A program made the position numbers and the translations under genes. DNA of 64,000 nt from positions 62,001-126,000 of the forward strand of contig NZ_FQVT01000006.1 of the NCBI RefSeq assembly GCF_900129445.1, in the 5' to 3' direction. Source of the stretch: Salegentibacter echinorum. Lineage in GTDB: Bacteria > Bacteroidota > Bacteroidia > Flavobacteriales > Flavobacteriaceae. A model generated the notes under the pieces. The model made no database searches. It was not told the origin of the DNA and saw nothing but the letters and a program-made list of their open reading frames with translations. Positions 1-64,000 of this stretch are shown here, piece after piece (the first letter of the stretch is position 1; each line of letters starts with the position of its first letter).

Positions 1-2
1 AA

Positions 3-566
3 TACTGTTCAAAAATTGCCGCCGCTGCACCGCAACTTCCGTTTTATTTTTATCATTTACCTGTTTTAACCAATGTAAATTTCGATATGCAGGAATTTTT
101 GAAGAAAGCCATTGCCGAAATTCCTAATTTCCAGGGGATAAAATTTACTGAAAATAATTTAGTCGCTTTTCAGGAAGTAAACGGCAGCGCGAAAGGAAAA
201 GATATTTTCTTTGGTGTAGATGAAGCTTTTCTTCCAGCAGTTGCAGCTGGATCTAAAGGAGCCGTAGGCAGTACTTTTAACCATTTAATGCCATTATATG
301 CCAATATATTAAGAGCTATAGAAGAAGGTGATTTTAATGAAGCACAAAAATTACAAAGACTTTCCATCAGCTTTGTTAAAACTTTAGATCAGTACGGCGG
401 CTTTAACGGTGGCGGTAAAAGCTTTATGAGAGCTTTAGGTGTAGATTGCGGACCCTCCAGGTTTCCACACACTACATTGAAGAATAAACAAATTGACGAT
501 GTTATTGCGTCTTTCACTAAATTAGGCTTGGATAAATACCTAAAAATTAGCGATACGGTTAAATAA
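3..566 (+). CDS. nanA: N-acetylneuraminate lyase, 5' end cut by window
   Basis: This is the C-terminal part of an aldolase of the DHDPS/NAL family, which splits Neu5Ac into ManNAc and pyruvate in the cytoplasm. The frame is open to the left window edge, so an internal ATG at 87 is not the start. Visible family marks are the FYFYHLP segment, which holds the active-site Tyr; GIKFT, which holds the Schiff-base Lys; the GVDEAFLPA stretch; GAVGSTFNH; and the C-terminal DCGPSRFPH. About 120 N-terminal residues of a usual length near 300 are missing. It lies just upstream of a SusC/SusD pair and a sialidase, and the epimerase for its product is encoded at 27260. SusC1 has its own operator after this stop codon, so co-transcription is uncertain. 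Other DHDPS-family aldolases are possible, but motifs and context favour NanA. Confidence 0.9.
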   Translation, partial: YCSKIAAAAPQLPFYFYHLPVLTNVNFDMQEFLKKAIAEIPNFQGIKFTENNLVAFQEVNGSAKGKDIFFGVDEAFLPAVAAGSKGAVGSTFNHLMPLYANILRAIEEGDFNEAQKLQRLSISFVKTLDQYGGFNGGGKSFMRALGVDCGPSRFPHTTLKNKQIDDVIASFTKLGLDKYLKISDTVK

Positions 567-587
567 CTAATTTTTTTTAATCAATTA

Positions 588-602
588 TTATGTATAACAT
601 AA
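588..602. promoter_or_regulatory. Palindromic operator, TATGT-N3-ACATA, before SusC1
   Basis: TTATGTATAACATAA is a perfect 6+3+6 inverted repeat in the 90-bp gap between the lyase and SusC1. A -7-like TACTTTTA (TAnnTTTG type, 7 of 8) follows at 612-619, so the palindrome would lie just upstream of or overlap the -33 region. The same palindrome occurs before several other sialic acid genes here. Its GT-N3-AC core suits a FadR-type GntR regulator, such as the one at 7084-7797 (inference). Confidence 0.6.
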
Positions 603-656
603 AACATTTTATACTTTTAAACTTAAATATTTGTTAACTGCAAAAAAACAAAAACT

Positions 657-3600
657 ATGAAAGACCATACAATTACCAATTTTGGTTCTTTTTATAAGAG
701 CTGTTTACCGCCAAGGAGATTGGCAAAAGACTTAAAAAGCTACTTTCTATTAGTAGTTTTATTCTGTTGCTCTGGTATTGGCTTCGCTCAAAATAAGGAG
801 ATAAACGGAACAATTAAAGACGCTAATAATGTGCCTGTGGTTGGAGTGAATGTTATTGTACAAAATACCACAAATGGAACACAGAGTGACTTTGATGGTA
901 ATTATTCTATAACTGCAGCTCCTGGAGATGTACTTGTTTTTAGTTTTATCGGTTTTAAAAATCAGGAACGTATAGTAGGTACCGATGATACTATTAATGT
1001 TGTTATGGAAGAAGACCTTGCAAGTTTAGACGAAGTAGTAATCACTGGTTATGGGAAGCAATCCCGTGCAAAGCTTACAACTTCGGTTGCAAAAATGGAT
1101 ACCCGTATTCTGGAAACTTCTACAAGATCTAATGCTGCAACAGCTTTACAGGGAACCATTCCTGGATTAAGAGTAACCAACACCACCGGGCAACCGGGAT
1201 CAACACCTGATATTGTACTTAGGGGCGGAACAAGTTTTGATGGCTCTGGTTCACCTTTAATTCTTATAGATGGCGTTCCAGGAAGTTTTTACGCTTTAAA
1301 TTCCGATGATATCGAATCTATCGAAGTTCTAAAAGATGCCGCGGCAACGGCTATTTATGGTGCAAGAGCAGCAAATGGAGTTGTATTAGTAACCACTAAG
1401 TCTGGTGAAGGTGGAAAAACAACTATTACCTATAAACAAAAATATAGCATCAATTATGAAAGGGAAACACCTGATTATCTGGATGCTGCAAATTTTATAA
1501 AATACAATCGTCAGGCAGTTTTATACTACAATGAAGCAACCGGAAGAAATAACTTTGACGCCGGATTTCTAAACGGTGCCCTGGCTTTTGGAACGGGAGG
1601 TAACACGACAAACTCTCCTTTTACTACTCAATATTTAACCAATGAAAACAGGTATTTATTAGATTATCCCGGCTGGAATACCGTGACAGACCCTGTAGAT
1701 CCCAGTAAGGAAATTCTGTTTCGTCAAAATAATGTAGGGAAAGATATTTATCAACCCAGTACTTCTACCGAGCACTACATCGGTTTTCAGGGAGGAAATG
1801 AGAAAGGTTCTTATTATGCAAGTTTGGGGTATTTAGATAACGACGGGCTCATTCTCGGTTCTGGCTTTAAAAGATATTCAGGAAAATTTACCGGATCTTA
1901 TAATATTTCAGAAACCTTCAAAGTAAATTCCAATATTCTGTATTCCCATTCCAATTTAAATTTAAGTCCATTAGGAAATAACAATACAGTGTTTAGAAGA
2001 TTTGCGGGTCAGGCACCTACTTCAAGGACCTATAATAATAATCCAGATGGAAGTATATCTGATGATTTAAACCCAGGTACGAATTTCGGATTTGGAAATC
2101 CTTTATATTATCAGGATAAATTTATTCGTGACAATCTGGAACAACGTCTTACTGCTTCGGTAGGCATAGATTGGGATTTAATGTCTAATTTAACTTTTTC
2201 ACTTACGGGAAGTCATTTTACCGTGAACAATTTAAATGAAAATTTTAATAAGGCATATTTAAATGGAAATTCTTTAATCGAAACACGAAACGCTTCTGCC
2301 AGTACCGAAAAGACATTGAGAAATCAAATTACAGGTACTTTAAATTATACCAAAACCTTCGATAAACATTACTTCGATTTATTATTGGGTGCTGAATATT
2401 ACAGAGATGAATATTTTAGCTTTTCGGCTGGAACGAAAAATTCTCCAACCGACTTAATTCCAACTTTAAACGCCGGCGCTGAAGCAAATGGAGTGCCTTA
2501 CAGCTATAGAACACTTCAGGTGATTGCTTCTGGTTTTGGACGACTAAATTATGATTATGACGATCGTTATCTTTTAGGTTTAACCTTTAGGTATGATGGT
2601 TCATCCAGATTGGGAAATAATAAATATGGATTTTTCCCGGGACTATCTGTAGGATGGAATTTACATAATGAAAACTTTTTCCAGGATTCTTCCATAAACA
2701 ATGTTTTTACCAAAATTAAACCAAGAATTAGTTACGGGGTAAACGGTAATCTCGCATCCCTGGCTTTACCAGGTCAACCTGAACGTACTGCTAACTTTGT
2801 ATCTTTCGGTTCTTACGGTTCACAAGGAGTTTATGACGGGCAAACGGGTTATGCCAATACAAGGTTACCCACGCTTGATTTGCGTTGGGAACGTTCTACA
2901 ACACTCAACTTTGGGCTGGATATGTCCCTATTTGATAATCGAATCAACTTAATTGCCGATTATTTTATAAGAGATGTTGAAGATAAAATTTCAGATTTAA
3001 CATTACCCTATTGGACAGGTTTTGGCTCTATTAGAACCAATAATGGAATCTTAAGAAATAAAGGATTCGAATTGCAATTGGGAGCCGATATTGTTAGAGG
3101 TGAAGGTTTTCAATGGTCGGTGAATGGTACTTTATCAAAAATTAAAAACTTTGTAGTAGAGTTGCCAGAAAATGACAACGAACTTAACCGCCAGGGGGGA
3201 ACCCAAATTTATAATCCCAGCACCGGGGAACTGGAATATGTTGGAGGATTACAGGAAGGAAAACGCGTTGGGAATGATATGGTAGTTACTTATGTGCAGG
3301 ATTATATTTATGCAAACCAGGCCGAAGTAGATGCCGATTCCAATGTTCAGGATGATTTCCTTCCAGATCCATTTAAGCGATACCCCGGTGACGTAGCTTG
3401 GGTAGATACTAATGGTGATGATATTATTAACAGCTTCGACAGACAGGTAATAGGAAGAACCACCCCCGATTTTTACGGAGGACTTTCCACAAACATGAGC
3501 TATAAAAACTTTAGTTTATACGTAAAAACAGATTTTGCGACCGGTCACGTTATTTATAACCATATTCGTGGAAAAGGTTTAGCTCAAACCCAGGGTAACC

Positions 3601-3956
3601 TTAACCAGGATGCTTTAGTTTTAGACTCCTGGACTCCCCAGAATACCGATACCGATGTACCGAGGTTTGTTTTTGTTGACGCACAGGATAATATCTTTAG
3701 AGGTGGCGAAGGAACGGTAAACAGTCGCTTTTGGGAGAAAGGAGATTATTTAGCTATTAGGGAATTAACGCTTAGCTATGATTTACCTACAGAAACATTT
3801 ACCGATAAAATTAAAAAGTTAAGCTTATATGTAACGGGAACTAACCTGCATTACTTTAAAAGTTATAGTGGGGATACGCCAGAGCAAGGAGGATATCAGG
3901 CCGGACAATTTCCGTTACCCAGGACTTTTACTTTAGGACTTAATTTAACTCTTTAA
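657..3956 (+). CDS. SusC/RagA TonB-dependent outer-membrane transporter (SusC1, NanO-like)
   Basis: This is a 1099-residue SusC-type porin for TonB-driven import of glycans or Neu5Ac across the outer membrane. After an unusually long n-region (about 28 residues) comes a hydrophobic signal ending at about residue 45 (GIGFAQ). Next come a carboxypeptidase-D-regulatory-like domain (residues about 47-115), the linker and TonB plug opening (VVITGYGKQ, then LRGGTSF and LILIDGVPG), and a long beta-barrel ending in TFTLGLNLTL with the terminal aromatic/Leu pattern of outer-membrane barrels. A SusD-type lipoprotein follows 13 bp downstream. Position between a sialate lyase and a sialidase suggests a NanO-type role, as described for NanO/NanU in Tannerella and Bacteroides. 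Ligand specificity is inferred from neighbours only. Confidence 0.93.
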   Translation: MKDHTITNFGSFYKSCLPPRRLAKDLKSYFLLVVLFCCSGIGFAQNKEINGTIKDANNVPVVGVNVIVQNTTNGTQSDFDGNYSITAAPGDVLVFSFIGFKNQERIVGTDDTINVVMEEDLASLDEVVITGYGKQSRAKLTTSVAKMDTRILETSTRSNAATALQGTIPGLRVTNTTGQPGSTPDIVLRGGTSFDGSGSPLILIDGVPGSFYALNSDDIESIEVLKDAAATAIYGARAANGVVLVTTKSGEGGKTTITYKQKYSINYERETPDYLDAANFIKYNRQAVLYYNEATGRNNFDAGFLNGALAFGTGGNTTNSPFTTQYLTNENRYLLDYPGWNTVTDPVDPSKEILFRQNNVGKDIYQPSTSTEHYIGFQGGNEKGSYYASLGYLDNDGLILGSGFKRYSGKFTGSYNISETFKVNSNILYSHSNLNLSPLGNNNTVFRRFAGQAPTSRTYNNNPDGSISDDLNPGTNFGFGNPLYYQDKFIRDNLEQRLTASVGIDWDLMSNLTFSLTGSHFTVNNLNENFNKAYLNGNSLIETRNASASTEKTLRNQITGTLNYTKTFDKHYFDLLLGAEYYRDEYFSFSAGTKNSPTDLIPTLNAGAEANGVPYSYRTLQVIASGFGRLNYDYDDRYLLGLTFRYDGSSRLGNNKYGFFPGLSVGWNLHNENFFQDSSINNVFTKIKPRISYGVNGNLASLALPGQPERTANFVSFGSYGSQGVYDGQTGYANTRLPTLDLRWERSTTLNFGLDMSLFDNRINLIADYFIRDVEDKISDLTLPYWTGFGSIRTNNGILRNKGFELQLGADIVRGEGFQWSVNGTLSKIKNFVVELPENDNELNRQGGTQIYNPSTGELEYVGGLQEGKRVGNDMVVTYVQDYIYANQAEVDADSNVQDDFLPDPFKRYPGDVAWVDTNGDDIINSFDRQVIGRTTPDFYGGLSTNMSYKNFSLYVKTDFATGHVIYNHIRGKGLAQTQGNLNQDALVLDSWTPQNTDTDVPRFVFVDAQDNIFRGGEGTVNSRFWEKGDYLAIRELTLSYDLPTETFTDKIKKLSLYVTGTNLHYFKSYSGDTPEQGGYQAGQFPLPRTFTLGLNLTL

Positions 3957-3969
3957 AAAAGAAATAAAC

Positions 3970-5478
3970 ATGAAATATGCATATATACTTTTGGCTTTAC
4001 TCACGCTAAGTGCTTGTGATAGCCAATTAGAAGTCGAAGCCCCAAGTGATCTTACATTTAATGGATTTTGGGAAGGTGAGAATGGTGTAAGAGCAGCTCA
4101 TACGGGTCTTTATGGTACCTTTCGCGGTGCTGCGAATACCACCTGGGTATTGGGTACTATGAGAAGCGATGTTTGGGGTGGCCAAACTTTTGAATCTCCT
4201 TTTTACCAGGATTTTATTGAATCTAAAATAACCGTATCTACAGCACCATTTGGCGGTTGGGCAGGTTATTACTCCAGAATTCATAAAATAAATGATTTTC
4301 TGGTAAATGTACCGGAAATTGAATTTAATAACCCAGAAGATAAAGATCACATGATTGGTGAGGCTTATGGGTTAAGAGCTTACTATTACTACACCTTGTT
4401 AAAAACCTGGGGTGCTGTGCCCATAACCACAGATGTTTTAAGTACTACAGATCCAGAGGGGCTTAGTAAGGCGAGATCATCTCAGGAAGAAGTAATGCAG
4501 CTTATAAAAGATGACCTGGAGCGATCTTTAGAAGCTTTTGGAGATGATGCTTCTTTTTGGAACGGTAATAAAAATTATTGGTCCAAAGCAGCTACACTTA
4601 CCTTAAAAGGAGATGTTTACATCTGGTCTGGTAATTTATTGGGAGGTGGTAACTCAGACTTTAATACTGCGAAAGATGCCTTACAGGAAGTTATGGGAAT
4701 AGGTAACTTAGGCTTGGTTTCCAATTACGAAGATCTATGGGGAGCAGATAATGAAAATAATAATGAATTTATTTTCGCGGTACAATATGCTGAAGATGAA
4801 GCCGGAAACTTCTTTAATTCCTTCACGGGAAGAAGTACCGAGATCTGGCCACAATATAACGACGATGGAAATTCTATGGAAGGTTTTGTAGTAGAGGGTG
4901 CAAACCGTTATGGTCCTAGTGAAAAAACACTCATAATTACAGATGATAACGAGGATGCCAGAAAGGATGAGACTTTTATAAGGTTGTATAGCGACTCGAA
5001 TAACGGTGAAGGATATCCAAACTACAACGCCGATAAGTATTATGGTTCAATTCTTAAAAAGTTTCTTGGTAGAATAGATGGAAGTGTAAGAATATTTGAT
5101 AGTGATCTTCCTATTTATAGATATGCCGATGTAATTTTACTACTGGCAGAAGCTAAAAATCATCTGGGCGAAGATCCATCTGAGCAGATTAATAAAATAA
5201 GGGAAAGAGCTTATGGTGTGGATTACGATCCTGCCGTAGATGCTTATTCTTCTGGCTCTATGGAAGAAAATACCGAAGCCATTTTAGATGAACGCTATAA
5301 AGAGTTTATTGCTGAAGGAAAAAGATGGTGGGACCTACGAAGAGCCGGGGATAGTTATGTGATAGACAATGTAGAATTCCTACAACCTGGAGACGAATAT
5401 AAATTATTATTGCCTATTACTTTAGATATGATTGGTAGAAATCCTTTGTTAGAACAAACTCCGGGTTACCAACAATAG
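3970..5478 (+). CDS. SusD/RagB-family surface glycan-binding lipoprotein (SusD1, NanU-like)
   Basis: This 502-residue protein starts with a type II signal peptide whose lipobox is LSAC (Cys16). It has the SusD N-terminal TPR-like segment (GEAYGLRAYYYYTLLKTWGAVPI) and the C-terminal RagB/SusD signature around YRYADVILLLAEAKN and ERYKEFIAEGKRWWDLRR. It should cap the SusC1 barrel at the cell surface and present ligand to it. It is co-directional and 13 bp behind SusC1, so the two are surely one operon, and a hairpin terminator follows. Given its neighbours the ligand may be Neu5Ac or sialylated oligosaccharide (inference). It differs clearly from SusD2 (661 residues), so the two pairs probably take different ligands. 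Confidence 0.93.
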   Translation: MKYAYILLALLTLSACDSQLEVEAPSDLTFNGFWEGENGVRAAHTGLYGTFRGAANTTWVLGTMRSDVWGGQTFESPFYQDFIESKITVSTAPFGGWAGYYSRIHKINDFLVNVPEIEFNNPEDKDHMIGEAYGLRAYYYYTLLKTWGAVPITTDVLSTTDPEGLSKARSSQEEVMQLIKDDLERSLEAFGDDASFWNGNKNYWSKAATLTLKGDVYIWSGNLLGGGNSDFNTAKDALQEVMGIGNLGLVSNYEDLWGADNENNNEFIFAVQYAEDEAGNFFNSFTGRSTEIWPQYNDDGNSMEGFVVEGANRYGPSEKTLIITDDNEDARKDETFIRLYSDSNNGEGYPNYNADKYYGSILKKFLGRIDGSVRIFDSDLPIYRYADVILLLAEAKNHLGEDPSEQINKIRERAYGVDYDPAVDAYSSGSMEENTEAILDERYKEFIAEGKRWWDLRRAGDSYVIDNVEFLQPGDEYKLLLPITLDMIGRNPLLEQTPGYQQ

Positions 5479-5860
5479 GAAATAAGAATACATTAAATTT
5501 TGAATTAGCAAGAAAAGGTCACGTAAGTGGCCTTTTTTCTTTAACACATCCTGGTAAACTATCCCGTGGTGGACTTATGAAAGGTCTTTATAGTTATTGC
5601 CCTCCTATAAGTATCGGGGTAGATCTAGATTATCGTGTAATTTTTAATTGAACTCATTTAAATTTTTGAATTGTAGCCAAAAATTAGACATTTTTCACAC
5701 AATTGAAGACTTTTTTGAGTTGCATAGCATCGCTACGGAACGAAAAAAAGATAAAAATTTTTCAGCCAACTGATAAAGTTTAATCGAGTTCGTTAATTTA
5801 ATTGGTATTATTTTAAATTAGAGCTTTAAATTGAAATACAATTCTATAAAAAATATAGTT
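5479..5860. other. Intergenic: terminator, then decayed non-coding DNA
   Basis: Holds the SusC1/D1 terminator near its left end, then A/T-rich sequence with no supported gene. No copy of the TATGT-N3-ACATA palindrome was seen here, so the downstream sialidase has no obvious operator of its own. Confidence 0.5.
5513..5542 (+). terminator. Rho-independent terminator after SusC1/SusD1
   Basis: The 10-bp stem AAAAGGTCAC / GTGGCCTTTT (one T-G pair) has a GTAA loop and runs into a T-tract. It lies 34 bp after the SusD1 stop and separates the SusC/D operon from the sialidase. Confidence 0.75.
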
Positions 5861-7024
5861 ATGAAATCACCTTCATTTTTTATCACAAAATACTGCGCTA
5901 TACTTCTTGTATTATTTGCTGCAAGTAATAATGAACCTGCTTTTGGTCAAAAAGTATCAAAATATAACAACACTGTTTTTAATGCCGGGGAAAATGAAAT
6001 AGATTCCTATAGAATCCCTTCACTGGTTACTACTAAAAAAGGAAATTTACTTGCTTTTAGTGAAGCACGAAGATTAAGCTCTACCGATAAAACACCCACA
6101 AACATTGTTGTTAAAAGAAGTACAGATAATGGTAAAACCTGGTCTGCAATGCAGTTTATTACCCAGGGGAAAAATGATGCTTATATGGATCCGGTGGCTT
6201 TAGTAGATAAAGTTACCGGCAAAATTTTTCTTTTTACAAACCGATGGCCCCAAAACGATCACAGTATGAAAAAGAACACTAGCTGGCTTATAACGTCCAT
6301 AGATGATGGAGTAAGTTGGTCGCAACCCAAAAATATAACCAATAAAATTACTGCGCCGGGGCATTTTATGAATGGCTTTGGCCCGGGTTCTGGAATCCAA
6401 ATGCAAGGCGGGAAATTTAAAGACAGGCTTATATTACCTACTCGTCAATATGATGGAGAAATACTGGGAAATAGAACAGTGTACAGCGATGATCACGGCG
6501 AAACCTGGCAAATTGGAGAAAAGGCCTCTTTAGGAGGGGAATTTGAGATTGCTGAAAGTCCAAAAGATACACTTATTTTTAACCTGCGTGCCGGAAAAGG
6601 AGAGCGTAAAAAAGCCTGGAGCTATGACGGAGGCGTTTCCTGGACCCAAGCTGTAGTGGATAAACAATTAGAAACTACTAAAGATTATGGAGGATGCCAT
6701 TCCAGTATTTTGGGAATGGATGATTTATTATATTTTTCTGGACCTGCCGGCGGGAAAACAGATAGTTTACATGAAGACCGTTTAAATCTTAAGCTTTATA
6801 AAAGCCCAGATGGAGGAGAAACCTGGCCAAATAATATCTTGCTGTTTGAGAAAGCCGCTGGATATAGTGACATCACAGCACTCCCAAATGGCGATCTTGC
6901 TATAATTTTTGAAACAGGAGATACCCAGGGTTTCCCTAAAATGATTCCTGGCAACAGGCCACCAGGCTGGATGCGTATTGATGTGATAGTGATTTCTAAA
7001 AATTCTTTAAAAAGCAATTTTTAA
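5861..7024 (+). CDS. Secreted exo-alpha-sialidase, GH33 (BNR repeats)
   Basis: This 387-residue sialidase hydrolyses terminal sialic acids from glycans in the periplasm or outside. The ATG at 5861 is preferred over an in-frame TTG 30 bp upstream because it gives a normal Sec signal peptide ending near AFGQ (residue 30). It has the YRIP arginine motif at residues 50-53, a second Arg in FSEARR (about 70), and five Asp-box motifs (STDNGKTW, SIDDGVSW, SDDHGETW, SYDGGVSW, SPDGGETW). It also has an acidic stretch EFEIAE and the nucleophile-type Tyr in AGYSDI. Unlike the second sialidase at 30717 it has no lipobox. It is alone between a terminator and the convergent regulator gene. Linkage preference cannot be read from sequence. 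Confidence 0.92.
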   Translation: MKSPSFFITKYCAILLVLFAASNNEPAFGQKVSKYNNTVFNAGENEIDSYRIPSLVTTKKGNLLAFSEARRLSSTDKTPTNIVVKRSTDNGKTWSAMQFITQGKNDAYMDPVALVDKVTGKIFLFTNRWPQNDHSMKKNTSWLITSIDDGVSWSQPKNITNKITAPGHFMNGFGPGSGIQMQGGKFKDRLILPTRQYDGEILGNRTVYSDDHGETWQIGEKASLGGEFEIAESPKDTLIFNLRAGKGERKKAWSYDGGVSWTQAVVDKQLETTKDYGGCHSSILGMDDLLYFSGPAGGKTDSLHEDRLNLKLYKSPDGGETWPNNILLFEKAAGYSDITALPNGDLAIIFETGDTQGFPKMIPGNRPPGWMRIDVIVISKNSLKSNF

Positions 7025-7083
7025 TTTAATGACAATTGTTCACTTTTATTTCATACCAGGCCTAATTATTTGACATAGGAATG

Positions 7084-7797
7084 CTATTTCTGAAAAATGG
7101 CATCAAAATGAGGTTCTAAATGTTGCCGCATGGCATTCCTAAAAGTTTCAGGTGTTCCTATTTTTATATTATCAACCAACATTTTATGGGTGACAAACTT
7201 CCCTGTAGAATAACGATATTCAAAATCTTCGGGCTTGTTTTTTAAATGCACATATTCAAAAACGGGAAATAATAGTTTTTGATATTTTATAAGGGTTTTA
7301 TTTTGTGAAATTTCATAAAGCTTCCCGTGAAAAGCAATTTCTCGTTCCAGCCCAAAGCTAATCCTTTTGGCTTCTGCTTCCTCTTCGGCATTGACCATAT
7401 CTTCCAATTCCTGAATATCTTTATCCGTTTTTCGGGCAAAAATGAAATCGGCCATTCCCATTTCTAAAATAAGACGCAACTCGAATAGATTCTTTAAGGT
7501 ATCCATGCCTAATAAAGTAGGATCCATAATCCTGGCGAAATTGGCAATAATATCGGGTTCCGTTAAAATCATTCCGCGATGCTTTTTAGATTCGATTAGC
7601 CCCAGGGTTCTTAACCTTAATAAAGCTTCGCGTATTACTGTTCTACTTACTCCCAGAGTGTCAGCAAACTCTAATTCTTTAGGAATGGCGTCCCCGTGTT
7701 GGAGTTTGTTTTCTTTGAAAAATTCTAATAATCTAATTTCAACTTTATCTACTAAAGAAAGTGTTTCTACCGGTTTTAATCTTTTATAATTCTTCAT
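7084..7797 (-). CDS. GntR-family transcriptional regulator, FadR (FCD) subfamily
   Basis: This is a 237-residue cytoplasmic DNA-binding regulator. The N-terminal winged helix includes GDAIPKELEFADTLGVSRTV and the recognition region VIREALLRLRTLGLIE. The all-helical FCD effector domain (residues about 95-230) contains acidic/His positions (EREIAFHGKLYE, THKMLVDNI) typical of metal- and carboxylate-binding members. E. coli NanR, which senses Neu5Ac, belongs to the same family. The gene is divergent from the GH29 gene, and a palindrome TATGT-AAT-ACATA lies between them. I infer that it controls the palindrome-bearing genes of this locus, with Neu5Ac or a catabolite as effector. Neither the effector nor repression versus activation can be shown here. 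Confidence 0.88.
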   Translation of the reverse strand: MKNYKRLKPVETLSLVDKVEIRLLEFFKENKLQHGDAIPKELEFADTLGVSRTVIREALLRLRTLGLIESKKHRGMILTEPDIIANFARIMDPTLLGMDTLKNLFELRLILEMGMADFIFARKTDKDIQELEDMVNAEEEAEAKRISFGLEREIAFHGKLYEISQNKTLIKYQKLLFPVFEYVHLKNKPEDFEYRYSTGKFVTHKMLVDNIKIGTPETFRNAMRQHLEPHFDAIFQK

Positions 7798-7883
7798 TAG
7801 TTAATTGCTTCAAGTAATGCAAATGCGTTAATAACGTTCAATCTAAGTTTAATTGCTAAAAATACATGTTTATTGCGATACTA

Positions 7884-7896
7884 TATGTAATACATA
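7884..7896. promoter_or_regulatory. Palindromic operator between GntR regulator and GH29
   Basis: TATGTAATACATA is a perfect TATGT-N3-ACATA palindrome, 87 bp upstream of the regulator start and 81 bp before the preferred GH29 start. A -7-like TTAATTTG follows at 7909-7916 on the plus strand. It could serve autoregulation and control of GH29 (inference). Confidence 0.6.
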
Positions 7897-7976
7897 ATAT
7901 AAAATTACTTAATTTGTGCTCAAGACTTTTTAAACGTATTTTCAAGTTATTAAAACCCTTTAAAGCTGTTATTAAG

Positions 7977-10187
7977 ATGATCAAAAAAATTTCAAGCTTA
8001 GTTTTCCTATTCAGTATATTCTCTGGCTTTGCCCAACAGGCAATAGAAATGCCGGTTTCTAATACTATTAAAATTCAGGATAGTGATTCTAAAAGCGACA
8101 TTATTACCAAAGCTGCTCACGTGGTACCTACTCAAAATCAACTAACCGCTTTAAAAGACGGCTTTATCGCTTTTATACATTTTGGGCCCAATACGTTTAC
8201 AAAGAAGGAATGGGGTACAGGCGAAGAAGATCCAGAAGTTTTTCAATTAGAGAATTTAGATACAGATCAATGGTGTAAAGCCATTAAAGATGCCGGAATG
8301 ACCAAAGTAATCTTCACCGCCAAACACCACGATGGTTTTGTACTATGGCAAAGTCGTTATACAAAACAAGGGATTATGTCTTCGCCATTTAGAAATGGAG
8401 AGGGCGACATTATGAAAGCATTGGCAAAGTCTTGCGAAAAATATGGTCTAAAGCTAGGTGTTTATCTTTCTCCGGCAGATTTATACCAAATTGAGAATAA
8501 AGATGGGCTTTATGGAAATTTAAGTGAAGCTTCTCTTAGAACAATTCCCAGAAAAGTAGAAGGCAGGCCTTTTGAAAATAAAACAACTTTTGAATTTAAA
8601 GTAGATGACTACAATGAGTATTTCTTAAACCAACTTTTTGAATTGCTTACAGAATATGGTCCTATTCATGAAGTTTGGTTTGATGGGGCGCATCCAAAGC
8701 GCAAGGGCGGACAAACCTATAACTATGCTGCCTGGAAAGAATTAATACATACTTTGGCTCCTGAAGCTGTTATTTTTGGCAAAGAAGATATTCGCTGGGG
8801 CGGAAATGAATCTGGGGAAACTCGCAAAACCGAATGGAATGTAATCCCGTTTAAAGGCAATCCTAATAATTTGGAGGTTTTTGGCGATCTCACTGCCGAT
8901 ACACTTGGAAATAGGAGTCAGTTGTATGACGCGGAATATTTACACTATCAGCCGGCCGAAATCAACACCAGTATTAGAGAAGGTTGGTTTTATAGGGATG
9001 AAGAAACACAGAAAGTACGCAGTGCCGATGATGTTTTTGATATTTATGAACGCGCAGTTGGTGGAAACGCTATATTTCTACTAAATATGCCTCCCAATCG
9101 TGAAGGTTTGCTTTCTCCTGAAGATGTGGGTGTATTAAAAGAAGTAGGAGAGCGCCTGGAAGAAACTTATGCCGAAGATCTTTTTAAAGAGGCTGAAGCG
9201 AATGAAGCTTTACTGGATAATAACCTGGAAACTTTTAAAATTACGAAGGACAATAATGAATTCATTAATATTAAAACCAAACAGCCGGTTACCATAAATA
9301 GGGTGTTACTTCAGGAAGCGGTTGCAACGCACGGGGAAAGAATTGAAGAACACAGTTTCGAAGCGAAGATTAATGGAGAATGGCAAGAGGTTGCCCGGGC
9401 AAGTAATGTTGGTTTTAAACGCATTTTAAGGTTTCCGGAAATAACTTCAAACGAATTCAGGTTAAAGATTTTACAATCGCGCTTACAACCTGCAGTTGCA
9501 AAAATATCTGCGCATTTTTATAAAAAGCGTCCGCCACAACTTGAGATCTCAAGAGATTCAGAAGGAATGGTGAGAATTGAACCTAAAAAAGATGAATTTA
9601 CCTGGAAACGAGATATGTCACAAGTTCCTGAAACAGCTAAAGTTGAAATTAAATATTCCTTAGATGGTGTTACCCAAAGTTATAAAGATAGTTTTAGACT
9701 GAAAGAAGGAACGGTAGAAGCTTATGCTGTAAAAGATAGTTTACAGGGCAGTACTGCTTCCAGAACCTTTGGGATGCTAAAACAAGACTGGAAAGCCACT
9801 GCCGATAGCTTTAGTGGGGAAAACAGTCCGCAATTAGCCATAGATGCAAATGAAAATACATTTTGGATTTCCGGACCTAAGGGTTCTCCGCATTACCTGG
9901 AAATCGAGATGCAGCAGAAAAAACAAATAAAAGCATTTAGTTATACGCCAAAAGCTTCAGAGAAGATGAGTATGATTGAAAAAGGCGAGATCAAAATTAG
10001 TGAAGATGGAGAAGAATGGGAAACGGTATCAAATTTTGAATTTGGAAACCTTATTAATGATCCTACTACAAGAACTCACTATTTTGAAGAACCTATTAAT
10101 ACCAGGTTTATAAAAATTGAAGTAAAACGAATTGCCGGCGATGGAAAAACTGCCGCTGCGGCAGAAATAGACTTTTATTCTAAATAA
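7977..10187 (+). CDS. Alpha-L-fucosidase, GH29, with C-terminal beta-sandwich domains
   Basis: This 736-residue secreted enzyme removes alpha-L-fucose. The ATG at 7977 is chosen because it opens a clean signal peptide (cleaved near SGFAQ, residue 19). The upstream in-frame ATG at 7866 would place the operator inside the gene and add a Lys/Arg-rich leader. The catalytic (beta/alpha)8 part has FIHFGPNTF, AKHHDGF and EVWFDG, in which D236 is the expected nucleophile. The overall layout resembles GH29 subfamily B (alpha-1,3/1,4, Lewis-type). After residue about 470 come a chitobiase-C-like strand region (VEIKYSLDGV) and an F5/8 type C-like region (PQLAIDANENTFWISG). It is controlled from the shared intergenic region with the GntR gene. 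Confidence 0.92.
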   Translation: MIKKISSLVFLFSIFSGFAQQAIEMPVSNTIKIQDSDSKSDIITKAAHVVPTQNQLTALKDGFIAFIHFGPNTFTKKEWGTGEEDPEVFQLENLDTDQWCKAIKDAGMTKVIFTAKHHDGFVLWQSRYTKQGIMSSPFRNGEGDIMKALAKSCEKYGLKLGVYLSPADLYQIENKDGLYGNLSEASLRTIPRKVEGRPFENKTTFEFKVDDYNEYFLNQLFELLTEYGPIHEVWFDGAHPKRKGGQTYNYAAWKELIHTLAPEAVIFGKEDIRWGGNESGETRKTEWNVIPFKGNPNNLEVFGDLTADTLGNRSQLYDAEYLHYQPAEINTSIREGWFYRDEETQKVRSADDVFDIYERAVGGNAIFLLNMPPNREGLLSPEDVGVLKEVGERLEETYAEDLFKEAEANEALLDNNLETFKITKDNNEFINIKTKQPVTINRVLLQEAVATHGERIEEHSFEAKINGEWQEVARASNVGFKRILRFPEITSNEFRLKILQSRLQPAVAKISAHFYKKRPPQLEISRDSEGMVRIEPKKDEFTWKRDMSQVPETAKVEIKYSLDGVTQSYKDSFRLKEGTVEAYAVKDSLQGSTASRTFGMLKQDWKATADSFSGENSPQLAIDANENTFWISGPKGSPHYLEIEMQQKKQIKAFSYTPKASEKMSMIEKGEIKISEDGEEWETVSNFEFGNLINDPTTRTHYFEEPINTRFIKIEVKRIAGDGKTAAAAEIDFYSK

Positions 10188-10317
10188 TATTCACCCTGAA
10201 TAAATTCAGCTTAGGTAATGATTTTTTTTAGATGAAATTCGCAAAGGAAAAAACGCAAACCTGCCCGCCCTCAATGTTTTGAATTAGTTGGCAGGCGGGG
10301 AAACGCAGAGTATTATT

Positions 10318-10395
10318 GGCCACTAAAGCAGAAAAACACAAAGCTCCACCAAGATGTTCTTTGTGTTTTTCTTAGTGCCCTGGAGTCTTTGTGGC
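10318..10395. repeat. Intergenic inverted repeat of the CTTTGTG type, copy 1
   Basis: The arms GGCCACTAAAGCAGAAAAAC-(ACAAAG) and CTTTGTGTTTTTCTTAGTGCC pair over about 20 bp with a short loop, followed by GAGTCTTTGTGGC. A related copy lies at 40593-40660 with the same order CTTAGTG ... GAGTCTTTGTGGC. Such elements are familiar in Flavobacteriia intergenic DNA; function unknown, possibly transcription termination. Confidence 0.55.
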
Positions 10396-10575
10396 CTTTT
10401 TTATTTTTGATGAATAGGTTTTAAAGAGCAATAGGTAAATAATTTACAAATTTAACTAAGGAAAGCGCCGAGGGAGTGCGGCAATTTTCTTTAAGTTTTG
10501 GCCAGAGTTTCAACCTTGAACCTTAAATCTTTTTCTTTTTGCAAGTAAAAAATTGAGCAAAAGGCAATGGATAGT

Positions 10576-10654
10576 TATGTCGCTCCGCTGGAGCTCACTA
10601 CAACTTACTTCTACTTCTATACTATAAATATGCCACCTCTACGAGGTTTAAGGG
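10576..10654. repeat. Two hairpin units of an ATAAATATG-type intergenic repeat
   Basis: One unit holds TCGCTCCGCTGGAGCT (self-pairing GCTCC/GGAGC), the next reads ATAAATATGCCACCTCTACG then AGGTTT. A third, inverted unit lies beyond the IS at 12154-12180. The insertion sequence therefore landed within a repeat cluster. Confidence 0.45.
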
Positions 10655-10834
10655 AATAAAAAAATCGAAACAAAATATTACAGAAAGGAAAACTGAAACT
10701 TAACGAGCTTCAGAGAAGCAAAATATTTATAGTAAAATATTCATTGTTGTCCGGTAAAAATCTAAAGTAGCAAAAAAAGCCTTGTCATCGTCATATTTTA
10801 CTGAATTAGGTCTCTGTTTTCAAAACAGAACCCC

Positions 10835-12034
10835 CTATGGGTCAAAAATACTCAATTGACCTATGTTTTTTGTTGTTATTTCTTCGTATTTTGAGTCTGG
10901 GTTTTTCAGGAATTTGAACAGGTCAATGTAGGTCATCAAATGATACCGTATTACGGACATCATATTGGAATATGCCCAGTTCCTTTCTGCTTTTCTTTGT
11001 ATGACAAGCATTATAAGCTGAATGATTAAACTGACCCAAATTTGTATTTCAATCGCATTTTGGTTATCGCCCAAAAAGTATTTAAGTGGGAAGTTCTGTT
11101 TGAGCCTTTTGAACAAGGTCTCTATCTTCCAGCGGTTTTTGTAGATATCGGCTATCTTATCGGCTTCCAGTTCATAGTTATTGGTGATGAACTCATACAC
11201 TTTGCGTTTCTCTTCGTGCCAAAAAGCTATTCTCCTGAGTTGGAACTCCCCGTTCTTTTTATCGATAAGTGTGATTTTTTCATCTTTTAGGACAGCGTCG
11301 TCCACCTTGTCCGGTATATCAAACTCCTCAAGGCTTGTGTAGCGGGCATTGTCCTTTTGCCTGGTCACAAAATAGATATCGTCCAAGGTCCATTGTTGGT
11401 ATTGCTTATAATCCACATAGCCTTTGTCGAAGACAACGAAAGAATCTTTTTTCAAATCGAGTTCTTTTAAAAACACATGGTCGTGGGTGGCCGCATTTGA
11501 AAACTTTATCAAGCAGGGAACATCTTCCATTGCATTTATCATCGTGTGCATCTTTATCCCGCCTTTCTTTTTACCGCCCATCGGATTTCTGCCAACACCC
11601 TTCAGGATATCACTAAAGAGCGTTATCGTTGAAGAATCGACTATTTTGAGGTCTTTTACGGCAGGCTCCCTGGTTCTGCTGTCCGATAAAAAATGACGAT
11701 AGCGTTTGTATAGCAAACCATAAATATCCGCAAAGACTTCCGCGCTCCTTCGCTTGTTGGCATCGGATAATGTGCTGCGTTTTGGAAAGTCCTTTAAGCC
11801 CAAATGGTTGATCTTGCCCTCGCAGGCGAGCATTATGCTGGAGACTTCACGAAGCGAGCTGCTACCGCTGATCACGGAGAATATCATCGTGACCAAGTGC
11901 TCGTAGGTCGTGAACTTTTTAGTGTACTTATCGCTATTATGCTTCTTCGCTGTCCGGTAAACATCATTGTGATCCAAGAACTTTAAAACCTGTTTGATAA
12001 TGGGTTGTCCGCTAAAGTTTTTACTTTTGTTCAT
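10835..12034 (-). CDS. IS4-family DDE transposase
   Basis: This 399-residue transposase has an N-terminal DUF4372-like helical domain (residues about 1-90, with LVTMIFSVISG and LREVSSIML), then a DDE_Tnp_1 catalytic domain. The first Asp is in KIVDSSTITLF and the second in VVFDKGYVDYKQY. The YREK-like region YKNRWKIETLFKRLKQ carries the catalytic Glu. The ATG at 12034 is preferred to a TTG at 12061. There is no frameshift or stop, so it is probably functional. It moves the surrounding element by cut-and-paste and has no role in glycan use. Confidence 0.93.
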   Translation of the reverse strand: MNKSKNFSGQPIIKQVLKFLDHNDVYRTAKKHNSDKYTKKFTTYEHLVTMIFSVISGSSSLREVSSIMLACEGKINHLGLKDFPKRSTLSDANKRRSAEVFADIYGLLYKRYRHFLSDSRTREPAVKDLKIVDSSTITLFSDILKGVGRNPMGGKKKGGIKMHTMINAMEDVPCLIKFSNAATHDHVFLKELDLKKDSFVVFDKGYVDYKQYQQWTLDDIYFVTRQKDNARYTSLEEFDIPDKVDDAVLKDEKITLIDKKNGEFQLRRIAFWHEEKRKVYEFITNNYELEADKIADIYKNRWKIETLFKRLKQNFPLKYFLGDNQNAIEIQIWVSLIIQLIMLVIQRKAERNWAYSNMMSVIRYHLMTYIDLFKFLKNPDSKYEEITTKNIGQLSIFDP

Positions 12035-12073
12035 ATATCTGGTTTTTGTGGTAAAAAACAAGATATAAAATAA

Positions 12074-12100
12074 GCGGGAAATCCCTTTGGGAAATCCCGC
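12074..12100. terminator. Hairpin inside IS right end, upstream of transposase
   Basis: GCGGGA...TCCC and GGGA...TCCCGC pair with two internal A-A mismatches and a TTT loop. It lies between the right IR and the transposase start, where it could block transcription entering from outside. This is a common arrangement in insertion sequences (inference). Confidence 0.5.
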
Positions 12101-12153
12101 TTTTAAAAATCTTTACCGGACACTACTGTAAAATATTTAAAAATTGGTCAAAT

Positions 12154-12180
12154 AGCTCCAGCGAAGCGGTATATTTATGA
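12154..12180 (-). repeat. Third ATAAATATG-type hairpin repeat, right of the IS
   Basis: On the minus strand it reads TCATAAATATACCGCTTCGC followed by TGGAGCT, matching the units at 10576-10654 on the other side of the IS. Confidence 0.4.
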
Positions 12181-12396
12181 CAAATGGATAACAATCACGA
12201 TTATATTTGAAATTAAACACAGTATCTTACAGATTTAAGATTCAACATAAACCTACTAGGTCCCGCAGACCTTGCAGCAAGTTGTAATCACAATTTAGAA
12301 AGACGGTAGTTAAATGCATAACTCATTTATTATTCATTAGTTATTTAATTGATTATTAAATATTTAATGTAAATTAATATTTGACAAAATTAGGCT

Positions 12397-12702
12397 ATGA
12401 AAATTAGAAACATTCAAAATAAGATTTTCTACTGTAGTGTTTTTATTTTTTGTTATTTTCTTTTTCTGGTTTTAAATGCTTATGTAATTCATTCCAGGGC
12501 ATTTGTTATAGGTTTTTTCCAGGAGCTTTTTACTTTTCCAATGATGTTGGCCCAGGTAATCTTATTGGTATTTGCCTTTAAGTATTGGCGAAGCGATCAA
12601 TTCTCAATACAATCAATATGCTTTTGGTCTGTTTTAATTCTGGTTTTTACAAATACGTTTACTTATGGAAGTTACGTATTGTCTCGATTGGGGTTTTTCT
12701 AA
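12397..12702 (+). CDS. Small three-helix membrane protein, paralogue of the one at 35805
   Basis: This 101-residue protein consists of three predicted membrane helices (about residues 10-30, 38-61 and 73-95) linked by short charged turns such as KYWRSDQFS. No family is recognised. It aligns without gaps with the 98-residue product at 35805-36101, at about 40 % identity by eye, sharing LNA, ELFT, QV, FSI, FW and a C-terminal SR. The other copy lies inside the sialic acid block between the O-acetylesterase and the transporter. This copy sits beside the IS and a toxin-antitoxin pair. The function is unknown; two copies in one locus suggest a link to it. Confidence 0.7.
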   Translation: MKIRNIQNKIFYCSVFIFCYFLFLVLNAYVIHSRAFVIGFFQELFTFPMMLAQVILLVFAFKYWRSDQFSIQSICFWSVLILVFTNTFTYGSYVLSRLGFF

Positions 12703-12848
12703 AACCTTTGATTGACGATCTTCATTTGCTATCCGCATTCTATATAATGACACTTACCCTGCTGCTGTTTTTAATTCTACTTTAGTTTTTAGCCAGCCTC
12801 CACCAAACCCATAAGCCTGGAAAAATAAAAATAAGTTATATTTAAGCT

Positions 12849-13127
12849 ATGGAAGAAATTTGGACAAAAGAAGCAAAATATACCTTTGAGAATAATATTG
12901 ATTTTCTGGTAAATCGTTGGTCTATAAAAGTAGCCGATTCTTTTGCTAAAAAAACGTTCCAATTAATTGATTTGCTTAAAAAAAATCCTGAAATAGGACA
13001 AATTGACGAAAGATGGAGAACCCAGAAAATTTTAGTGGTACCACAGATGTATCTTTTTTATGAAATTCGAGGAAATAAATTGGTTTTACTCTATTTTTGG
13101 AATAACTTCAAACAACCTTTATTTTAA
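12849..13127 (+). CDS. RelE/ParE-superfamily toxin
   Basis: This 92-residue protein has the RelE/ParE fold pattern: N-terminal KEAKYTFENNIDFLVNRW, a helix with KKTFQLIDLLKKNPEIGQI, and C-terminal strands ILVVPQMYLFYEIRGNKLVLLYFWNNF. Members either cleave mRNA on the ribosome (RelE) or poison gyrase (ParE); which applies cannot be told here. Its stop region overlaps by 9 bp the 3' end of a convergent gene for an HTH protein that is probably its antitoxin. Such a tail-to-tail order is unusual, since most type II pairs are one operon. Confidence 0.82.
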   Translation: MEEIWTKEAKYTFENNIDFLVNRWSIKVADSFAKKTFQLIDLLKKNPEIGQIDERWRTQKILVVPQMYLFYEIRGNKLVLLYFWNNFKQPLF

Positions 13128-13427
13128 TTTTTCTTTTATTCCTTCCAATATTTCGCTCCTGGTATAAGTTCTACCGTTTTCAATATCATCTTTACTCCTT
13201 TTTAAACCTTGCTCTAAATCATAGGCATAAGCTTCTTTAGGTTTTATTAAACGAATAATTTTTAAAGCTTCATCTGGCGTGAAAGAATTGGTTTTTAATT
13301 TTCGATAAAAAGTTGGTGTACTTATTCCCACTTCGCTGATTATATAGCTTTTTTTATAAGGAGAATTATCTATTAATTCTTCTATGTCATTTAAAATATT
13401 CTTGTATTCGATAATTTCTTTTATCAT
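13119..13427 (-). CDS. HTH-type probable antitoxin, convergent with RelE/ParE toxin
   Basis: This 102-residue protein has an N-terminal helix-turn-helix (about residues 28-55, KSYIISEVGISTPTFYRKLK, then TPDEALKIIRL). Its charged C-terminal tail (DDIENGRTYTRSEILEGIKE) resembles the toxin-wrapping tails of antitoxins. It is encoded opposite the toxin and overlaps it by 9 bp at the 3' ends. The assignment as cognate antitoxin is inferred from adjacency and tail type. It could instead be an independent XRE-like regulator. Confidence 0.65.
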   Translation of the reverse strand: MIKEIIEYKNILNDIEELIDNSPYKKSYIISEVGISTPTFYRKLKTNSFTPDEALKIIRLIKPKEAYAYDLEQGLKRSKDDIENGRTYTRSEILEGIKEKLK

Positions 13428-13804
13428 ATTTGAAACTTTTTCATATCGTTTAATGATAAAGATAAGTAATAAAAATAATAATTCATAATATAGACAAGTA
13501 GTGTCTGATAAAAAATTTAAATACTCTAATAACTCCGATGTTGAGCTACCACAGGCTTTATTTACATTTTTGTTGTTTATTTATATGTAGAACATGCGTG
13601 TTACGAAATACAAAAAATAGTTAATTTTGTTTATCAGATAGTTACAACCAAGTTGTCTTTCTTTATTCTCGAGGCGCAGCGGCCGGATTCCAATAACTAT
13701 CGGAAGTTTCGGGATTGATGCTTTAACCAAATAAAAATCCCACAGGATTTAAATAAAAATATCCTGCGGGATTTATTCATAATCAATTACAATAGGCGAA
13801 TTTT
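13428..13804. other. Intergenic: upstream of antitoxin, terminator at right, no gene
   Basis: A/T-rich non-coding sequence with the GH20 terminator at its right end. One near-match to the operator palindrome (TATGT-AGA-ACATG at 13584-13596) has no matching downstream gene of the regulon. Confidence 0.4.
13729..13771 (-). terminator. Terminator after the large GH20 gene
   Basis: On the minus strand TCCCGCAGGAT pairs with ATCCTGTGGGA (one mismatch) around an A/T loop and is followed by TTTTTATTT. It lies just past the GH20 stop. Confidence 0.75.
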
Positions 13805-16510
13805 CTATTCCACCACAATCTCATCAAGAAAGATAAAACTGGATTTCCCTGCGCCGGTATGCCACTCGGGTAAAGATCCCATAGATTTTACCAAAACTTT
13901 TATATAGCGTGCATTTTCATTTAATTCTCCTGAAGAAAAATTCTCAATAATCAAGCCTTGTTTTTGTGGATCTACAGGATTCTTAGCAACAGCTACTTTC
14001 TTAAAGTTACTCCCATCATCTGAAATGTAAAACTCCACACGTTCCGGTAGCATAACCCAGGAAATTAACCGCTGAAAGAAATCGGCAGAAATTTCATTGA
14101 TTTCAGTTTTTGTTTTTAAATCTAAGATTACTTCAATATCCTGTCCGGCATAGCCTTGCCATCTTCCATCGGCGAAATCTTCAGAACCTTTCAACCCATC
14201 TGTAAGTCCGCCGGGACCGCCAGCAGCATAAGCAGGGTTTGCGGTACTTACCCGACCTTTAATTTCAGGCTTTGCACCAAGCGCTTTATGCACATTAAAG
14301 TATTTAGCTGAAATTTCTCCTTCTTTCGTACCCTGAAATGCTCTCGCTTTAATCTGTGCATTTTCAGTAACGCTTAAAGAACCTTTATAAAGTTCACTTT
14401 CCTTTGTTGGTTCCCCGCCATTGGTGGTATATCTAATTTCGGTATCTGGATAAAGGGTACTCAGTTTAATCTCCATTTCTCCAGGTCTTATAGCTTCGCC
14501 GGCCTTAATAAATACGTGTGTTTCCAGGTCTAAAAATTCTCGGGCTGTCTTGTCATATTTATTTAAGTTTTCAGTAAGCCAATATTCTCTATTTTCAGCT
14601 TGCCATAAATCGATATAATCAATTTTCAACTGGTGTAGCTCCTTAAATAGTTTATCCCGGGTTGCTTTGATTTCTTCTTTAGAAACTGATTTAGGATTCT
14701 CGTGAGCTTCCTGTAATTTTAGAATGAATAAGTTTTTCTTTGCGGCAAAGGCAGCTCTTTCCGCAGCATTTCTAGCGACTTCAATTACTATTTTTTCCGC
14801 TCCTACGTGATTCGACAAGGTTTTAAGTTCTTTTGCCACTGCGCTCGCTTCTTTCAGCATAGCTCTGTTGGTTTCCGCCACTTTTTGAGCCTCCTCTCCT
14901 GGATAAAAGTCAAAAATACTGCCCCAAACCGATGCGTTGCTCATACTTCCAAAAACGGGGATTTCCCTTAGTTCACTAAACTTATTAAGCGACTGCATCA
15001 CGCTTTTTCCGTCTTCCATTTCAAAAAACAAAAGATCCAGGGCTTTGTTAAAAGTTTTTAGCCTACGCGCTCTCTCTTTTTTAGCCTGTGCTTCTTCCTG
15101 ACTTTCAATAGGGTTCCAGGCCATTTCTGCTCCCCAAATAATGCCGTGCCAATTAGCATTAAATAAAGTTTCCCCATCATCGTCCCAGGCGGTATTTATC
15201 ATTCCCATAGCGCCATATTCTTTTCCGTCGCGCACATAATTAGCAATATTTTTTACAGCCACGTCCAAATTTGGATAGATCTCACTCCAGCTTCTCACCC
15301 CGGGAGCAACCATAAAATCAAATCCCGATTCTTTAAAAGGTAAAATAGCCTTGTCAAAACTATCCCTGGGATCGTAGCCCCAGGAAAGAATAATAAGATC
15401 TTTTGGCAATTGATCTATAATTTCCTGATGGTTAACGGCGATATCGCCCCACATCATAGTTCGTTTTCCGTGTTTTTTAAGAATATCATCCAGTTTATTT
15501 ATATGCATTGCATACACCGCTTCCATGCCTAAAGAATCAACCAGGGCTTTTGCTTTCCCAGAGCCGAGTCCGTCGGTTTCATCGGCTCCAATATTAAAAA
15601 ACGGATGGTCGTAAGCTTTGGCGGCATCGCCAAGATACTCGTCTAAAAACTCGTAAGTTGCCGGGCTACCCGGATTTAAATTCCACTTGTTATCCGCTAT
15701 TTCGTCGTAGAAAGGATTTTTTAAAATTTCTTCCATGTGGCCAAAAGCCTGCTGATTTCCGATAAGCACCACATGATATTTTGCGGCAAATTCTTCCAGC
15801 TCATTAATTTCCTCTGGCGTAAAAGAATCTAAAGGTGCGATATCGGCAAACTTCTCGTTACGAAGGGTATGCTCGGTATAAAGGTTTAAAAAATTAAGTT
15901 TATATTCCGATAATTTGCGAATGGCATCTTTGGTAAACTCTAACGTGGGAATAGGCCCCCTGCTTATATCGTCCATCCAACCCCGATATTCTAAAGCCGG
16001 CCAATCTGTGATTTCTAAAGCAGGTAAACTCTTGTTTTTTACAGATTTTATAAGTTGTTTTAAAGTTTGCACACCATAAAACAAACCTTTTTCTGTATTG
16101 GCGATTAGTTTAATTTGATCTTCTTCAATTTTTAGCCAGTATCCCTGTGCTCCAATTTGCTGAAGTTTTTCTGTATCGGGGAGGAGCTTTTTTATTTTTG
16201 ACTTCGGCTTATCCTCAAGCGTATATAAGATGATATCAGCTTTTTTAGGAGATCTCACAAGTTTTGAAGCGACTCCCATTTGGTCATTTAATTCTTCTTT
16301 TAATTGCTTAAGGGCAAAATCATTATGTTCTGAGCTATTTATCCATAAACCCTGAGTTTTATCAAGGTTAAATTCAGCTTCCAAAAAAAGTACTTCCTGA
16401 GGTTTGGGGATAACAGCAATATCCTGTGCCTGCATCCCGGGAAATGAAAATCCAAAGAAAAGCATCAACATTGCAAAACTCAATTTGCTTCTTAGCCTTA
16501 TTTTATTCAT
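13805..16510 (-). CDS. GH20 beta-N-acetylhexosaminidase, multidomain (901 aa)
   Basis: This secreted exo-enzyme releases terminal beta-GlcNAc or beta-GalNAc. It has a signal peptide ending near GMQAQ (residue 29), then a GH20b-type N-terminal alpha/beta domain (to about 165). The catalytic barrel follows, with FFNIGADETDG, where D310-E311 is the Asp-Glu pair of the substrate-assisted mechanism. A helical extension, a chitobiase-C-like domain (about 710-760, IRYTTNGGEPT) and a C-terminal F5/8-like carbohydrate-binding domain complete it. The barrel is diverged (YTEHTLRNE replaces the usual HWHLTDD), so substrate preference may differ from the two other GH20s here. It is the terminal gene of a minus-strand series. 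Confidence 0.88.
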   Translation of the reverse strand: MNKIRLRSKLSFAMLMLFFGFSFPGMQAQDIAVIPKPQEVLFLEAEFNLDKTQGLWINSSEHNDFALKQLKEELNDQMGVASKLVRSPKKADIILYTLEDKPKSKIKKLLPDTEKLQQIGAQGYWLKIEEDQIKLIANTEKGLFYGVQTLKQLIKSVKNKSLPALEITDWPALEYRGWMDDISRGPIPTLEFTKDAIRKLSEYKLNFLNLYTEHTLRNEKFADIAPLDSFTPEEINELEEFAAKYHVVLIGNQQAFGHMEEILKNPFYDEIADNKWNLNPGSPATYEFLDEYLGDAAKAYDHPFFNIGADETDGLGSGKAKALVDSLGMEAVYAMHINKLDDILKKHGKRTMMWGDIAVNHQEIIDQLPKDLIILSWGYDPRDSFDKAILPFKESGFDFMVAPGVRSWSEIYPNLDVAVKNIANYVRDGKEYGAMGMINTAWDDDGETLFNANWHGIIWGAEMAWNPIESQEEAQAKKERARRLKTFNKALDLLFFEMEDGKSVMQSLNKFSELREIPVFGSMSNASVWGSIFDFYPGEEAQKVAETNRAMLKEASAVAKELKTLSNHVGAEKIVIEVARNAAERAAFAAKKNLFILKLQEAHENPKSVSKEEIKATRDKLFKELHQLKIDYIDLWQAENREYWLTENLNKYDKTAREFLDLETHVFIKAGEAIRPGEMEIKLSTLYPDTEIRYTTNGGEPTKESELYKGSLSVTENAQIKARAFQGTKEGEISAKYFNVHKALGAKPEIKGRVSTANPAYAAGGPGGLTDGLKGSEDFADGRWQGYAGQDIEVILDLKTKTEINEISADFFQRLISWVMLPERVEFYISDDGSNFKKVAVAKNPVDPQKQGLIIENFSSGELNENARYIKVLVKSMGSLPEWHTGAGKSSFIFLDEIVVE

Positions 16511-16580
16511 AGTTTTTTAAAATTTTTAAAATTGATTTGAATGTTTGTAAGTATAAGTTCAATAGACTCCTCCAGACATC

Positions 16581-16620
16581 AGACCTCATAGGTATTTATC
16601 CCGCATAGCTATCGGGATTG
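16581..16620. repeat. Small hairpin and partial AGACCTCA repeat
   Basis: AGACCTCATAGGTAT resembles half of the palindromes at 39080 and 52668. It is followed by a hairpin with arms ATCCCG/CGGGAT around ATAG/CTAT. It lies between the GH16 stop and the GH20 start and may slow transcription. Confidence 0.35.
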
Positions 16621-16704
16621 TAAGGACTTTTTGGAATTTCAGCTAAAGTAATCAATACTGTCAAATCCCAAATTAGCGAATTACCGCATTAACGTATTAC
16701 CATA

Positions 16705-17499
16705 TCACCTTTTATAAACTCTTACCCAATCAACCAGCATTTCAACAGGCAGATCTTCATCTTTAATGCTACCAACCCAGCTTCCGCCCAGCGCCTGATC
16801 TAGAATAATAAAAAACTCCTGGTCGAAAGGCCATTGTTTGGAATCGGCATCTTTAATTTTAGGATAGGAAAAGGTCTTTTTTCCATTGACAAAGAAATCT
16901 AAGCGATTTGGGTACCATTCTACACCATAAATATTATAGGCATCTACCTGAAATGGAACGGTGGTAAAATAGGGCGGATTATCCTTTTTCTCTTGAATAT
17001 CTATATAATTGGTGTGTAAGGTTTGATATACGATGGTATCACGGTTAAGTTGTTCCATAATATCTATTTCCCCGCTATGTGGCCAACCACCGTATTGCGG
17101 GTCTTGAGGCATCATCCAAATCGCGGGCCAGGATCCCTTGCCTTTATCCAATTTTGCTTTTACCTCAATTTTACCATATTTAAACGCAAATTTATCGGCG
17201 GTGCGAATACATCCCGTATTGTATTTTACGGTATCATTTTTATTGGTATTTAGGATGCCGCGCAAGTGCAATTTGCCGTTTTTTACGAAACGTGTAGAGT
17301 CGGAATCTGTGCAAAAACGAGCCCAATCTGCCGAATTCCTGGGTGAGTGAGACCATTTAGCAGCATCGGGTTTACCTTCTTCTTCGAACTCATCCTGCCA
17401 AATAAGGTCCCATTTTTCTTTTTGAGGTTTATCCTTAACTTTCCCTGTACCACATCCGGTTACAAAACCAATTAAAAGTATAATTGCAAACTGTTTCAT
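16705..17499 (-). CDS. GH16 endo-glycanase lipoprotein
   Basis: This 264-residue lipoprotein (lipobox VTGC, Cys16) has a GH16 jelly roll. The active-site strand GEIDIMEQ has E144 as nucleophile, D146 and E149 as acid/base. Other GH16 marks are WQDEF near the start, GKIEVKAKL, GSWPAIWMMP and the closing VDWVRVYKR. GH16 includes laminarinases and agarases. GH16_3 enzymes of mucin-degrading Bacteroidetes cut internal beta-1,4-galactosyl bonds in poly-LacNAc. With GH20, sulfatases, fucosidase and sialidases around it, an endo-beta-galactosidase role on O-glycan or keratan-type chains is the best guess, but a beta-glucan enzyme is not excluded. Confidence 0.88.
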   Translation of the reverse strand: MKQFAIILLIGFVTGCGTGKVKDKPQKEKWDLIWQDEFEEEGKPDAAKWSHSPRNSADWARFCTDSDSTRFVKNGKLHLRGILNTNKNDTVKYNTGCIRTADKFAFKYGKIEVKAKLDKGKGSWPAIWMMPQDPQYGGWPHSGEIDIMEQLNRDTIVYQTLHTNYIDIQEKKDNPPYFTTVPFQVDAYNIYGVEWYPNRLDFFVNGKKTFSYPKIKDADSKQWPFDQEFFIILDQALGGSWVGSIKDEDLPVEMLVDWVRVYKR

Positions 17500-17520
17500 C
17501 TTGCTTATAAAGTTTTACTG

Positions 17521-18242
17521 TTAATATTCTGATTTTTCAAAAAACTCAGGTTGAAACCGAACCCCATTGCTTTTCCATTTTCTGTAATGTCCCATATATA
17601 AACGCATCCTAAAGTTCTCGAAATTTTCATCTTCACTATCGCTCCGAACTTCTTCGCTAAAAACCGCCATTCTGGGAAGTAGCATGTAATCTAAATGTTC
17701 TATTAATGAAATAAACTCGGTCCAAATGGCAAATTGCGATCCTAAAACATATTTAGCCTCCTCTGCATTCCATAAAACACCCCAGCTGTCGTTGGAGCAG
17801 AAATTGCAATATTTTCTTCGGAAATTTTTAATTTGTAACCTGCTTCCTTTAAATCTAAATCTTTAACTATATCCAGCTTTATTGTCTTGTCGGAAGTTTG
17901 GTTTATGGGAAATTGAATTCCGCTTAAACGCTTTATTTCCTTCTGAAAATAGTTGGTCATTTCTTTCAGGCTATCATTTTTTGAAGAAAATTGAAGGGAA
18001 GTGTTTTCATCTACTTCAAAAACACCCGAAGCACTTTCCATTTTTGCACGCGTGGGGATAAGTTGGGCTTGCATTGAGGTTAATGCTCTAAAACCAAACA
18101 CCAAAAGCAGCAGACCGGTAAAACGGGTCTTCAGCAATAGATATTGACGAGATGATTTCCCGGGTTCTAAGGAATTTTGCTTGTTGAATTTAAGAAACTC
18201 CGAAAATAAAAATCCGGAGTTTCTATTGCAAGTGATTTTCAT
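17521..18242 (-). pseudogene. GH20 hexosaminidase remnant, catalytic domain deleted
   Basis: The N-terminal part has a late signal-like stretch (TGLLLLVFGF), then a GH20b domain ending ISAPTTAGVFYGMQ. It is joined directly, in another frame, to the extreme C-terminal part of a GH20 barrel (EEAKYVLGSQFAIWTEF, then YMLLPRMAVFSEE), ending at 17521. The whole segment with the Asp-Glu pair is missing: in the intact GH20 at 32417 the matching joints are about 315 residues apart. The reading frame stops 17 bp after the junction. This is an internal deletion plus frameshift, not a functional hexosaminidase. The first 25 codons include a hairpin, so the original start was probably further in. Confidence 0.85.
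18194..18223. terminator. Hairpin after sulfatase gene
   Basis: GAAACTCCG pairs with CGGAGTTTC around an A/T-rich loop, 31 bp beyond the upstream sulfatase stop. It overlaps the annotated 5' end of the GH20 remnant, which argues against a start there. Confidence 0.5.
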
Positions 18243-18253
18243 ATCACGATTTA

Positions 18254-19933
18254 TTATTTATCCTCGTAAACCTTAATAAATTGCTTATCCAATTTTTCCG
18301 AATCTTTGTATTTCTTGCGGGTTTCTTCTAATTTCTTCACCATCATCTCTCTCACTTCAGTATAATCTGGATCGTAAAAAACATTGTGCATTTCCTGCGG
18401 ATCATTTTTGCGGTCATAAAGCTCCCATTCATCTACATCGTAATAAAAATGCATAATCTTATAATCTTTGGTGGCAATACCATAGTGTCTTTTTACCGCA
18501 TGCTCGGCAGGATACTCATAATAATGGTAATAAACCGCATCCCTGTCCCAGGCATCTTTTTCTCCTGTTAACAATGGTAACAAACTCTTACCCTGCATTT
18601 CATCTGGGGCATTCACACCGGCTGCATCTAAAAAGGTTTGAGCAAAATCCAGGTTTTGCACCATTTCCTCTTCGGTAATACCTGCTTTTATTTTATTGGG
18701 CCATTTTATAAGTAGAGGAGTTCTAAAAGATTCTTCATACATAAAACGTTTATCGAACCAACCGTGTTCTCCCAGATAGAAGCCCTGGTCTGAGGTGTAA
18801 ACAACTATTGTATTCTCAGATAAATTATTGTCATCTAAATAGTCTAAAACCCGACCTACATTTTCATCTACCGAAGCAATAGTTCCCAAGTAATCTTGCA
18901 TATAACGCTGGTATTTCCATTTCATAAGGTCTTCATCGTCCATATCCGGGTATTTTTCTTCAAAATCCTGATTAATAGGACTGTAAACTTTATCCCAGGC
19001 AGCTTTCTGCTCCTCGTTCATCCTGCTGGTAGGATCCCCTAAATACCGTTCTTTGATACCCAGTTTTTTTAAGGTTGTATCCTTAACCTTATTGTCATTA
19101 GAAAGGATCATATGCGTTAGAATATTCATCTCGGCGGTTTTTGCCGCAGTACTTTTTCGGCTTTTTGGCTGCTCAATATCGATTTCCTGTGAAGCAAGTT
19201 CGGGAGAGTCTGCTTTTAGATCTTCAGGATGAATTCTGGTATAATCGTCAAACAGTGTTTCCGGTAATGGGAATTCTTTCTTTGTAAATTCTTTATAATG
19301 TCTTTCTGCCGGCAACCACGCTCGGTGTGGCGCCTTATGCAAATACATTAATAAAAATGGTTTTTCTGGATCCCGCTCTTCTTCCAGCCAGTTTATGGTA
19401 AGATCTGTAATAATATCGGTTACATAACCTTCTATCACGGTATCCCCATCTTTGGTGATAAACCTGGGGTTGTAATAACTTCCCTGGCCGGGTAAGATTT
19501 TAAATTCATTAAAACCTTTTGGGTTATTTCCAAAGTGTAACTTCCCAAACATCGCGGTTTGATAACCGGCATCCTGTAAAATTTGAGGGAAAGTAACATT
19601 GGTAGTATCAAACTTACTTAAATTATCAATTTTACCATTTAAATGGCTGTGTTTACCGGTTAAGATCACGGCTCGTGAAGGAGCGCAAATAGAATTGGTA
19701 ACCGAAGCGTTCTCAAAAAGAACCCCTTCATTGGCCAGCCTATCTATATTTGGGGTGTTAATAAGCTTATCACTATAAGCACTTATGGCTTGATATGCGT
19801 GATCGTCTGACATCATAAAAACGATGTTGGGACGTTTATTCTCTTCTGGCTTCTTTTTCTCTTCTTCGTTTTTACACGAAAACAACGTTGCTGCCAAGCC
19901 AAGCGAGCAAAGGAAAATTCTGTAATTAGGCAT
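18254..19933 (-). CDS. Family S1 sulfatase lipoprotein, GlcNAc-6-sulfatase-like
   Basis: This 559-residue S1 (formylglycine) sulfatase is a lipoprotein (lipobox LFSC, Cys20). The metal-binding MMSDDHAYQA comes first, then the C-x-P-x-R modification site CAPSR with C83 (SICAPSRAVILTG), GKLHFG, and YTSDQGFYLGEHGWFDKR near the C-terminus. The SICAPSR form and GEHGWFDKR resemble N-acetylglucosamine-6-O-sulfatases of mucin and heparan degraders (S1_11 type), a tentative assignment. It needs an anaerobic (anSME) or FGE activating enzyme, which is not in the window. It follows another sulfatase by 48 bp in the SusC2/SusD2 cluster. Confidence 0.88.
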   Translation of the reverse strand: MPNYRIFLCSLGLAATLFSCKNEEEKKKPEENKRPNIVFMMSDDHAYQAISAYSDKLINTPNIDRLANEGVLFENASVTNSICAPSRAVILTGKHSHLNGKIDNLSKFDTTNVTFPQILQDAGYQTAMFGKLHFGNNPKGFNEFKILPGQGSYYNPRFITKDGDTVIEGYVTDIITDLTINWLEEERDPEKPFLLMYLHKAPHRAWLPAERHYKEFTKKEFPLPETLFDDYTRIHPEDLKADSPELASQEIDIEQPKSRKSTAAKTAEMNILTHMILSNDNKVKDTTLKKLGIKERYLGDPTSRMNEEQKAAWDKVYSPINQDFEEKYPDMDDEDLMKWKYQRYMQDYLGTIASVDENVGRVLDYLDDNNLSENTIVVYTSDQGFYLGEHGWFDKRFMYEESFRTPLLIKWPNKIKAGITEEEMVQNLDFAQTFLDAAGVNAPDEMQGKSLLPLLTGEKDAWDRDAVYYHYYEYPAEHAVKRHYGIATKDYKIMHFYYDVDEWELYDRKNDPQEMHNVFYDPDYTEVREMMVKKLEETRKKYKDSEKLDKQFIKVYEDK

Positions 19934-19981
19934 GGGTTCTTATTTAAATTCTGGTTATTTTTTAACTGGTATTGATTTTTA

Positions 19982-21514
19982 TTATTTCTGATTTTCAATT
20001 TGTGTTAGTGCAGTCTTCATTTCTTCCACTTTCTTCGGCATTTCTGAAGCCAAATTATTAGTCTCCCCGGGATCATTTTTGAGGTTATATAATTGTGGTT
20101 TATCACTAAATCCTGTTTCGATATTTACGTCCCAGGGGACCATGGCCGGGCCGGGATTTGGTGCGATATACTTATAATCTCCCTCAACATAAGACAATAC
20201 ATTCCTAATCGCTTCCTGTACCAAAGATTTTCTTCCTTGTGCTGTTTTCCCAATTAAAGCCTGCCAATGATCCTGGCTGTCTATGGCCTTGTTTTTCGGC
20301 ACTTTTTGATTGGTTAAAGCGGCAAAAGATCTTAAAAAATCAACCTGACTCATCAATGCCGTAGATTCACTACCCGCAGTTATTCTTCCTTTCCATTGTA
20401 CTAAAAGTGGTACTCTTGTACCGGCCTCGAAAGCGCTGTATTTTCCACCGCGAAAATTACCAAATGGGTTGTGTTCTCCCAATCTTTCGGCCGCGCCATC
20501 CACATATCCGTCATCTAAAACGGGACCGTTGTCACTGGTGAAAATTATAATCGTGTTTTCTTCTAAATTCAATTCCCGTAGTTTTTTCTGAATGGCACCA
20601 ACTGTATAATCTAATTGTACAATTACATCCCCGCGTGGTCCTTTCCCGGTAACTCCGGCAAACCGTTTATGCGGCACCCGTGGCACGTGAATATCATGCG
20701 TGGCCAGGTAAAGAAAGAAAGGATGCTCTTTATTTTCTTCAATAAATGCCTCCGATTTATTTACTAAAACATCGGCTATATCTTCATCTTTCCAGCGGGC
20801 TTTTTCACCACCGTTCATATATCCAATTCGGCTTATTCCGTTTGTAATGCTCTGGTCGTGGCCGTGAGAATACATCATCTTTAATTGCTCCGGGTTGTTG
20901 TTACCGGTGGGATTGTTGTTCAGGTTTTTGCGATAACTTACCGTAATAGGATCTTCAGGATCAAGGTTAACCACCCTGTGATTTTCTAAGAAAACGGTTG
21001 GTACCCTATCACCGGTGGCGGGTAGGAGGTAGGCGTAATCGAAGCCTATTTCTAAGGGACCCGGTTTAATTTCTTCGTTCCAATTTATGGGAGCTTCTTT
21101 TCCCAGGCCAAGATGCCATTTCCCTATTACAGCAGTTTTATATCCTGCTTGTTGTAAAACCCCGGGTAGCGTGGTACGACCAGGTAAAATAAGACTGGTT
21201 GCATCTCCGGGAGCAACTCCGGTTCCTTTTTTTCTCCAGGCATATTCCCCGGTAAGCATAGAATAACGTGAAGGAGTACAGGTAGCGGCAGTAGCATAGG
21301 CGTTAGAAAATTTGAGACCGTTTTCACCCAGCTCATCTATATGTGGCGTTGGAATATCACCACCATAAATACTAATATCCCCGTAGCCCAGATCGTCGGT
21401 ATAAATAAGGATGATATTGGGGTTGTTGTGACTTTGTGCTTTAACAGGAAATACCGTAAAAATCAAACAGCATAATAAGAGCAACTGAGTACCAGGTTTA
21501 AAAAAAAGCTTCAT
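19982..21514 (-). CDS. Family S1 sulfatase, arylsulfatase A-like
   Basis: This 510-residue secreted sulfatase has a signal peptide ending near FPVKAQ (residue 27), the metal site IYTDDLGYGD, and the activation motif CTPSR with C79 (ATCTPSRYSMLTG). It continues with GKWHLG, HDIHVPRVPH and FTSDNGP. The general pattern is like sulfatases acting on sulfated galactose or N-acetylgalactosamine (S1_15-like); this is a tentative reading from motif style. The product would expose Gal/GalNAc for GH2, GH109 or GH123. It lies 244 bp after SusD2, separated by a hairpin terminator that may lower its transcription relative to SusC2/D2. Confidence 0.87.
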   Translation of the reverse strand: MKLFFKPGTQLLLLCCLIFTVFPVKAQSHNNPNIILIYTDDLGYGDISIYGGDIPTPHIDELGENGLKFSNAYATAATCTPSRYSMLTGEYAWRKKGTGVAPGDATSLILPGRTTLPGVLQQAGYKTAVIGKWHLGLGKEAPINWNEEIKPGPLEIGFDYAYLLPATGDRVPTVFLENHRVVNLDPEDPITVSYRKNLNNNPTGNNNPEQLKMMYSHGHDQSITNGISRIGYMNGGEKARWKDEDIADVLVNKSEAFIEENKEHPFFLYLATHDIHVPRVPHKRFAGVTGKGPRGDVIVQLDYTVGAIQKKLRELNLEENTIIIFTSDNGPVLDDGYVDGAAERLGEHNPFGNFRGGKYSAFEAGTRVPLLVQWKGRITAGSESTALMSQVDFLRSFAALTNQKVPKNKAIDSQDHWQALIGKTAQGRKSLVQEAIRNVLSYVEGDYKYIAPNPGPAMVPWDVNIETGFSDKPQLYNLKNDPGETNNLASEMPKKVEEMKTALTQIENQK

Positions 21515-21656
21515 CTAAAAGAGGATTTTTGCCTATTGCAGCAAAGAAAATTAAAAGGTTTAAATTTAATTAAGTCTTAGGCTAAAAGCAAGTCATTCAA
21601 GCTATTTTAAACTAGAATTTTAAAAGATTCTTAGACTGTTAAAACCTGCTAATAAC

Positions 21657-21690
21657 AAAAGACAGGTTATATTTCAAACCTGTCTTTTTT
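21657..21690 (-). terminator. Bidirectional hairpin terminator between SusD2 and sulfatase
   Basis: AAAAGACAGGTT pairs perfectly with AACCTGTCTTTT across an 8-base loop, with A/T-rich flanks on both sides. It probably attenuates transcription from SusC2/SusD2 into the sulfatases. Confidence 0.7.
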
Positions 21691-21758
21691 GGCTAATTCA
21701 ATCTATTGAATAATTATCTATTTTTACTAAATAATATGCTTATGTTTTTGATCTACTA

Positions 21759-23744
21759 TTAAAATTCGGCACTTGTTCCGGCTTCTTGGGACCAACCCGG
21801 GTTTTGGTAAATAACAGAACTACCTGAAGTTTCAGTTATTAAAAAGTGTTCGGTAGCAATTGGATTCAGGTAGTGTGCATAAGCCCAGGAATATCCATCA
21901 CTAACGGGGTTACCAGAACCTAAATTGATTCTATATGGCATTAAATACATGCTTTCTTCGCTACTTGAAACGTTTGGAACACCAGCATCTCCCGGTTCTA
22001 TTAAGGTAGAGTTACCTTCATCATTTTCATACCATTCTTGCATGGGACCCCATAATTTAAAACCTTCAATAATGTGTGGGTTTTCTTTTAGTTGGTCCAG
22101 CGCTCTCCATCGTTTAAGATCGAATAAACGCATTCCTTCTGCAATTAATTCACCACGTCTCTCTCTTCTAATATTATAAAGAACTGGGTCATCTAATAAT
22201 TGTCCTGCCGAATAGGCGGCAAAATCATTTTCTGCGTCTTTAGAGATATCTGTAGCAGCAACGGTTATCGAGAAGTCTGGCTCTATACCTGCTCTTTCAC
22301 GAATAGCTTTCCAGTATTCGGTGGCTTTAGTATTTAGGCTACCTTCTTTTAAATAGGAAGCTTCTATATAATTAAGGTAGGCTTCGGTAGCTCTAAAAAC
22401 AATACTTCCTGTAGAACCGCTGTTTCCTTCAACATTACTTTGAAGATAGGATAGTCCTTTTTTAACTGAATAGCCGGTAACATCTTTGGTTTCCTGTAAA
22501 CCTGTAATTTCAGGTTTTTGGATTAGAAGAGGGTCTCCATTGGTATCGGTTGCATCAGTAAGTCTAAGTTCTCCCGGTTGCTTCATAAACAGTTGAAGCC
22601 TTAAATCGCGATTTTCTTTTACATCATCAATAAAATCATCACCGGAATATCCAGAACCATCGGCATAAATGGGTAATCCGTTTCTCATTAAGAAGTTATC
22701 AACAAAGCTTCTTGTATAGCCCGAGTTACCTCCATTTTGATTTAAATAATGATTAACGTTGTGATTAATACCAATAGTCGGGTCGTAATCTCTCCATAAC
22801 AAGACCTCCTGGTATTGTCCAGGATTTTCGGATCCGAACATTGTAAAATAAGGATTGTTGGAGCTATTATATGCAATATTTTCGGCCGGAATATTTGGGG
22901 TTAACGAAATGGCATCGGCCACATTTTCAGAGGCATCCATCGCCTGGCTTAGAAAAAAATCTATTTCAGCATCAATATCTATACTAAATCCATCAATTTC
23001 TCCTGCGCCCGGCCAACCGTTGCCACCCGGAACAAATGCGGTACCTTTATGATAAGTTAGCCAGCTTCCTTCGTGTAATGCCACACGGGATTTAAAAAGA
23101 TGGGCTGTGTGTTTAGAAATTCTGTTTTTACCGTTCGGCGGATCTACCTGTAATAATGCAATAGCTTTATCCAGATCTTCCAGAATAAACCTTGCCACTT
23201 CATTTCGAGGATCTCTAGTTGATTCGGCAATAAGCTGTTCTAAATTATCTTCAAGCGTGTTTTTTACAATAGGGAAGTCTCCTACTGCTTTAACTTTTTG
23301 AAAATACTCATAAGCTCGTAAAAAATAAGCTTCTCCTACGTAATGTGCAATATTGGAAGGATTACCTTTAATTTCACCGGCTTCATATTTTGGTGCTGCA
23401 GTCTCCAGGAAATAGTTTAATTGGCGAATATTGCCAAAGTTCCAGGCTCCTCCAGATTGCGGTACACGCCACTCACCGGGAGCCCAAATCCTACTATAAC
23501 CAGAGGTTGCCTGGTTGTCGGTATGATTATCTCTACCAAAGGTTCCTATATTCCACCCACCGTGGGTAGGGAAATTATACCGAGCAATGGTATATGCAGC
23601 CAGGTCGGCCTCTCTGTTTAAATAATCATTTGGAGTAACATTAGAGAGCGGTTCTCTATCCAAAAAATCATCTACTTCGCAGCTTGTCATAAAAACCACT
23701 GCGAATAATAAACAAACTGATTTTATATATTTATTTGATTTCAT
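21759..23744 (-). CDS. SusD/RagB-family surface lipoprotein (SusD2)
   Basis: This 661-residue lipoprotein (lipobox MTSC, Cys22) has the SusD features GEAYFLRAYEYFQKVKAVGDFPI, FRATEAYLNYIEASY and the conserved ERRGELIAEGMRLFDLKRW. It is longer than SusD1 by about 160 residues, with extra loops rich in Gly/Asn/Ser that may form the glycan pocket. It follows SusC2 by 11 bp and forms the outer-membrane uptake complex with it. The ligand is probably a larger oligosaccharide released by the linked GH16, GH20 and sulfatases (inference). Confidence 0.94.
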   Translation of the reverse strand: MKSNKYIKSVCLLFAVVFMTSCEVDDFLDREPLSNVTPNDYLNREADLAAYTIARYNFPTHGGWNIGTFGRDNHTDNQATSGYSRIWAPGEWRVPQSGGAWNFGNIRQLNYFLETAAPKYEAGEIKGNPSNIAHYVGEAYFLRAYEYFQKVKAVGDFPIVKNTLEDNLEQLIAESTRDPRNEVARFILEDLDKAIALLQVDPPNGKNRISKHTAHLFKSRVALHEGSWLTYHKGTAFVPGGNGWPGAGEIDGFSIDIDAEIDFFLSQAMDASENVADAISLTPNIPAENIAYNSSNNPYFTMFGSENPGQYQEVLLWRDYDPTIGINHNVNHYLNQNGGNSGYTRSFVDNFLMRNGLPIYADGSGYSGDDFIDDVKENRDLRLQLFMKQPGELRLTDATDTNGDPLLIQKPEITGLQETKDVTGYSVKKGLSYLQSNVEGNSGSTGSIVFRATEAYLNYIEASYLKEGSLNTKATEYWKAIRERAGIEPDFSITVAATDISKDAENDFAAYSAGQLLDDPVLYNIRRERRGELIAEGMRLFDLKRWRALDQLKENPHIIEGFKLWGPMQEWYENDEGNSTLIEPGDAGVPNVSSSEESMYLMPYRINLGSGNPVSDGYSWAYAHYLNPIATEHFLITETSGSSVIYQNPGWSQEAGTSAEF

Positions 23745-23755
23745 ATTATTACTAA

Positions 23756-26700
23756 TTAAAAATTAATATTAAGTCCGGCAGAAAGCACTTGCGAATAAGG
23801 ATAGGTTTTACCATCACTCCAGCCTCCTAATCCAACAGATTCAGGATCAAAAATATCGATCATTTTAGAGAAGGTAAGCAAGTTTTCACCAGAAATATAA
23901 ACTCTAATTCTCGAATCGTTATAAGAATTAAATGAATAACCCAGTTGCACGTTTTTTAGTCTTATATAAGAAGCATCCTGGATATAACGGGATTGAGTTT
24001 GTTGATTTTTACCACCATTAAAAGAAGGTCGTGGGTAGTAAGCATCCAGGTTAACATCGGCCAGGCCAGCCTGTACCATAGGCGATTCTTCATTTCTGAA
24101 ATAATCCATATGTTCTTCAAAGCCGGCAGATTGCCACATTCCTCCATTAGCACCCCAGAAATATGGGCCATTTGGCATATAATCCCTTTTTCCAAAGCCT
24201 TCTATGAAAACTCTAAAATCAAATCCTTTGAAATCTCCACTTAAATCAAGTCCAAACCTGTAACGAGGCGTAGAATTTCCTAAAATGCTTAAATCGCCGG
24301 TGTCTCCTAAAGTACCATTACCTGAATTAATTTCTCCATCTCCATTTAAATCGGCATACATAATATCACCCGCTTGCCAGTCACTTCCTAATTGACTTTG
24401 GTTTGTATTAGCTAAGTGATTTTGCATTTCTTCGTCGGTTTTGGCAATTCCTACTGTAGTGTATCCCCAAATTTCGCCCATTTTTCTACCGTTATACCAG
24501 TCCGAAATGCTGTTTGTTGGATTTGGATAATTCACTACTTTCTGTTGAGAATCAGATAATACTCCTCTTACGCTATAATTGAAATCACCAATGCGATCTC
24601 TCCAATTTATTTCCAGTTCAAAACCGTAAGATTCCATATCGGCATTGTTAATACGGGGTACTGCAGTACCAAGAATAGCAGGTAGTTCAGGAGCAGGCCC
24701 TACCATGTCTATAGTTTTTCTATTAAAGTATTCTGCACTTAAGTTTAGCCTGTTTTTTAACAGAGCCATATCAAATCCAGCGTTCCAGCTTTTTACCCTT
24801 TCCCAGGTTAAAAGCGAACTAACCAGTCCTGGAGCACTTGCTGTATTTGGTCTTTCACCGTTTAATAACCAACCACCATTTGCAGTACCTATGGGCATAG
24901 ATTGGTAGAACGGGTACCAATTATTGGTGTTTTGGTTTCCAAGTTCGCCATAAGATCCTCTTAGTTTTAATAGTTGAATACTATCCCATTTCCAAAAGTC
25001 TTCTTTTGCGATATTCCAACCAGCCGAGATTGAAGGGAACAGGTTCCAGCGTTTATCGTTTATAAACCTTGAGGAACCGTCATATCTCGCATTGAGTTCT
25101 AACAGATATTTTTCTTTAAAATTATAGTTTAACCTTCCAAAGAAACCGGCAACAGACCAATGCTGATATTGACCTTCGGTGGCCTTACTTTCATCTGTAG
25201 CTGTGTTAATAGTTGGCAAATCAGGGGTAATTAATCCACTTCTGGAAGCACCTATGGTTCTATATTTGGTCACTTCAGAATTAAATCCGGCCATAAGCTT
25301 AAAATTATGGTCCTGGTTGATATCAAAAACATAATCTGAATAAATATTGGTGCTGAAATAATCTTCTTTTCTATTGTATTCGTAAACTGAACTGTAACCC
25401 GGGGAATTCCAACCCACAGAGACAGGGTAAGGATTTCCGGCAACATCATAACCATAAGCAGGTAGAACGTCTACGTGATTATTGGTGTTGGTAACTTTAT
25501 AATTTCCAATGGCATAAATATTCCAATTTTCAATAGGGGTAATGGTTAGTTGACCCTGCATAAATAATCTGTCGGTTAAATTATCGGCCCTTCCACCATC
25601 TTCTAACTGAATGATTTCACCCGATGAATCTGTAAAATACCCATTAGGATCTCTTACCGGAACAGTTGGCCATCTCCGTGCAATATTGTGATAGAATAAA
25701 CCGCCTTGTTGAGTAGATCTATTGTAGTTTTCTCTCGAAAAACGAGTACTGTAATTAAATTTTACATGTTTAGAAATCTCTGTCCTAAGTTTACCAGTAA
25801 AATCATACTCATCTAAACTGTCTTCCCCATATTCTAATAATCCACCCTGGTCTACTAATCGGGCAGAGGTAAAATAGGTTGTTTTTTCAGAACCTCCACT
25901 TAGGCTTAAATTATGTTCTTGTGAGAAAGAGAAATCTTTGTACAATTCATCAAACCAATCAGTATTAGCATTAGAACCAGTATAATACTGATACCGGTCT
26001 CCATTAGCATTTGGTACGGTTCCATAATCTATTTCCCCCGCCTGGTACTGCACAATTCTGTCAATCACTTCCTGAGAAAAAGGAGGAGCCTGTCCTGCGT
26101 TAACTGCGGCTTCATTCCAATATAAAGCGAAGGTGTGCGAATCCATCATATTTGGAACCTGAATTGGCGACGTAAATCTAAAGTTATTTGAATAAGAAAC
26201 TCTAGGTGCGCCAGATTGGCCGTCTTTTGTAGTAACCAAAATTACCCCGAATGCTGCTCTGGACCCATAAACCGCAGAGGCAGCAGCATCTTTTAGAACC
26301 GTGATAGACTCAATAGTTTGAGGGTTAATTGCATCTAGAGATGCTTCCATACCATCTACTAAAACTAAAGGCGCCGAATTAGATCCTGAGCCAATGGTAC
26401 CTGCTCCACGAATATTGAAATTAAGCCCTGAGTTTAATTCACCCCCGAGCCCTGAAGTTTGGAAGTTTAAACCCGGCACAACCCCTTGAAGCATCTGACT
26501 TACATTGGGTACGGGTCTTGATTGTAAAACCTCTGAGTCAATCGTGGTAACTGCCCCGGTAAGATTAGCCTTCTTTTGGGTACCATAGCCTACAACAACA
26601 ACTTCTTCCAAAGCTGATGCTTCTATTTCTAATTGAATATCTAATGAAGCGTTTCCATTTACTGGAACTTCCTTCCTGGCATAACCTACATATGTAATAG

Positions 26701-26914
26701 TTAAAACGGCATCTGCGGGAACATCTATACTAAATTCACCGTCAAAGTTGGTCATAACGCCATTTGAAGTTCCTTTCTCTATAACATTAGCACTCGGTAC
26801 AGGAACCCCTGTATCTGCTTCGGTAATCTTACCTTGTACGGTAATTGTTTCTTGAGCCCAGCTAACGGTACCCAATAAAACAAGCAAAAGAAAAAATACG
26901 TAATTCTTTTTCAT
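23756..26914 (-). CDS. SusC/RagA TonB-dependent outer-membrane transporter (SusC2)
   Basis: This 1052-residue protein has a normal signal peptide (ends near SWAQ, residue 20). A carboxypeptidase-D-regulatory-like domain (about 22-98) follows, then EEVVVVGYGTQKKANLTGAV with the SusC plug (LVLVDGMEAS, VYGSRAAFGVILVTTK). The barrel ends in VLSAGLNINF with the C-terminal Phe expected for BAM recognition. It is the first gene of the minus-strand cluster SusC2-SusD2-sulfatase-sulfatase. A palindromic operator lies 43 bp upstream at 26957-26969. It does not look like a recent duplicate of SusC1. Confidence 0.95.
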   Translation of the reverse strand: MKKNYVFFLLLVLLGTVSWAQETITVQGKITEADTGVPVPSANVIEKGTSNGVMTNFDGEFSIDVPADAVLTITYVGYARKEVPVNGNASLDIQLEIEASALEEVVVVGYGTQKKANLTGAVTTIDSEVLQSRPVPNVSQMLQGVVPGLNFQTSGLGGELNSGLNFNIRGAGTIGSGSNSAPLVLVDGMEASLDAINPQTIESITVLKDAAASAVYGSRAAFGVILVTTKDGQSGAPRVSYSNNFRFTSPIQVPNMMDSHTFALYWNEAAVNAGQAPPFSQEVIDRIVQYQAGEIDYGTVPNANGDRYQYYTGSNANTDWFDELYKDFSFSQEHNLSLSGGSEKTTYFTSARLVDQGGLLEYGEDSLDEYDFTGKLRTEISKHVKFNYSTRFSRENYNRSTQQGGLFYHNIARRWPTVPVRDPNGYFTDSSGEIIQLEDGGRADNLTDRLFMQGQLTITPIENWNIYAIGNYKVTNTNNHVDVLPAYGYDVAGNPYPVSVGWNSPGYSSVYEYNRKEDYFSTNIYSDYVFDINQDHNFKLMAGFNSEVTKYRTIGASRSGLITPDLPTINTATDESKATEGQYQHWSVAGFFGRLNYNFKEKYLLELNARYDGSSRFINDKRWNLFPSISAGWNIAKEDFWKWDSIQLLKLRGSYGELGNQNTNNWYPFYQSMPIGTANGGWLLNGERPNTASAPGLVSSLLTWERVKSWNAGFDMALLKNRLNLSAEYFNRKTIDMVGPAPELPAILGTAVPRINNADMESYGFELEINWRDRIGDFNYSVRGVLSDSQQKVVNYPNPTNSISDWYNGRKMGEIWGYTTVGIAKTDEEMQNHLANTNQSQLGSDWQAGDIMYADLNGDGEINSGNGTLGDTGDLSILGNSTPRYRFGLDLSGDFKGFDFRVFIEGFGKRDYMPNGPYFWGANGGMWQSAGFEEHMDYFRNEESPMVQAGLADVNLDAYYPRPSFNGGKNQQTQSRYIQDASYIRLKNVQLGYSFNSYNDSRIRVYISGENLLTFSKMIDIFDPESVGLGGWSDGKTYPYSQVLSAGLNINF

Positions 26915-26956
26915 AAAGTTATCAGATTAAAAGATTAATTTTTAATTGTTTAAATA

Positions 26957-26969
26957 TATGTTAAACATA
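26957..26969. promoter_or_regulatory. Palindromic operator before SusC2
   Basis: TATGT-TAA-ACATA is a perfect match to the shared palindrome. On the minus strand the sequence continues directly as TATATTTA, a 7 of 8 match to the TAnnTTTG -7 element, so a bound regulator would overlap the SusC2 promoter. Confidence 0.6.
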
Positions 26970-27230
26970 ATACAATATTCATTTTTTTTAGATGAACAAC
27001 ATCTCCTAATAGATAAATGACGAGTATTCGTCGTTGCTTTTAAAGATTAGAGTTCAAAATTGGCTGCTATATTAATTTTAATGTTAAAACATAAAACTTT
27101 TCTTAATTAAAATATTGCAAATGCTAGAAAAAGCATAATAAATTAGTATAACTGTAACGTATTGATATCGCTTTAAACACCGTTTTTATAGGAATTTTTA
27201 TTAGAATTAGAGGTGAAAAGATCTTTTGCT

Positions 27231-27238
27231 TATATTTG
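27231..27238 (+). promoter_or_regulatory. -7 promoter element of the epimerase gene
   Basis: TATATTTG fits the Bacteroidota -7 consensus TAnnTTTG exactly. It lies 21 bp before the ATG at 27260, leaving a leader of about 15 bases. No clear -33 TTG was found at the normal spacing. Confidence 0.55.
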
Positions 27239-27241
27239 TCT

Positions 27242-27254
27242 TATGTACAACATA
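27242..27254. promoter_or_regulatory. Palindromic operator at the epimerase transcription start
   Basis: TATGT-ACA-ACATA is a perfect palindrome lying 3 bp after the -7 element, therefore on the expected +1 site, and 5 bp before the start codon. This position is typical for a repressor that blocks promoter clearance. Confidence 0.6.
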
Positions 27255-27259
27255 TAGAG

Positions 27260-28429
27260 ATGAGGTATTCAGCATTATTTAAGGAAGAATTATTAGAAAA
27301 CGTTATTCCCTTTTGGGAGAAATACTCTTTAGATAAGGAGTTTGGAGGCTATTTTACTTGTTTAACTGAAACAGGTGAGGTTTATGACAGCGATAAATTT
27401 ATATGGTTACAGGGGCGCCAGGCCTGGATGTTTTCCTATTTATATAATAACGTGGCTCAGAAAGATGAGTGGTTAAAAATAGCGAAAAAGGGTATAGACT
27501 TTTTAATAAAGCACGGAATGGATGCCGATGGAAACTTCTATTTTTCAACTACCCGTGAAGGTAAGCCCCTGGTTCAACCTTACAATATTTTTTCAGATTG
27601 TTTTGCGGCTATGGCTTTTGGCCAATATGCTAAAGCTACTGGTGATAAGGAAGTTCAAAAGCTGGCTAAACAGACTTACTTAAATATTTTAGATCGAAAA
27701 GATAACCCCAAAGGGAAGTACGAAAAAAGCACTGGGAACAGACCTTTGAGAAGTTTCGCACTTCCTATGATTCTTTCTAATTTGGTTTTAGAGCTGGAAG
27801 ATATTCTTTCTGAAGATGAAATTCAGCAAACCATAGACTTTAGTGTAAAAGAAGTGATGGATACTTTTTTGCAGGAAGAAAACGGACTCATATACGAATC
27901 CCTCAATCCCGACGGAACTACTAGTGATAGTTTTGAAGGCCGCTTAATTAATCCCGGTCACGGCCTGGAAGCTATGTGGTTTATGATTGCTATTGCAGAA
28001 CGAAACAACGACACACAGTTGATTAATAAAGCCGTAAAAACAATGTTGAATATCCTGGATTTTGGCTGGGATAAAGAACACGGCGGCATCTTTTATTTTT
28101 TGGATGTTAAAGGACACCCAACGCAACAATTGGAATGGGACCAGAAATTATGGTGGGTACATTTAGAAGCCCTGGTTGCTTTGTCGAAGGCCTATTTGCA
28201 TACTAAAGATGATAAGATTTGGGCGTGGTATGAAAAAGTGCACGATTATACCTTTAAGCGCTTTCCCGATCCCGAAAACGGAGAATGGTTTGGCTATTTA
28301 AACAGGCAGGGAGAACCACACTCATCCTTAAAAGGAGGAAAGTGGAAAGGTTGTTTCCACGTACCCCGGGGACTATTTCAATGCTGGAAAACTTTCGAAA
28401 AAATAGAAGCAGAAGGAATTCAGGAATAA
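27260..28429 (+). CDS. nanE: N-acyl-D-glucosamine 2-epimerase (AGE/renin-binding protein family)
   Basis: This 389-residue cytoplasmic enzyme interconverts ManNAc and GlcNAc, the step after the sialate lyase. The ATG at 27260 is preferred over a TTG at 27236 because the latter overlaps the promoter and operator. The (alpha/alpha)6-barrel pattern is clear. The catalytic-site motifs are [10 protein letters not shown] (Arg53), [12 protein letters not shown] (His234) and KGCFHVPRG (His367), with the spacing of the two catalytic histidines known in animal AGE. Bacteroides fragilis uses this epimerase type in its nan operon instead of the E. coli NanE fold. Related enzymes such as cellobiose or mannose epimerases are less likely in this setting. 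Confidence 0.92.
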
Positions 28430-28567
28430 AATAACAGAGCATAGAAAAGAGAGAATATAAGGAGTAAGTAATCTTGAAGACGCAACCCGGTTTGACCTGT
28501 TTATTCCGCAAATATTACGCTTTAAAACATTTTTAAATAGCTCTTAAACATAAATTGATATTTTAAT

Positions 28568-28582
28568 TCATGCATAACATTA
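28568..28582. promoter_or_regulatory. Degenerate operator-like site overlapping the GH20 start codon
   Basis: TCATGCATAACATTA matches TTATGTATAACATAA at 12 of 15 positions and includes the ATG at 28570. It may be a weak operator or chance; no promoter was identified with it. Confidence 0.25.
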
Positions 28583-30612
28583 TAAAATTAATCGCTGTTC
28601 TTTTATCGATTTTGACTGGTGGATCTGGCTATGCTCAAACAATCGATTTAGAGGAAAAATATCCTATAATTCCGACCCCTCAAAAAATCCAGTATGGTAA
28701 AAGTGAATTGCAATTTAAATCGTTCCAAATTCTTGCTTCTGAATTTTCGTCTGAAACCAATCAGTTAATCACATTCTTTGAAAACAACGGGATTTCAGAA
28801 GCCGCAGACGGTGTGAAAATTGAATTCATAAAGGACTCTATTCCTGTTCCAAATGCCGAAGAAGCTTATAAACTGCATATTGATTCTGGAATTAAAATTT
28901 GGGCTACTACTTCAAAAGGGGCATTTTACGCCATAAAATCCCTTCAGCAAGTTTTTAGACATCAAGCTAAAAACGGCGTATTGCCGCAATTGGAAATAAC
29001 AGATTGGCCGGCATTCAAGATTAGGGGATTTATGCACGATACCGGCAGGAATTTTCAATCTGTTGCCCAGTTAAAAGAACAACTTGAAGTGCTTTCCCAT
29101 TATAAATACAATATTTTTCATTGGCATTTGACCGATGATCCAGGTTGGCGTTTAGAAAGTAAATTATATCCGCAACTTCAAGATGAAGCAGCAACCTCAC
29201 GGGACAAGGGCAAATACTATACTCAAGAAGAATTTAAAGAGGTACTGGCCTTTTGCAAGTCGAGACATATTACGGTGATACCGGAATTTGATATCCCGGG
29301 GCATTCAAGAGCTTTTAGGAAAGCTATGGGGTTTGAATCGATGAAAGACAAAAGAGCGCTTCCTGTGCTGTTGGATTTGTTTGATGAACTAGCTGGTTTG
29401 GCGAGCCCAGAAGAGATGCCCTATATTCATATTGGTACCGATGAGGTACGCAATGAGGAAGAATATGTATCCAATGACTTTGTTCCAAAAATTATGGAAC
29501 GGGTTAAGGCTCACGATAGAGAGATTATTGTTTGGAAGGAAGGTATTCACGTAGAAGAAGACGCTACTTCTATTAATCAACTATGGGCGCAGCACAGCCA
29601 AAGGGAAGGTCATCGATTTATAGATTCCCGCGCTAATTATATTAATCACCTGGATCCTTTTGCAGGGATGGCACGTTTGTTTTTTCAACAACCAGCAAGA
29701 CAGCCACAGGGCGATTCTCTGGCTCTGGGCGGGATTTTAGCAGCCTGGCCAGATAATAAGGTTGCCAATGAACGTGATATCTTAAAGCAAAATCCTATTT
29801 ATCCGGCCATGGTTTTTTATGCAGATGCTATATGGAATGGAAGAGCAGAAAATAAGCTGGATTACTGGGCTAAACTACCGCCTACTGGCTCCCAGGAACT
29901 TCAGGAATTTCAAACTTTTGAAGAAAAAGTAATTAGGCACAGAGATCTTTTTTTTAAAGAAAAAGAATTCCCGTATGTAAAGCAGACTAATTTAAGATGG
30001 AATATCATTGGTCCTTTTGAGCACGAAGGTAATGTTGATTTGCGTTTCCCCGTTGAAGATACTATAAAATCCTCCTATACTGTAGCTGGAAAAAATTATG
30101 AATGGTCTCAACCTATAGTGGGCGGTACCATTCATTTTAAACATTTTTTTAATTTCCCGGCCTTAACGAAGGATAGAACGGGTACTTTTTACGCCTATAC
30201 GGAAATCTATTCTCCAAATGATCGCGTACAGGATTTTTGGATAGGTTTTCAGGGTTGGTCACGGTCTGGAGGCAGGCGGGTGGGGCCATTTCCAGGTCAG
30301 GGAGAATGGCATACTACCAACCCGAAGATTTGGGTGAACAACATTGAAATTGCACCGCCAGTTTGGAAGCAACCAAATTTGGGCACAAATACAGCCGAGA
30401 TTCCATTTATTGACGAAGATTATTTCTATAGAGCTCCCACTAAAATAGCTCTTAAGAAGGGCTGGAATAAAGTACTTTTAAAAATTCCTCAGGATAATAA
30501 CTCGTGGAAATGGATGTTTACCTGCGTACCTGTAAACATTCAACCTCACGGAATACAAGAAGAAAAGGAATTGAAGTTTAAAGCAGTTTTAAATGAAAAG
30601 TCAAACCCCTAA
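28570..30612 (+). CDS. GH20 beta-N-acetylhexosaminidase with C-terminal beta-rich domain
   Basis: This 680-residue secreted enzyme has a signal peptide ending near GSGYAQ (residue 23) and a GH20b N-domain (YPIIPTPQKIQYG). The GH20 barrel shows MHDTGRNF, HWHLTDDPGWRLE, PEFDIPGHSRAF and the catalytic pair in HIGTDEVRN (D291-E292). It is followed from about residue 490 by a beta-rich domain (WNIIGPFEHEGNVD, KGWNKVLLKI) of the kind seen on several Bacteroidetes hexosaminidases. The neighbour order GH20, sialidase, GH20, O-acetylesterase recalls the Bacteroides thetaiotaomicron sialoglycan locus around BT0455-BT0461. It probably acts on GlcNAc or GalNAc exposed after sialidase and beta-galactosidase. 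Confidence 0.92.
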   Translation: MHNIIKLIAVLLSILTGGSGYAQTIDLEEKYPIIPTPQKIQYGKSELQFKSFQILASEFSSETNQLITFFENNGISEAADGVKIEFIKDSIPVPNAEEAYKLHIDSGIKIWATTSKGAFYAIKSLQQVFRHQAKNGVLPQLEITDWPAFKIRGFMHDTGRNFQSVAQLKEQLEVLSHYKYNIFHWHLTDDPGWRLESKLYPQLQDEAATSRDKGKYYTQEEFKEVLAFCKSRHITVIPEFDIPGHSRAFRKAMGFESMKDKRALPVLLDLFDELAGLASPEEMPYIHIGTDEVRNEEEYVSNDFVPKIMERVKAHDREIIVWKEGIHVEEDATSINQLWAQHSQREGHRFIDSRANYINHLDPFAGMARLFFQQPARQPQGDSLALGGILAAWPDNKVANERDILKQNPIYPAMVFYADAIWNGRAENKLDYWAKLPPTGSQELQEFQTFEEKVIRHRDLFFKEKEFPYVKQTNLRWNIIGPFEHEGNVDLRFPVEDTIKSSYTVAGKNYEWSQPIVGGTIHFKHFFNFPALTKDRTGTFYAYTEIYSPNDRVQDFWIGFQGWSRSGGRRVGPFPGQGEWHTTNPKIWVNNIEIAPPVWKQPNLGTNTAEIPFIDEDYFYRAPTKIALKKGWNKVLLKIPQDNNSWKWMFTCVPVNIQPHGIQEEKELKFKAVLNEKSNP

Positions 30613-30620
30613 AAGAATCA

Positions 30621-30633
30621 ATATGTAACATAT
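30621..30633. promoter_or_regulatory. Operator-like palindrome with short spacer before the lipoprotein sialidase
   Basis: ATATGTAACATAT has the same TATGT and ACATA half-sites as the other operators but only one base between them instead of three. It lies 84 bp upstream of the preferred sialidase start. The changed half-site phasing makes binding by the same regulator doubtful. Confidence 0.35.
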
Positions 30634-30716
30634 AAAACCTTTCACCCAATTTTATAATATTAAACTTAACGCTAGTCTATATGAAGAATAACGATGCAAT
30701 TTTAAATTTAAAACTT

Positions 30717-31829
30717 ATGAGAAACTTTATAATATTGTTCGCCAGTTTTGCTTTTTTTAGCTGTGGCGCCCAGAAAAGCCAGGTTCCTTCCGCTTTTCAC
30801 GAAGGTGTGGAAAATTATCAAAACCTTTTTGACGCCCGAGAGCAGGAAGGCGTGGAATGCTATCGAATTCCCGCTTTAATCACTGCACCAAACGGAGATC
30901 TTATTGCTGCCATAGATGAACGAATTCCCGGTTGTGCCGATTTGCGCGGTAGTAAGGATATCAATATCGTGCAACGAAGAAGTACCGATAATGGTAAGAC
31001 CTGGACCGATATCGAGACGGTGATCGATTTTCCTTACGGCCAGTCCGCTTCAGATCCGTCAATGATCGTGGATGAAGAAACCGGTGATGTTTTCCTTTTT
31101 TATAATTTTATGGATCTGGACAAAGAAAAAGATGTGTACTACCTGCACGTTATGAAAAGTAGTAACAACGGTAAAACCTGGAGCGAACCGAAGGATATTA
31201 CCTCGCAAATTTCAAAGCCTGAATGGCATAAGGATTTTAAATTTATCACTTCGGGCCGTGGCATCCAAACCCAGGACGGTAGATTGCTGCACACCCTGGT
31301 AAGGCTTAAGGAAGGTGTTTACCTCTTTGGAAGTGACGACCACGGTGAAAACTGGTTTTTGATCGATAGCCCGGTGAACCCGGCCGACGAATCTAAAGTA
31401 ATGCAACTTGCCGATGGCAGATATATGATTAATGCCAGGGTAAACACTGGTGAAGGATTGCGTTATGTTCATATTTCTGATGATAAAGGCAAAACCTGGG
31501 AAACGCATGCAGAGCCCCAGTTGGTAGATCCCGGGAACAACGCCAGTATTGTGCGCTATTCCTCAAAAGCTGAAGGCGATAAGCAGAACATCCTGTTATT
31601 TTCTAACTCAAATAGCAAAGAAGGACGTGAAAACCTTACGGTGCGTGTGAGTTACGACGAGGGCGAGAGCTGGGACGATGGCACAATAATCTATCCGGGC
31701 GGCACAGCATATTCAGATATGACCGTGCTTAAAAATGGCGACATCGGCATATTTTTTGAAAAAGACGGTTATAAGGAAAATGCTTTTATAAGCTTTCCAT
31801 TAAAAATGTTAACGAAAAATAAGCGTTAA
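30717..31829 (+). CDS. nanH: Lipoprotein exo-alpha-sialidase, GH33
   Basis: This 370-residue sialidase is predicted to be lipid-anchored. The ATG at 30717 gives a signal with lipobox FFSC (Cys16), whereas the in-frame ATG at 30681 adds 12 polar residues. It shows CYRIPALI with the catalytic Arg, DLRGSKDINI, five Asp-boxes (STDNGKTW, SSNNGKTW, SDDHGENW, SDDKGKTW, SYDEGESW), SDPSMIVDEET, and the Tyr region in TAYSDM. It resembles NanH of Bacteroides more than the first sialidase at 5861 does. G+C is a little higher (about 47 % in samples) than in the neighbouring GH20. The O-acetylesterase that would widen its substrate range is encoded two genes downstream. Confidence 0.93.
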   Translation: MRNFIILFASFAFFSCGAQKSQVPSAFHEGVENYQNLFDAREQEGVECYRIPALITAPNGDLIAAIDERIPGCADLRGSKDINIVQRRSTDNGKTWTDIETVIDFPYGQSASDPSMIVDEETGDVFLFYNFMDLDKEKDVYYLHVMKSSNNGKTWSEPKDITSQISKPEWHKDFKFITSGRGIQTQDGRLLHTLVRLKEGVYLFGSDDHGENWFLIDSPVNPADESKVMQLADGRYMINARVNTGEGLRYVHISDDKGKTWETHAEPQLVDPGNNASIVRYSSKAEGDKQNILLFSNSNSKEGRENLTVRVSYDEGESWDDGTIIYPGGTAYSDMTVLKNGDIGIFFEKDGYKENAFISFPLKMLTKNKR

Positions 31830-31858
31830 GATAGTAACAAATTTGTTTTAGAATTGAG

Positions 31859-31893
31859 CCAGCATTTTTCTGAAGAAGAATGCTGGTTTTTTT
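31859..31893 (+). terminator. Terminator after lipoprotein sialidase
   Basis: A 12-bp stem CCAGCATTTTTC / GAAGAATGCTGG (one wobble) has a TGAA loop and is followed by seven T. Confidence 0.85.
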
Positions 31894-32347
31894 ATTTCTG
31901 AAGAAATACTCTCGTAAATCAACAACCTTGATTTAGGATAGAAGAAATGATTCCGACAAATTTCGTTATTTCGAGACAAGCCTGCGTGAATTAAAGCTGT
32001 GGCTATCACCCCGCGATTAAAGTAAGCTTTCGGTACTAAAACCAGAAACATTTTAAAACCAAGAAGTTTTAATTATAGTAAAAATGAAAGAAAATTTGTT
32101 TATTCTGAAGCTTCGGTTAATTTTTTTTGCCTATTCAAAGAAGTCGCGAATTGAATCCTTTTTTGAAAAAGATGACTACAAGAAATATTGCTTTATACGC
32201 TTTTCTTTAGGTTGAATTCTTGGCTGGGACTTGTATGTATAAGGTAACAACAAATGAAATACAACAACAATGACATTGTCTAATTAAGTAAAGAAACGAA
32301 ACTTTTATAAAGATTTTAGTTGAAAATTAGTAAGCAACTGAAATTTT

Positions 32348-32360
32348 TACATATAACATT
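32348..32360. promoter_or_regulatory. Weak operator-like site before GH20
   Basis: TACATATAACATT keeps the right half of the palindrome but not the left (10 of 13 to TATGTATAACATA). A -7-like TAACTTTA follows at 32384-32391. It may be a half-site. Confidence 0.25.
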
Positions 32361-32416
32361 TTTACATTAAAAACATTTAATACTAACTTTAGCAACTAAC
32401 TTAAAAACCCAGTAAC

Positions 32417-34096
32417 ATGAAAAAAATTGTAAGTTTTCTATGTTTAGTAACTCTTCTGGTGGCCTGTGATAGCGGGAAAACCTATGAAGAATACAAAGAC
32501 GTAGAAAACACGGAAGCCGATTACCCAATAATCCCGCTTCCCAAGAAAATGGAAACGGCAAATGGCCGGTTTCTCATTGATGGAGAAACAAAGATTTATG
32601 CGGGCGATAAGCTCGAGCAGGAAGCAGATCTTTTAGCCGAAATGCTTTCAACCGCTTCTGGAAAAAGTATTTCCCAGAAAGCTAAAGAGGATAAAAAAGC
32701 CCACGGTATTTTTTTAAATTTAGATGAGAAACTGGAGGAAGAAGGTTACACGCTAAACGTGACTTATGATAAAATTGAAATAACAGGAAAAAATGCTAAA
32801 GGTGTTTTTTATGGAATTCAGTCTTTAAGAATGCTTATGCCGCCACAAACTGAAACAGAAGCGGTTTCAGAATTAAGTATTCCGGCAGTAAGCATAGAGG
32901 ATGCACCAAGATATGTTTATAGAGGAATGCATTTAGATGTGGGAAGACATATGTTTCCGGTAGATTTTATCAAGAAATATATAGATCTTTTAGCCTTGCA
33001 TAAAATGAACCGGTTCCATTGGCACCTTACCGAAGATCAGGGTTGGAGGATAGAAATTAAAAAATATCCAAAACTTACCGAGATTGGTTCAGTGAGAAAA
33101 GAAACCATGGTAAAAAAGAATTTCGACCCTTATAAAGGTGATGGTGAGGAATATGGCGGATTTTACACTCAGGAGGAAGTGAAAGAGGTTGTGGCTTACG
33201 CCCAGGAGAATCATATTGTAATTATTCCTGAAATTGAGATGCCTGGTCACGCCCGCGCTGCCCTTGCAGCTTACCCAGAGCTTGGTAACGATACCGGACC
33301 TTATGAAGTGGCTACCACCTGGGGTGTTTTTGACCAGATTTATGCACCAAAAGAAGAAACTTTCGAGTTTTTAGAAAACGTACTTTTGGAAGTTATGGAG
33401 CTCTTTCCAAGTGAATATATTCATATTGGAGGTGATGAAGCGCCTAAAACCGAATGGGAAAATAGCGCCCAGGCTCAAAAAGTAATTAAGCGGGAAGGTC
33501 TTGAGAATGAACACGAACTACAAAGTTATTTCATACAGCGTATGGAAAAGTTTCTTAATAAACACGGAAGACAAATTATTGGCTGGGATGAAATCCTGGA
33601 AGGTGGTTTAGCTCCCAATGCTACCGTGATGTCCTGGCGTGGTTCTCAAGGTGGGATTGATGCTGCAAAACAGGGACACGATGTAGTAATGACGCCAAAC
33701 ACACATCTTTATTTCGATTATTATCAGTCTAAAGATGAAGGTGAGCCATTTGGGATTGGCGGATTTATCCCGGTTGAAAAAGTTTATTCCCTAAATCCTA
33801 CGCCCAAAGAATTAAGTAAAGAAGAGGCAAAACATATTCTTGGAGCCCAGGGAAATATCTGGACAGAGTATATGAAAACAACAGATCACGTAGAATATAT
33901 GGCTTTACCAAGAATGTCTGCCCTGGCCGAAGTAAGCTGGACTCCCCAGGATAAAAAAGATTGGGAAGATTTCAAATCGAGATTGGAAGTACTCGCCAAA
34001 AGATATGATGCTTTAGGCTACAACTATGCAACTCACGTTTTTGAAGAAGGGGTGAATAAGAACAATGAGGAAGGTAAAGAAAAAGAAGCGGAGTAG
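32417..34096 (+). CDS. GH20 beta-N-acetylhexosaminidase lipoprotein
   Basis: This 559-residue lipoprotein (lipobox LVAC, Cys17) has a GH20b domain (YPIIPLPKKME, GVFYGIQSLRML). Its canonical GH20 barrel has HLDVGRHMFP, HWHLTEDQGWRIEI, PEIEMPGHARAAL, the catalytic pair in HIGGDEAPK (D340-E341), GWDEILEGG, MSWRGSQGG and a final GAQGNIWTEY. It is the classical chitobiase-like beta-hexosaminidase and the best intact model for what the remnant at 17521-18242 used to be. It ends with a Lys/Glu-rich tail of about 20 residues. A strong terminator follows, so the gene is probably its own transcription unit. Confidence 0.95.
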   Translation: MKKIVSFLCLVTLLVACDSGKTYEEYKDVENTEADYPIIPLPKKMETANGRFLIDGETKIYAGDKLEQEADLLAEMLSTASGKSISQKAKEDKKAHGIFLNLDEKLEEEGYTLNVTYDKIEITGKNAKGVFYGIQSLRMLMPPQTETEAVSELSIPAVSIEDAPRYVYRGMHLDVGRHMFPVDFIKKYIDLLALHKMNRFHWHLTEDQGWRIEIKKYPKLTEIGSVRKETMVKKNFDPYKGDGEEYGGFYTQEEVKEVVAYAQENHIVIIPEIEMPGHARAALAAYPELGNDTGPYEVATTWGVFDQIYAPKEETFEFLENVLLEVMELFPSEYIHIGGDEAPKTEWENSAQAQKVIKREGLENEHELQSYFIQRMEKFLNKHGRQIIGWDEILEGGLAPNATVMSWRGSQGGIDAAKQGHDVVMTPNTHLYFDYYQSKDEGEPFGIGGFIPVEKVYSLNPTPKELSKEEAKHILGAQGNIWTEYMKTTDHVEYMALPRMSALAEVSWTPQDKKDWEDFKSRLEVLAKRYDALGYNYATHVFEEGVNKNNEEGKEKEAE

Positions 34097-34128
34097 ATCT
34101 TAAACGGATTATTCTAAAATTAACTTTG

Positions 34129-34168
34129 AACTCCTTTTCTGATCTATTTGGAAAAGGAGTTTTTTTTA
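34129..34168 (+). terminator. Terminator after GH20 lipoprotein gene
   Basis: AACTCCTTTTC pairs with GAAAAGGAGTT (11 bp, perfect) and is followed by a run of eight T. Confidence 0.88.
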
Positions 34169-34224
34169 CTTTTAGGTATTCGTAAGGACTAATGCTAAGC
34201 GTAAATTTTATAAAATAATTTATA

Positions 34225-35778
34225 ATGAAAAGAACTATCAAAACACAAGAAAACCATCTTTACAAAATCGGTAAAAACATAAATTATTTTATACGTCTTT
34301 CTATTTTTCTACTATTTTGCTTTTCGGCACAAGCCCAACTTTCCTTAGCCGATATTTTTACCGATAATATGGTACTTCAACGAAAGGAACCCATTCATGT
34401 ATGGGGCACTGCCAAACCTGGGGAGAAGATAATTGTTAAATTTTCTTCGGAAGAAAAAGAAACCATCAGCAGGCCAGATGCTTCCTGGGAAATAGTATTA
34501 TCAGCAAAAAACGCAAATGTAAATCCGCAAAAACTGAAAATTTCTTCTGAAACAGAACAATTGGAAATAAACAATATTTTGATTGGCGATGTCTGGTTAT
34601 TAACCGGCCAATCGAATATGGAATGGCCACTAAAGAATGAAAAACATTATTCCGAAGAACAAAAACAACTGGCTGGCGATAAACTTAGGTTTTTTAACCC
34701 TACTTATGTCGGCAAGGGAGTTTATTCAGAAAGTTTTAAAAAAGAAGATCTCAAAAACCTTAATGCGCAAGATTTTTATAGGGGAAACTGGGAAGTAAGC
34801 GGGAGTAAAAACACCGGGGAATTAAGTGCCATTGGTTATTACTTTGCCAAAGAATTAATTGCTTCAGAAGAAATACCCATCGGACTCATAAACCTGGCTA
34901 TTGGCGGAGCGCCCATTGAAGCCTTTATAGCCGAGGAAGATTTGCAGTCAAATTTCAGTAAAAAAATAGGTGGAAATTGGCTTAAGAACAATGAGTTACC
35001 GGTTTGGATAAGGGAACGTGGTGATCAAAATGTAGGGCATTTAAAAGACATCCCTGAGGCCGGGCCCAATCACGGTTACAAACCCGGATTTGCCTACAAA
35101 GCGGGAATTAAACCTATTAAAAAATTTCCTATTACCGGAGTGCTCTGGTATCAGGGGGAAAGTAACGCCCAGGAAATGGAACGGGTAAAAGAATATAAAG
35201 ATTTGCAAAAATTGCTTATTGAAAATTATCGCAATAGCTGGCAAAAACCGGAGCTTCCGTTTTATTGGGTAGGATTGTCTTCTATAGATACCCTAAACTA
35301 TAAATCACATTTTTGGCCAGAATTCCGTAATCAACAGCTTTTACTGGTGGATGAAATGGAAAACGTTGGAATGGCGGTAAGTACAGATGTGGGTGCAAAA
35401 AATGATGTACATCCCCGGGATAAAAAAACTGTGGGAAAGCGGCTTTCCCGTTTGGCATTAAATGAAGTTTATGGCAATGACATTATTGTTTCCGGACCTA
35501 TACCAAAGTCGGCTGAATTTAAAAACGGCAAAATTTATATTACTTTTAAGTCGGTTGGAAATGGCTTGAGAACTCGTAATAATGGGCAGTTAAAAGGTTT
35601 TTCGGTAAACGGAAAATCGGGTGTTAAAGCGAGAATCAAAGGAAACCAGGTGATTATTGAAGCTAAAAAGAAACCTGATTTTGTCTATTATAACTGGCAG
35701 CCCTGGGCTATAGGAACTTTAATAAACAAAGAAGGCTTGCCGGCTCCAACATTTAAGCTAAAAATATTAAAAAAATAA
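34225..35778 (+). CDS. nanS: Sialate O-acetylesterase (SASA/SGNH type)
   Basis: This 517-residue secreted esterase removes O-acetyl groups from sialic acids so that sialidases and the lyase can act. After an N-terminal signal (ending near FSAQAQ, residue 37), a beta-domain starts with LADIFTDNMVLQRKEPIHVWG. The catalytic SGNH block I (LTGQSNMEW, nucleophile Ser) comes next. LAIGGAPIEAF, GVLWYQGESNA and the catalytic Asp-His pair in DVHPRDK follow. It ends with a beta-region FVYYNWQPWA, typical for the family. It lies between GH20 and the small membrane protein, next to the transporter. Acetylxylan or other esterase activity is possible but unlikely here. Confidence 0.92.
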   Translation: MKRTIKTQENHLYKIGKNINYFIRLSIFLLFCFSAQAQLSLADIFTDNMVLQRKEPIHVWGTAKPGEKIIVKFSSEEKETISRPDASWEIVLSAKNANVNPQKLKISSETEQLEINNILIGDVWLLTGQSNMEWPLKNEKHYSEEQKQLAGDKLRFFNPTYVGKGVYSESFKKEDLKNLNAQDFYRGNWEVSGSKNTGELSAIGYYFAKELIASEEIPIGLINLAIGGAPIEAFIAEEDLQSNFSKKIGGNWLKNNELPVWIRERGDQNVGHLKDIPEAGPNHGYKPGFAYKAGIKPIKKFPITGVLWYQGESNAQEMERVKEYKDLQKLLIENYRNSWQKPELPFYWVGLSSIDTLNYKSHFWPEFRNQQLLLVDEMENVGMAVSTDVGAKNDVHPRDKKTVGKRLSRLALNEVYGNDIIVSGPIPKSAEFKNGKIYITFKSVGNGLRTRNNGQLKGFSVNGKSGVKARIKGNQVIIEAKKKPDFVYYNWQPWAIGTLINKEGLPAPTFKLKILKK

Positions 35779-35804
35779 ATGCCGAAAAGCTGTAAATACC
35801 AATT

Positions 35805-36101
35805 ATGATCAAAATTTTGTCCTCAAAAAGATTATTCTATCTAAGCCTAATCATTTTAGGATATTTTGGTTTTTTATATTTAAACGCAAAGGTTTTAAAA
35901 TGGAATAGTTTATTCCTTCAGTTTATAGTGGAATTATTTACTATCCTTTTATTGGTAGGACAAGTGGGGTTGCTTGTTATCGCAGCTATACATTGGAAAA
36001 AAGATAAATTTTCAATAAAAACATACGCCTTTTGGGCGCTATTGATTTTATTGCTCAATAGCTTTTGGACAATTGGATTATGGGTAATGTCAAGAATTTA
36101 A
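35805..36101 (+). CDS. Small three-helix membrane protein, paralogue of the one at 12397
   Basis: This 98-residue protein has three predicted membrane helices (about 8-28, 36-60 and 72-95), with the loop HWKKDKFSIK between helices 2 and 3. No known family is recognised. It matches the product of 12397-12702 from end to end without gaps at about 40 % identity by eye. It sits 26 bp behind the sialate O-acetylesterase gene, so it is probably co-transcribed with it, and is followed by the sialic acid transporter. A role as accessory membrane protein is possible but unproven. Confidence 0.75.
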   Translation: MIKILSSKRLFYLSLIILGYFGFLYLNAKVLKWNSLFLQFIVELFTILLLVGQVGLLVIAAIHWKKDKFSIKTYAFWALLILLLNSFWTIGLWVMSRI

Positions 36102-36319
36102 AGTATCATCGTTCAGCTTAAAAAATTGCGAACAAAATTTAAAGTTTTTCTGCTTGCTCAACAATCGAGATTTAAATGCTCCGAAACTTCTTCGAAATTA
36201 AACTCCGCTTATATTCACGAGGGCTTTTCCTGACGTAGTTTATTCTAATGTAATTTTAAGAGTGAACGTCAAGTAGCCACAATTTTAAAAAACCAAGGAT
36301 AAATCATGAAAATATGTAT

Positions 36320-36334
36320 TATGTTATACATATA
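36320..36334. promoter_or_regulatory. Palindromic operator before the Kelch-symporter gene
   Basis: TTATGTTATACATAT contains a perfect TATGT-TAT-ACATA. A -7-like TATCTTTA follows 8 bp later at 36342-36349, and the gene starts at 36372, a layout close to that before SusC1. Confidence 0.6.
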
Positions 36335-36371
36335 ATTTTATATCTTTAACACGATTTTTAACATTTGATAT

Positions 36372-39059
36372 ATGCTTGGTCGTACTTCTTTAGTTTTTAG
36401 CTTTTTGCTTCTATTTACTACAAATTTTTTATGGGCACAAAGTGATGAGAAAATTGAATTTACCTGGGATTCTTTACCTAATTTGCCATTAGAAAAAGGC
36501 GTTAATGGTAGTTTTAGCGGGGTGCAAAACGATGCCCTAATTATAGCCGGTGGCGCCAATTTCCCTGAAGAGGAAGTATGGGAGGGTGGAGAGAAAAAAT
36601 ACTACAATTCGATTTATGTTCTTGAGAAAAAGAATAACGAGTTTAAATGGGTTGAGGAAATAAACGCTACACTGCCTAAAAACCTGGCTTATGGAGCATC
36701 AGTAACTAATAGCGAAGGTCTTTGGTGTATTGGTGGTATGAACGAAAACGGTATTTATAAGGATGTTTTCGTGCTTAAATGGGATGCAAATTCAAGAAAA
36801 ATAATAATTGAAAAAAAACCATCTTTACCGGTGCCCCTGGCAAATATGGAAGCCAGTATTATTGGTGATAAAATTTATGTGGCGGGCGGACAGGAAAAAA
36901 CCGGCGGTAAAGCCACGAAAAACTTCTTTTCTTATGCTGAAAAAGAAGGCTGGAAAAAGTTAGAAAATATCCCTGGAAAAGGTAGGATTCAACCGGTAGT
37001 CATTTCTCAAAATAATGGAAAGACTAATGTAGTTTATGTCTTTAGCGGAACCCACTACGATCCCAATGCCAAAGATCCCAACGAATTCCTTTCTGATGTT
37101 TGGCAGTACAATCCGCTATCTAAAGAATGGGTAGGGAAGGGGAAAATTCCTTCTAACAAAACTCCGGGAATGGAAGGTGGCTATGTAGGTGCTGCCCCAG
37201 CAATCAAACTAGGAGATGCGCATATCTTAATTTTTGGTGGTGCAGGGGGAGCAAACCAACTTTGGAAAGATAGATTGCAGCTTCAGGAGCAATTAAAAGC
37301 TTTGCAACAAGAAAACTTAGATACAACAAATACAGCAAAAGCAGATTCCCTACAAAAAGCTATTTCAGCAAACCTTCAAAATACTTCTTTCTCAAACACT
37401 ATATGGGCTTATCACACCATCACCGATACCTGGACAAAACGCGGCAGTATTCCCGGTAAAACCCAGGTGGTCGCTAAAGCTTTAAAGTGGGGGGGTGAAG
37501 TAGTTATTCCACTTGGTGAGATTAGTCCGGGTGTGCGTACCCCGGCGATACAAAAAATTAATGTTAATCCGCGAAAAACAGATTTTGGCTGGATCAACTA
37601 TGTTACCCTAATTGCATATTTAGCTTTAATGATTGGTATTGGTTGGTTTTTCTCGCCTAGGAATAAAAGTACATCAGATTATTTCCTGGCGGGCGGACGA
37701 ATTCCCTGGTGGGCTGCAGGTTTAAGTATTTACGCTACCATGCTTAGTGCTATTACTTATCTTTCTCAACCGGCTTTGGCTTTTAGCTACGATTGGCAGG
37801 CTTATCTAGGATATTTTACGATTTTACTTATTGTGCCACTTATAATTACTTTCTACCTGCCTTTTTTTAGGAGATTGAATATAACTACCGCTTATGAGTA
37901 CCTGGAAAAGCGTTTTAATATCGTAATTAGAATGTTTGGAAGCGGCTCGTTCGTGCTGTTTCAGTTGGCTCGAATGGGCATCGTGGTTTATCTTCCCGCC
38001 CTTGCACTATCTACAGTTGTGGGAATAGATATTTATATGGCAATTGTAATTATGGGTATCCTGGCCGTGGTTTACACTGTGATGGGAGGAATTGAAGCCG
38101 TAATTTGGACCGATGTTATCCAGGTAATTGTTTTAATTGGCGGACTTATTTTAGGACTTATTTATATTGCCGTGGATATTGGTGATGTTGGCTATATTTT
38201 CTCTACAGCTTACGAGGATAGTAAATTTCAACTTTTCGATTTTAGGTGGAGCTTTACCGAAGTGGTCACCTGGTCATTATTTTTAGGGACTTTTGCGCTA
38301 AATTTTGCACCTTATACCACAGATCAAGCTGTAGTACAACGTTATTTAACAACTTCTAACGAAAAAGAAGCTAGAAAAAGTATTTGGATGAACGGGATTG
38401 TTTCTGTTCCTGCCGGCTTGCTTATTTTTTTAATGGGGACTTTTTTATACGTGTACTTTAGAGATAATCCTGAATTTTTACAGGTAGGAATGCAAAATGA
38501 CGGAATTTTCCCATTATTTATTGCAGATCATCTGCCACCGGGGGTTGCGGGATTGGTGATTGCCGGAATATATTCTGCGGCCATGTCCAGTCTTGATAGT
38601 AGTATGCATAGTGTTTCTACGGTAATCACGGTAGATTTCTACAAACGCTTTAGCAAAAAACATACTGATAATACAACAATGAGCATCGCCCGGTGGGTAA
38701 CCATAACCGTAGGGATTTTAGGTACAGGTGTTGCAGCTTTTATGGCTGCATATCCCATTGCGTCTTTATTTTTCTTCTTTCAGGAGATTGTAGGATTGTT
38801 TGGTAGTGCTTTGGCCGGAGTATTTATGCTGGGTATTTTCTTTAGAAAGGCCAACTGGGTAGGTACTTTAATTGGTGCAGTTTTGAGTGTGCTTTCTTTA
38901 GTAATGGTAAAATATTATACGCCCCTAAACTTTTATATCTACCCGCTTATTGCAATTCCCGTTTGTGTTATTGGCGGTTATTTGGCAAGTTTGTTGATCC
39001 CGGTTGGAGAAACCCCTGCGGAAAATTTAGTGTATAGCAGAAAGCGTTTGAAGAAGTAA
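36372..39059 (+). CDS. Kelch mutarotase (NanM-like) fused to sodium/solute symporter
   Basis: This 895-residue fusion has a signal peptide (ends near LWAQ, residue 23) leading a periplasmic Kelch propeller (about 30-390). Its repeats include IIAGGANFPEEEVWEGG, WCIGGMNENGIY, IYVAGGQEKTGG and LIFGGAGGANQLW, as in the NanM/YjhT family including its circularly permuted form. From residue about 405 follow the membrane helices of an SSS-family symporter (FLAGGRIPWWAAGLSIYATM, TDVIQVIVLIGG, SAAMSSLDSSMHSVSTV). I infer that alpha-Neu5Ac released by sialidases is turned to the beta anomer and imported with sodium. It has its own operator. A short Gln/Lys-rich insert lies at about 300-330. Fusions of this kind are known in outline in Bacteroidetes, but the substrate here is inferred. 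Confidence 0.9.
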   Translation: MLGRTSLVFSFLLLFTTNFLWAQSDEKIEFTWDSLPNLPLEKGVNGSFSGVQNDALIIAGGANFPEEEVWEGGEKKYYNSIYVLEKKNNEFKWVEEINATLPKNLAYGASVTNSEGLWCIGGMNENGIYKDVFVLKWDANSRKIIIEKKPSLPVPLANMEASIIGDKIYVAGGQEKTGGKATKNFFSYAEKEGWKKLENIPGKGRIQPVVISQNNGKTNVVYVFSGTHYDPNAKDPNEFLSDVWQYNPLSKEWVGKGKIPSNKTPGMEGGYVGAAPAIKLGDAHILIFGGAGGANQLWKDRLQLQEQLKALQQENLDTTNTAKADSLQKAISANLQNTSFSNTIWAYHTITDTWTKRGSIPGKTQVVAKALKWGGEVVIPLGEISPGVRTPAIQKINVNPRKTDFGWINYVTLIAYLALMIGIGWFFSPRNKSTSDYFLAGGRIPWWAAGLSIYATMLSAITYLSQPALAFSYDWQAYLGYFTILLIVPLIITFYLPFFRRLNITTAYEYLEKRFNIVIRMFGSGSFVLFQLARMGIVVYLPALALSTVVGIDIYMAIVIMGILAVVYTVMGGIEAVIWTDVIQVIVLIGGLILGLIYIAVDIGDVGYIFSTAYEDSKFQLFDFRWSFTEVVTWSLFLGTFALNFAPYTTDQAVVQRYLTTSNEKEARKSIWMNGIVSVPAGLLIFLMGTFLYVYFRDNPEFLQVGMQNDGIFPLFIADHLPPGVAGLVIAGIYSAAMSSLDSSMHSVSTVITVDFYKRFSKKHTDNTTMSIARWVTITVGILGTGVAAFMAAYPIASLFFFFQEIVGLFGSALAGVFMLGIFFRKANWVGTLIGAVLSVLSLVMVKYYTPLNFYIYPLIAIPVCVIGGYLASLLIPVGETPAENLVYSRKRLKK

Positions 39060-39079
39060 TTCTGAAAGCTTGAATGAAC

Positions 39080-39112
39080 AGACCTCACAGGTTTTGAAAA
39101 CCTGTGAGGTCT
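39080..39112. repeat. Perfect 16-bp palindromic hairpin repeat, copy 1
   Basis: The arms AGACCTCACAGGTTTT and AAAACCTGTGAGGTCT are separated by one G. A second copy with a changed centre lies at 52668-52698. Located just after the transporter stop, it may act as a terminator. Such AACCTGTGAGGTC repeats are widespread in Flavobacteriia. Confidence 0.65.
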
Positions 39113-39138
39113 AGGTTATTAAAATTACAGTTTCATTT

Positions 39139-40243
39139 ATGAATTTCAAGTATATTTTATCCTTCACACTGTTGTTTTTTATCACTCTTGGTTTTGGCTC
39201 AAAACCAAGAGGGCTTAAAATGGTATGATCTTTCTGAACAACAATTAGAAGGCAGGACTACAAAAGCTTCAACTAATCCGTTTCAGCGTTTCCCAGATGC
39301 TATGAGAGCAAGAACACGGGAAAAAGTATGGGAATTATCAAGAAATCCTGCCGGGGTGAAATTTCGGTTTACTTCCAATGCAAAAAATATTCGGTTGGAA
39401 TATGAAGTGGAAGGCGAACAGGAATTTCCGCATATGCCGGCCACTGGGGTTAGTGGCATTGATCTTTATCAAAAGAACAAAGCTGGAAATTGGCAATGGG
39501 TAAAAGGAAATTTTCGGTTTTCTGATACAATAAACTATTCTTTTCAAATTTCAGCAAAAGAAGAAACTGAGACGAAAGAGTATATGCTTTACCTACCACT
39601 ATACGCCAGTTTAAAATGGATTAAGCTGGGTATAGCCAAAGGTAAGATGCTGAAAGGAATTGATGCTGAAAAAAATAAACCCATAGTTGCTTATGGTACT
39701 TCAATTACCCAGGGGGCTTGTGCCAGCCGACCGGGAAATGCCTGGACGAATAAATTAAGTAGAAAACTTGATTTGCCCATACTCAATTTTGGTTTTTCCG
39801 GAAATGGAAGATTGGAGCCCGAAATCATAGATTACATTAGTCAAATAGATGCTGAAGTTTATATTTTAGACTGTCTGGCAAACTTTACTTCGGGACAGGG
39901 CCTGGATGATAAAACGGCTTATAAACGTTTAATTTCTTCGGTAAAAACACTTCTGAAAGACAATCCCGAAACTCCTATAATTTTAACCGATCACGCGGGC
40001 TATCCCGGGGGAGAAGTTTATATCCCAAAGAAAGAACTATATGAATACTTGAATAGAGCGAATAGTAAAGCTTTTAAGGAATTAAAATCTGCCGGAATAG
40101 AAGGAATTTATTTATTATCCAAGGAACGGCTTAACCTTACTGCTGAAGATTTTGTAGATGGTGTACATCCCACCGATGGCGGAATGGAAAAATATGCCCG
40201 GGCTTATGAGGAGATCTTGGAGATGATTGCAAAGGAGAAGTAG
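39139..40243 (+). CDS. SGNH/GDSL esterase, signal peptide interrupted by frameshift
   Basis: The enzyme body is intact from 39188. An N-terminal beta domain (SGNH_hydro_N-like, about 120 residues) is followed by a GDSL-type domain with VAYGTSITQGACASRPG (nucleophile Ser), NFGFSGNGR, LDCLANF and the Asp-His pair in DGVHPTDGGM. An ATG at 39139 begins a good signal peptide (MNFKYILSFTLLF) in a different frame. Removing one T from the T6 run at 39175-39180 joins them as ...LFLSLLVLAQNQEG. So the true gene starts at 39139 with a +1 frameshift from mutation, slippage or sequencing error. It is probably a carbohydrate esterase of the PUL with unknown acyl substrate; without the signal it would stay cytoplasmic. 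Confidence 0.82.
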
Positions 40244-40674
40244 ATCAATTCCAAGAAAGTTTTGAAAAATGATAATATTGAGGTGTGAGATTCAATTTTG
40301 AAGCGTAAAAAAGCTGCCATGAATTCTCGAATATTTAGAATTTTAATGATTTTTAGACTTAAAAAACTGATTAATATACCTGAATTCTACCACAGCTCAA
40401 CCCTTCCGACTTCTTCCACTATCGTAGAAGAAGCCACCTTCCCTTCGATGGGAAGGAGCTCTTTTAATTTACCTAAGTAACCCGATAAGCCTGCTCCCAT
40501 CCTTGGAAAGGAGGGGATGAATTCAGCTTGGCTGAAGAAGGGGTGGTTGCGTTATTTTTATAAACCAAATTCCACCAAAAACACTCCTCTCTCTAAAGCA
40601 TCAAAATTCACAAAGAAAAAGGAAGATTTTTCCCTTAGTGTTTCTTAGAGTCTTTGTGGCTAAAAATAAGATTA
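40244..40674. other. Intergenic region between convergent genes with several hairpin repeats
   Basis: Holds CTTCTTC/GAAGAAG, CCTTCC/GGAAGG and TCAGC/GCTGA hairpins at about 40405-40550, then the second CTTTGTG-type element. The layout looks like a decayed composite intergenic repeat; no gene is supported. Confidence 0.4.
40593..40660. repeat. CTTTGTG-type intergenic repeat, copy 2
   Basis: CTAAAGCATC...CACAAAG is followed by CTTAGTG and GAGTCTTTGTGGC, the same order as the copy at 10318-10395 but with a less perfect stem. Confidence 0.5.
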
Positions 40675-42327
40675 CTATTCAGAAACCTTAATAAAATAAG
40701 GCAATTCGTCTAAATCGGCTTTTACTGTTTTTTTTCCAGGACCTTTTATGATTCTACCGGAAGCGTCTTTCCATTTACCTTTTGGAAATTGAACAATTCG
40801 TTCCCTTTTCCCTTTTTTAAGTATTGGCGCTACCAAAACTTCATCGCCCAACATAAATTGATCTTTAATATGTTCAAAGCCATTATTGGGGAAACTATAT
40901 TCCATAGTGCGAACAATGGGACTTCCTGTTGCTGCAGCTTCTTTAGCGAATTTCATGATTGTTGGCGTAAATTCTTTACGTAAATCAACAGCTGCTTTTA
41001 CAGCCTCTAAATGTTGGTTGTCAAGAATTCGCCAGGGAGCTACAGAAAACTGCATCATTGGCATTAACGCGTGTACCTGCGCAGAACGCACAATAAGCTC
41101 CTGGTCTATTGTTTCGGCATTTAAAAACGACGAAAACTCGCCACCACCAATCATGTCTGGTGCGCTATAAGGATACCCCATAAGCCCCTGAAAGGTAATA
41201 TTTGGAATTAAGGTGGTAAGCGCACCCCAACTATGGCCTTTGTCACTAAGACGCTGCGCCAGGGCCTGTCCGCCCATTTTCCACATGGCGCGATATTCAT
41301 TAAGAGGAAAATCGAGACCAATTTCCCCAAAGAGTTGGGCGTGTTCATTGGGAGTGATATTTTTATTGTAAGAAATTGTTTCTTCAGGGTAGAAATTAAA
41401 ATCTCCGGCATCTAATTTAAAGCCATCAACTCCATATTCTTCAGTTAAATGTTGTAACTGCCCCTTAAACCAATCTTGAGCTTTAGGATTTGAAAAATCA
41501 AGCAAAGCACTAACCCCATTCCACCAGTGAATCATCGCCGGTTCATTGGGTGGCAAAAGCTTGGTTTGAGAGATTTTATCGGCTTCCGGATTTTTAATAA
41601 ATAGTTCTTTTTTAGCCAAATCCCGATATACGTCACTATCGGGACTCACAAAGGGACAAACCCAAAGCATCACTTTAAACCCCAATTCGTGCAGCTCTTT
41701 GATCATCGCTTTAGGATCTGAAAACCTGCCTTCGTGAAAGTTCCACTTCCCGTAATCTTCCTGCCAGTTATCATCTATCATTAAAACTCCGGGAGGCATT
41801 CCATTATCAATAATGGCGTGAGCATATTTTAATATATCCTCCTGATTTTGATTATACATCAATTCAATCCACGTATTGTATTGCGGCGCTTTAAAAAGTA
41901 ATTCATCTGGTAATTCTCCGGTAGTTGGAAAATAGTTTTCCGAAGCATAGCTGTAAGCATCTTTTAGGGTTTTCCCGGCTTTTACAACTTTAATATCACT
42001 TCGTGCTTCCAGGCTTATTTCATTTTCAGAAAAACTAAATTTAAAAGGTTCTTCAGACCAAATTACCCTTCCCTTATTGGAAACCAACAACGGCTGTACC
42101 TGGTTGTACTTATTATTGCCATACATATCAAAGGAGTAGCCGGTAGAAAATGGCATATTATGACCATCGCTTACCGCGCCGCCCCACCAGGATTCGCCTT
42201 TCTTAATTGGGATAGTTTTGGTAACCTGGGCCATTGTCGAAAAATTAAACAATAGCAATGCGGCCAGAAATAATATCTTATTTACTTTTGATGGGTTTGA
42301 AACCTTTTGTTTTTTGATTTGAGACAT
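40675..42327 (-). CDS. GH31 family alpha-glycosidase
   Basis: This 550-residue secreted enzyme has a signal peptide ending near FSTMAQ (residue 34). It has a GH31 N-domain opening with SWWGGAVSDGHNMPF, then the catalytic barrel with MIDDNWQEDYGKWNFHEGRF and the nucleophile motif VDGFKLDAGD (D306). It continues with GMPPGVL and RSAQVHALMPMMQFSVAPWRI, and ends with the short GH31 beta-domains (VAPILKKGKRERIVQFPKGKW). It is shorter than typical alpha-glucosidases and looks more like bacterial GH31 alpha-galactosidases or alpha-N-acetylgalactosaminidases. With GH109 nearby, an alpha-Gal or alpha-GalNAc target is plausible. The specificity is inferred, the family is clear. Confidence 0.88.
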   Translation of the reverse strand: MSQIKKQKVSNPSKVNKILFLAALLLFNFSTMAQVTKTIPIKKGESWWGGAVSDGHNMPFSTGYSFDMYGNNKYNQVQPLLVSNKGRVIWSEEPFKFSFSENEISLEARSDIKVVKAGKTLKDAYSYASENYFPTTGELPDELLFKAPQYNTWIELMYNQNQEDILKYAHAIIDNGMPPGVLMIDDNWQEDYGKWNFHEGRFSDPKAMIKELHELGFKVMLWVCPFVSPDSDVYRDLAKKELFIKNPEADKISQTKLLPPNEPAMIHWWNGVSALLDFSNPKAQDWFKGQLQHLTEEYGVDGFKLDAGDFNFYPEETISYNKNITPNEHAQLFGEIGLDFPLNEYRAMWKMGGQALAQRLSDKGHSWGALTTLIPNITFQGLMGYPYSAPDMIGGGEFSSFLNAETIDQELIVRSAQVHALMPMMQFSVAPWRILDNQHLEAVKAAVDLRKEFTPTIMKFAKEAAATGSPIVRTMEYSFPNNGFEHIKDQFMLGDEVLVAPILKKGKRERIVQFPKGKWKDASGRIIKGPGKKTVKADLDELPYFIKVSE

Positions 42328-42372
42328 TTTTTAAAGTTATTAGTTGAAAATTATAATCGGGTGAAATAAGAC

Positions 42373-43848
42373 CTAATTCCCTTGGGGTAACGCACTATTT
42401 GTTTCCTGAATTATTTCCTTTAAATCTTGCTTTAAGGAATCCAATTTTTCTGGATGCTGTTTTGACACGTCATTTTTCTCTCCAATATCGTCTTTTAAAT
42501 TATATAATTCATAGGTGTCATTTTCATAGAAATGAAGCATTTTCCAATCCCCTTTTCTTATAGCGCTTCCGGGAGTCCAGCCACTGGTGTGATAATGCGG
42601 ATAATGAAAAAACAAGGCTTCACGGCGAGGCTTTTCATTCTTTTCAATTAAAGAATACAAACTTTCGCCATCTTTATGCTGTTCGGGTACTTTTTCAAGT
42701 TTTAAGTAATCCAAAATAGTAGGGTAGAGGTCCATACTAATCACGGGCTCATCAAAAGTTTTTTCTGAAGGTTTATTTCCCGGTGGTTTAATGATAAAAG
42801 GTACGCGTAGACCGCCTTCATAAGCCCAACCTTTTCCTGCTTTTAATGGTTTTACCGAAGTTGGCGGGGTACTTCTGCGATGCCCCAGGGTTGTAAGCCC
42901 ACCGTTATCTGAAGTGAAAATTATAAGCGTATTATCGGTAAGCTCTAAGGAATCTAATTTATTCAATAACTTCCCTACGTTTTTATCTAAGGAATAAATC
43001 ATAGAAGCATAAGCCGCGTTACTTTGGTTTTGTACGGTATAACCACGTCCGTCTTTTTCAATTACCAGTTCACTTTCTTCCAGTTGTTCTTTCTTTTTCT
43101 GAAACTTCTCAATATACTCTTTATTTGCCTGGATGGGCGTGTGAACGGTATAAAACGCTAAATGAAGATAAAAGGGATCATCTTTATTTTCTTCCAAAAA
43201 TTTAATGGACTCTTTGGTAAGCCTATCGGTTAGGTATTCTCCATCTGGACCATCTTCAAGTTTTTTATTTTTATAGGGTGCATAATAGCCTCCCGGAGGT
43301 TGTCCATAGTGAAAACCTCCTTTGTTAATATCAAACCCTTGGTCTGTAGGTAGGTTGCCTTCGTCTCCTAAATGCCATTTTCCGGCAAAAAAAGTCTTAT
43401 ACCCATTAGCTTTTAAAGTTTCAGCAATAGTTTTTTCTTCCAGGGGAAGTTGATGCAAATCTTCAGGACCTTTCAGTATCCGATCTTTTGGATCGTCGCC
43501 GGGAATCCAATCTGTTACGCCCACTCGTGAAGGATATTTTCCGCTTAAAATAGCGGCCCGGGTAGGAGAGCATACGGGGTTTGGCGTGTAGGCATTGGTA
43601 AACCTTGTTCCCATTTCGGCAAGCCGGTCTATATTTGGGGTTTCATAGAAATCGCTGCCATATACAGCGAGGTCTTTCCAACCCATATCATCTACGAGAA
43701 GAAATACTACATTGGGTTTGTTACCGGGGTTTTTTTCTTGTTCGCTCTTTTCAGACTTATTTTTACAACTTATAAGTCCCATGCAAATTAGCATGAGGCT
43801 GAAAGTTTTAATTCCTATTTTGGAGGAAAGTTGCTTTAATTTTGTCAT
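42373..43848 (-). CDS. Family S1 sulfatase lipoprotein
   Basis: This 491-residue lipoprotein (lipobox LISC, Cys28) has the metal site LLVDDMGWKD and the activation motif CSPTR with C93 (NPVCSPTRAAILSG). It continues with FAGKWHLGDEG, YTVHTPIQ, FTSDNGGL and EGGLRVPFIIK. The CSPTR form and GLRVPF pattern fit the large group acting on sulfated Gal/GalNAc (S1_16-like); the sub-family is a tentative reading. It is 45 bp upstream of, and co-directional with, the GH31 gene, so the two likely form one operon acting on the same galactose-type residue in turn. Confidence 0.88.
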   Translation of the reverse strand: MTKLKQLSSKIGIKTFSLMLICMGLISCKNKSEKSEQEKNPGNKPNVVFLLVDDMGWKDLAVYGSDFYETPNIDRLAEMGTRFTNAYTPNPVCSPTRAAILSGKYPSRVGVTDWIPGDDPKDRILKGPEDLHQLPLEEKTIAETLKANGYKTFFAGKWHLGDEGNLPTDQGFDINKGGFHYGQPPGGYYAPYKNKKLEDGPDGEYLTDRLTKESIKFLEENKDDPFYLHLAFYTVHTPIQANKEYIEKFQKKKEQLEESELVIEKDGRGYTVQNQSNAAYASMIYSLDKNVGKLLNKLDSLELTDNTLIIFTSDNGGLTTLGHRRSTPPTSVKPLKAGKGWAYEGGLRVPFIIKPPGNKPSEKTFDEPVISMDLYPTILDYLKLEKVPEQHKDGESLYSLIEKNEKPRREALFFHYPHYHTSGWTPGSAIRKGDWKMLHFYENDTYELYNLKDDIGEKNDVSKQHPEKLDSLKQDLKEIIQETNSALPQGN

Positions 43849-43994
43849 TTTGTAATGAAAGTTTTGTTTAGCGTTTTTAAAATTGAACTTGTCAAAAAAA
43901 AAGGAAAAAATGATTATGATCTACAAAGAAAGATCTTTTCGATTTAATCGCAATTAACAGGTCATTCCTTAGAATTAACCTATTTAATAATCAT

Positions 43995-45056
43995 TTATCT
44001 CAGCTCAAAAACTGCCAGTACCGCTTTATGATCGCTTGGCCATACCCCAGGAGGGCTGTCTATGGGATCTTCTGTTCGCTCTGGTTTTCTTTGATTTTTA
44101 ATGATCGATCCTTTTGGTCCGATGATTTTTACACTTTTTAATTTCAGTTTTTTTGAAGGCCGATAAAATATATAATCAATTCGATCACGATCGTCAGCTT
44201 CCGGAGCCCAGGCAAGTTTATCGATTTCTACCAGTTTATTATCGGCTGGAAAAGTAAAGCCGGGGTGGGTAACGGGATTGGGATAGATTTCACGATATGC
44301 ATCTTTAAAGCCTGCTTTTTCGAGTTCGCTGGTGTTACGCCAGGGCATTGCAACCCCATTGTGATCGAACAGGTTTTTAGTAGCTTCGATCCAGTCTAGA
44401 TGGGAAGCTTCGTTGAGATCGGTTCCAAAAATCACCAATCTATTTTTTTCTCGCTGTTTTTGAGCATCTGCAATAAGTGCATCTATGGCTTCATCCCGTT
44501 TAGATTCCAGGTTGTCTGCTGCGATTACTTTGGGATCTGTGATTGCTGAATCCAGCTTTTTCCAGGTCGAACCGTCATAACCCCGTGGCAGGTAGATACT
44601 ACAATGCCTATAATCTAGATGGCCTGTATAAAAAGCAATTTTTTTGCCCTCTACATTTATAATAGCTTTATAAACAGAACCCTGATCGTTTTTAAGCGGA
44701 AAAATAGCCTCTTGAGAAATTATAGGGTAGCGGGAAAGAATACCACTGTCTTCACTTTTTTTAGAATAGAAGGTATGACCCTCTTCCGCCAGAGCTTTTA
44801 CTAATTTTTCAGCTAAAATTTCATCTTTATAATTTCGCACTTCACTTAGTGCGATAAGGTCTGCTTCACTCCTAAGAATTTCTTCAATAATAGCATCGAA
44901 ACCGCCGGGAACCATAGTGCCTTCCTGCCAAATATTAAATTGAAGTACTTTTAATTCTTGTGAATGTTGTTGTGCAAAAACCGGGGTCGCCATAAATAGG
45001 ATAAAAAGAATTCCTTTTTTTAGGAAATCGATAGATGATTTTAGAAGAATATACAT
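43995..45056 (-). CDS. Secreted endonuclease/exonuclease/phosphatase-fold enzyme
   Basis: This 353-residue protein has a signal peptide ending near TPVFAQ (residue 28) and an EEP fold. The motifs are LKVLQFNIWQEG (metal Asn), LIALSEVRNY (metal Glu), TGHLDYRH, VIFGTDLNEASH, DRIDYIFYRPS and the closing SDHKAVLAVFEL (catalytic Asp-His). All catalytic positions of the superfamily seem present. The family covers nucleases, phosphodiesterases, inositol phosphatases and sphingomyelinases; the substrate cannot be told. It is 146 bp upstream of and co-directional with the sulfatase-GH31 genes. Its presence in a sialoglycan locus is unusual; a role on phosphate-bearing glycans or lipids is speculative. 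Confidence 0.82.
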   Translation of the reverse strand: MYILLKSSIDFLKKGILFILFMATPVFAQQHSQELKVLQFNIWQEGTMVPGGFDAIIEEILRSEADLIALSEVRNYKDEILAEKLVKALAEEGHTFYSKKSEDSGILSRYPIISQEAIFPLKNDQGSVYKAIINVEGKKIAFYTGHLDYRHCSIYLPRGYDGSTWKKLDSAITDPKVIAADNLESKRDEAIDALIADAQKQREKNRLVIFGTDLNEASHLDWIEATKNLFDHNGVAMPWRNTSELEKAGFKDAYREIYPNPVTHPGFTFPADNKLVEIDKLAWAPEADDRDRIDYIFYRPSKKLKLKSVKIIGPKGSIIKNQRKPERTEDPIDSPPGVWPSDHKAVLAVFELR

Positions 45057-45481
45057 TAAATTATAGTTTAAGATTAAACGGATCTCGGAATAGTAATTAA
45101 TATTTTTTTTGTTAAAATGTATTTTAAGTCAGAATACGTTAATATTTTAAAGTTGTTTTAATTAATAACTCATATATAGCATTTAATTCTTTAAATCGCT
45201 TTATATCTAAAGAGCAACTTCTTCGTCTGCAAATTGGAGTTTGTTATTTTAAAAAACCATAATCCTTAATTTCAGATTATCGGCCTAATTTAAAAATGTT
45301 TTTAAACTTAGTAACTTTTTTTGTTTTGTTTAATTTTAAAAACAAAAATATTTACATATTTACTTTCGTAAACAAAAAAATATTAGTTTCAATTCGTTCT
45401 ATTTATAATATTTCTATATTTTTGAGGAGAAATCATTTATTGAGAGACTTCAATTTTATAAAACAATTAAATTAATTTTCC
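45057..45481. other. Divergent promoter region, EEP enzyme (minus) and GH109 (plus)
   Basis: A 425-bp A/T-rich region without an ORF. TACTTTCG at 45361-45368 is a possible -7 element (7 of 8 to TAnnTTTG) for GH109. No TATGT-N3-ACATA palindrome was seen, so these genes may lie outside the proposed nan regulon. Confidence 0.4.
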
Positions 45482-46963
45482 ATGAGTTCAGACCGCAGAT
45501 CATTTTTAAGAAATATGGCCCTGGGAGGAGGGGCAATTGCAACGGGATCATTATTATCATCCTGTAGTAGTCAAGAAAAGTTAGCGCAAATTAAAGCAGC
45601 AGCCAGTAGAAAGCCTGAGATGCGTTTTAATATGAGTGGCTATGCAGCTCCACCACTGGATACCGTAAGAATAGGTATTGTTGGTATTGGAGATAGGGGT
45701 TCTGGTGCCGTAGAGCGAATGACCTATATTGAAGGAGTGGAAATCACCGCGCTTTGTGATAAAAGACAGGCTGCAGTAGATGGAGGACAAAAAATTTTGC
45801 AGGAAGCCGGACTTCCAAAAGCAGCAGAATTTGCTAATAGTGAAACGGCTTATAAAGAAATGTGCCAGAGTGATCTGGTAGATTTAGTATATGTAGTGAC
45901 CTCCTGGGATTGGCATATCCCAATCGCTATTGAAGCCATGGAAAACGATAAGCACACAGCAGTAGAAGTTTCTACAGCCAGGACGATGGACGAATGTTGG
46001 CAAATTGTGGAAACATCAGAACGCACTAAAAAACACTGCGTAATCCTGGAAAATTGCTGCTATGATTATTTTGAACTGCTAACCCTTAATATGGTGCGCC
46101 AGGGTGTTTTTGGTGATCTTATTCACGGGGAAGGCGCTTATATCCACGATCTGGATTACTGGCATTTTAACAAGCCACAGGACGATAAAATGGTAGATGG
46201 TGCTTATACAGACTACTGGCGCCTTGAAGAAAACAAAAGACACGCCAATGTTTATCCTACTCACGGTCTTGGCCCAATTTGCCAGGCTATGAATATAAAC
46301 CGCGGTGATAAAATGGACTATTTAACTTCCATTATGTCTGACGATTTTACTTTAGGAAAAAGAATTAAAGAAGAAGCTCAAGAAAACCCAGATCTCAAGC
46401 AGTTTGTAGGAGCAGATATGAGAGGTAATATGGATATCCAGCTTATTAAAACCAATAAAGGCCGAACTATTATGATTCAACATGATATTAGTTCTCCAAG
46501 GCCATATTCCAGAATTCATATGTTGAGCGGGACAGAATGTTTTGCGCAAAAATGGCCTTTAAAACATATTGCTTTTGGCCACGAGGTAGCCGATGCAGCA
46601 AAAATGAAAGAATTGGAGGAGAAATATACCCCAGAAATTTTAAAACGAGTAGGAGAGATGGCTAAGAAAGTTGGTGGTCACGGTGGAATGGACTTTATAA
46701 TGGATTGGCGTCTTATTGACTGTTTAAGGAATGGATTGCCTATGGATATGGACGTTTATGACGCTGCTTCCTGGAGTTGTATCACGTCGTTAAGCGAATG
46801 GTCCATTGCCAATAAATCGAATTCTATTGAAGTGCCAGACTTTACCCGTGGTGCCTGGAAAACTAACAAACCCGTGGATTTAAGTATGTCTGGTAAAGCC
46901 GGTTCTACAGGGGTAAGAAACCTGGAACGCACTGGAGCCGGGAAACAGCTTAATGTGGAGTAA
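45482..46963 (+). CDS. GH109 alpha-N-acetylgalactosaminidase (Gfo/Idh/MocA type)
   Basis: This 493-residue NAD-dependent glycosidase removes alpha-GalNAc, as on Tn or blood-group A structures. The start carries a twin-arginine motif (DRRSFLRNM) and a lipobox-like LSSC, as in exported GH109 proteins that fold with bound NAD before export. The Rossmann part has RIGIVGIGDRGSG and ALCDKR. Other GH109 marks are VVTSWDWHIPIAIEAME, DYWRLEENKRHANVYPTHGLGP (the conserved catalytic-region His) and the C-terminal SWSCITSLSEWS. It opens a plus-strand run with a sulfatase and a GH2. Other oxidoreductases of the family lack the YPTHGLGP pattern and Tat signal together. Confidence 0.92.
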   Translation: MSSDRRSFLRNMALGGGAIATGSLLSSCSSQEKLAQIKAAASRKPEMRFNMSGYAAPPLDTVRIGIVGIGDRGSGAVERMTYIEGVEITALCDKRQAAVDGGQKILQEAGLPKAAEFANSETAYKEMCQSDLVDLVYVVTSWDWHIPIAIEAMENDKHTAVEVSTARTMDECWQIVETSERTKKHCVILENCCYDYFELLTLNMVRQGVFGDLIHGEGAYIHDLDYWHFNKPQDDKMVDGAYTDYWRLEENKRHANVYPTHGLGPICQAMNINRGDKMDYLTSIMSDDFTLGKRIKEEAQENPDLKQFVGADMRGNMDIQLIKTNKGRTIMIQHDISSPRPYSRIHMLSGTECFAQKWPLKHIAFGHEVADAAKMKELEEKYTPEILKRVGEMAKKVGGHGGMDFIMDWRLIDCLRNGLPMDMDVYDAASWSCITSLSEWSIANKSNSIEVPDFTRGAWKTNKPVDLSMSGKAGSTGVRNLERTGAGKQLNVE

Positions 46964-46986
46964 AATATATTTTTAAAAATTAATTT

Positions 46987-47033
46987 ACCTTGTTGGTTAA
47001 CTCAAAGAAATAGAACGAGCTAACTAACAAGGT
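46987..47033 (+). terminator. Hairpin after GH109
   Basis: ACCTTGTTGGTTA pairs with TAACTAACAAGGT (13 bp, one G-T pair) and is followed by a moderately T-rich stretch. Confidence 0.6.
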
Positions 47034-47140
47034 ATATTTCTTTAACTTTTCACGAGGCGATATCTCTCGCTGGGTTGCTAATTTTTTGCGTTTAACATCA
47101 TTTTGATTTCGTTTAAGATTTTTAAATATATCTCAATACA

Positions 47141-52431
<5,291 letters not shown>

Positions 52432-52460
52432 GAGGAAAGGTTTAGTTAAATTAAATTTGC

Positions 52461-52508
52461 AACCCATCGTGATACTGGATTAGAACCAGAAAACACGATG
52501 GGTTTTTT
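52461..52508 (+). terminator. Terminator after GH2 gene
   Basis: AACCCATCGTG pairs perfectly with CACGATGGGTT across a 22-base loop and runs into six T. Confidence 0.85.
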
Positions 52509-52667
52509 ATTGCTAAAAATTGATCTTAGATCAATGGTGGCCTAAACGCTATTATTGATTTACTGTCAAATCTCGATATCGTAGAATTCTTATAGTTTTT
52601 TGAATTAAAGGTTTTAAATACCGGGGAGATAGCCAAAGGTTTAATTAACCGGGCAATTAACTTGAGT

Positions 52668-52698
52668 GACCTCACAGATTTTGAAAATCTGTGAGGTC
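52668..52698. repeat. Palindromic hairpin repeat, copy 2
   Basis: The arms GACCTCACAGATTTT and AAAATCTGTGAGGTC are separated by one G. They differ from copy 1 at 39080 by a compensated base-pair change (GG/CC to GA/TC), so the stem itself is conserved. Confidence 0.65.
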
Positions 52699-52873
52699 TT
52701 ACTTTTGATGCTTATCTCGATTTTTATTTTTAAAGATAAAAGAGGCATCAAATTGATTGTTGAATTCCTATTGATATTCAGTGACGTAAGCACTTAAACA
52801 GGCTATTAGTAAGCTCAATATTTAATACTATCGAATGTCAGCTATATTAACCAAATAGATTAAAATCCCTGTT

Positions 52874-54688
52874 TTAAAACGAATTTAAAAACTCATTGGC
52901 CTCTTTAAGATTTTTGGATACCAGATCTTTATTAAAGTTTTCAAGCTCAAAATTCGTCAGAATTTTATTTAATTCGTTTAAGGCTTCGTTATTTCCTGCT
53001 TTTTCAAACTCATCTTTAAGAATTTGTATTTTCTCAAAAGCCTGAACTCCTGCCTGCAGGTTTTCAAAACGCAGGGAACTTCTTCCGCCGGGATATACAA
53101 AATAAGTGTCACCGGCAGCCCAGGTAGTAAACCTGCTATCTAATAGAGGTTCGAGTACCCAACTATTATACGCCCAGCGCAAATAACCATCTAATCCCGT
53201 TGCGGCAGCGTGCCAGGCATACCATTCACTTTCGGCCGGGGAGCTAAATGTAAAACTGTTGGGAGCAACGTGGCTGCAGCTGGTATAGAAAGTAGAAATT
53301 TTTCCGGACTTCTTACGCTCTTTAAGCACCGCTTTTGAAAATTCGCTTTCCAGGGTTAAGCAATAGTCATCTACATCGGGATATAATTCGGGGTGTTTGG
53401 CACCTGCAAAAGAAATTTTAAAATCTTTATCGGCTTTATGGATCACTTTTATAGTTTCCTGCATAGTTTCCATTGGACGCTCATCCATTGCGATATACGT
53501 TTTTTCAAACCAGCCTTTCTCTTTTAAATGGTCGGCAAAAGATGACAGCATGGCTACCCAAACTTCTTCATAAAGCTTTTCGCCGGGTTGGGTTTCCAAG
53601 TGTTGAGTTTTGTTTGAGGCTTCGTCAAAATAAGCAAAACTGAGTTTCCAGGGAATCATGGTATAGGCATTAATTTGTTTGGTGATGCCCTGGTCCATCA
53701 TAAACTCCACCCATTTATCAAAAACTTCAAAATTAAAATGCCATTGGCCGTCTAAGGTCTTCGTCCAGCGTACCATGGAATTAAAAGGATCATGAGTTTG
53801 GCCATCCCAGGGGCGATCAATAATACTGGCGGTTATAGATTTACCACCGGCATTGGCATAATGGCCCATTTCTTTTTCTAAAGCCTTAAAATGAGCTTCA
53901 CTCCATAGTTCGGTTTGATGGTAACGCGCTACCGCATAAGGGTTTTGCCAAAGGTCCAGATGAAAATCCCAATCTTTGGCTTCCGGTAAGATTCGGTCGA
54001 TTACTTTTATGGAGATTGGCAGTTTTTTCAGGGTTTTATTATCCGACAGAATTTTAACCGTGCCGGTATATGAACCTGCTTTGGTGTTTTTGGGAATTTC
54101 TATAGAAATCCATCCCGGTCGGGTGTTGTGTTTTGCTATTTTTAAAGTAGGAGTAATAGGGTCAATAATATCGGCTACCAGGCTTGAATCAAAGTCGGCA
54201 GGCTTTCTGTGTCCGCAGGCACCCTTTTTATCTTTATTGAGCTCATCGGTTAACACGTAACGCACAAATGCGCTCTCCATGTGATTTTTTGAAATTTTAC
54301 TATTTCCACTTTTCTCCTTCAAATCTGAAAGTTCTACGGAAATATTAAGATCTTTCCTGCCTGCAGAAACCACCCATTGCGCAGAAACTTTCTCGCCTTT
54401 CCAGGCTTGTAGGTTTATTTTTTCTGAAAGTGTAGCTTTTGAGGTTGGTACCTCTTTTTTATAACGGCTATGTGTATCGCCCCAACCAATGGTATTTTTG
54501 GTATGTTTCTTCCATTGTTGAATTGGAATAGGAGTGGGGTTTTCCAACTCCTTAAAGGATTGTACCGGAAATTTTTGCTGTCCGGTTTTTTGACCAGAGT
54601 GAGTCATTCCTTCTTTGGTTTGGGAGAAGGAAAAACTAAAAGTTAAGCAAAAGAAAATAAGCGATAGCCGGAGGTAAGTAGTTTTCAT
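52874..54688 (-). CDS. GH123-type beta-N-acetylgalactosaminidase (DUF4091)
   Basis: This 604-residue secreted protein has a signal peptide ending near FSFSQ (residue 23). A beta-sandwich N-domain (about 90-235, LQAWKGEKVSAQWVV and GSYTGTVKI) leads to a TIM barrel (HLDLWQNPYAVARYH onwards). The motif YIAMDERPMETM gives the Asp-Glu pair D402-E403 expected for substrate-assisted retaining catalysis in GH123. Further marks are YTSCSHVAPNSF and GLDGYLRWAYNSW. Characterised GH123 enzymes remove beta-GalNAc, including from glycosphingolipid-type oligosaccharides. It is the last glycan gene on this side, on its own minus-strand unit. A different DUF4091 specificity cannot be excluded. Confidence 0.85.
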   Translation of the reverse strand: MKTTYLRLSLIFFCLTFSFSFSQTKEGMTHSGQKTGQQKFPVQSFKELENPTPIPIQQWKKHTKNTIGWGDTHSRYKKEVPTSKATLSEKINLQAWKGEKVSAQWVVSAGRKDLNISVELSDLKEKSGNSKISKNHMESAFVRYVLTDELNKDKKGACGHRKPADFDSSLVADIIDPITPTLKIAKHNTRPGWISIEIPKNTKAGSYTGTVKILSDNKTLKKLPISIKVIDRILPEAKDWDFHLDLWQNPYAVARYHQTELWSEAHFKALEKEMGHYANAGGKSITASIIDRPWDGQTHDPFNSMVRWTKTLDGQWHFNFEVFDKWVEFMMDQGITKQINAYTMIPWKLSFAYFDEASNKTQHLETQPGEKLYEEVWVAMLSSFADHLKEKGWFEKTYIAMDERPMETMQETIKVIHKADKDFKISFAGAKHPELYPDVDDYCLTLESEFSKAVLKERKKSGKISTFYTSCSHVAPNSFTFSSPAESEWYAWHAAATGLDGYLRWAYNSWVLEPLLDSRFTTWAAGDTYFVYPGGRSSLRFENLQAGVQAFEKIQILKDEFEKAGNNEALNELNKILTNFELENFNKDLVSKNLKEANEFLNSF

Positions 54689-54952
54689 AAATCAAATAAA
54701 ATTATTGCATAAAAATAACGCCTAATATAACCAGATTTCGCGGGATTACCCCTATAAAAAAATAGCTTAAATGAACTTATCTTAAATATAACTTTTTGGG
54801 ACAAATACTAAAGTGAATTTATGGTATAAAACTACTTTTAAAAATAAAATGTTTGTAGCCTATCTTATGTTCTAAAACATAGAATGATTAAACATTTTTT
54901 CTCACTTCCGTTTCCTAAAAAATTTAATGTCGAACCTTTTAAATTTTGAGTT

Positions 54953-55102
54953 ATGGATATTTTCAACATTTTCTTCGAAAATTATAAACATGCAACTGCT
55001 GGATTTCATTTTATGGCAAAAGCTTTTATTCTACTAATTCTTGCATTTATACTACTCGCTGTAGGATTTGCTATTGTAGGTACCATACAAATGTACTTTT
55101 AG
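54953..55102 (+). CDS. Putative 49-residue single-helix membrane protein
   Basis: A short open frame begins MDIFNIFFENYKHATAGFH. A strongly hydrophobic helix follows (about residues 21-46, AFILLILAFILLAVGFAIVG) and the frame ends QMYF. It lies alone in a 1.45-kb gap between the GH123 gene and an unknown secreted protein. No ribosome site or promoter is clear, and no family is recognised. The well-formed amphipathic start plus one long helix makes it a credible small membrane protein, but it could also be chance. Confidence 0.4.
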   Translation: MDIFNIFFENYKHATAGFHFMAKAFILLILAFILLAVGFAIVGTIQMYF

Positions 55103-56138
55103 CTATCCTATTCTCTTGAATGGTAAAAAGATATTTCTGGCATGCAATTGAAACGATTTATGCAGGAAAAGAGAAAGAAATAAACTTTGACCAACAGGGA
55201 AGTCTGTGTTTTTCTAACTAATCTTTCTAGATTACTCTTTCTAGTGAAGATTTCAAAAAGCAAAAAGATTAATTATGAAATCGCTTAGGTTTGGCTATAA
55301 AAGATAGTTCGCTAATTAGAAATTTATTTCTTGAATATCAATATTATTCTAAAGTTTGATGGCGAAAAAAAATTTCATAACTCGGCATAAACATATTTAA
55401 TTAAATTCTATATCCAATTTTTATTTATAAGATTAGTTTCGTTATTTTGAAAAGGTGTTCAAAAGACTAGAGATATCGACTCTGGCCTTTTTTGAGCTAA
55501 GAAATGAAAGACATTCCGTGATATTTCTACGATTACCAATTAAACTGGTTTCTAGACGAATATCTAAGTACTTTTTAACCACTTTTCTGCTATTTACAAT
55601 TTAGGAAGTTTTTGCAGCTAAAACTTATAATTTCCTTGATTTAGCTTGATATAAGCTTCAAAGCCATAATTTTTACTCGATAATGGAGATTTATCGGGGT
55701 AATTATCCGGAACTCCAAAGTTTGTCTCGAAATCAAATTAATTTTCTTCTATAATACCTCGTGGGCTTGCCCTAGGGGCAGTTTATTCTTAATTAACACC
55801 CCATACACTTTCTTGAAAACGACTTATAAAGTAAATTGTATCTCACCCAAAATCATGAACCTTTGAAATTATTCTTCAGTTTTAACCGACACCTCTATAA
55901 CCTGACCCCAAATGAAAAAAACAGACCTTTAAAACCCGGTTTATTTTGAGATAGGACTTTATGATTTTTATATGGAAGTATAATTCTTATTTAATTATAT
56001 CAGAATATAGTGTATTCAATATCAACACTTAGCGTTTCAAATCATTCTCATAGTTTCAGCATAGCTTTTTTCTAATTTTAGATTAATAAAAATTACAAGC
56101 TTGTATTTAAACTATTTATTAATTCTAAAATTTATATT
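55103..56138. other. Long decayed intergenic region, no gene seen
   Basis: About 1 kb of A/T-rich sequence without an intact frame. At 55475-55500 a weak hairpin ends in CCTTTTTT. At about 55758-55795 the sequence resembles that at about 36215-36250 (shared GGGCTT...AGTTTATTCT), suggesting remnants of a degraded repeat. Confidence 0.4.
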
Positions 56139-56693
56139 ATGAAAACATTAGCTATTACAGTATTAATCTTATGTTCAGGGCTAACCTGTTTTTCACAGGA
56201 GATTAAAAAACTAGAGCCGGTAGAAGTCACCCTATCACCTATTAGTTTGGTAGAAACTAAAGAACCACACAGATATGCCTACACCGTAGATAGGAACTAT
56301 AACGTAGAATTTGCGAAGAATCCAATTAAATTTATGCAGAAATATTTTAATATCCAAGACTTCATTTCTTCTGTAAATCATAAGAAATACGATTCTTTCG
56401 ACGTTATTTTCAATGCCGAAAATGGCTTTCTTAATGCTTCTTATTCTAAAAATGGCAAGCTTACAGGAACAAGCCAACGGTTTAAGAATGTAGCTTTACC
56501 TTATGCTGTGCGACTTGAGCTTTACAAGAAAACCAAAGGTTGGAATATGATTAAGAATGTATATGTAGCCTATGGAAAAGGAAATATTTTAAATAAGGAA
56601 CGCTATCGAATTAAGGTGGAAAAAGATGGAAAAACAAAAAGTTTAAAAATCGATCCTAGAGAACTTAATACAGGTAGCCTGGCTAAAATCTAA
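56139..56693 (+). CDS. Secreted protein of unknown function
   Basis: This 184-residue product has a Sec signal peptide (MKTLAITVLILCSGLTCFSQ). A mixed alpha/beta body follows, containing LEPVEVTLSPISLVE, VDRNYNVEFAKNPIKFMQKYF and YDSFDVIFNAENGFLNASYSKNGKLTG. This last region, with the later ALPYAVRLELYKKTKGWNMI, has a PepSY-like or periplasmic-sensor feel, but no family is claimed. It ends rich in Lys. A hairpin terminator follows and a LytTR/LytS pair lies 0.5 kb downstream. A functional link to that system is possible but not shown. Confidence 0.7.
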   Translation: MKTLAITVLILCSGLTCFSQEIKKLEPVEVTLSPISLVETKEPHRYAYTVDRNYNVEFAKNPIKFMQKYFNIQDFISSVNHKKYDSFDVIFNAENGFLNASYSKNGKLTGTSQRFKNVALPYAVRLELYKKTKGWNMIKNVYVAYGKGNILNKERYRIKVEKDGKTKSLKIDPRELNTGSLAKI

Positions 56694-57178
56694 AATTAAA
56701 ATGTAAAGAATTTTAAACAGAGAATGGTAAATGATAAAATTTACACCAAGTCACCGATTTTATTGAAGTAAAAATCATCAAAACTCTTAAGTAATGATGA
56801 TTTTTTTTGCAATTAAGACAGATAAGTCACTAAAGATCATAATGATGCTTCTCTAAATATCGTTTAAAGCAAATTTTAGATCATTTACATCAAAAAAGAT
56901 GGACTACAAATCAGAAATTAATGTATTGCAAATTACTATTGTAAATTATAAAGCTTAATTTTTTCAATAAAAACCATCAAGATAGATCGAAAAGTTTTAA
57001 TTTAACAGGAGCTATTTTGTTGATAATTATCAAAGTAAGGACTTAACCTGCAATAAGCATTTTTTAAAAAATTATCATTACAAAAATTCCTATTTGATAA
57101 ACCAATCAATACTGCCTTAAAAATGATTGGCTCATTAAGAAGTGGTATATATTTTTAATTAACCTTAGGGTATTACGA
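56694..57178. other. Intergenic: terminator, then leader of the response regulator
   Basis: After the terminator about 370 bp of A/T-rich sequence remain. No ORF, no clear LytTR-type repeat and no palindrome of the nan type was seen. Confidence 0.4.
56771..56808 (+). terminator. Terminator after the unknown secreted protein gene
   Basis: AAAATCATCA pairs perfectly with TGATGATTTT and is followed by a T8 run. Confidence 0.82.
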
Positions 57179-57943
57179 ATGAGGGCAATTGTTATAGACG
57201 ATGAAGCTTTAGCTAGAAAAAGAATCTTAAACCTTCTTACTACTGTTCATGAAGTGGAGGTGTTGGACGAGTGCGCCAACGGTAAAACAGCTATTAAACA
57301 AATTAATAGTTTGGAACCCGAATTAGTTTTTTTAGATATAAGTATGAAAGATATGAATGGTTTTGAGGTATTACAACAAATTAAAACCAATTCTAAACCT
57401 ATTGTAGTTTTTGTAACCGCTTATGATAATTATGCTATAAAAGCGTTTGACGTAGATGCTATTGATTTTCTCTTAAAACCATTTAGAGACGAACGTTTTT
57501 ATAAAACCATTAAAAAAGTATTAGCCCTTTCTCATACAGAAGCTCAGCACCATTTTGAAAAAAGACTAAAAAATCTTTTTCAGGTTTATAACGCTGACTA
57601 TCAAAAATCAAGACAAATTTTAAAATTACCAATTAGACAGGGTAACAAAACCATTTTACTGGAAGTTGAGGGAATTCTTTACATCTGCGCATCTGGGTAT
57701 TATGCAGAAATTTTTACAGCTGAAAAAAAATACGTACTTCGGGAGTCGTTAACAAATCTCGAATATTTACTAAAGGATTATTCCTTTGTTAGAGTTCATC
57801 GTTCTGCCATTATAAACCTAAATTTTATTAAAGAGATTGTACATTCAGAATATGCAGAAGTAGATGTGAGGATGATAGATGATAAACTTTTACGCATTAG
57901 TAAACCAAACAAGAAAGATTTATTCGATAAACTGGGTATTTAA
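57179..57943 (+). CDS. LytTR-family response regulator
   Basis: This 254-residue regulator has a receiver domain (residues 1-115) with acidic IDDEA, phospho-acceptor D53 in LVFLDISMKDMNG, Thr/Ala in FVTAYDNYA and Lys in DFLLKPF. A LytTR DNA-binding domain (about 150-254) includes ILYICASGYYAEIF, RESLTNLEYLL and FVRVHRSAIINLNFI. It pairs with the histidine kinase encoded 11 bp downstream. In Bacteroidota such pairs often control cell envelope or secreted functions. The target genes are unknown; the secreted protein upstream is one candidate. Confidence 0.93.
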   Translation: MRAIVIDDEALARKRILNLLTTVHEVEVLDECANGKTAIKQINSLEPELVFLDISMKDMNGFEVLQQIKTNSKPIVVFVTAYDNYAIKAFDVDAIDFLLKPFRDERFYKTIKKVLALSHTEAQHHFEKRLKNLFQVYNADYQKSRQILKLPIRQGNKTILLEVEGILYICASGYYAEIFTAEKKYVLRESLTNLEYLLKDYSFVRVHRSAIINLNFIKEIVHSEYAEVDVRMIDDKLLRISKPNKKDLFDKLGI

Positions 57944-57954
57944 AAATCACGCTA

Positions 57955-59067
57955 ATGAAATTTTTAGCTTTTAAAAAAAAGTACATAGATGTAAAACTTA
58001 TCCTATTATTAGCAGGTTTTTATACGCTTTTTAATTTGGTTTATTTTCTGAAGCTGGCTTATATAAGAGCCTATGCGAGCAAGGAAGTACTCACACCGTG
58101 GAGTGATATTATTTTCCACAACTTAATTTACGATTGGTTCATAGTAGTGATTTACATGAGCCTTATTGCAGTAAGTACAAAACGATTGCTCAATAAACGT
58201 TATTCCTGGTATAAGATTTTTTTACTTCATACTTTATTCTCTATCCTTATTGGTTTTGTAATACGTTTTGTATTTGATGTACAGGGAATCCTTTTTGGCC
58301 GAATGAAGTTTTCAGAATATAGTTTTAAAGCCAGTATCGACAGGATGATGTATGTAATAGAATTAAATTTTCTTATTTATTTTGCGATGATTTTTATTAT
58401 CTATACCTACTATTATTTAAAACAGGTAAAGGAAGCAGAAATACAAAGAAGTCAGTTGGAAAGCCAGCTTTCAAATACACGAATGAAAATGCTTTCTTCG
58501 CAATTACAACCACATTTTTTATTCAATACACTTAATTCTATCTCTGCGCTCGTAGATATTGACACAAAAAAAGCCCAGAATACCATTGCAGATCTTAGTG
58601 ACTTATTACGTGAAATTCTTTACAGCGGTGAAAACTATAAAGTAAGTTTAAGTAAAGAAATAAGGATGTTAGACTACTATCTTAATATTTTAAATCTTAG
58701 ATTTTCAGACCATCTAAAACTAAAAAAACACATAGATAGCAAGTTATTAGATCGTTTGGTGCCAGCTCTAATTTTGCAACCCCTTATAGAAAACTCTGTG
58801 AAACACGGCTATTCTTATAGGCATACTACCTTAGTCATTAATATCTCCATTTTAAAAAAAAACAAATTTCTTATTTTAAAAGTGGCAAATGATGGCAAAC
58901 ATCTACCCCAGGAAAAATTAAACATTTTTGAAAAAGGGGTAGGACTAAAAAATATCCGAGATCGACTTTTTACTCTGTATGGCGAAAAAGCGAAAATCAT
59001 TATTAGAAATAGGAAAGAAAAAGGTGTTGAAACCATTATAAAAATACCAATTTCTCAAACTCATTAA
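57955..59067 (+). CDS. LytS/YehU-type membrane sensor histidine kinase
   Basis: This 370-residue kinase has four predicted membrane helices (about 12-36, 56-74, 88-107 and 132-152) and short loops, then a coiled segment (VKEAEIQRSQLESQL). The His_kinase domain has phospho-accepting H187 in QLQPHFLFNTLNSI. The ATPase part has LQPLIENSVKHGY (N box), LILKVANDGK and GVGLKNIRDRLFTLYG (G box). There is no large periplasmic sensor domain, so it probably senses within the membrane. It is co-transcribed with the LytTR regulator (11-bp gap). The substrate regulator is surely that neighbour. Confidence 0.93.
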   Translation: MKFLAFKKKYIDVKLILLLAGFYTLFNLVYFLKLAYIRAYASKEVLTPWSDIIFHNLIYDWFIVVIYMSLIAVSTKRLLNKRYSWYKIFLLHTLFSILIGFVIRFVFDVQGILFGRMKFSEYSFKASIDRMMYVIELNFLIYFAMIFIIYTYYYLKQVKEAEIQRSQLESQLSNTRMKMLSSQLQPHFLFNTLNSISALVDIDTKKAQNTIADLSDLLREILYSGENYKVSLSKEIRMLDYYLNILNLRFSDHLKLKKHIDSKLLDRLVPALILQPLIENSVKHGYSYRHTTLVINISILKKNKFLILKVANDGKHLPQEKLNIFEKGVGLKNIRDRLFTLYGEKAKIIIRNRKEKGVETIIKIPISQTH

Positions 59068-59419
59068 TTTCTATTTTACTAATAAATTTAAATAAACTTC
59101 AAGTTTAGAAAATTACTTTAAAATACTCTTTTTTTCGTAAAAATTCCTATTACAACAATTTGATTTTGTAAATCGCATAGAAATTAAAGTTACCTTTCTG
59201 CTTTATGACACTACAATAGGTTTGTATAGCGCCTCTGTACTAAGATTTAGTCGAAGTATAGCTTATGGAGAATAAGAGCAAGGAAATTAGGAGAAGTATG
59301 AACGAGCTTGAATGCGTGACTATATGGTTAAATTGGTATTAAAATCTTTTGCGATTTTTTTGATCCAGAGTGGCTATGTATCTTTAAAAGATAATTGTAA
59401 TATAAAAATCTACAATACT
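59068..59419. other. Intergenic, no gene supported
   Basis: A/T-rich 352 bp between the kinase and the next secreted protein gene. An upstream in-frame ATG at 59312 exists but would bury the downstream signal peptide, so it is treated as non-coding. Confidence 0.4.
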
Positions 59420-60187
59420 ATGAATTTCATTTCTAGAACCTCAATATTAAGCTTGTGTAGTATATTTTTATTTTTCTGCGGAAGCCTTATCGCCCAGGAC
59501 ACCAATGTTATGATAAGAGCCCTGGCTAAAGATGCCAAGTTTATAGGAAGTTCTATTGGCGGTGCAAAAATTATTGTTCGTAATGCCGAAACCGGAGAAA
59601 TCCTGGATGAAGGTGTAACCAGCGGAAGTACCGGCAATACCAATCTCATCGTGAAGAAAGCCCGTGAAAGGTATGAGAAAATGAGCGATGAGAATGCCGC
59701 AGGTTATAATGCGACCCTGGATATCAAAAAACCAACCTTTGTGACCGTTGAAGCTATCGCTCCGATAAATAAGAAGCAAGCCAGGGTAGTTTCATCTACC
59801 CAGTTATGGATCATTCCAGGCAAAGATATAACCGGTGATGGTTTGGTTTTAGAAGTCCCAGGGTTTGTGATAGATATTCTTTCCCCCCAAACGCACGAAG
59901 CCATTGCAGCTTCAAACAAGATCAATATTAAGGCTAACGTAGTGATGATGTGCGGTTGCCCGGTAACCGAAGACGGTATTTGGGATGCCAATCAATATGA
60001 AATAAAAGCGCTAATTACTGCCGAAAACGGTACCACTCAAGAAATACCATTAAAACCAACCGATAAATCCAGTACTTTTAAACTGGAAGCCACACTAGAT
60101 AAAGGACTTTATGAAATTGCTGTTTATGCTTACGATCCCGTAACCGGAAACACAGGACTGGATAAAACCAATATTATTGTAAAATAA
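59420..60187 (+). CDS. Secreted protein of unknown function
   Basis: This 255-residue product starts at the ATG at 59420, which gives a signal peptide ending near GSLIAQ (residue 26). The body seems to be beta-sandwich modules. One resembles a carboxypeptidase-regulatory-like fold (GGAKIIVRNAETGEILDEGVTS and KPTFVTVEAIAP). A second has MMCGCPVTEDGIWDANQYEI with two Cys near each other, and the end YEIAVYAYDPVTGNTG is Ig-like. G+C is a little above that of its neighbours. No family is recognised. It could be a surface or periplasmic structural protein and has no clear tie to the glycan locus. Confidence 0.72.
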   Translation: MNFISRTSILSLCSIFLFFCGSLIAQDTNVMIRALAKDAKFIGSSIGGAKIIVRNAETGEILDEGVTSGSTGNTNLIVKKARERYEKMSDENAAGYNATLDIKKPTFVTVEAIAPINKKQARVVSSTQLWIIPGKDITGDGLVLEVPGFVIDILSPQTHEAIAASNKINIKANVVMMCGCPVTEDGIWDANQYEIKALITAENGTTQEIPLKPTDKSSTFKLEATLDKGLYEIAVYAYDPVTGNTGLDKTNIIVK

Positions 60188-60195
60188 GCTTGAAC

Positions 60196-60350
60196 CAGTA
60201 GGCAGTCCCAGTAGGCAGTGAGCAAAATAAAGAAAAATCCAGGTTCAAAGTATCAGATTATCAATAAACCGCAAGAGATTGCCACGTCCTTCTTCCTTGC
60301 GATAATTTATAAAAAGTAGGCAGTTGCAGTATTCAGTAAACAAAATAATA
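60196..60350. repeat. Short CAGTAGGCAGT repeats in intergenic DNA
   Basis: CAGTAGGCAGT occurs at 60196-60206 and 60209-60219, and again as AGTAGGCAGT at 60315-60324. After both clusters a similar GAGCAAAATAA / AAACAAAATAA tail follows. It is a decayed intergenic repeat between convergent genes. Confidence 0.5.
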
Positions 60351-60435
60351 AATACCAAACAGTTTACTGTATTAATTATTCAACATCGACTAATCGAACC
60401 GACTGAACGGATAACACAAAATTGATAACTGATTT

Positions 60436-61683
60436 CTACTCGTATCTTAGTGACTCAATGGGGTCTTGTTTTGCTGCTTTGGCAGCTGGATAACTTCCGG
60501 CGAGTATAGCGACAATAATAGTGATGGCAGTAGCCCAAATAATTGCGATCCACGGGGTGGTGAAATTGAAGTCGGCTGCTGCCGAAACTCCAAGACCAAT
60601 CAAAACCCCAAAAATAATTCCAACAATTCCGCCAATTTGTCCAATAATTAATGTTTCCATAAAAAACTGGGTAGCTATGGTTTTTCGTTTTGCGCCCAAA
60701 GCTTTACGCACACCAATTTCCCGGGTTCGCTCGGTAACACTTACCAGCATAATATTCATTAGCGCAATAGAAGAACCAAATATGGTAATGATAGAAATGA
60801 TCCAGGCCGCATAATTAAGATAACTGGTAATTGAAAAAATTCTATTTATAAGATCATCACTGCGTTCCAATCCGAAGTTGTTTTCTTCAATTGGGTTTAA
60901 TTTTCTAATATTTCTAAAGGTCAAAATAGCTTCATCCTGGGCACCTTCCAATAAGGCTTTATCATCTACCTTAACACTTAAATTATAATTTATTTTGGGT
61001 TGGGTAAAAATAGACCTGGCCAATTGAATAGGCATAAGCACTCGTAAATCCTGGTTATTTCCAAAAGTGGATCCCTTAGATTCCAAAATTCCAATAACTT
61101 TAAATTTTGCGCCACGAATACTTATGATTTTATCCAGCGGATTGGTATTTTGAAACAAGCCCTCTTCTTTGGCAAAATCTGAACCCAGAACCACAACATT
61201 ATTATTGTTTTGAATATCGAAAACATTAAATTCCCGACCGATTTCTACTTTAGAGCCAGAGTTCTCTAAAAAATTCTCGTTTACCCCAAGAACGCGTACT
61301 TCAGGATCTGTTTTTTCATTTCTAAATTTAACCTCAGCTCCTGAAGTTCCTGTAAAAGATACTGCAGTTTTTGCCTGCGGATATGCATAATTGTCTTCAA
61401 ACTTTTTTACCTCACGGTAACTGATTATTGGGTTGATTTTTTCAATTTCCCCGCCACCACGTCGTTGCGAACTAAAATCATAACGCTGTATATTAAAAGT
61501 ATTTGCCCCCATAGAAGCAAAGTCGCTGCTTATAGTGTTTTCTAAAGCACTAACAGCACTTAGAATCCCTACTAAAGCTGTAATGCCAATAGCAATAATC
61601 AACACCGTTAAAATGGTTCTAAGCAACTGACTTTTAATAGAATTAAAAGCAATGCTAATATTTTCCCTTAGCAATCCAAACAT
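60436..61683 (-). CDS. MacB/FtsX-type ABC transporter permease
   Basis: This 415-residue inner-membrane protein starts at the ATG at 61683, preferred to a TTG at 61719. One N-terminal helix (TILTVLIIAIGITALVGILSA) leads to a large periplasmic MacB_PCD-like domain (to about residue 285). A C-terminal FtsX domain of three helices follows, with the typical LMNIMLVSVTERTREIGVRKALGAKR loop and the closing PAAKAAKQDPIESLRYE. It would work with an ATPase encoded elsewhere. Members of this type act as mechanotransmission pumps for lipoproteins, antibiotics or signal molecules; the cargo is unknown. The gene is divergent from hisS and unrelated to the glycan locus. Confidence 0.9.
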   Translation of the reverse strand: MFGLLRENISIAFNSIKSQLLRTILTVLIIAIGITALVGILSAVSALENTISSDFASMGANTFNIQRYDFSSQRRGGGEIEKINPIISYREVKKFEDNYAYPQAKTAVSFTGTSGAEVKFRNEKTDPEVRVLGVNENFLENSGSKVEIGREFNVFDIQNNNNVVVLGSDFAKEEGLFQNTNPLDKIISIRGAKFKVIGILESKGSTFGNNQDLRVLMPIQLARSIFTQPKINYNLSVKVDDKALLEGAQDEAILTFRNIRKLNPIEENNFGLERSDDLINRIFSITSYLNYAAWIISIITIFGSSIALMNIMLVSVTERTREIGVRKALGAKRKTIATQFFMETLIIGQIGGIVGIIFGVLIGLGVSAAADFNFTTPWIAIIWATAITIIVAILAGSYPAAKAAKQDPIESLRYE

Positions 61684-61826
61684 AGAAAGTTTTTTCAGTA
61701 CGCATCTATTAGACTTCAAACCTGTTATAATGTTACTTAAAAATTGAAATTTGTTTGGGTTCAGGTAAAATTTAAGATATTTGCAGCCAGAAACAGTTAA
61801 GAATACCCTACCTATATTTATATTTT

Positions 61827-63197
61827 ATGGCACAGAAACCTTCTATTCCAAAGGGAACCCGGGATTTTAATCCGGCAGAAGTAGCAAAACGCAATTATAT
61901 TTTTGAAACTATTAAAGCCGAATTCAAAAAGTTTGGATTTCAACCTATCGAAACTCCAAGTTTTGAGAATTCAGATACTTTAATGGGCAAGTATGGGGAA
62001 GAAGGCGATCGTTTAATCTTTAAAATACTTAATTCTGGTGATTTTCTAAAAAAAGCAGATTCCAAAGCTTACGAGGTTAAAGACAGTTTAAAAATAACAG
62101 CTTCTATTAGCGAAAAAGCTCTGCGATATGACCTTACCGTGCCCTTTGCCCGTTATGTGGTTCAGCATCAAAATGAGATTGATTTTCCGTTTAAGCGTTA
62201 TCAAATTCAGCCGGTATGGAGAGCCGATAGACCCCAAAAAGGACGTTTTAGAGAGTTTTTTCAATGTGATGCAGATGTGGTAGGAAGCAAGAGTCTTTGG
62301 CAGGAAGTAGAATTTGTACAGCTGTATGATGCTGTTTTTTCTGCCCTAAAGCTGGAAGGAGTGACCATTAAAATCAATAATCGCAAAGTACTCTCTGGTT
62401 TTGCTGAAGTTATTGGTGAGAAGGACAAGTTAATCGATTTCACAGTGGCCCTGGATAAATTAGACAAAATAGGGGAGGAAGGCGTTGTAAAAGAAATGAT
62501 GCAGAAAGGTATTGCTGAAAGTGCTATAGAAAAGATCCAGCCTATTTTTAAACTTCAGGGCAGTTTTGCTGAAAAAATTAATGGGATTAAAGCCATTCTT
62601 AAAACTTCAGAAACGGGGAAAGAAGGCATTAAAGAGTTAGAATTTATAGAGCAGGCTATTCAGGAAATGCCTTTAAACTCAGCTAAACTAGATTTGGATG
62701 TAACTTTGGCCCGCGGACTTAACTATTACACGGGTGCAATTTTTGAAATTTCTGCTCCGGAAAATGTAAAAATGGGCTCCATAGGTGGGGGTGGAAGATA
62801 TGACGACCTTACCGGTATTTTCGGATTAAAAAATATGAGTGGGGTGGGAATCTCTTTTGGCTTAGATAGAATTTACCTGGTATTAGAAGAGTTAAACCTT
62901 TTTCCAAAAGCAGTTACACAAAACACCAAAGCCTTATTTATTAATTTTGGTGATAAAGAAGCACTTTACGCTCTAAAAGCAGTGCAAAAATTGAGAAAGG
63001 AAAATATAACTGCTGAATTGTTTCCCGATAGTAGCAAAATGAAAAAACAAATGAACTATGCTAATAAGCGGGAAATTCCGTATGTGATCTTAGCAGGTGG
63101 GGAAGAGATGGAACAGGAGAAATTTACTTTGAAAAATATGAAATCTGGCGAACAGCAAAAAGTAGATTTTGCAGCAATGGTTAAAACTCTGAGCTAG
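61827..63197 (+). CDS. hisS: Histidyl-tRNA synthetase
   Basis: This 456-residue class II synthetase charges tRNA-His. The start IPKGTRDFNP is typical. Motif 1 lies near FETIKAEFKKFGFQPIETP. Motif 2 lies in YQIQPVWRADRPQKGRFREFFQCDADVVG, preceded by RYDLTVPFARYV. The histidine-specific motif is ARGLNYYTG, and motif 3 is near GGGGRYDDL and GVGISFGLDR. The C-terminal anticodon-binding domain (from about 365) contains AELFPDSSKMKKQMNYANKREIPYVILAG. Length and motifs are normal. It is an ordinary housekeeping gene that marks the end of the accessory region. Confidence 0.97.
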   Translation: MAQKPSIPKGTRDFNPAEVAKRNYIFETIKAEFKKFGFQPIETPSFENSDTLMGKYGEEGDRLIFKILNSGDFLKKADSKAYEVKDSLKITASISEKALRYDLTVPFARYVVQHQNEIDFPFKRYQIQPVWRADRPQKGRFREFFQCDADVVGSKSLWQEVEFVQLYDAVFSALKLEGVTIKINNRKVLSGFAEVIGEKDKLIDFTVALDKLDKIGEEGVVKEMMQKGIAESAIEKIQPIFKLQGSFAEKINGIKAILKTSETGKEGIKELEFIEQAIQEMPLNSAKLDLDVTLARGLNYYTGAIFEISAPENVKMGSIGGGGRYDDLTGIFGLKNMSGVGISFGLDRIYLVLEELNLFPKAVTQNTKALFINFGDKEALYALKAVQKLRKENITAELFPDSSKMKKQMNYANKREIPYVILAGGEEMEQEKFTLKNMKSGEQQKVDFAAMVKTLS

Positions 63198-63298
63198 TTT
63201 TATCTGAGTATTGAGAATACCTGGTACTCTATATATACTACTTCGGGACAAGCATAGGAGCTCCCAATAATATCTGGATAAAACCCGATTATTGAATA

Positions 63299-63345
63299 AA
63301 ATCCGTCACGCAATATTTTTGAAATATTGAATGACGGATTTTTAT
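63299..63345. terminator. Bidirectional terminator between hisS and aldo/keto reductase genes
   Basis: AAATCCGTCA pairs with TGACGGATTT, and inside it CAATATTT pairs with AAATATTG. A-rich and T-rich flanks on either side suit termination of both convergent genes. Confidence 0.85.
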
Positions 63346-63352
63346 ATTGTGA

Positions 63353-64000
63353 CTATTTTTCACTTGCCTTATTTAAAACCTCCATATCTTCTTGAGAAAG
63401 TGAGGTTTCTACAGCTTCCTTGAAAGACTTTAGATGAGAGGATTTTGTAGCGCTGGCAATTGGAGCACTTATCCCCGGTCTTTGTATCAACCAGGCTAAA
63501 GCCACCCCTGCTTGAGAAATATTATGTTTTTCTGAAACCTCATCCAGACCCTTTAATACTTCCTTTCCACGGTCATTTAAATACTGTTCAACAAACATTT
63601 TTCGGGATTGCCCTTCAAAATCTGCTTCTGTCCTGTATTTTCCGGTAAGAAAACCACTGGCTAACGAGAAGTAATTGATAACCCCCATATTATTCTCCTC
63701 ACATAGTTTCAGGATTTCACCTTCAAATTTATCACGTACCATTAGGTTGTACTCTGGTTGAAACACCTCATAGGCAGGAAGATTTTTTTCTTCAGCAGTA
63801 TCTAAAGCTTTTTGTAATCTTTCCGCAGAAAAATTTGAAGCGCCAATATGCTTAATTTCCTTGCGGTCTATAAAGGCTTTGTACGCGGCTAACGCCTCTT
63901 CAACCGGGGTTTCTTCATCATCATAGTGTGTTAAATATAAATCGATATAATCGGTTTGCAATCTGGCCAGGGAATCTTTAACCGCACCGGTGAGATAATC
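63353..64000 (-). CDS. Aldo/keto reductase, 5' end beyond window
   Basis: This is the C-terminal 216 residues of an aldo/keto reductase; the frame stays open to the right edge (reads DYLTGAVKDSLARLQTDYID), so a TTG at 63961 is not the start. Family marks are YIDLYLTHYDDEETPVEEALAAY, KIKHIGASNFSAERL-like HIGASNFSAERLQ, FQPEYNLMVRD, YFSLASGFLTGKYR and the NADPH-contact region ISAPIASATKSSHLKSF. It is a cytosolic NADPH-dependent reductase of the YajO/Tas-like group with unknown substrate. It is convergent with hisS across a shared terminator. Confidence 0.9.
   Translation of the reverse strand, partial: DYLTGAVKDSLARLQTDYIDLYLTHYDDEETPVEEALAAYKAFIDRKEIKHIGASNFSAERLQKALDTAEEKNLPAYEVFQPEYNLMVRDKFEGEILKLCEENNMGVINYFSLASGFLTGKYRTEADFEGQSRKMFVEQYLNDRGKEVLKGLDEVSEKHNISQAGVALAWLIQRPGISAPIASATKSSHLKSFKEAVETSLSQEDMEVLNKASEK

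Follow-up and report, generated by a model that had tools for sequence, protein, structure and literature searches.

The window, by which we mean the whole 64-kb stretch of DNA that was analysed, contains a sialoglycan locus with a gene for a GntR regulator. It includes the 3' half of nanA (87–566, + strand; the full gene lies at C23:61661–62566 of the contig), followed by the genes for the TonB-dependent transporter SusC1 (657–3956, +), SusD1 (3970–5478, +; probably in the SusC1 operon) and a BNR sialidase (5831–7024, +; possibly in the same operon). The regulator gene (7084–7797, −) lies beside that of a GH29 fucosidase (7977–10187, +). Further along are SusC2 (23756–26914, −), followed by SusD2 (21759–23744) and sulfatases, and an N-acylglucosamine 2-epimerase (AGE; 27260–28429, +), which scored above the cut-off of the NCBIfam model AcylGsamEpipAGE. 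The epimerase is the first gene, and genes for GH20, sialidase, GH20, and SASA esterase come after it. A Kelch/NanM-like mutarotase fused to a Na+/solute symporter (Kelch-SSF) is encoded at 36372–39059 (+). SusC1, GH29, SusC2, the epimerase, and Kelch-SSF are the proposed targets of the regulator within the window.

The regulator is a 237-residue protein and a proposed repressor. It has the domain arrangement of the FadR subfamily, a GntR winged helix (PF00392, 47.2 bits; cut-off 27) with a C-terminal FCD domain (PF07729, 52.9 bits; cut-off 24.3), and no other protein of the genome matches FCD at E ≤ 0.001. The Acid/His site of the subfamily is present at the residue level, as Glu153, His157, His204, and His226 of the FCD domain are invariant in all 60 aligned near sequences. 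We take these four residues to be the metal ligands of the domain.

Palindromes in the window

The original prediction of five perfect copies of TATGT-N3-ACATA was confirmed, with four positions exact and the fifth displaced by one base (36320–36332, not 36321–36333). The copies, listed without strand, are TATGTATAACATA at 589–601, centred 62 bp upstream of the SusC1 ATG; TATGTAATACATA at 7884–7896, between gntR (−) and GH29 (+); TATGTTAAACATA at 26957–26969, 49 bp upstream of SusC2 on the − strand; TATGTACAACATA at 27242–27254, which covers the predicted transcription start at the epimerase promoter, its centre 17 bp downstream of the beginning of the −7 box TATATTTG there; and TATGTTATACATA at 36320–36332, 46 bp upstream of the Kelch-SSF fusion gene. 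All five are intergenic, as had been stated, once gene starts are corrected; the starts given by the ORF finder (7866 for GH29 and 27236 for the epimerase) would swallow two of the sites. The likely true starts, judged by eye, are the ATG at 7977, followed by a signal-peptide-like stretch, and the ATG at 27260, which is similar to the starts in relatives.

Three weaker relatives of the palindrome had also been proposed, and these did not hold up. On an N3 profile built from relatives, with offsets up to 4 tried, the candidates at 30621, 32348, and 28568 scored 5.1, −8.3, and −3.0, while the seven real sites of the genome scored 16.7–27.1 on a profile that is biased towards perfect copies because it was trained on these only. 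Markov-simulated DNA yielded about 1.9 matches scoring at least 4 per 84 kb. The three candidates are thus at chance level by profile score and were rejected.

The mean number of perfect copies in 100 dinucleotide shuffles of the window was 0.04, and none of the shuffles reached five. With at most one mismatch, 8 copies were observed against 2.3 expected. Among all 11,264 palindromes with a 5-bp half and a gap of 0–10, compared with base composition, TATGT-N3-ACATA ranked second in the window (p = 2.8e-6), and first in C23:42001–126000 (7 copies, p = 2e-8). Since the value for the window is only about 0.03 after correction for all palindromes tried, the window by itself is only moderately convincing evidence; it is the genome and the relatives that decide the matter.

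Distribution in the genome and in relatives

The view that the palindrome marks several promoters of the sialoglycan locus was borne out genome-wide. The 3.96-Mb genome contains exactly seven perfect copies, all of them at this locus within 53 kb of one contig (C23:45098–98332), and the reversed control pattern occurs at three places. The two copies outside the window precede nanA (TATGTATAACATA at C23:61635–61647, about 360 bp to the left of the window) and a GH2 gene. A 23-column profile search, which scored 150 out of 4069 initial candidates, retrieved the same seven sites and nothing else at E ≤ 10. The extended consensus of the candidate operator is TATTATGTwwwACATAATAC.

The site is also kept at orthologous promoters in relatives. 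The 58 named relative loci, which are not independent of one another, contain 149 perfect copies, none within a gene body. The gene-body mask used here leaves 20% of the DNA and treats the first 120 bp of each ORF as outside, as starts are uncertain; 18 of the 149 sites fall within ORFs as first called, so that correct gene starts are assumed. The copies adjoin nanA, epimerase, GntR, SusC, and Kelch-SSF genes (11 copies for the last), and 24 of 40 sites at SusC entries lie 46–69 bp upstream of the called start. Of the 58 loci, 52 have one or more perfect copies, and 51 have a perfect copy beside GntR. Five of the seven loci that have no perfect site beside GntR belong to Capnocytophaga, and in one genome of this genus (G252) nanA still has a perfect site. 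The site is retained in two Neolewinella loci of 59–63% GC. The ortholog sets L010–L039 and L040–L097 are not independent because they partly overlap, and L010 is the genome of the window itself. Ranked by loci over expected in the relatives, the palindrome is eighth; the higher-ranked ones occur about once per locus and are presumably conserved coding sequence.

Perfect copies occur elsewhere too. In 11 of the 12 genomes with complete lists, 33 of the 71 copies are at most 30 kb from GntR and the remaining 38 are not. A broad count gave 218 copies in 38 genomes with GntR (reversed control, 214) and 123 in the first 37 listed genomes that lack it (reversed control, 187).

The position of the palindrome relative to promoters is recurrent. 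In 36 of 47 epimerase promoters of relatives, the distance from the start of an upstream TAnnTTTG to the palindrome centre is exactly 17 bp; in 25 of 43 nanA promoters it is 15–18 bp. A flavobacterial start-site map places the TAnnTTTG box at −12 to −5 (PMC9723704), and together with the fixed spacing this predicts that transcription starts within the candidate operator. This start-site placement, just after a TAnnTTTG −7 box, is predicted for nanA, the epimerase, and GH2. The sites of SusC1, GH29, and Kelch-SSF are placed over the −33/spacer region, 15–19 bp ahead of a −7 box that has one mismatch. Autoregulation of gntR, which had been suggested, is not supported by this geometry because, where gntR is beside the epimerase gene, the palindrome sits on the epimerase start, and TAnnTTTG boxes that point towards GntR are concentrated some 100 bp from it (17 of 51).

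Co-occurrence with the GntR protein

GntR and nanA are found together in 34 of 397 genomes, compared with 3.8 expected from their separate occurrences (38 and 40, respectively). A perfect site lies in the 200 bp ahead of nanA in 19 of these 34 genomes, and in the other 15 nanA has no such site of its own. In all six nanA-bearing genomes that lack GntR, a perfect site is missing from the 200 bp before nanA and from the 9–18 kb around each nanA as a whole. The contrast between 19/34 and 0/6 is modest (Fisher p = 0.02). Five of the six nanA genes are only 34–38% identical, so that one genome (G032) is the sole close comparison. It belongs to a genus in which the GntR-bearing member (G258) has sites at the locus; G032 itself has a close nan cluster, no GntR, and no site at that locus.

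Divergent GntR proteins (43–45% identical) are found at a locus with uronate-type genes, where the palindrome is present, which suggests that the site tracks the protein rather than the pathway. GntRs of 35–42% identity near nan genes (L126–L128) have no perfect copy. Five other FCD-GntR places were found in relatives besides three orthologs, and the palindrome was absent from the three of these five that served as control loci (L197–L199). The GntRs of L197 and L198 are 23–25% identical over 206–227 residues and that of L199 is 34% identical over 64 residues. Apart from a single R and a single S, the wing sequence SKK[HR][RK]GM is shared by the near sequences and the group of 43–45% identity that has the palindrome, and is lost in L126–L128, which lack the palindrome. 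The correlation of wing and palindrome comes from few independent lineages and may serve as a lead.

The candidate operator, known systems, and alternatives

Likening the site to the Escherichia coli NanR operator, as in the original prediction, is misleading because that protein binds GGTATA direct repeats, not a palindrome, with three dimers cooperating (PMC8012715). Both proteins are FadR-type GntRs with a metal-site FCD domain, go with sialic-acid genes, and align over about 223 residues (E = 1.6e-7), and the E. coli operator is likewise located within the promoter, beyond the polymerase site (PMC8012715). Here, each site is one symmetric palindrome, and GGTATA-N0-8-GGTATA does not occur in the window. 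The regulator reached 90.4 bits against NCBIfam NF003011 (E. coli-type NanR; cut-off 260), the best of its 19 NCBIfam matches, all of which are under their cut-offs. Sites in front of nanA, epimerase, and transport genes hint that the regulator may control sialic-acid catabolic genes. NanR of Bacteroides thetaiotaomicron (BT0433) is likewise a predicted local regulator of sialic acid/N-acetylglucosamine genes in Bacteroidota; it is a ROK-family protein (PMC3878776), and this identity is ruled out for the GntR/FCD regulator here. The system matches neither E. coli NanR, with its direct repeats, nor the ROK-type NanR of Bacteroides. Another comparison is with AusR of Zobellia galactanivorans, a flavobacterial GntR repressor of a polysaccharide (alginate) locus that is released by breakdown products (PMC8286568, PMC7874173). 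A presumed AusR-like FCD-GntR beside alginate genes of a relative (L198, a stand-in for AusR) is 23% identical, and no TATGT-N3-ACATA lies within 16 kb of it. The FadR subfamily, as outlined in PMC4494728, combines GntR and FCD domains with palindromes that have a GT/AC core. The candidate operator has this form, an A/T-rich palindrome in which a few bases separate GT from AC; the consensus boxes there are TKGT/ACMA, whereas the half-site here is TATGT with an ATAC extension.

Several other explanations were weighed. Chance recurrence in A+T-rich DNA, for which the corrected value in the window left some room, is refuted by the comparative data: all seven genome copies are at the locus, and the copies in relatives match in genes and spacings. 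It is improbable that a global Crp/Fnr-type regulator, instead of the local GntR, uses the palindrome. The palindrome shares the TATGT half-site with the motif proposed for Bacteroides Crp (TATGTTnTAnAACATA; PMC3878776), but the spacing there is N6 rather than N3, and TATGTTN4AACATA has just two copies in the genome, not the spread over many sugar genes that a Crp-type regulator would show. Moreover, the N3 form is restricted to one locus and is absent near nanA where GntR is absent.

It is very improbable that the motif works at the RNA level, forming a small hairpin within the short 5' leaders of nanA and epimerase transcripts, or is a part of the promoter itself. Most of the motif would be transcribed at these two genes, near the start codon, but at Kelch-SSF and SusC1 it is upstream of the likely transcription start; a 5-bp A/T-rich stem should also be weak, and the presence of the motif goes with GntR. 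The two placements of the palindrome, on the start site or upstream of a one-mismatch −7 box, would fit a GntR that binds the same sites but activates, or acts as a dual regulator, if only at SusC1, GH29, and Kelch-SSF. This is unlikely: simple activation would not easily explain palindromes placed on the start sites of nanA and epimerase, and one characterised flavobacterial GntR, AusR, is described as a repressor (PMC8286568, PMC7874173).

A shared GntR operator and regulon, as originally predicted, is supported by the genome search, the conservation at orthologs, and the co-occurrence with the regulator. From the sites, which in the source genome are confined to the locus, and from their promoter geometry, we consider it highly probable that TATGT-N3-ACATA is the operator of the local FCD-type GntR (7084–7797), a NanR-like repressor of sialoglycan use. 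DNA binding, repression rather than activation, and the identity of the effector are predicted as follows. One GntR dimer would contact each palindrome through the GT-N3-AC core and keep RNA polymerase off the promoters. When sialic acid is released and imported, an acid or sugar of the pathway, most likely Neu5Ac and possibly ManNAc, would enter the metal-containing FCD pocket. The effector-bound dimer would then be released, and the genes for import, desialylation, lyase, epimerase, fucosidase, and galactosidase would be induced together.

Beyond this, we tentatively propose an FCD-GntR clade whose sialic-acid regulon may have evolved independently of E. coli NanR and the Bacteroides ROK-type NanR. 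Its operator and SKK[HR][RK]GM wing would have been kept while sister members serve other sugars, as at the uronate-type locus, so that operator specificity is frozen as effector specificity changes, and one effector would unlock a whole locus for foraging on sulfated sialo-N-glycans.

Members of the proposed clade occur in Flavobacteriia and in other Bacteroidota (Neolewinella, Portibacter, and a Cyclobacteriaceae bin). In the open-licence literature, as judged from titles or the start of abstracts, no description of this GntR or operator was found. The regulon would add an example to a well-known type of gene switch, and it provides sialic-acid scavenging in marine flavobacteria with a concrete candidate regulator, operator, and set of genes. 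It may be used for finding sialoglycan loci, and the operator would be suited to an inducible promoter. The divergent relatives may provide a natural series for how a GntR keeps its DNA site yet changes its sugar.

Palindrome copies in the window and the genome

The five perfect copies of TATGT-N3-ACATA listed in the original prediction are all present in the window, starting at 589, 7884, 26957, 27242 and 36320, the last (36320-36332) lying one base from its predicted position. Shuffled windows contained 0.04 perfect copies on average. All five are intergenic, as proposed, given corrected starts of GH29 (ATG 7977) and the epimerase (ATG 27260) that were judged by eye; three weaker relatives put forward with them score at chance level. 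Among all 5-bp palindromes with gaps of 0-10, the palindrome ranked 2nd of 11,264 in the window alone, which is of moderate significance only, and 1st in the 84-kb region 42001-126000 of the window's contig (C23). In agreement with an operator marking this locus, the 40-contig, 3.96-Mb assembly contained seven copies, all within C23:45098-98332, and three copies of the reversed control pattern. A 23-column profile (E ≤ 10) recovered the same seven sites and no others among the 150 of 4069 first-look genome candidates that were scored. The copies outside the window are located 20-21 bp (centre to ATG) upstream of nanA (ATG C23:61661) and of a GH2 gene, with the PNGase F gene next.

Conservation and association with the regulator

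Scanning of named genomes yielded 58 loci with GntR relatives, and the anticipated conservation was observed as at least one perfect copy in 52. A copy adjoins the GntR gene in 51; the seven loci without one there are L056, where GntR is at a contig edge, L082, where the palindrome has a single mismatch, and five from named Capnocytophaga. In the Capnocytophaga-type genome G252 (L129:8022 and L130), the GntR-epimerase stretch is without the palindrome, and nanA on another contig has a perfect copy 18 bp upstream of the aligned start. The relatives' copies adjoin nanA, epimerase, GntR, SusC and Kelch-SSF genes. All 149 are outside gene bodies under an ORF mask leaving 226,949 of 1,132,260 bp, in which, because starts are uncertain, the initial 120 bp of every ORF were ignored; 18 are inside an ORF as first called. 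The palindrome is retained in two loci of 59-63% GC (L068, L069), and at nanA, SusC and Kelch-SSF promoters conservation continues rightward beyond its 13 bp into ATAC. By loci over expectation, it ranks 8th among the palindromes shared by 10 or more of the 58 loci; the patterns ranked above it, with about one occurrence per locus, are presumably conserved coding sequence.

GntR (E ≤ 1e-20) was found in 38 and nanA (E ≤ 1e-45) in 40 of 397 family genomes, and both in 34 versus 3.8 expected. The 200 bp upstream of nanA contain a perfect site in 19 of these 34 and in none of the six nanA genomes lacking GntR, where the 9-18 kb around each nanA also contains no perfect copy. Five of the six nanA genes are of 34-38% identity only, leaving G032 as the close comparison; its nan cluster (nanA 51%, epimerase 68%, sialidase 65%) has neither GntR nor site. 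In G258, of the same genus, GntR is present and its contig holds two sites. In G144, G297 and G329, a GntR of 43-45% identity adjoins a SusCD locus without nanA, with palindromes near SusC and GntR (L123:3166 and 8854; L124:2678 and 8548; L125:7650 and 13430; e.g. TATGTAGTACATA). L124 also encodes GH28, MIOX, NAGLU and a symporter. At all three loci the operator is unchanged and the sugar apparently different. No perfect copy was found at L126-L128, where the GntR encoded close to nan genes is 35-42% identical, or at three other FCD-GntR loci, one adjoining alginate genes. An exclusive association of the palindrome with the regulator is argued against by 11 relatives with complete lists, in which 33 of 71 perfect copies are within 30 kb of GntR and 38 are elsewhere.

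Promoter geometry and proposed mechanism

The first base of the promoter element TAnnTTTG precedes the centre of the palindrome by exactly 17 bp in 36 of 47 epimerase promoters and by 15-18 bp in 25 of 43 nanA promoters; exact boxes in the window's genome are at -17 (epimerase), -15 (nanA) and -18 (GH2). If the box occupies -12 to -5 (PMC9723704), transcription is predicted to start within the palindrome's left half. One-mismatch boxes at +17 (SusC1), +19 (GH29) and +15 (Kelch-SSF) from the centre would place it over the -33/spacer region. Kelch-SSF has a second one-mismatch box at +7, and that of SusC2, at +5, overlaps the palindrome. GntR-facing boxes cluster at +99 to +104 (17/51), and thus the operator is not clearly within the GntR promoter.

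The regulator (7084-7797, minus strand) has GntR and FCD domains by Pfam and is the sole FCD match found in the genome. FCD proteins typically hold a carboxylate effector by a metal. Such an effector predicts the observed invariance of E153, H157, H204 and H226 in 60 of 60 near sequences, which include a second copy of one Capnocytophaga-type protein. Zinc and Neu5Ac are ligands of E. coli NanR (PMC8012715). Most likely, a dimeric GntR repressor would occupy these promoters at the start site or spacer until released by a sialic-acid-pathway metabolite; we infer the binding, the regulatory sign and the effector. This predicted mode of working resembles that of E. coli NanR, whereas the score (90 of 260 bits) and the operator (PMC8012715) place the regulator outside that family. 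Judged by domains and operator core, the regulator is a FadR-subfamily GntR (PMC4494728). Identity with the Bacteroides ROK NanR (PMC3878776) was rejected, as was identification of the palindrome as a Crp motif.

Genes of the locus

Pfam scans of the window identified nanA, two SusCD pairs, sialidases, GH29, GH20s, sulfatases, GH16, an N-acylglucosamine 2-epimerase, a SASA esterase and a Kelch/NanM-symporter fusion; the last (36372-39059) is a single 895-aa protein combining a NanM-like Kelch mutarotase with a sodium/solute symporter. A DDE transposase (DUF4372; 10835-12061) is located between GH29 and the GH20/sulfatase block, two short genes at 12850-13440 resemble, by eye, a RelE/ParE-type toxin-antitoxin pair, and a short ORF (17742-18242) with GH20 domain 2 (PF02838) alone is possibly a gene remnant. 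The left flank (L008, C23:42001-62000) contains the GH2 gene with its palindrome, PNGase F and two further SusCD pairs, a set that suggests N-glycan foraging, as well as a LytTR response regulator and a histidine kinase. The gene content of the locus would be compatible with the use of sulfated sialo-N-glycans or similar substrates.
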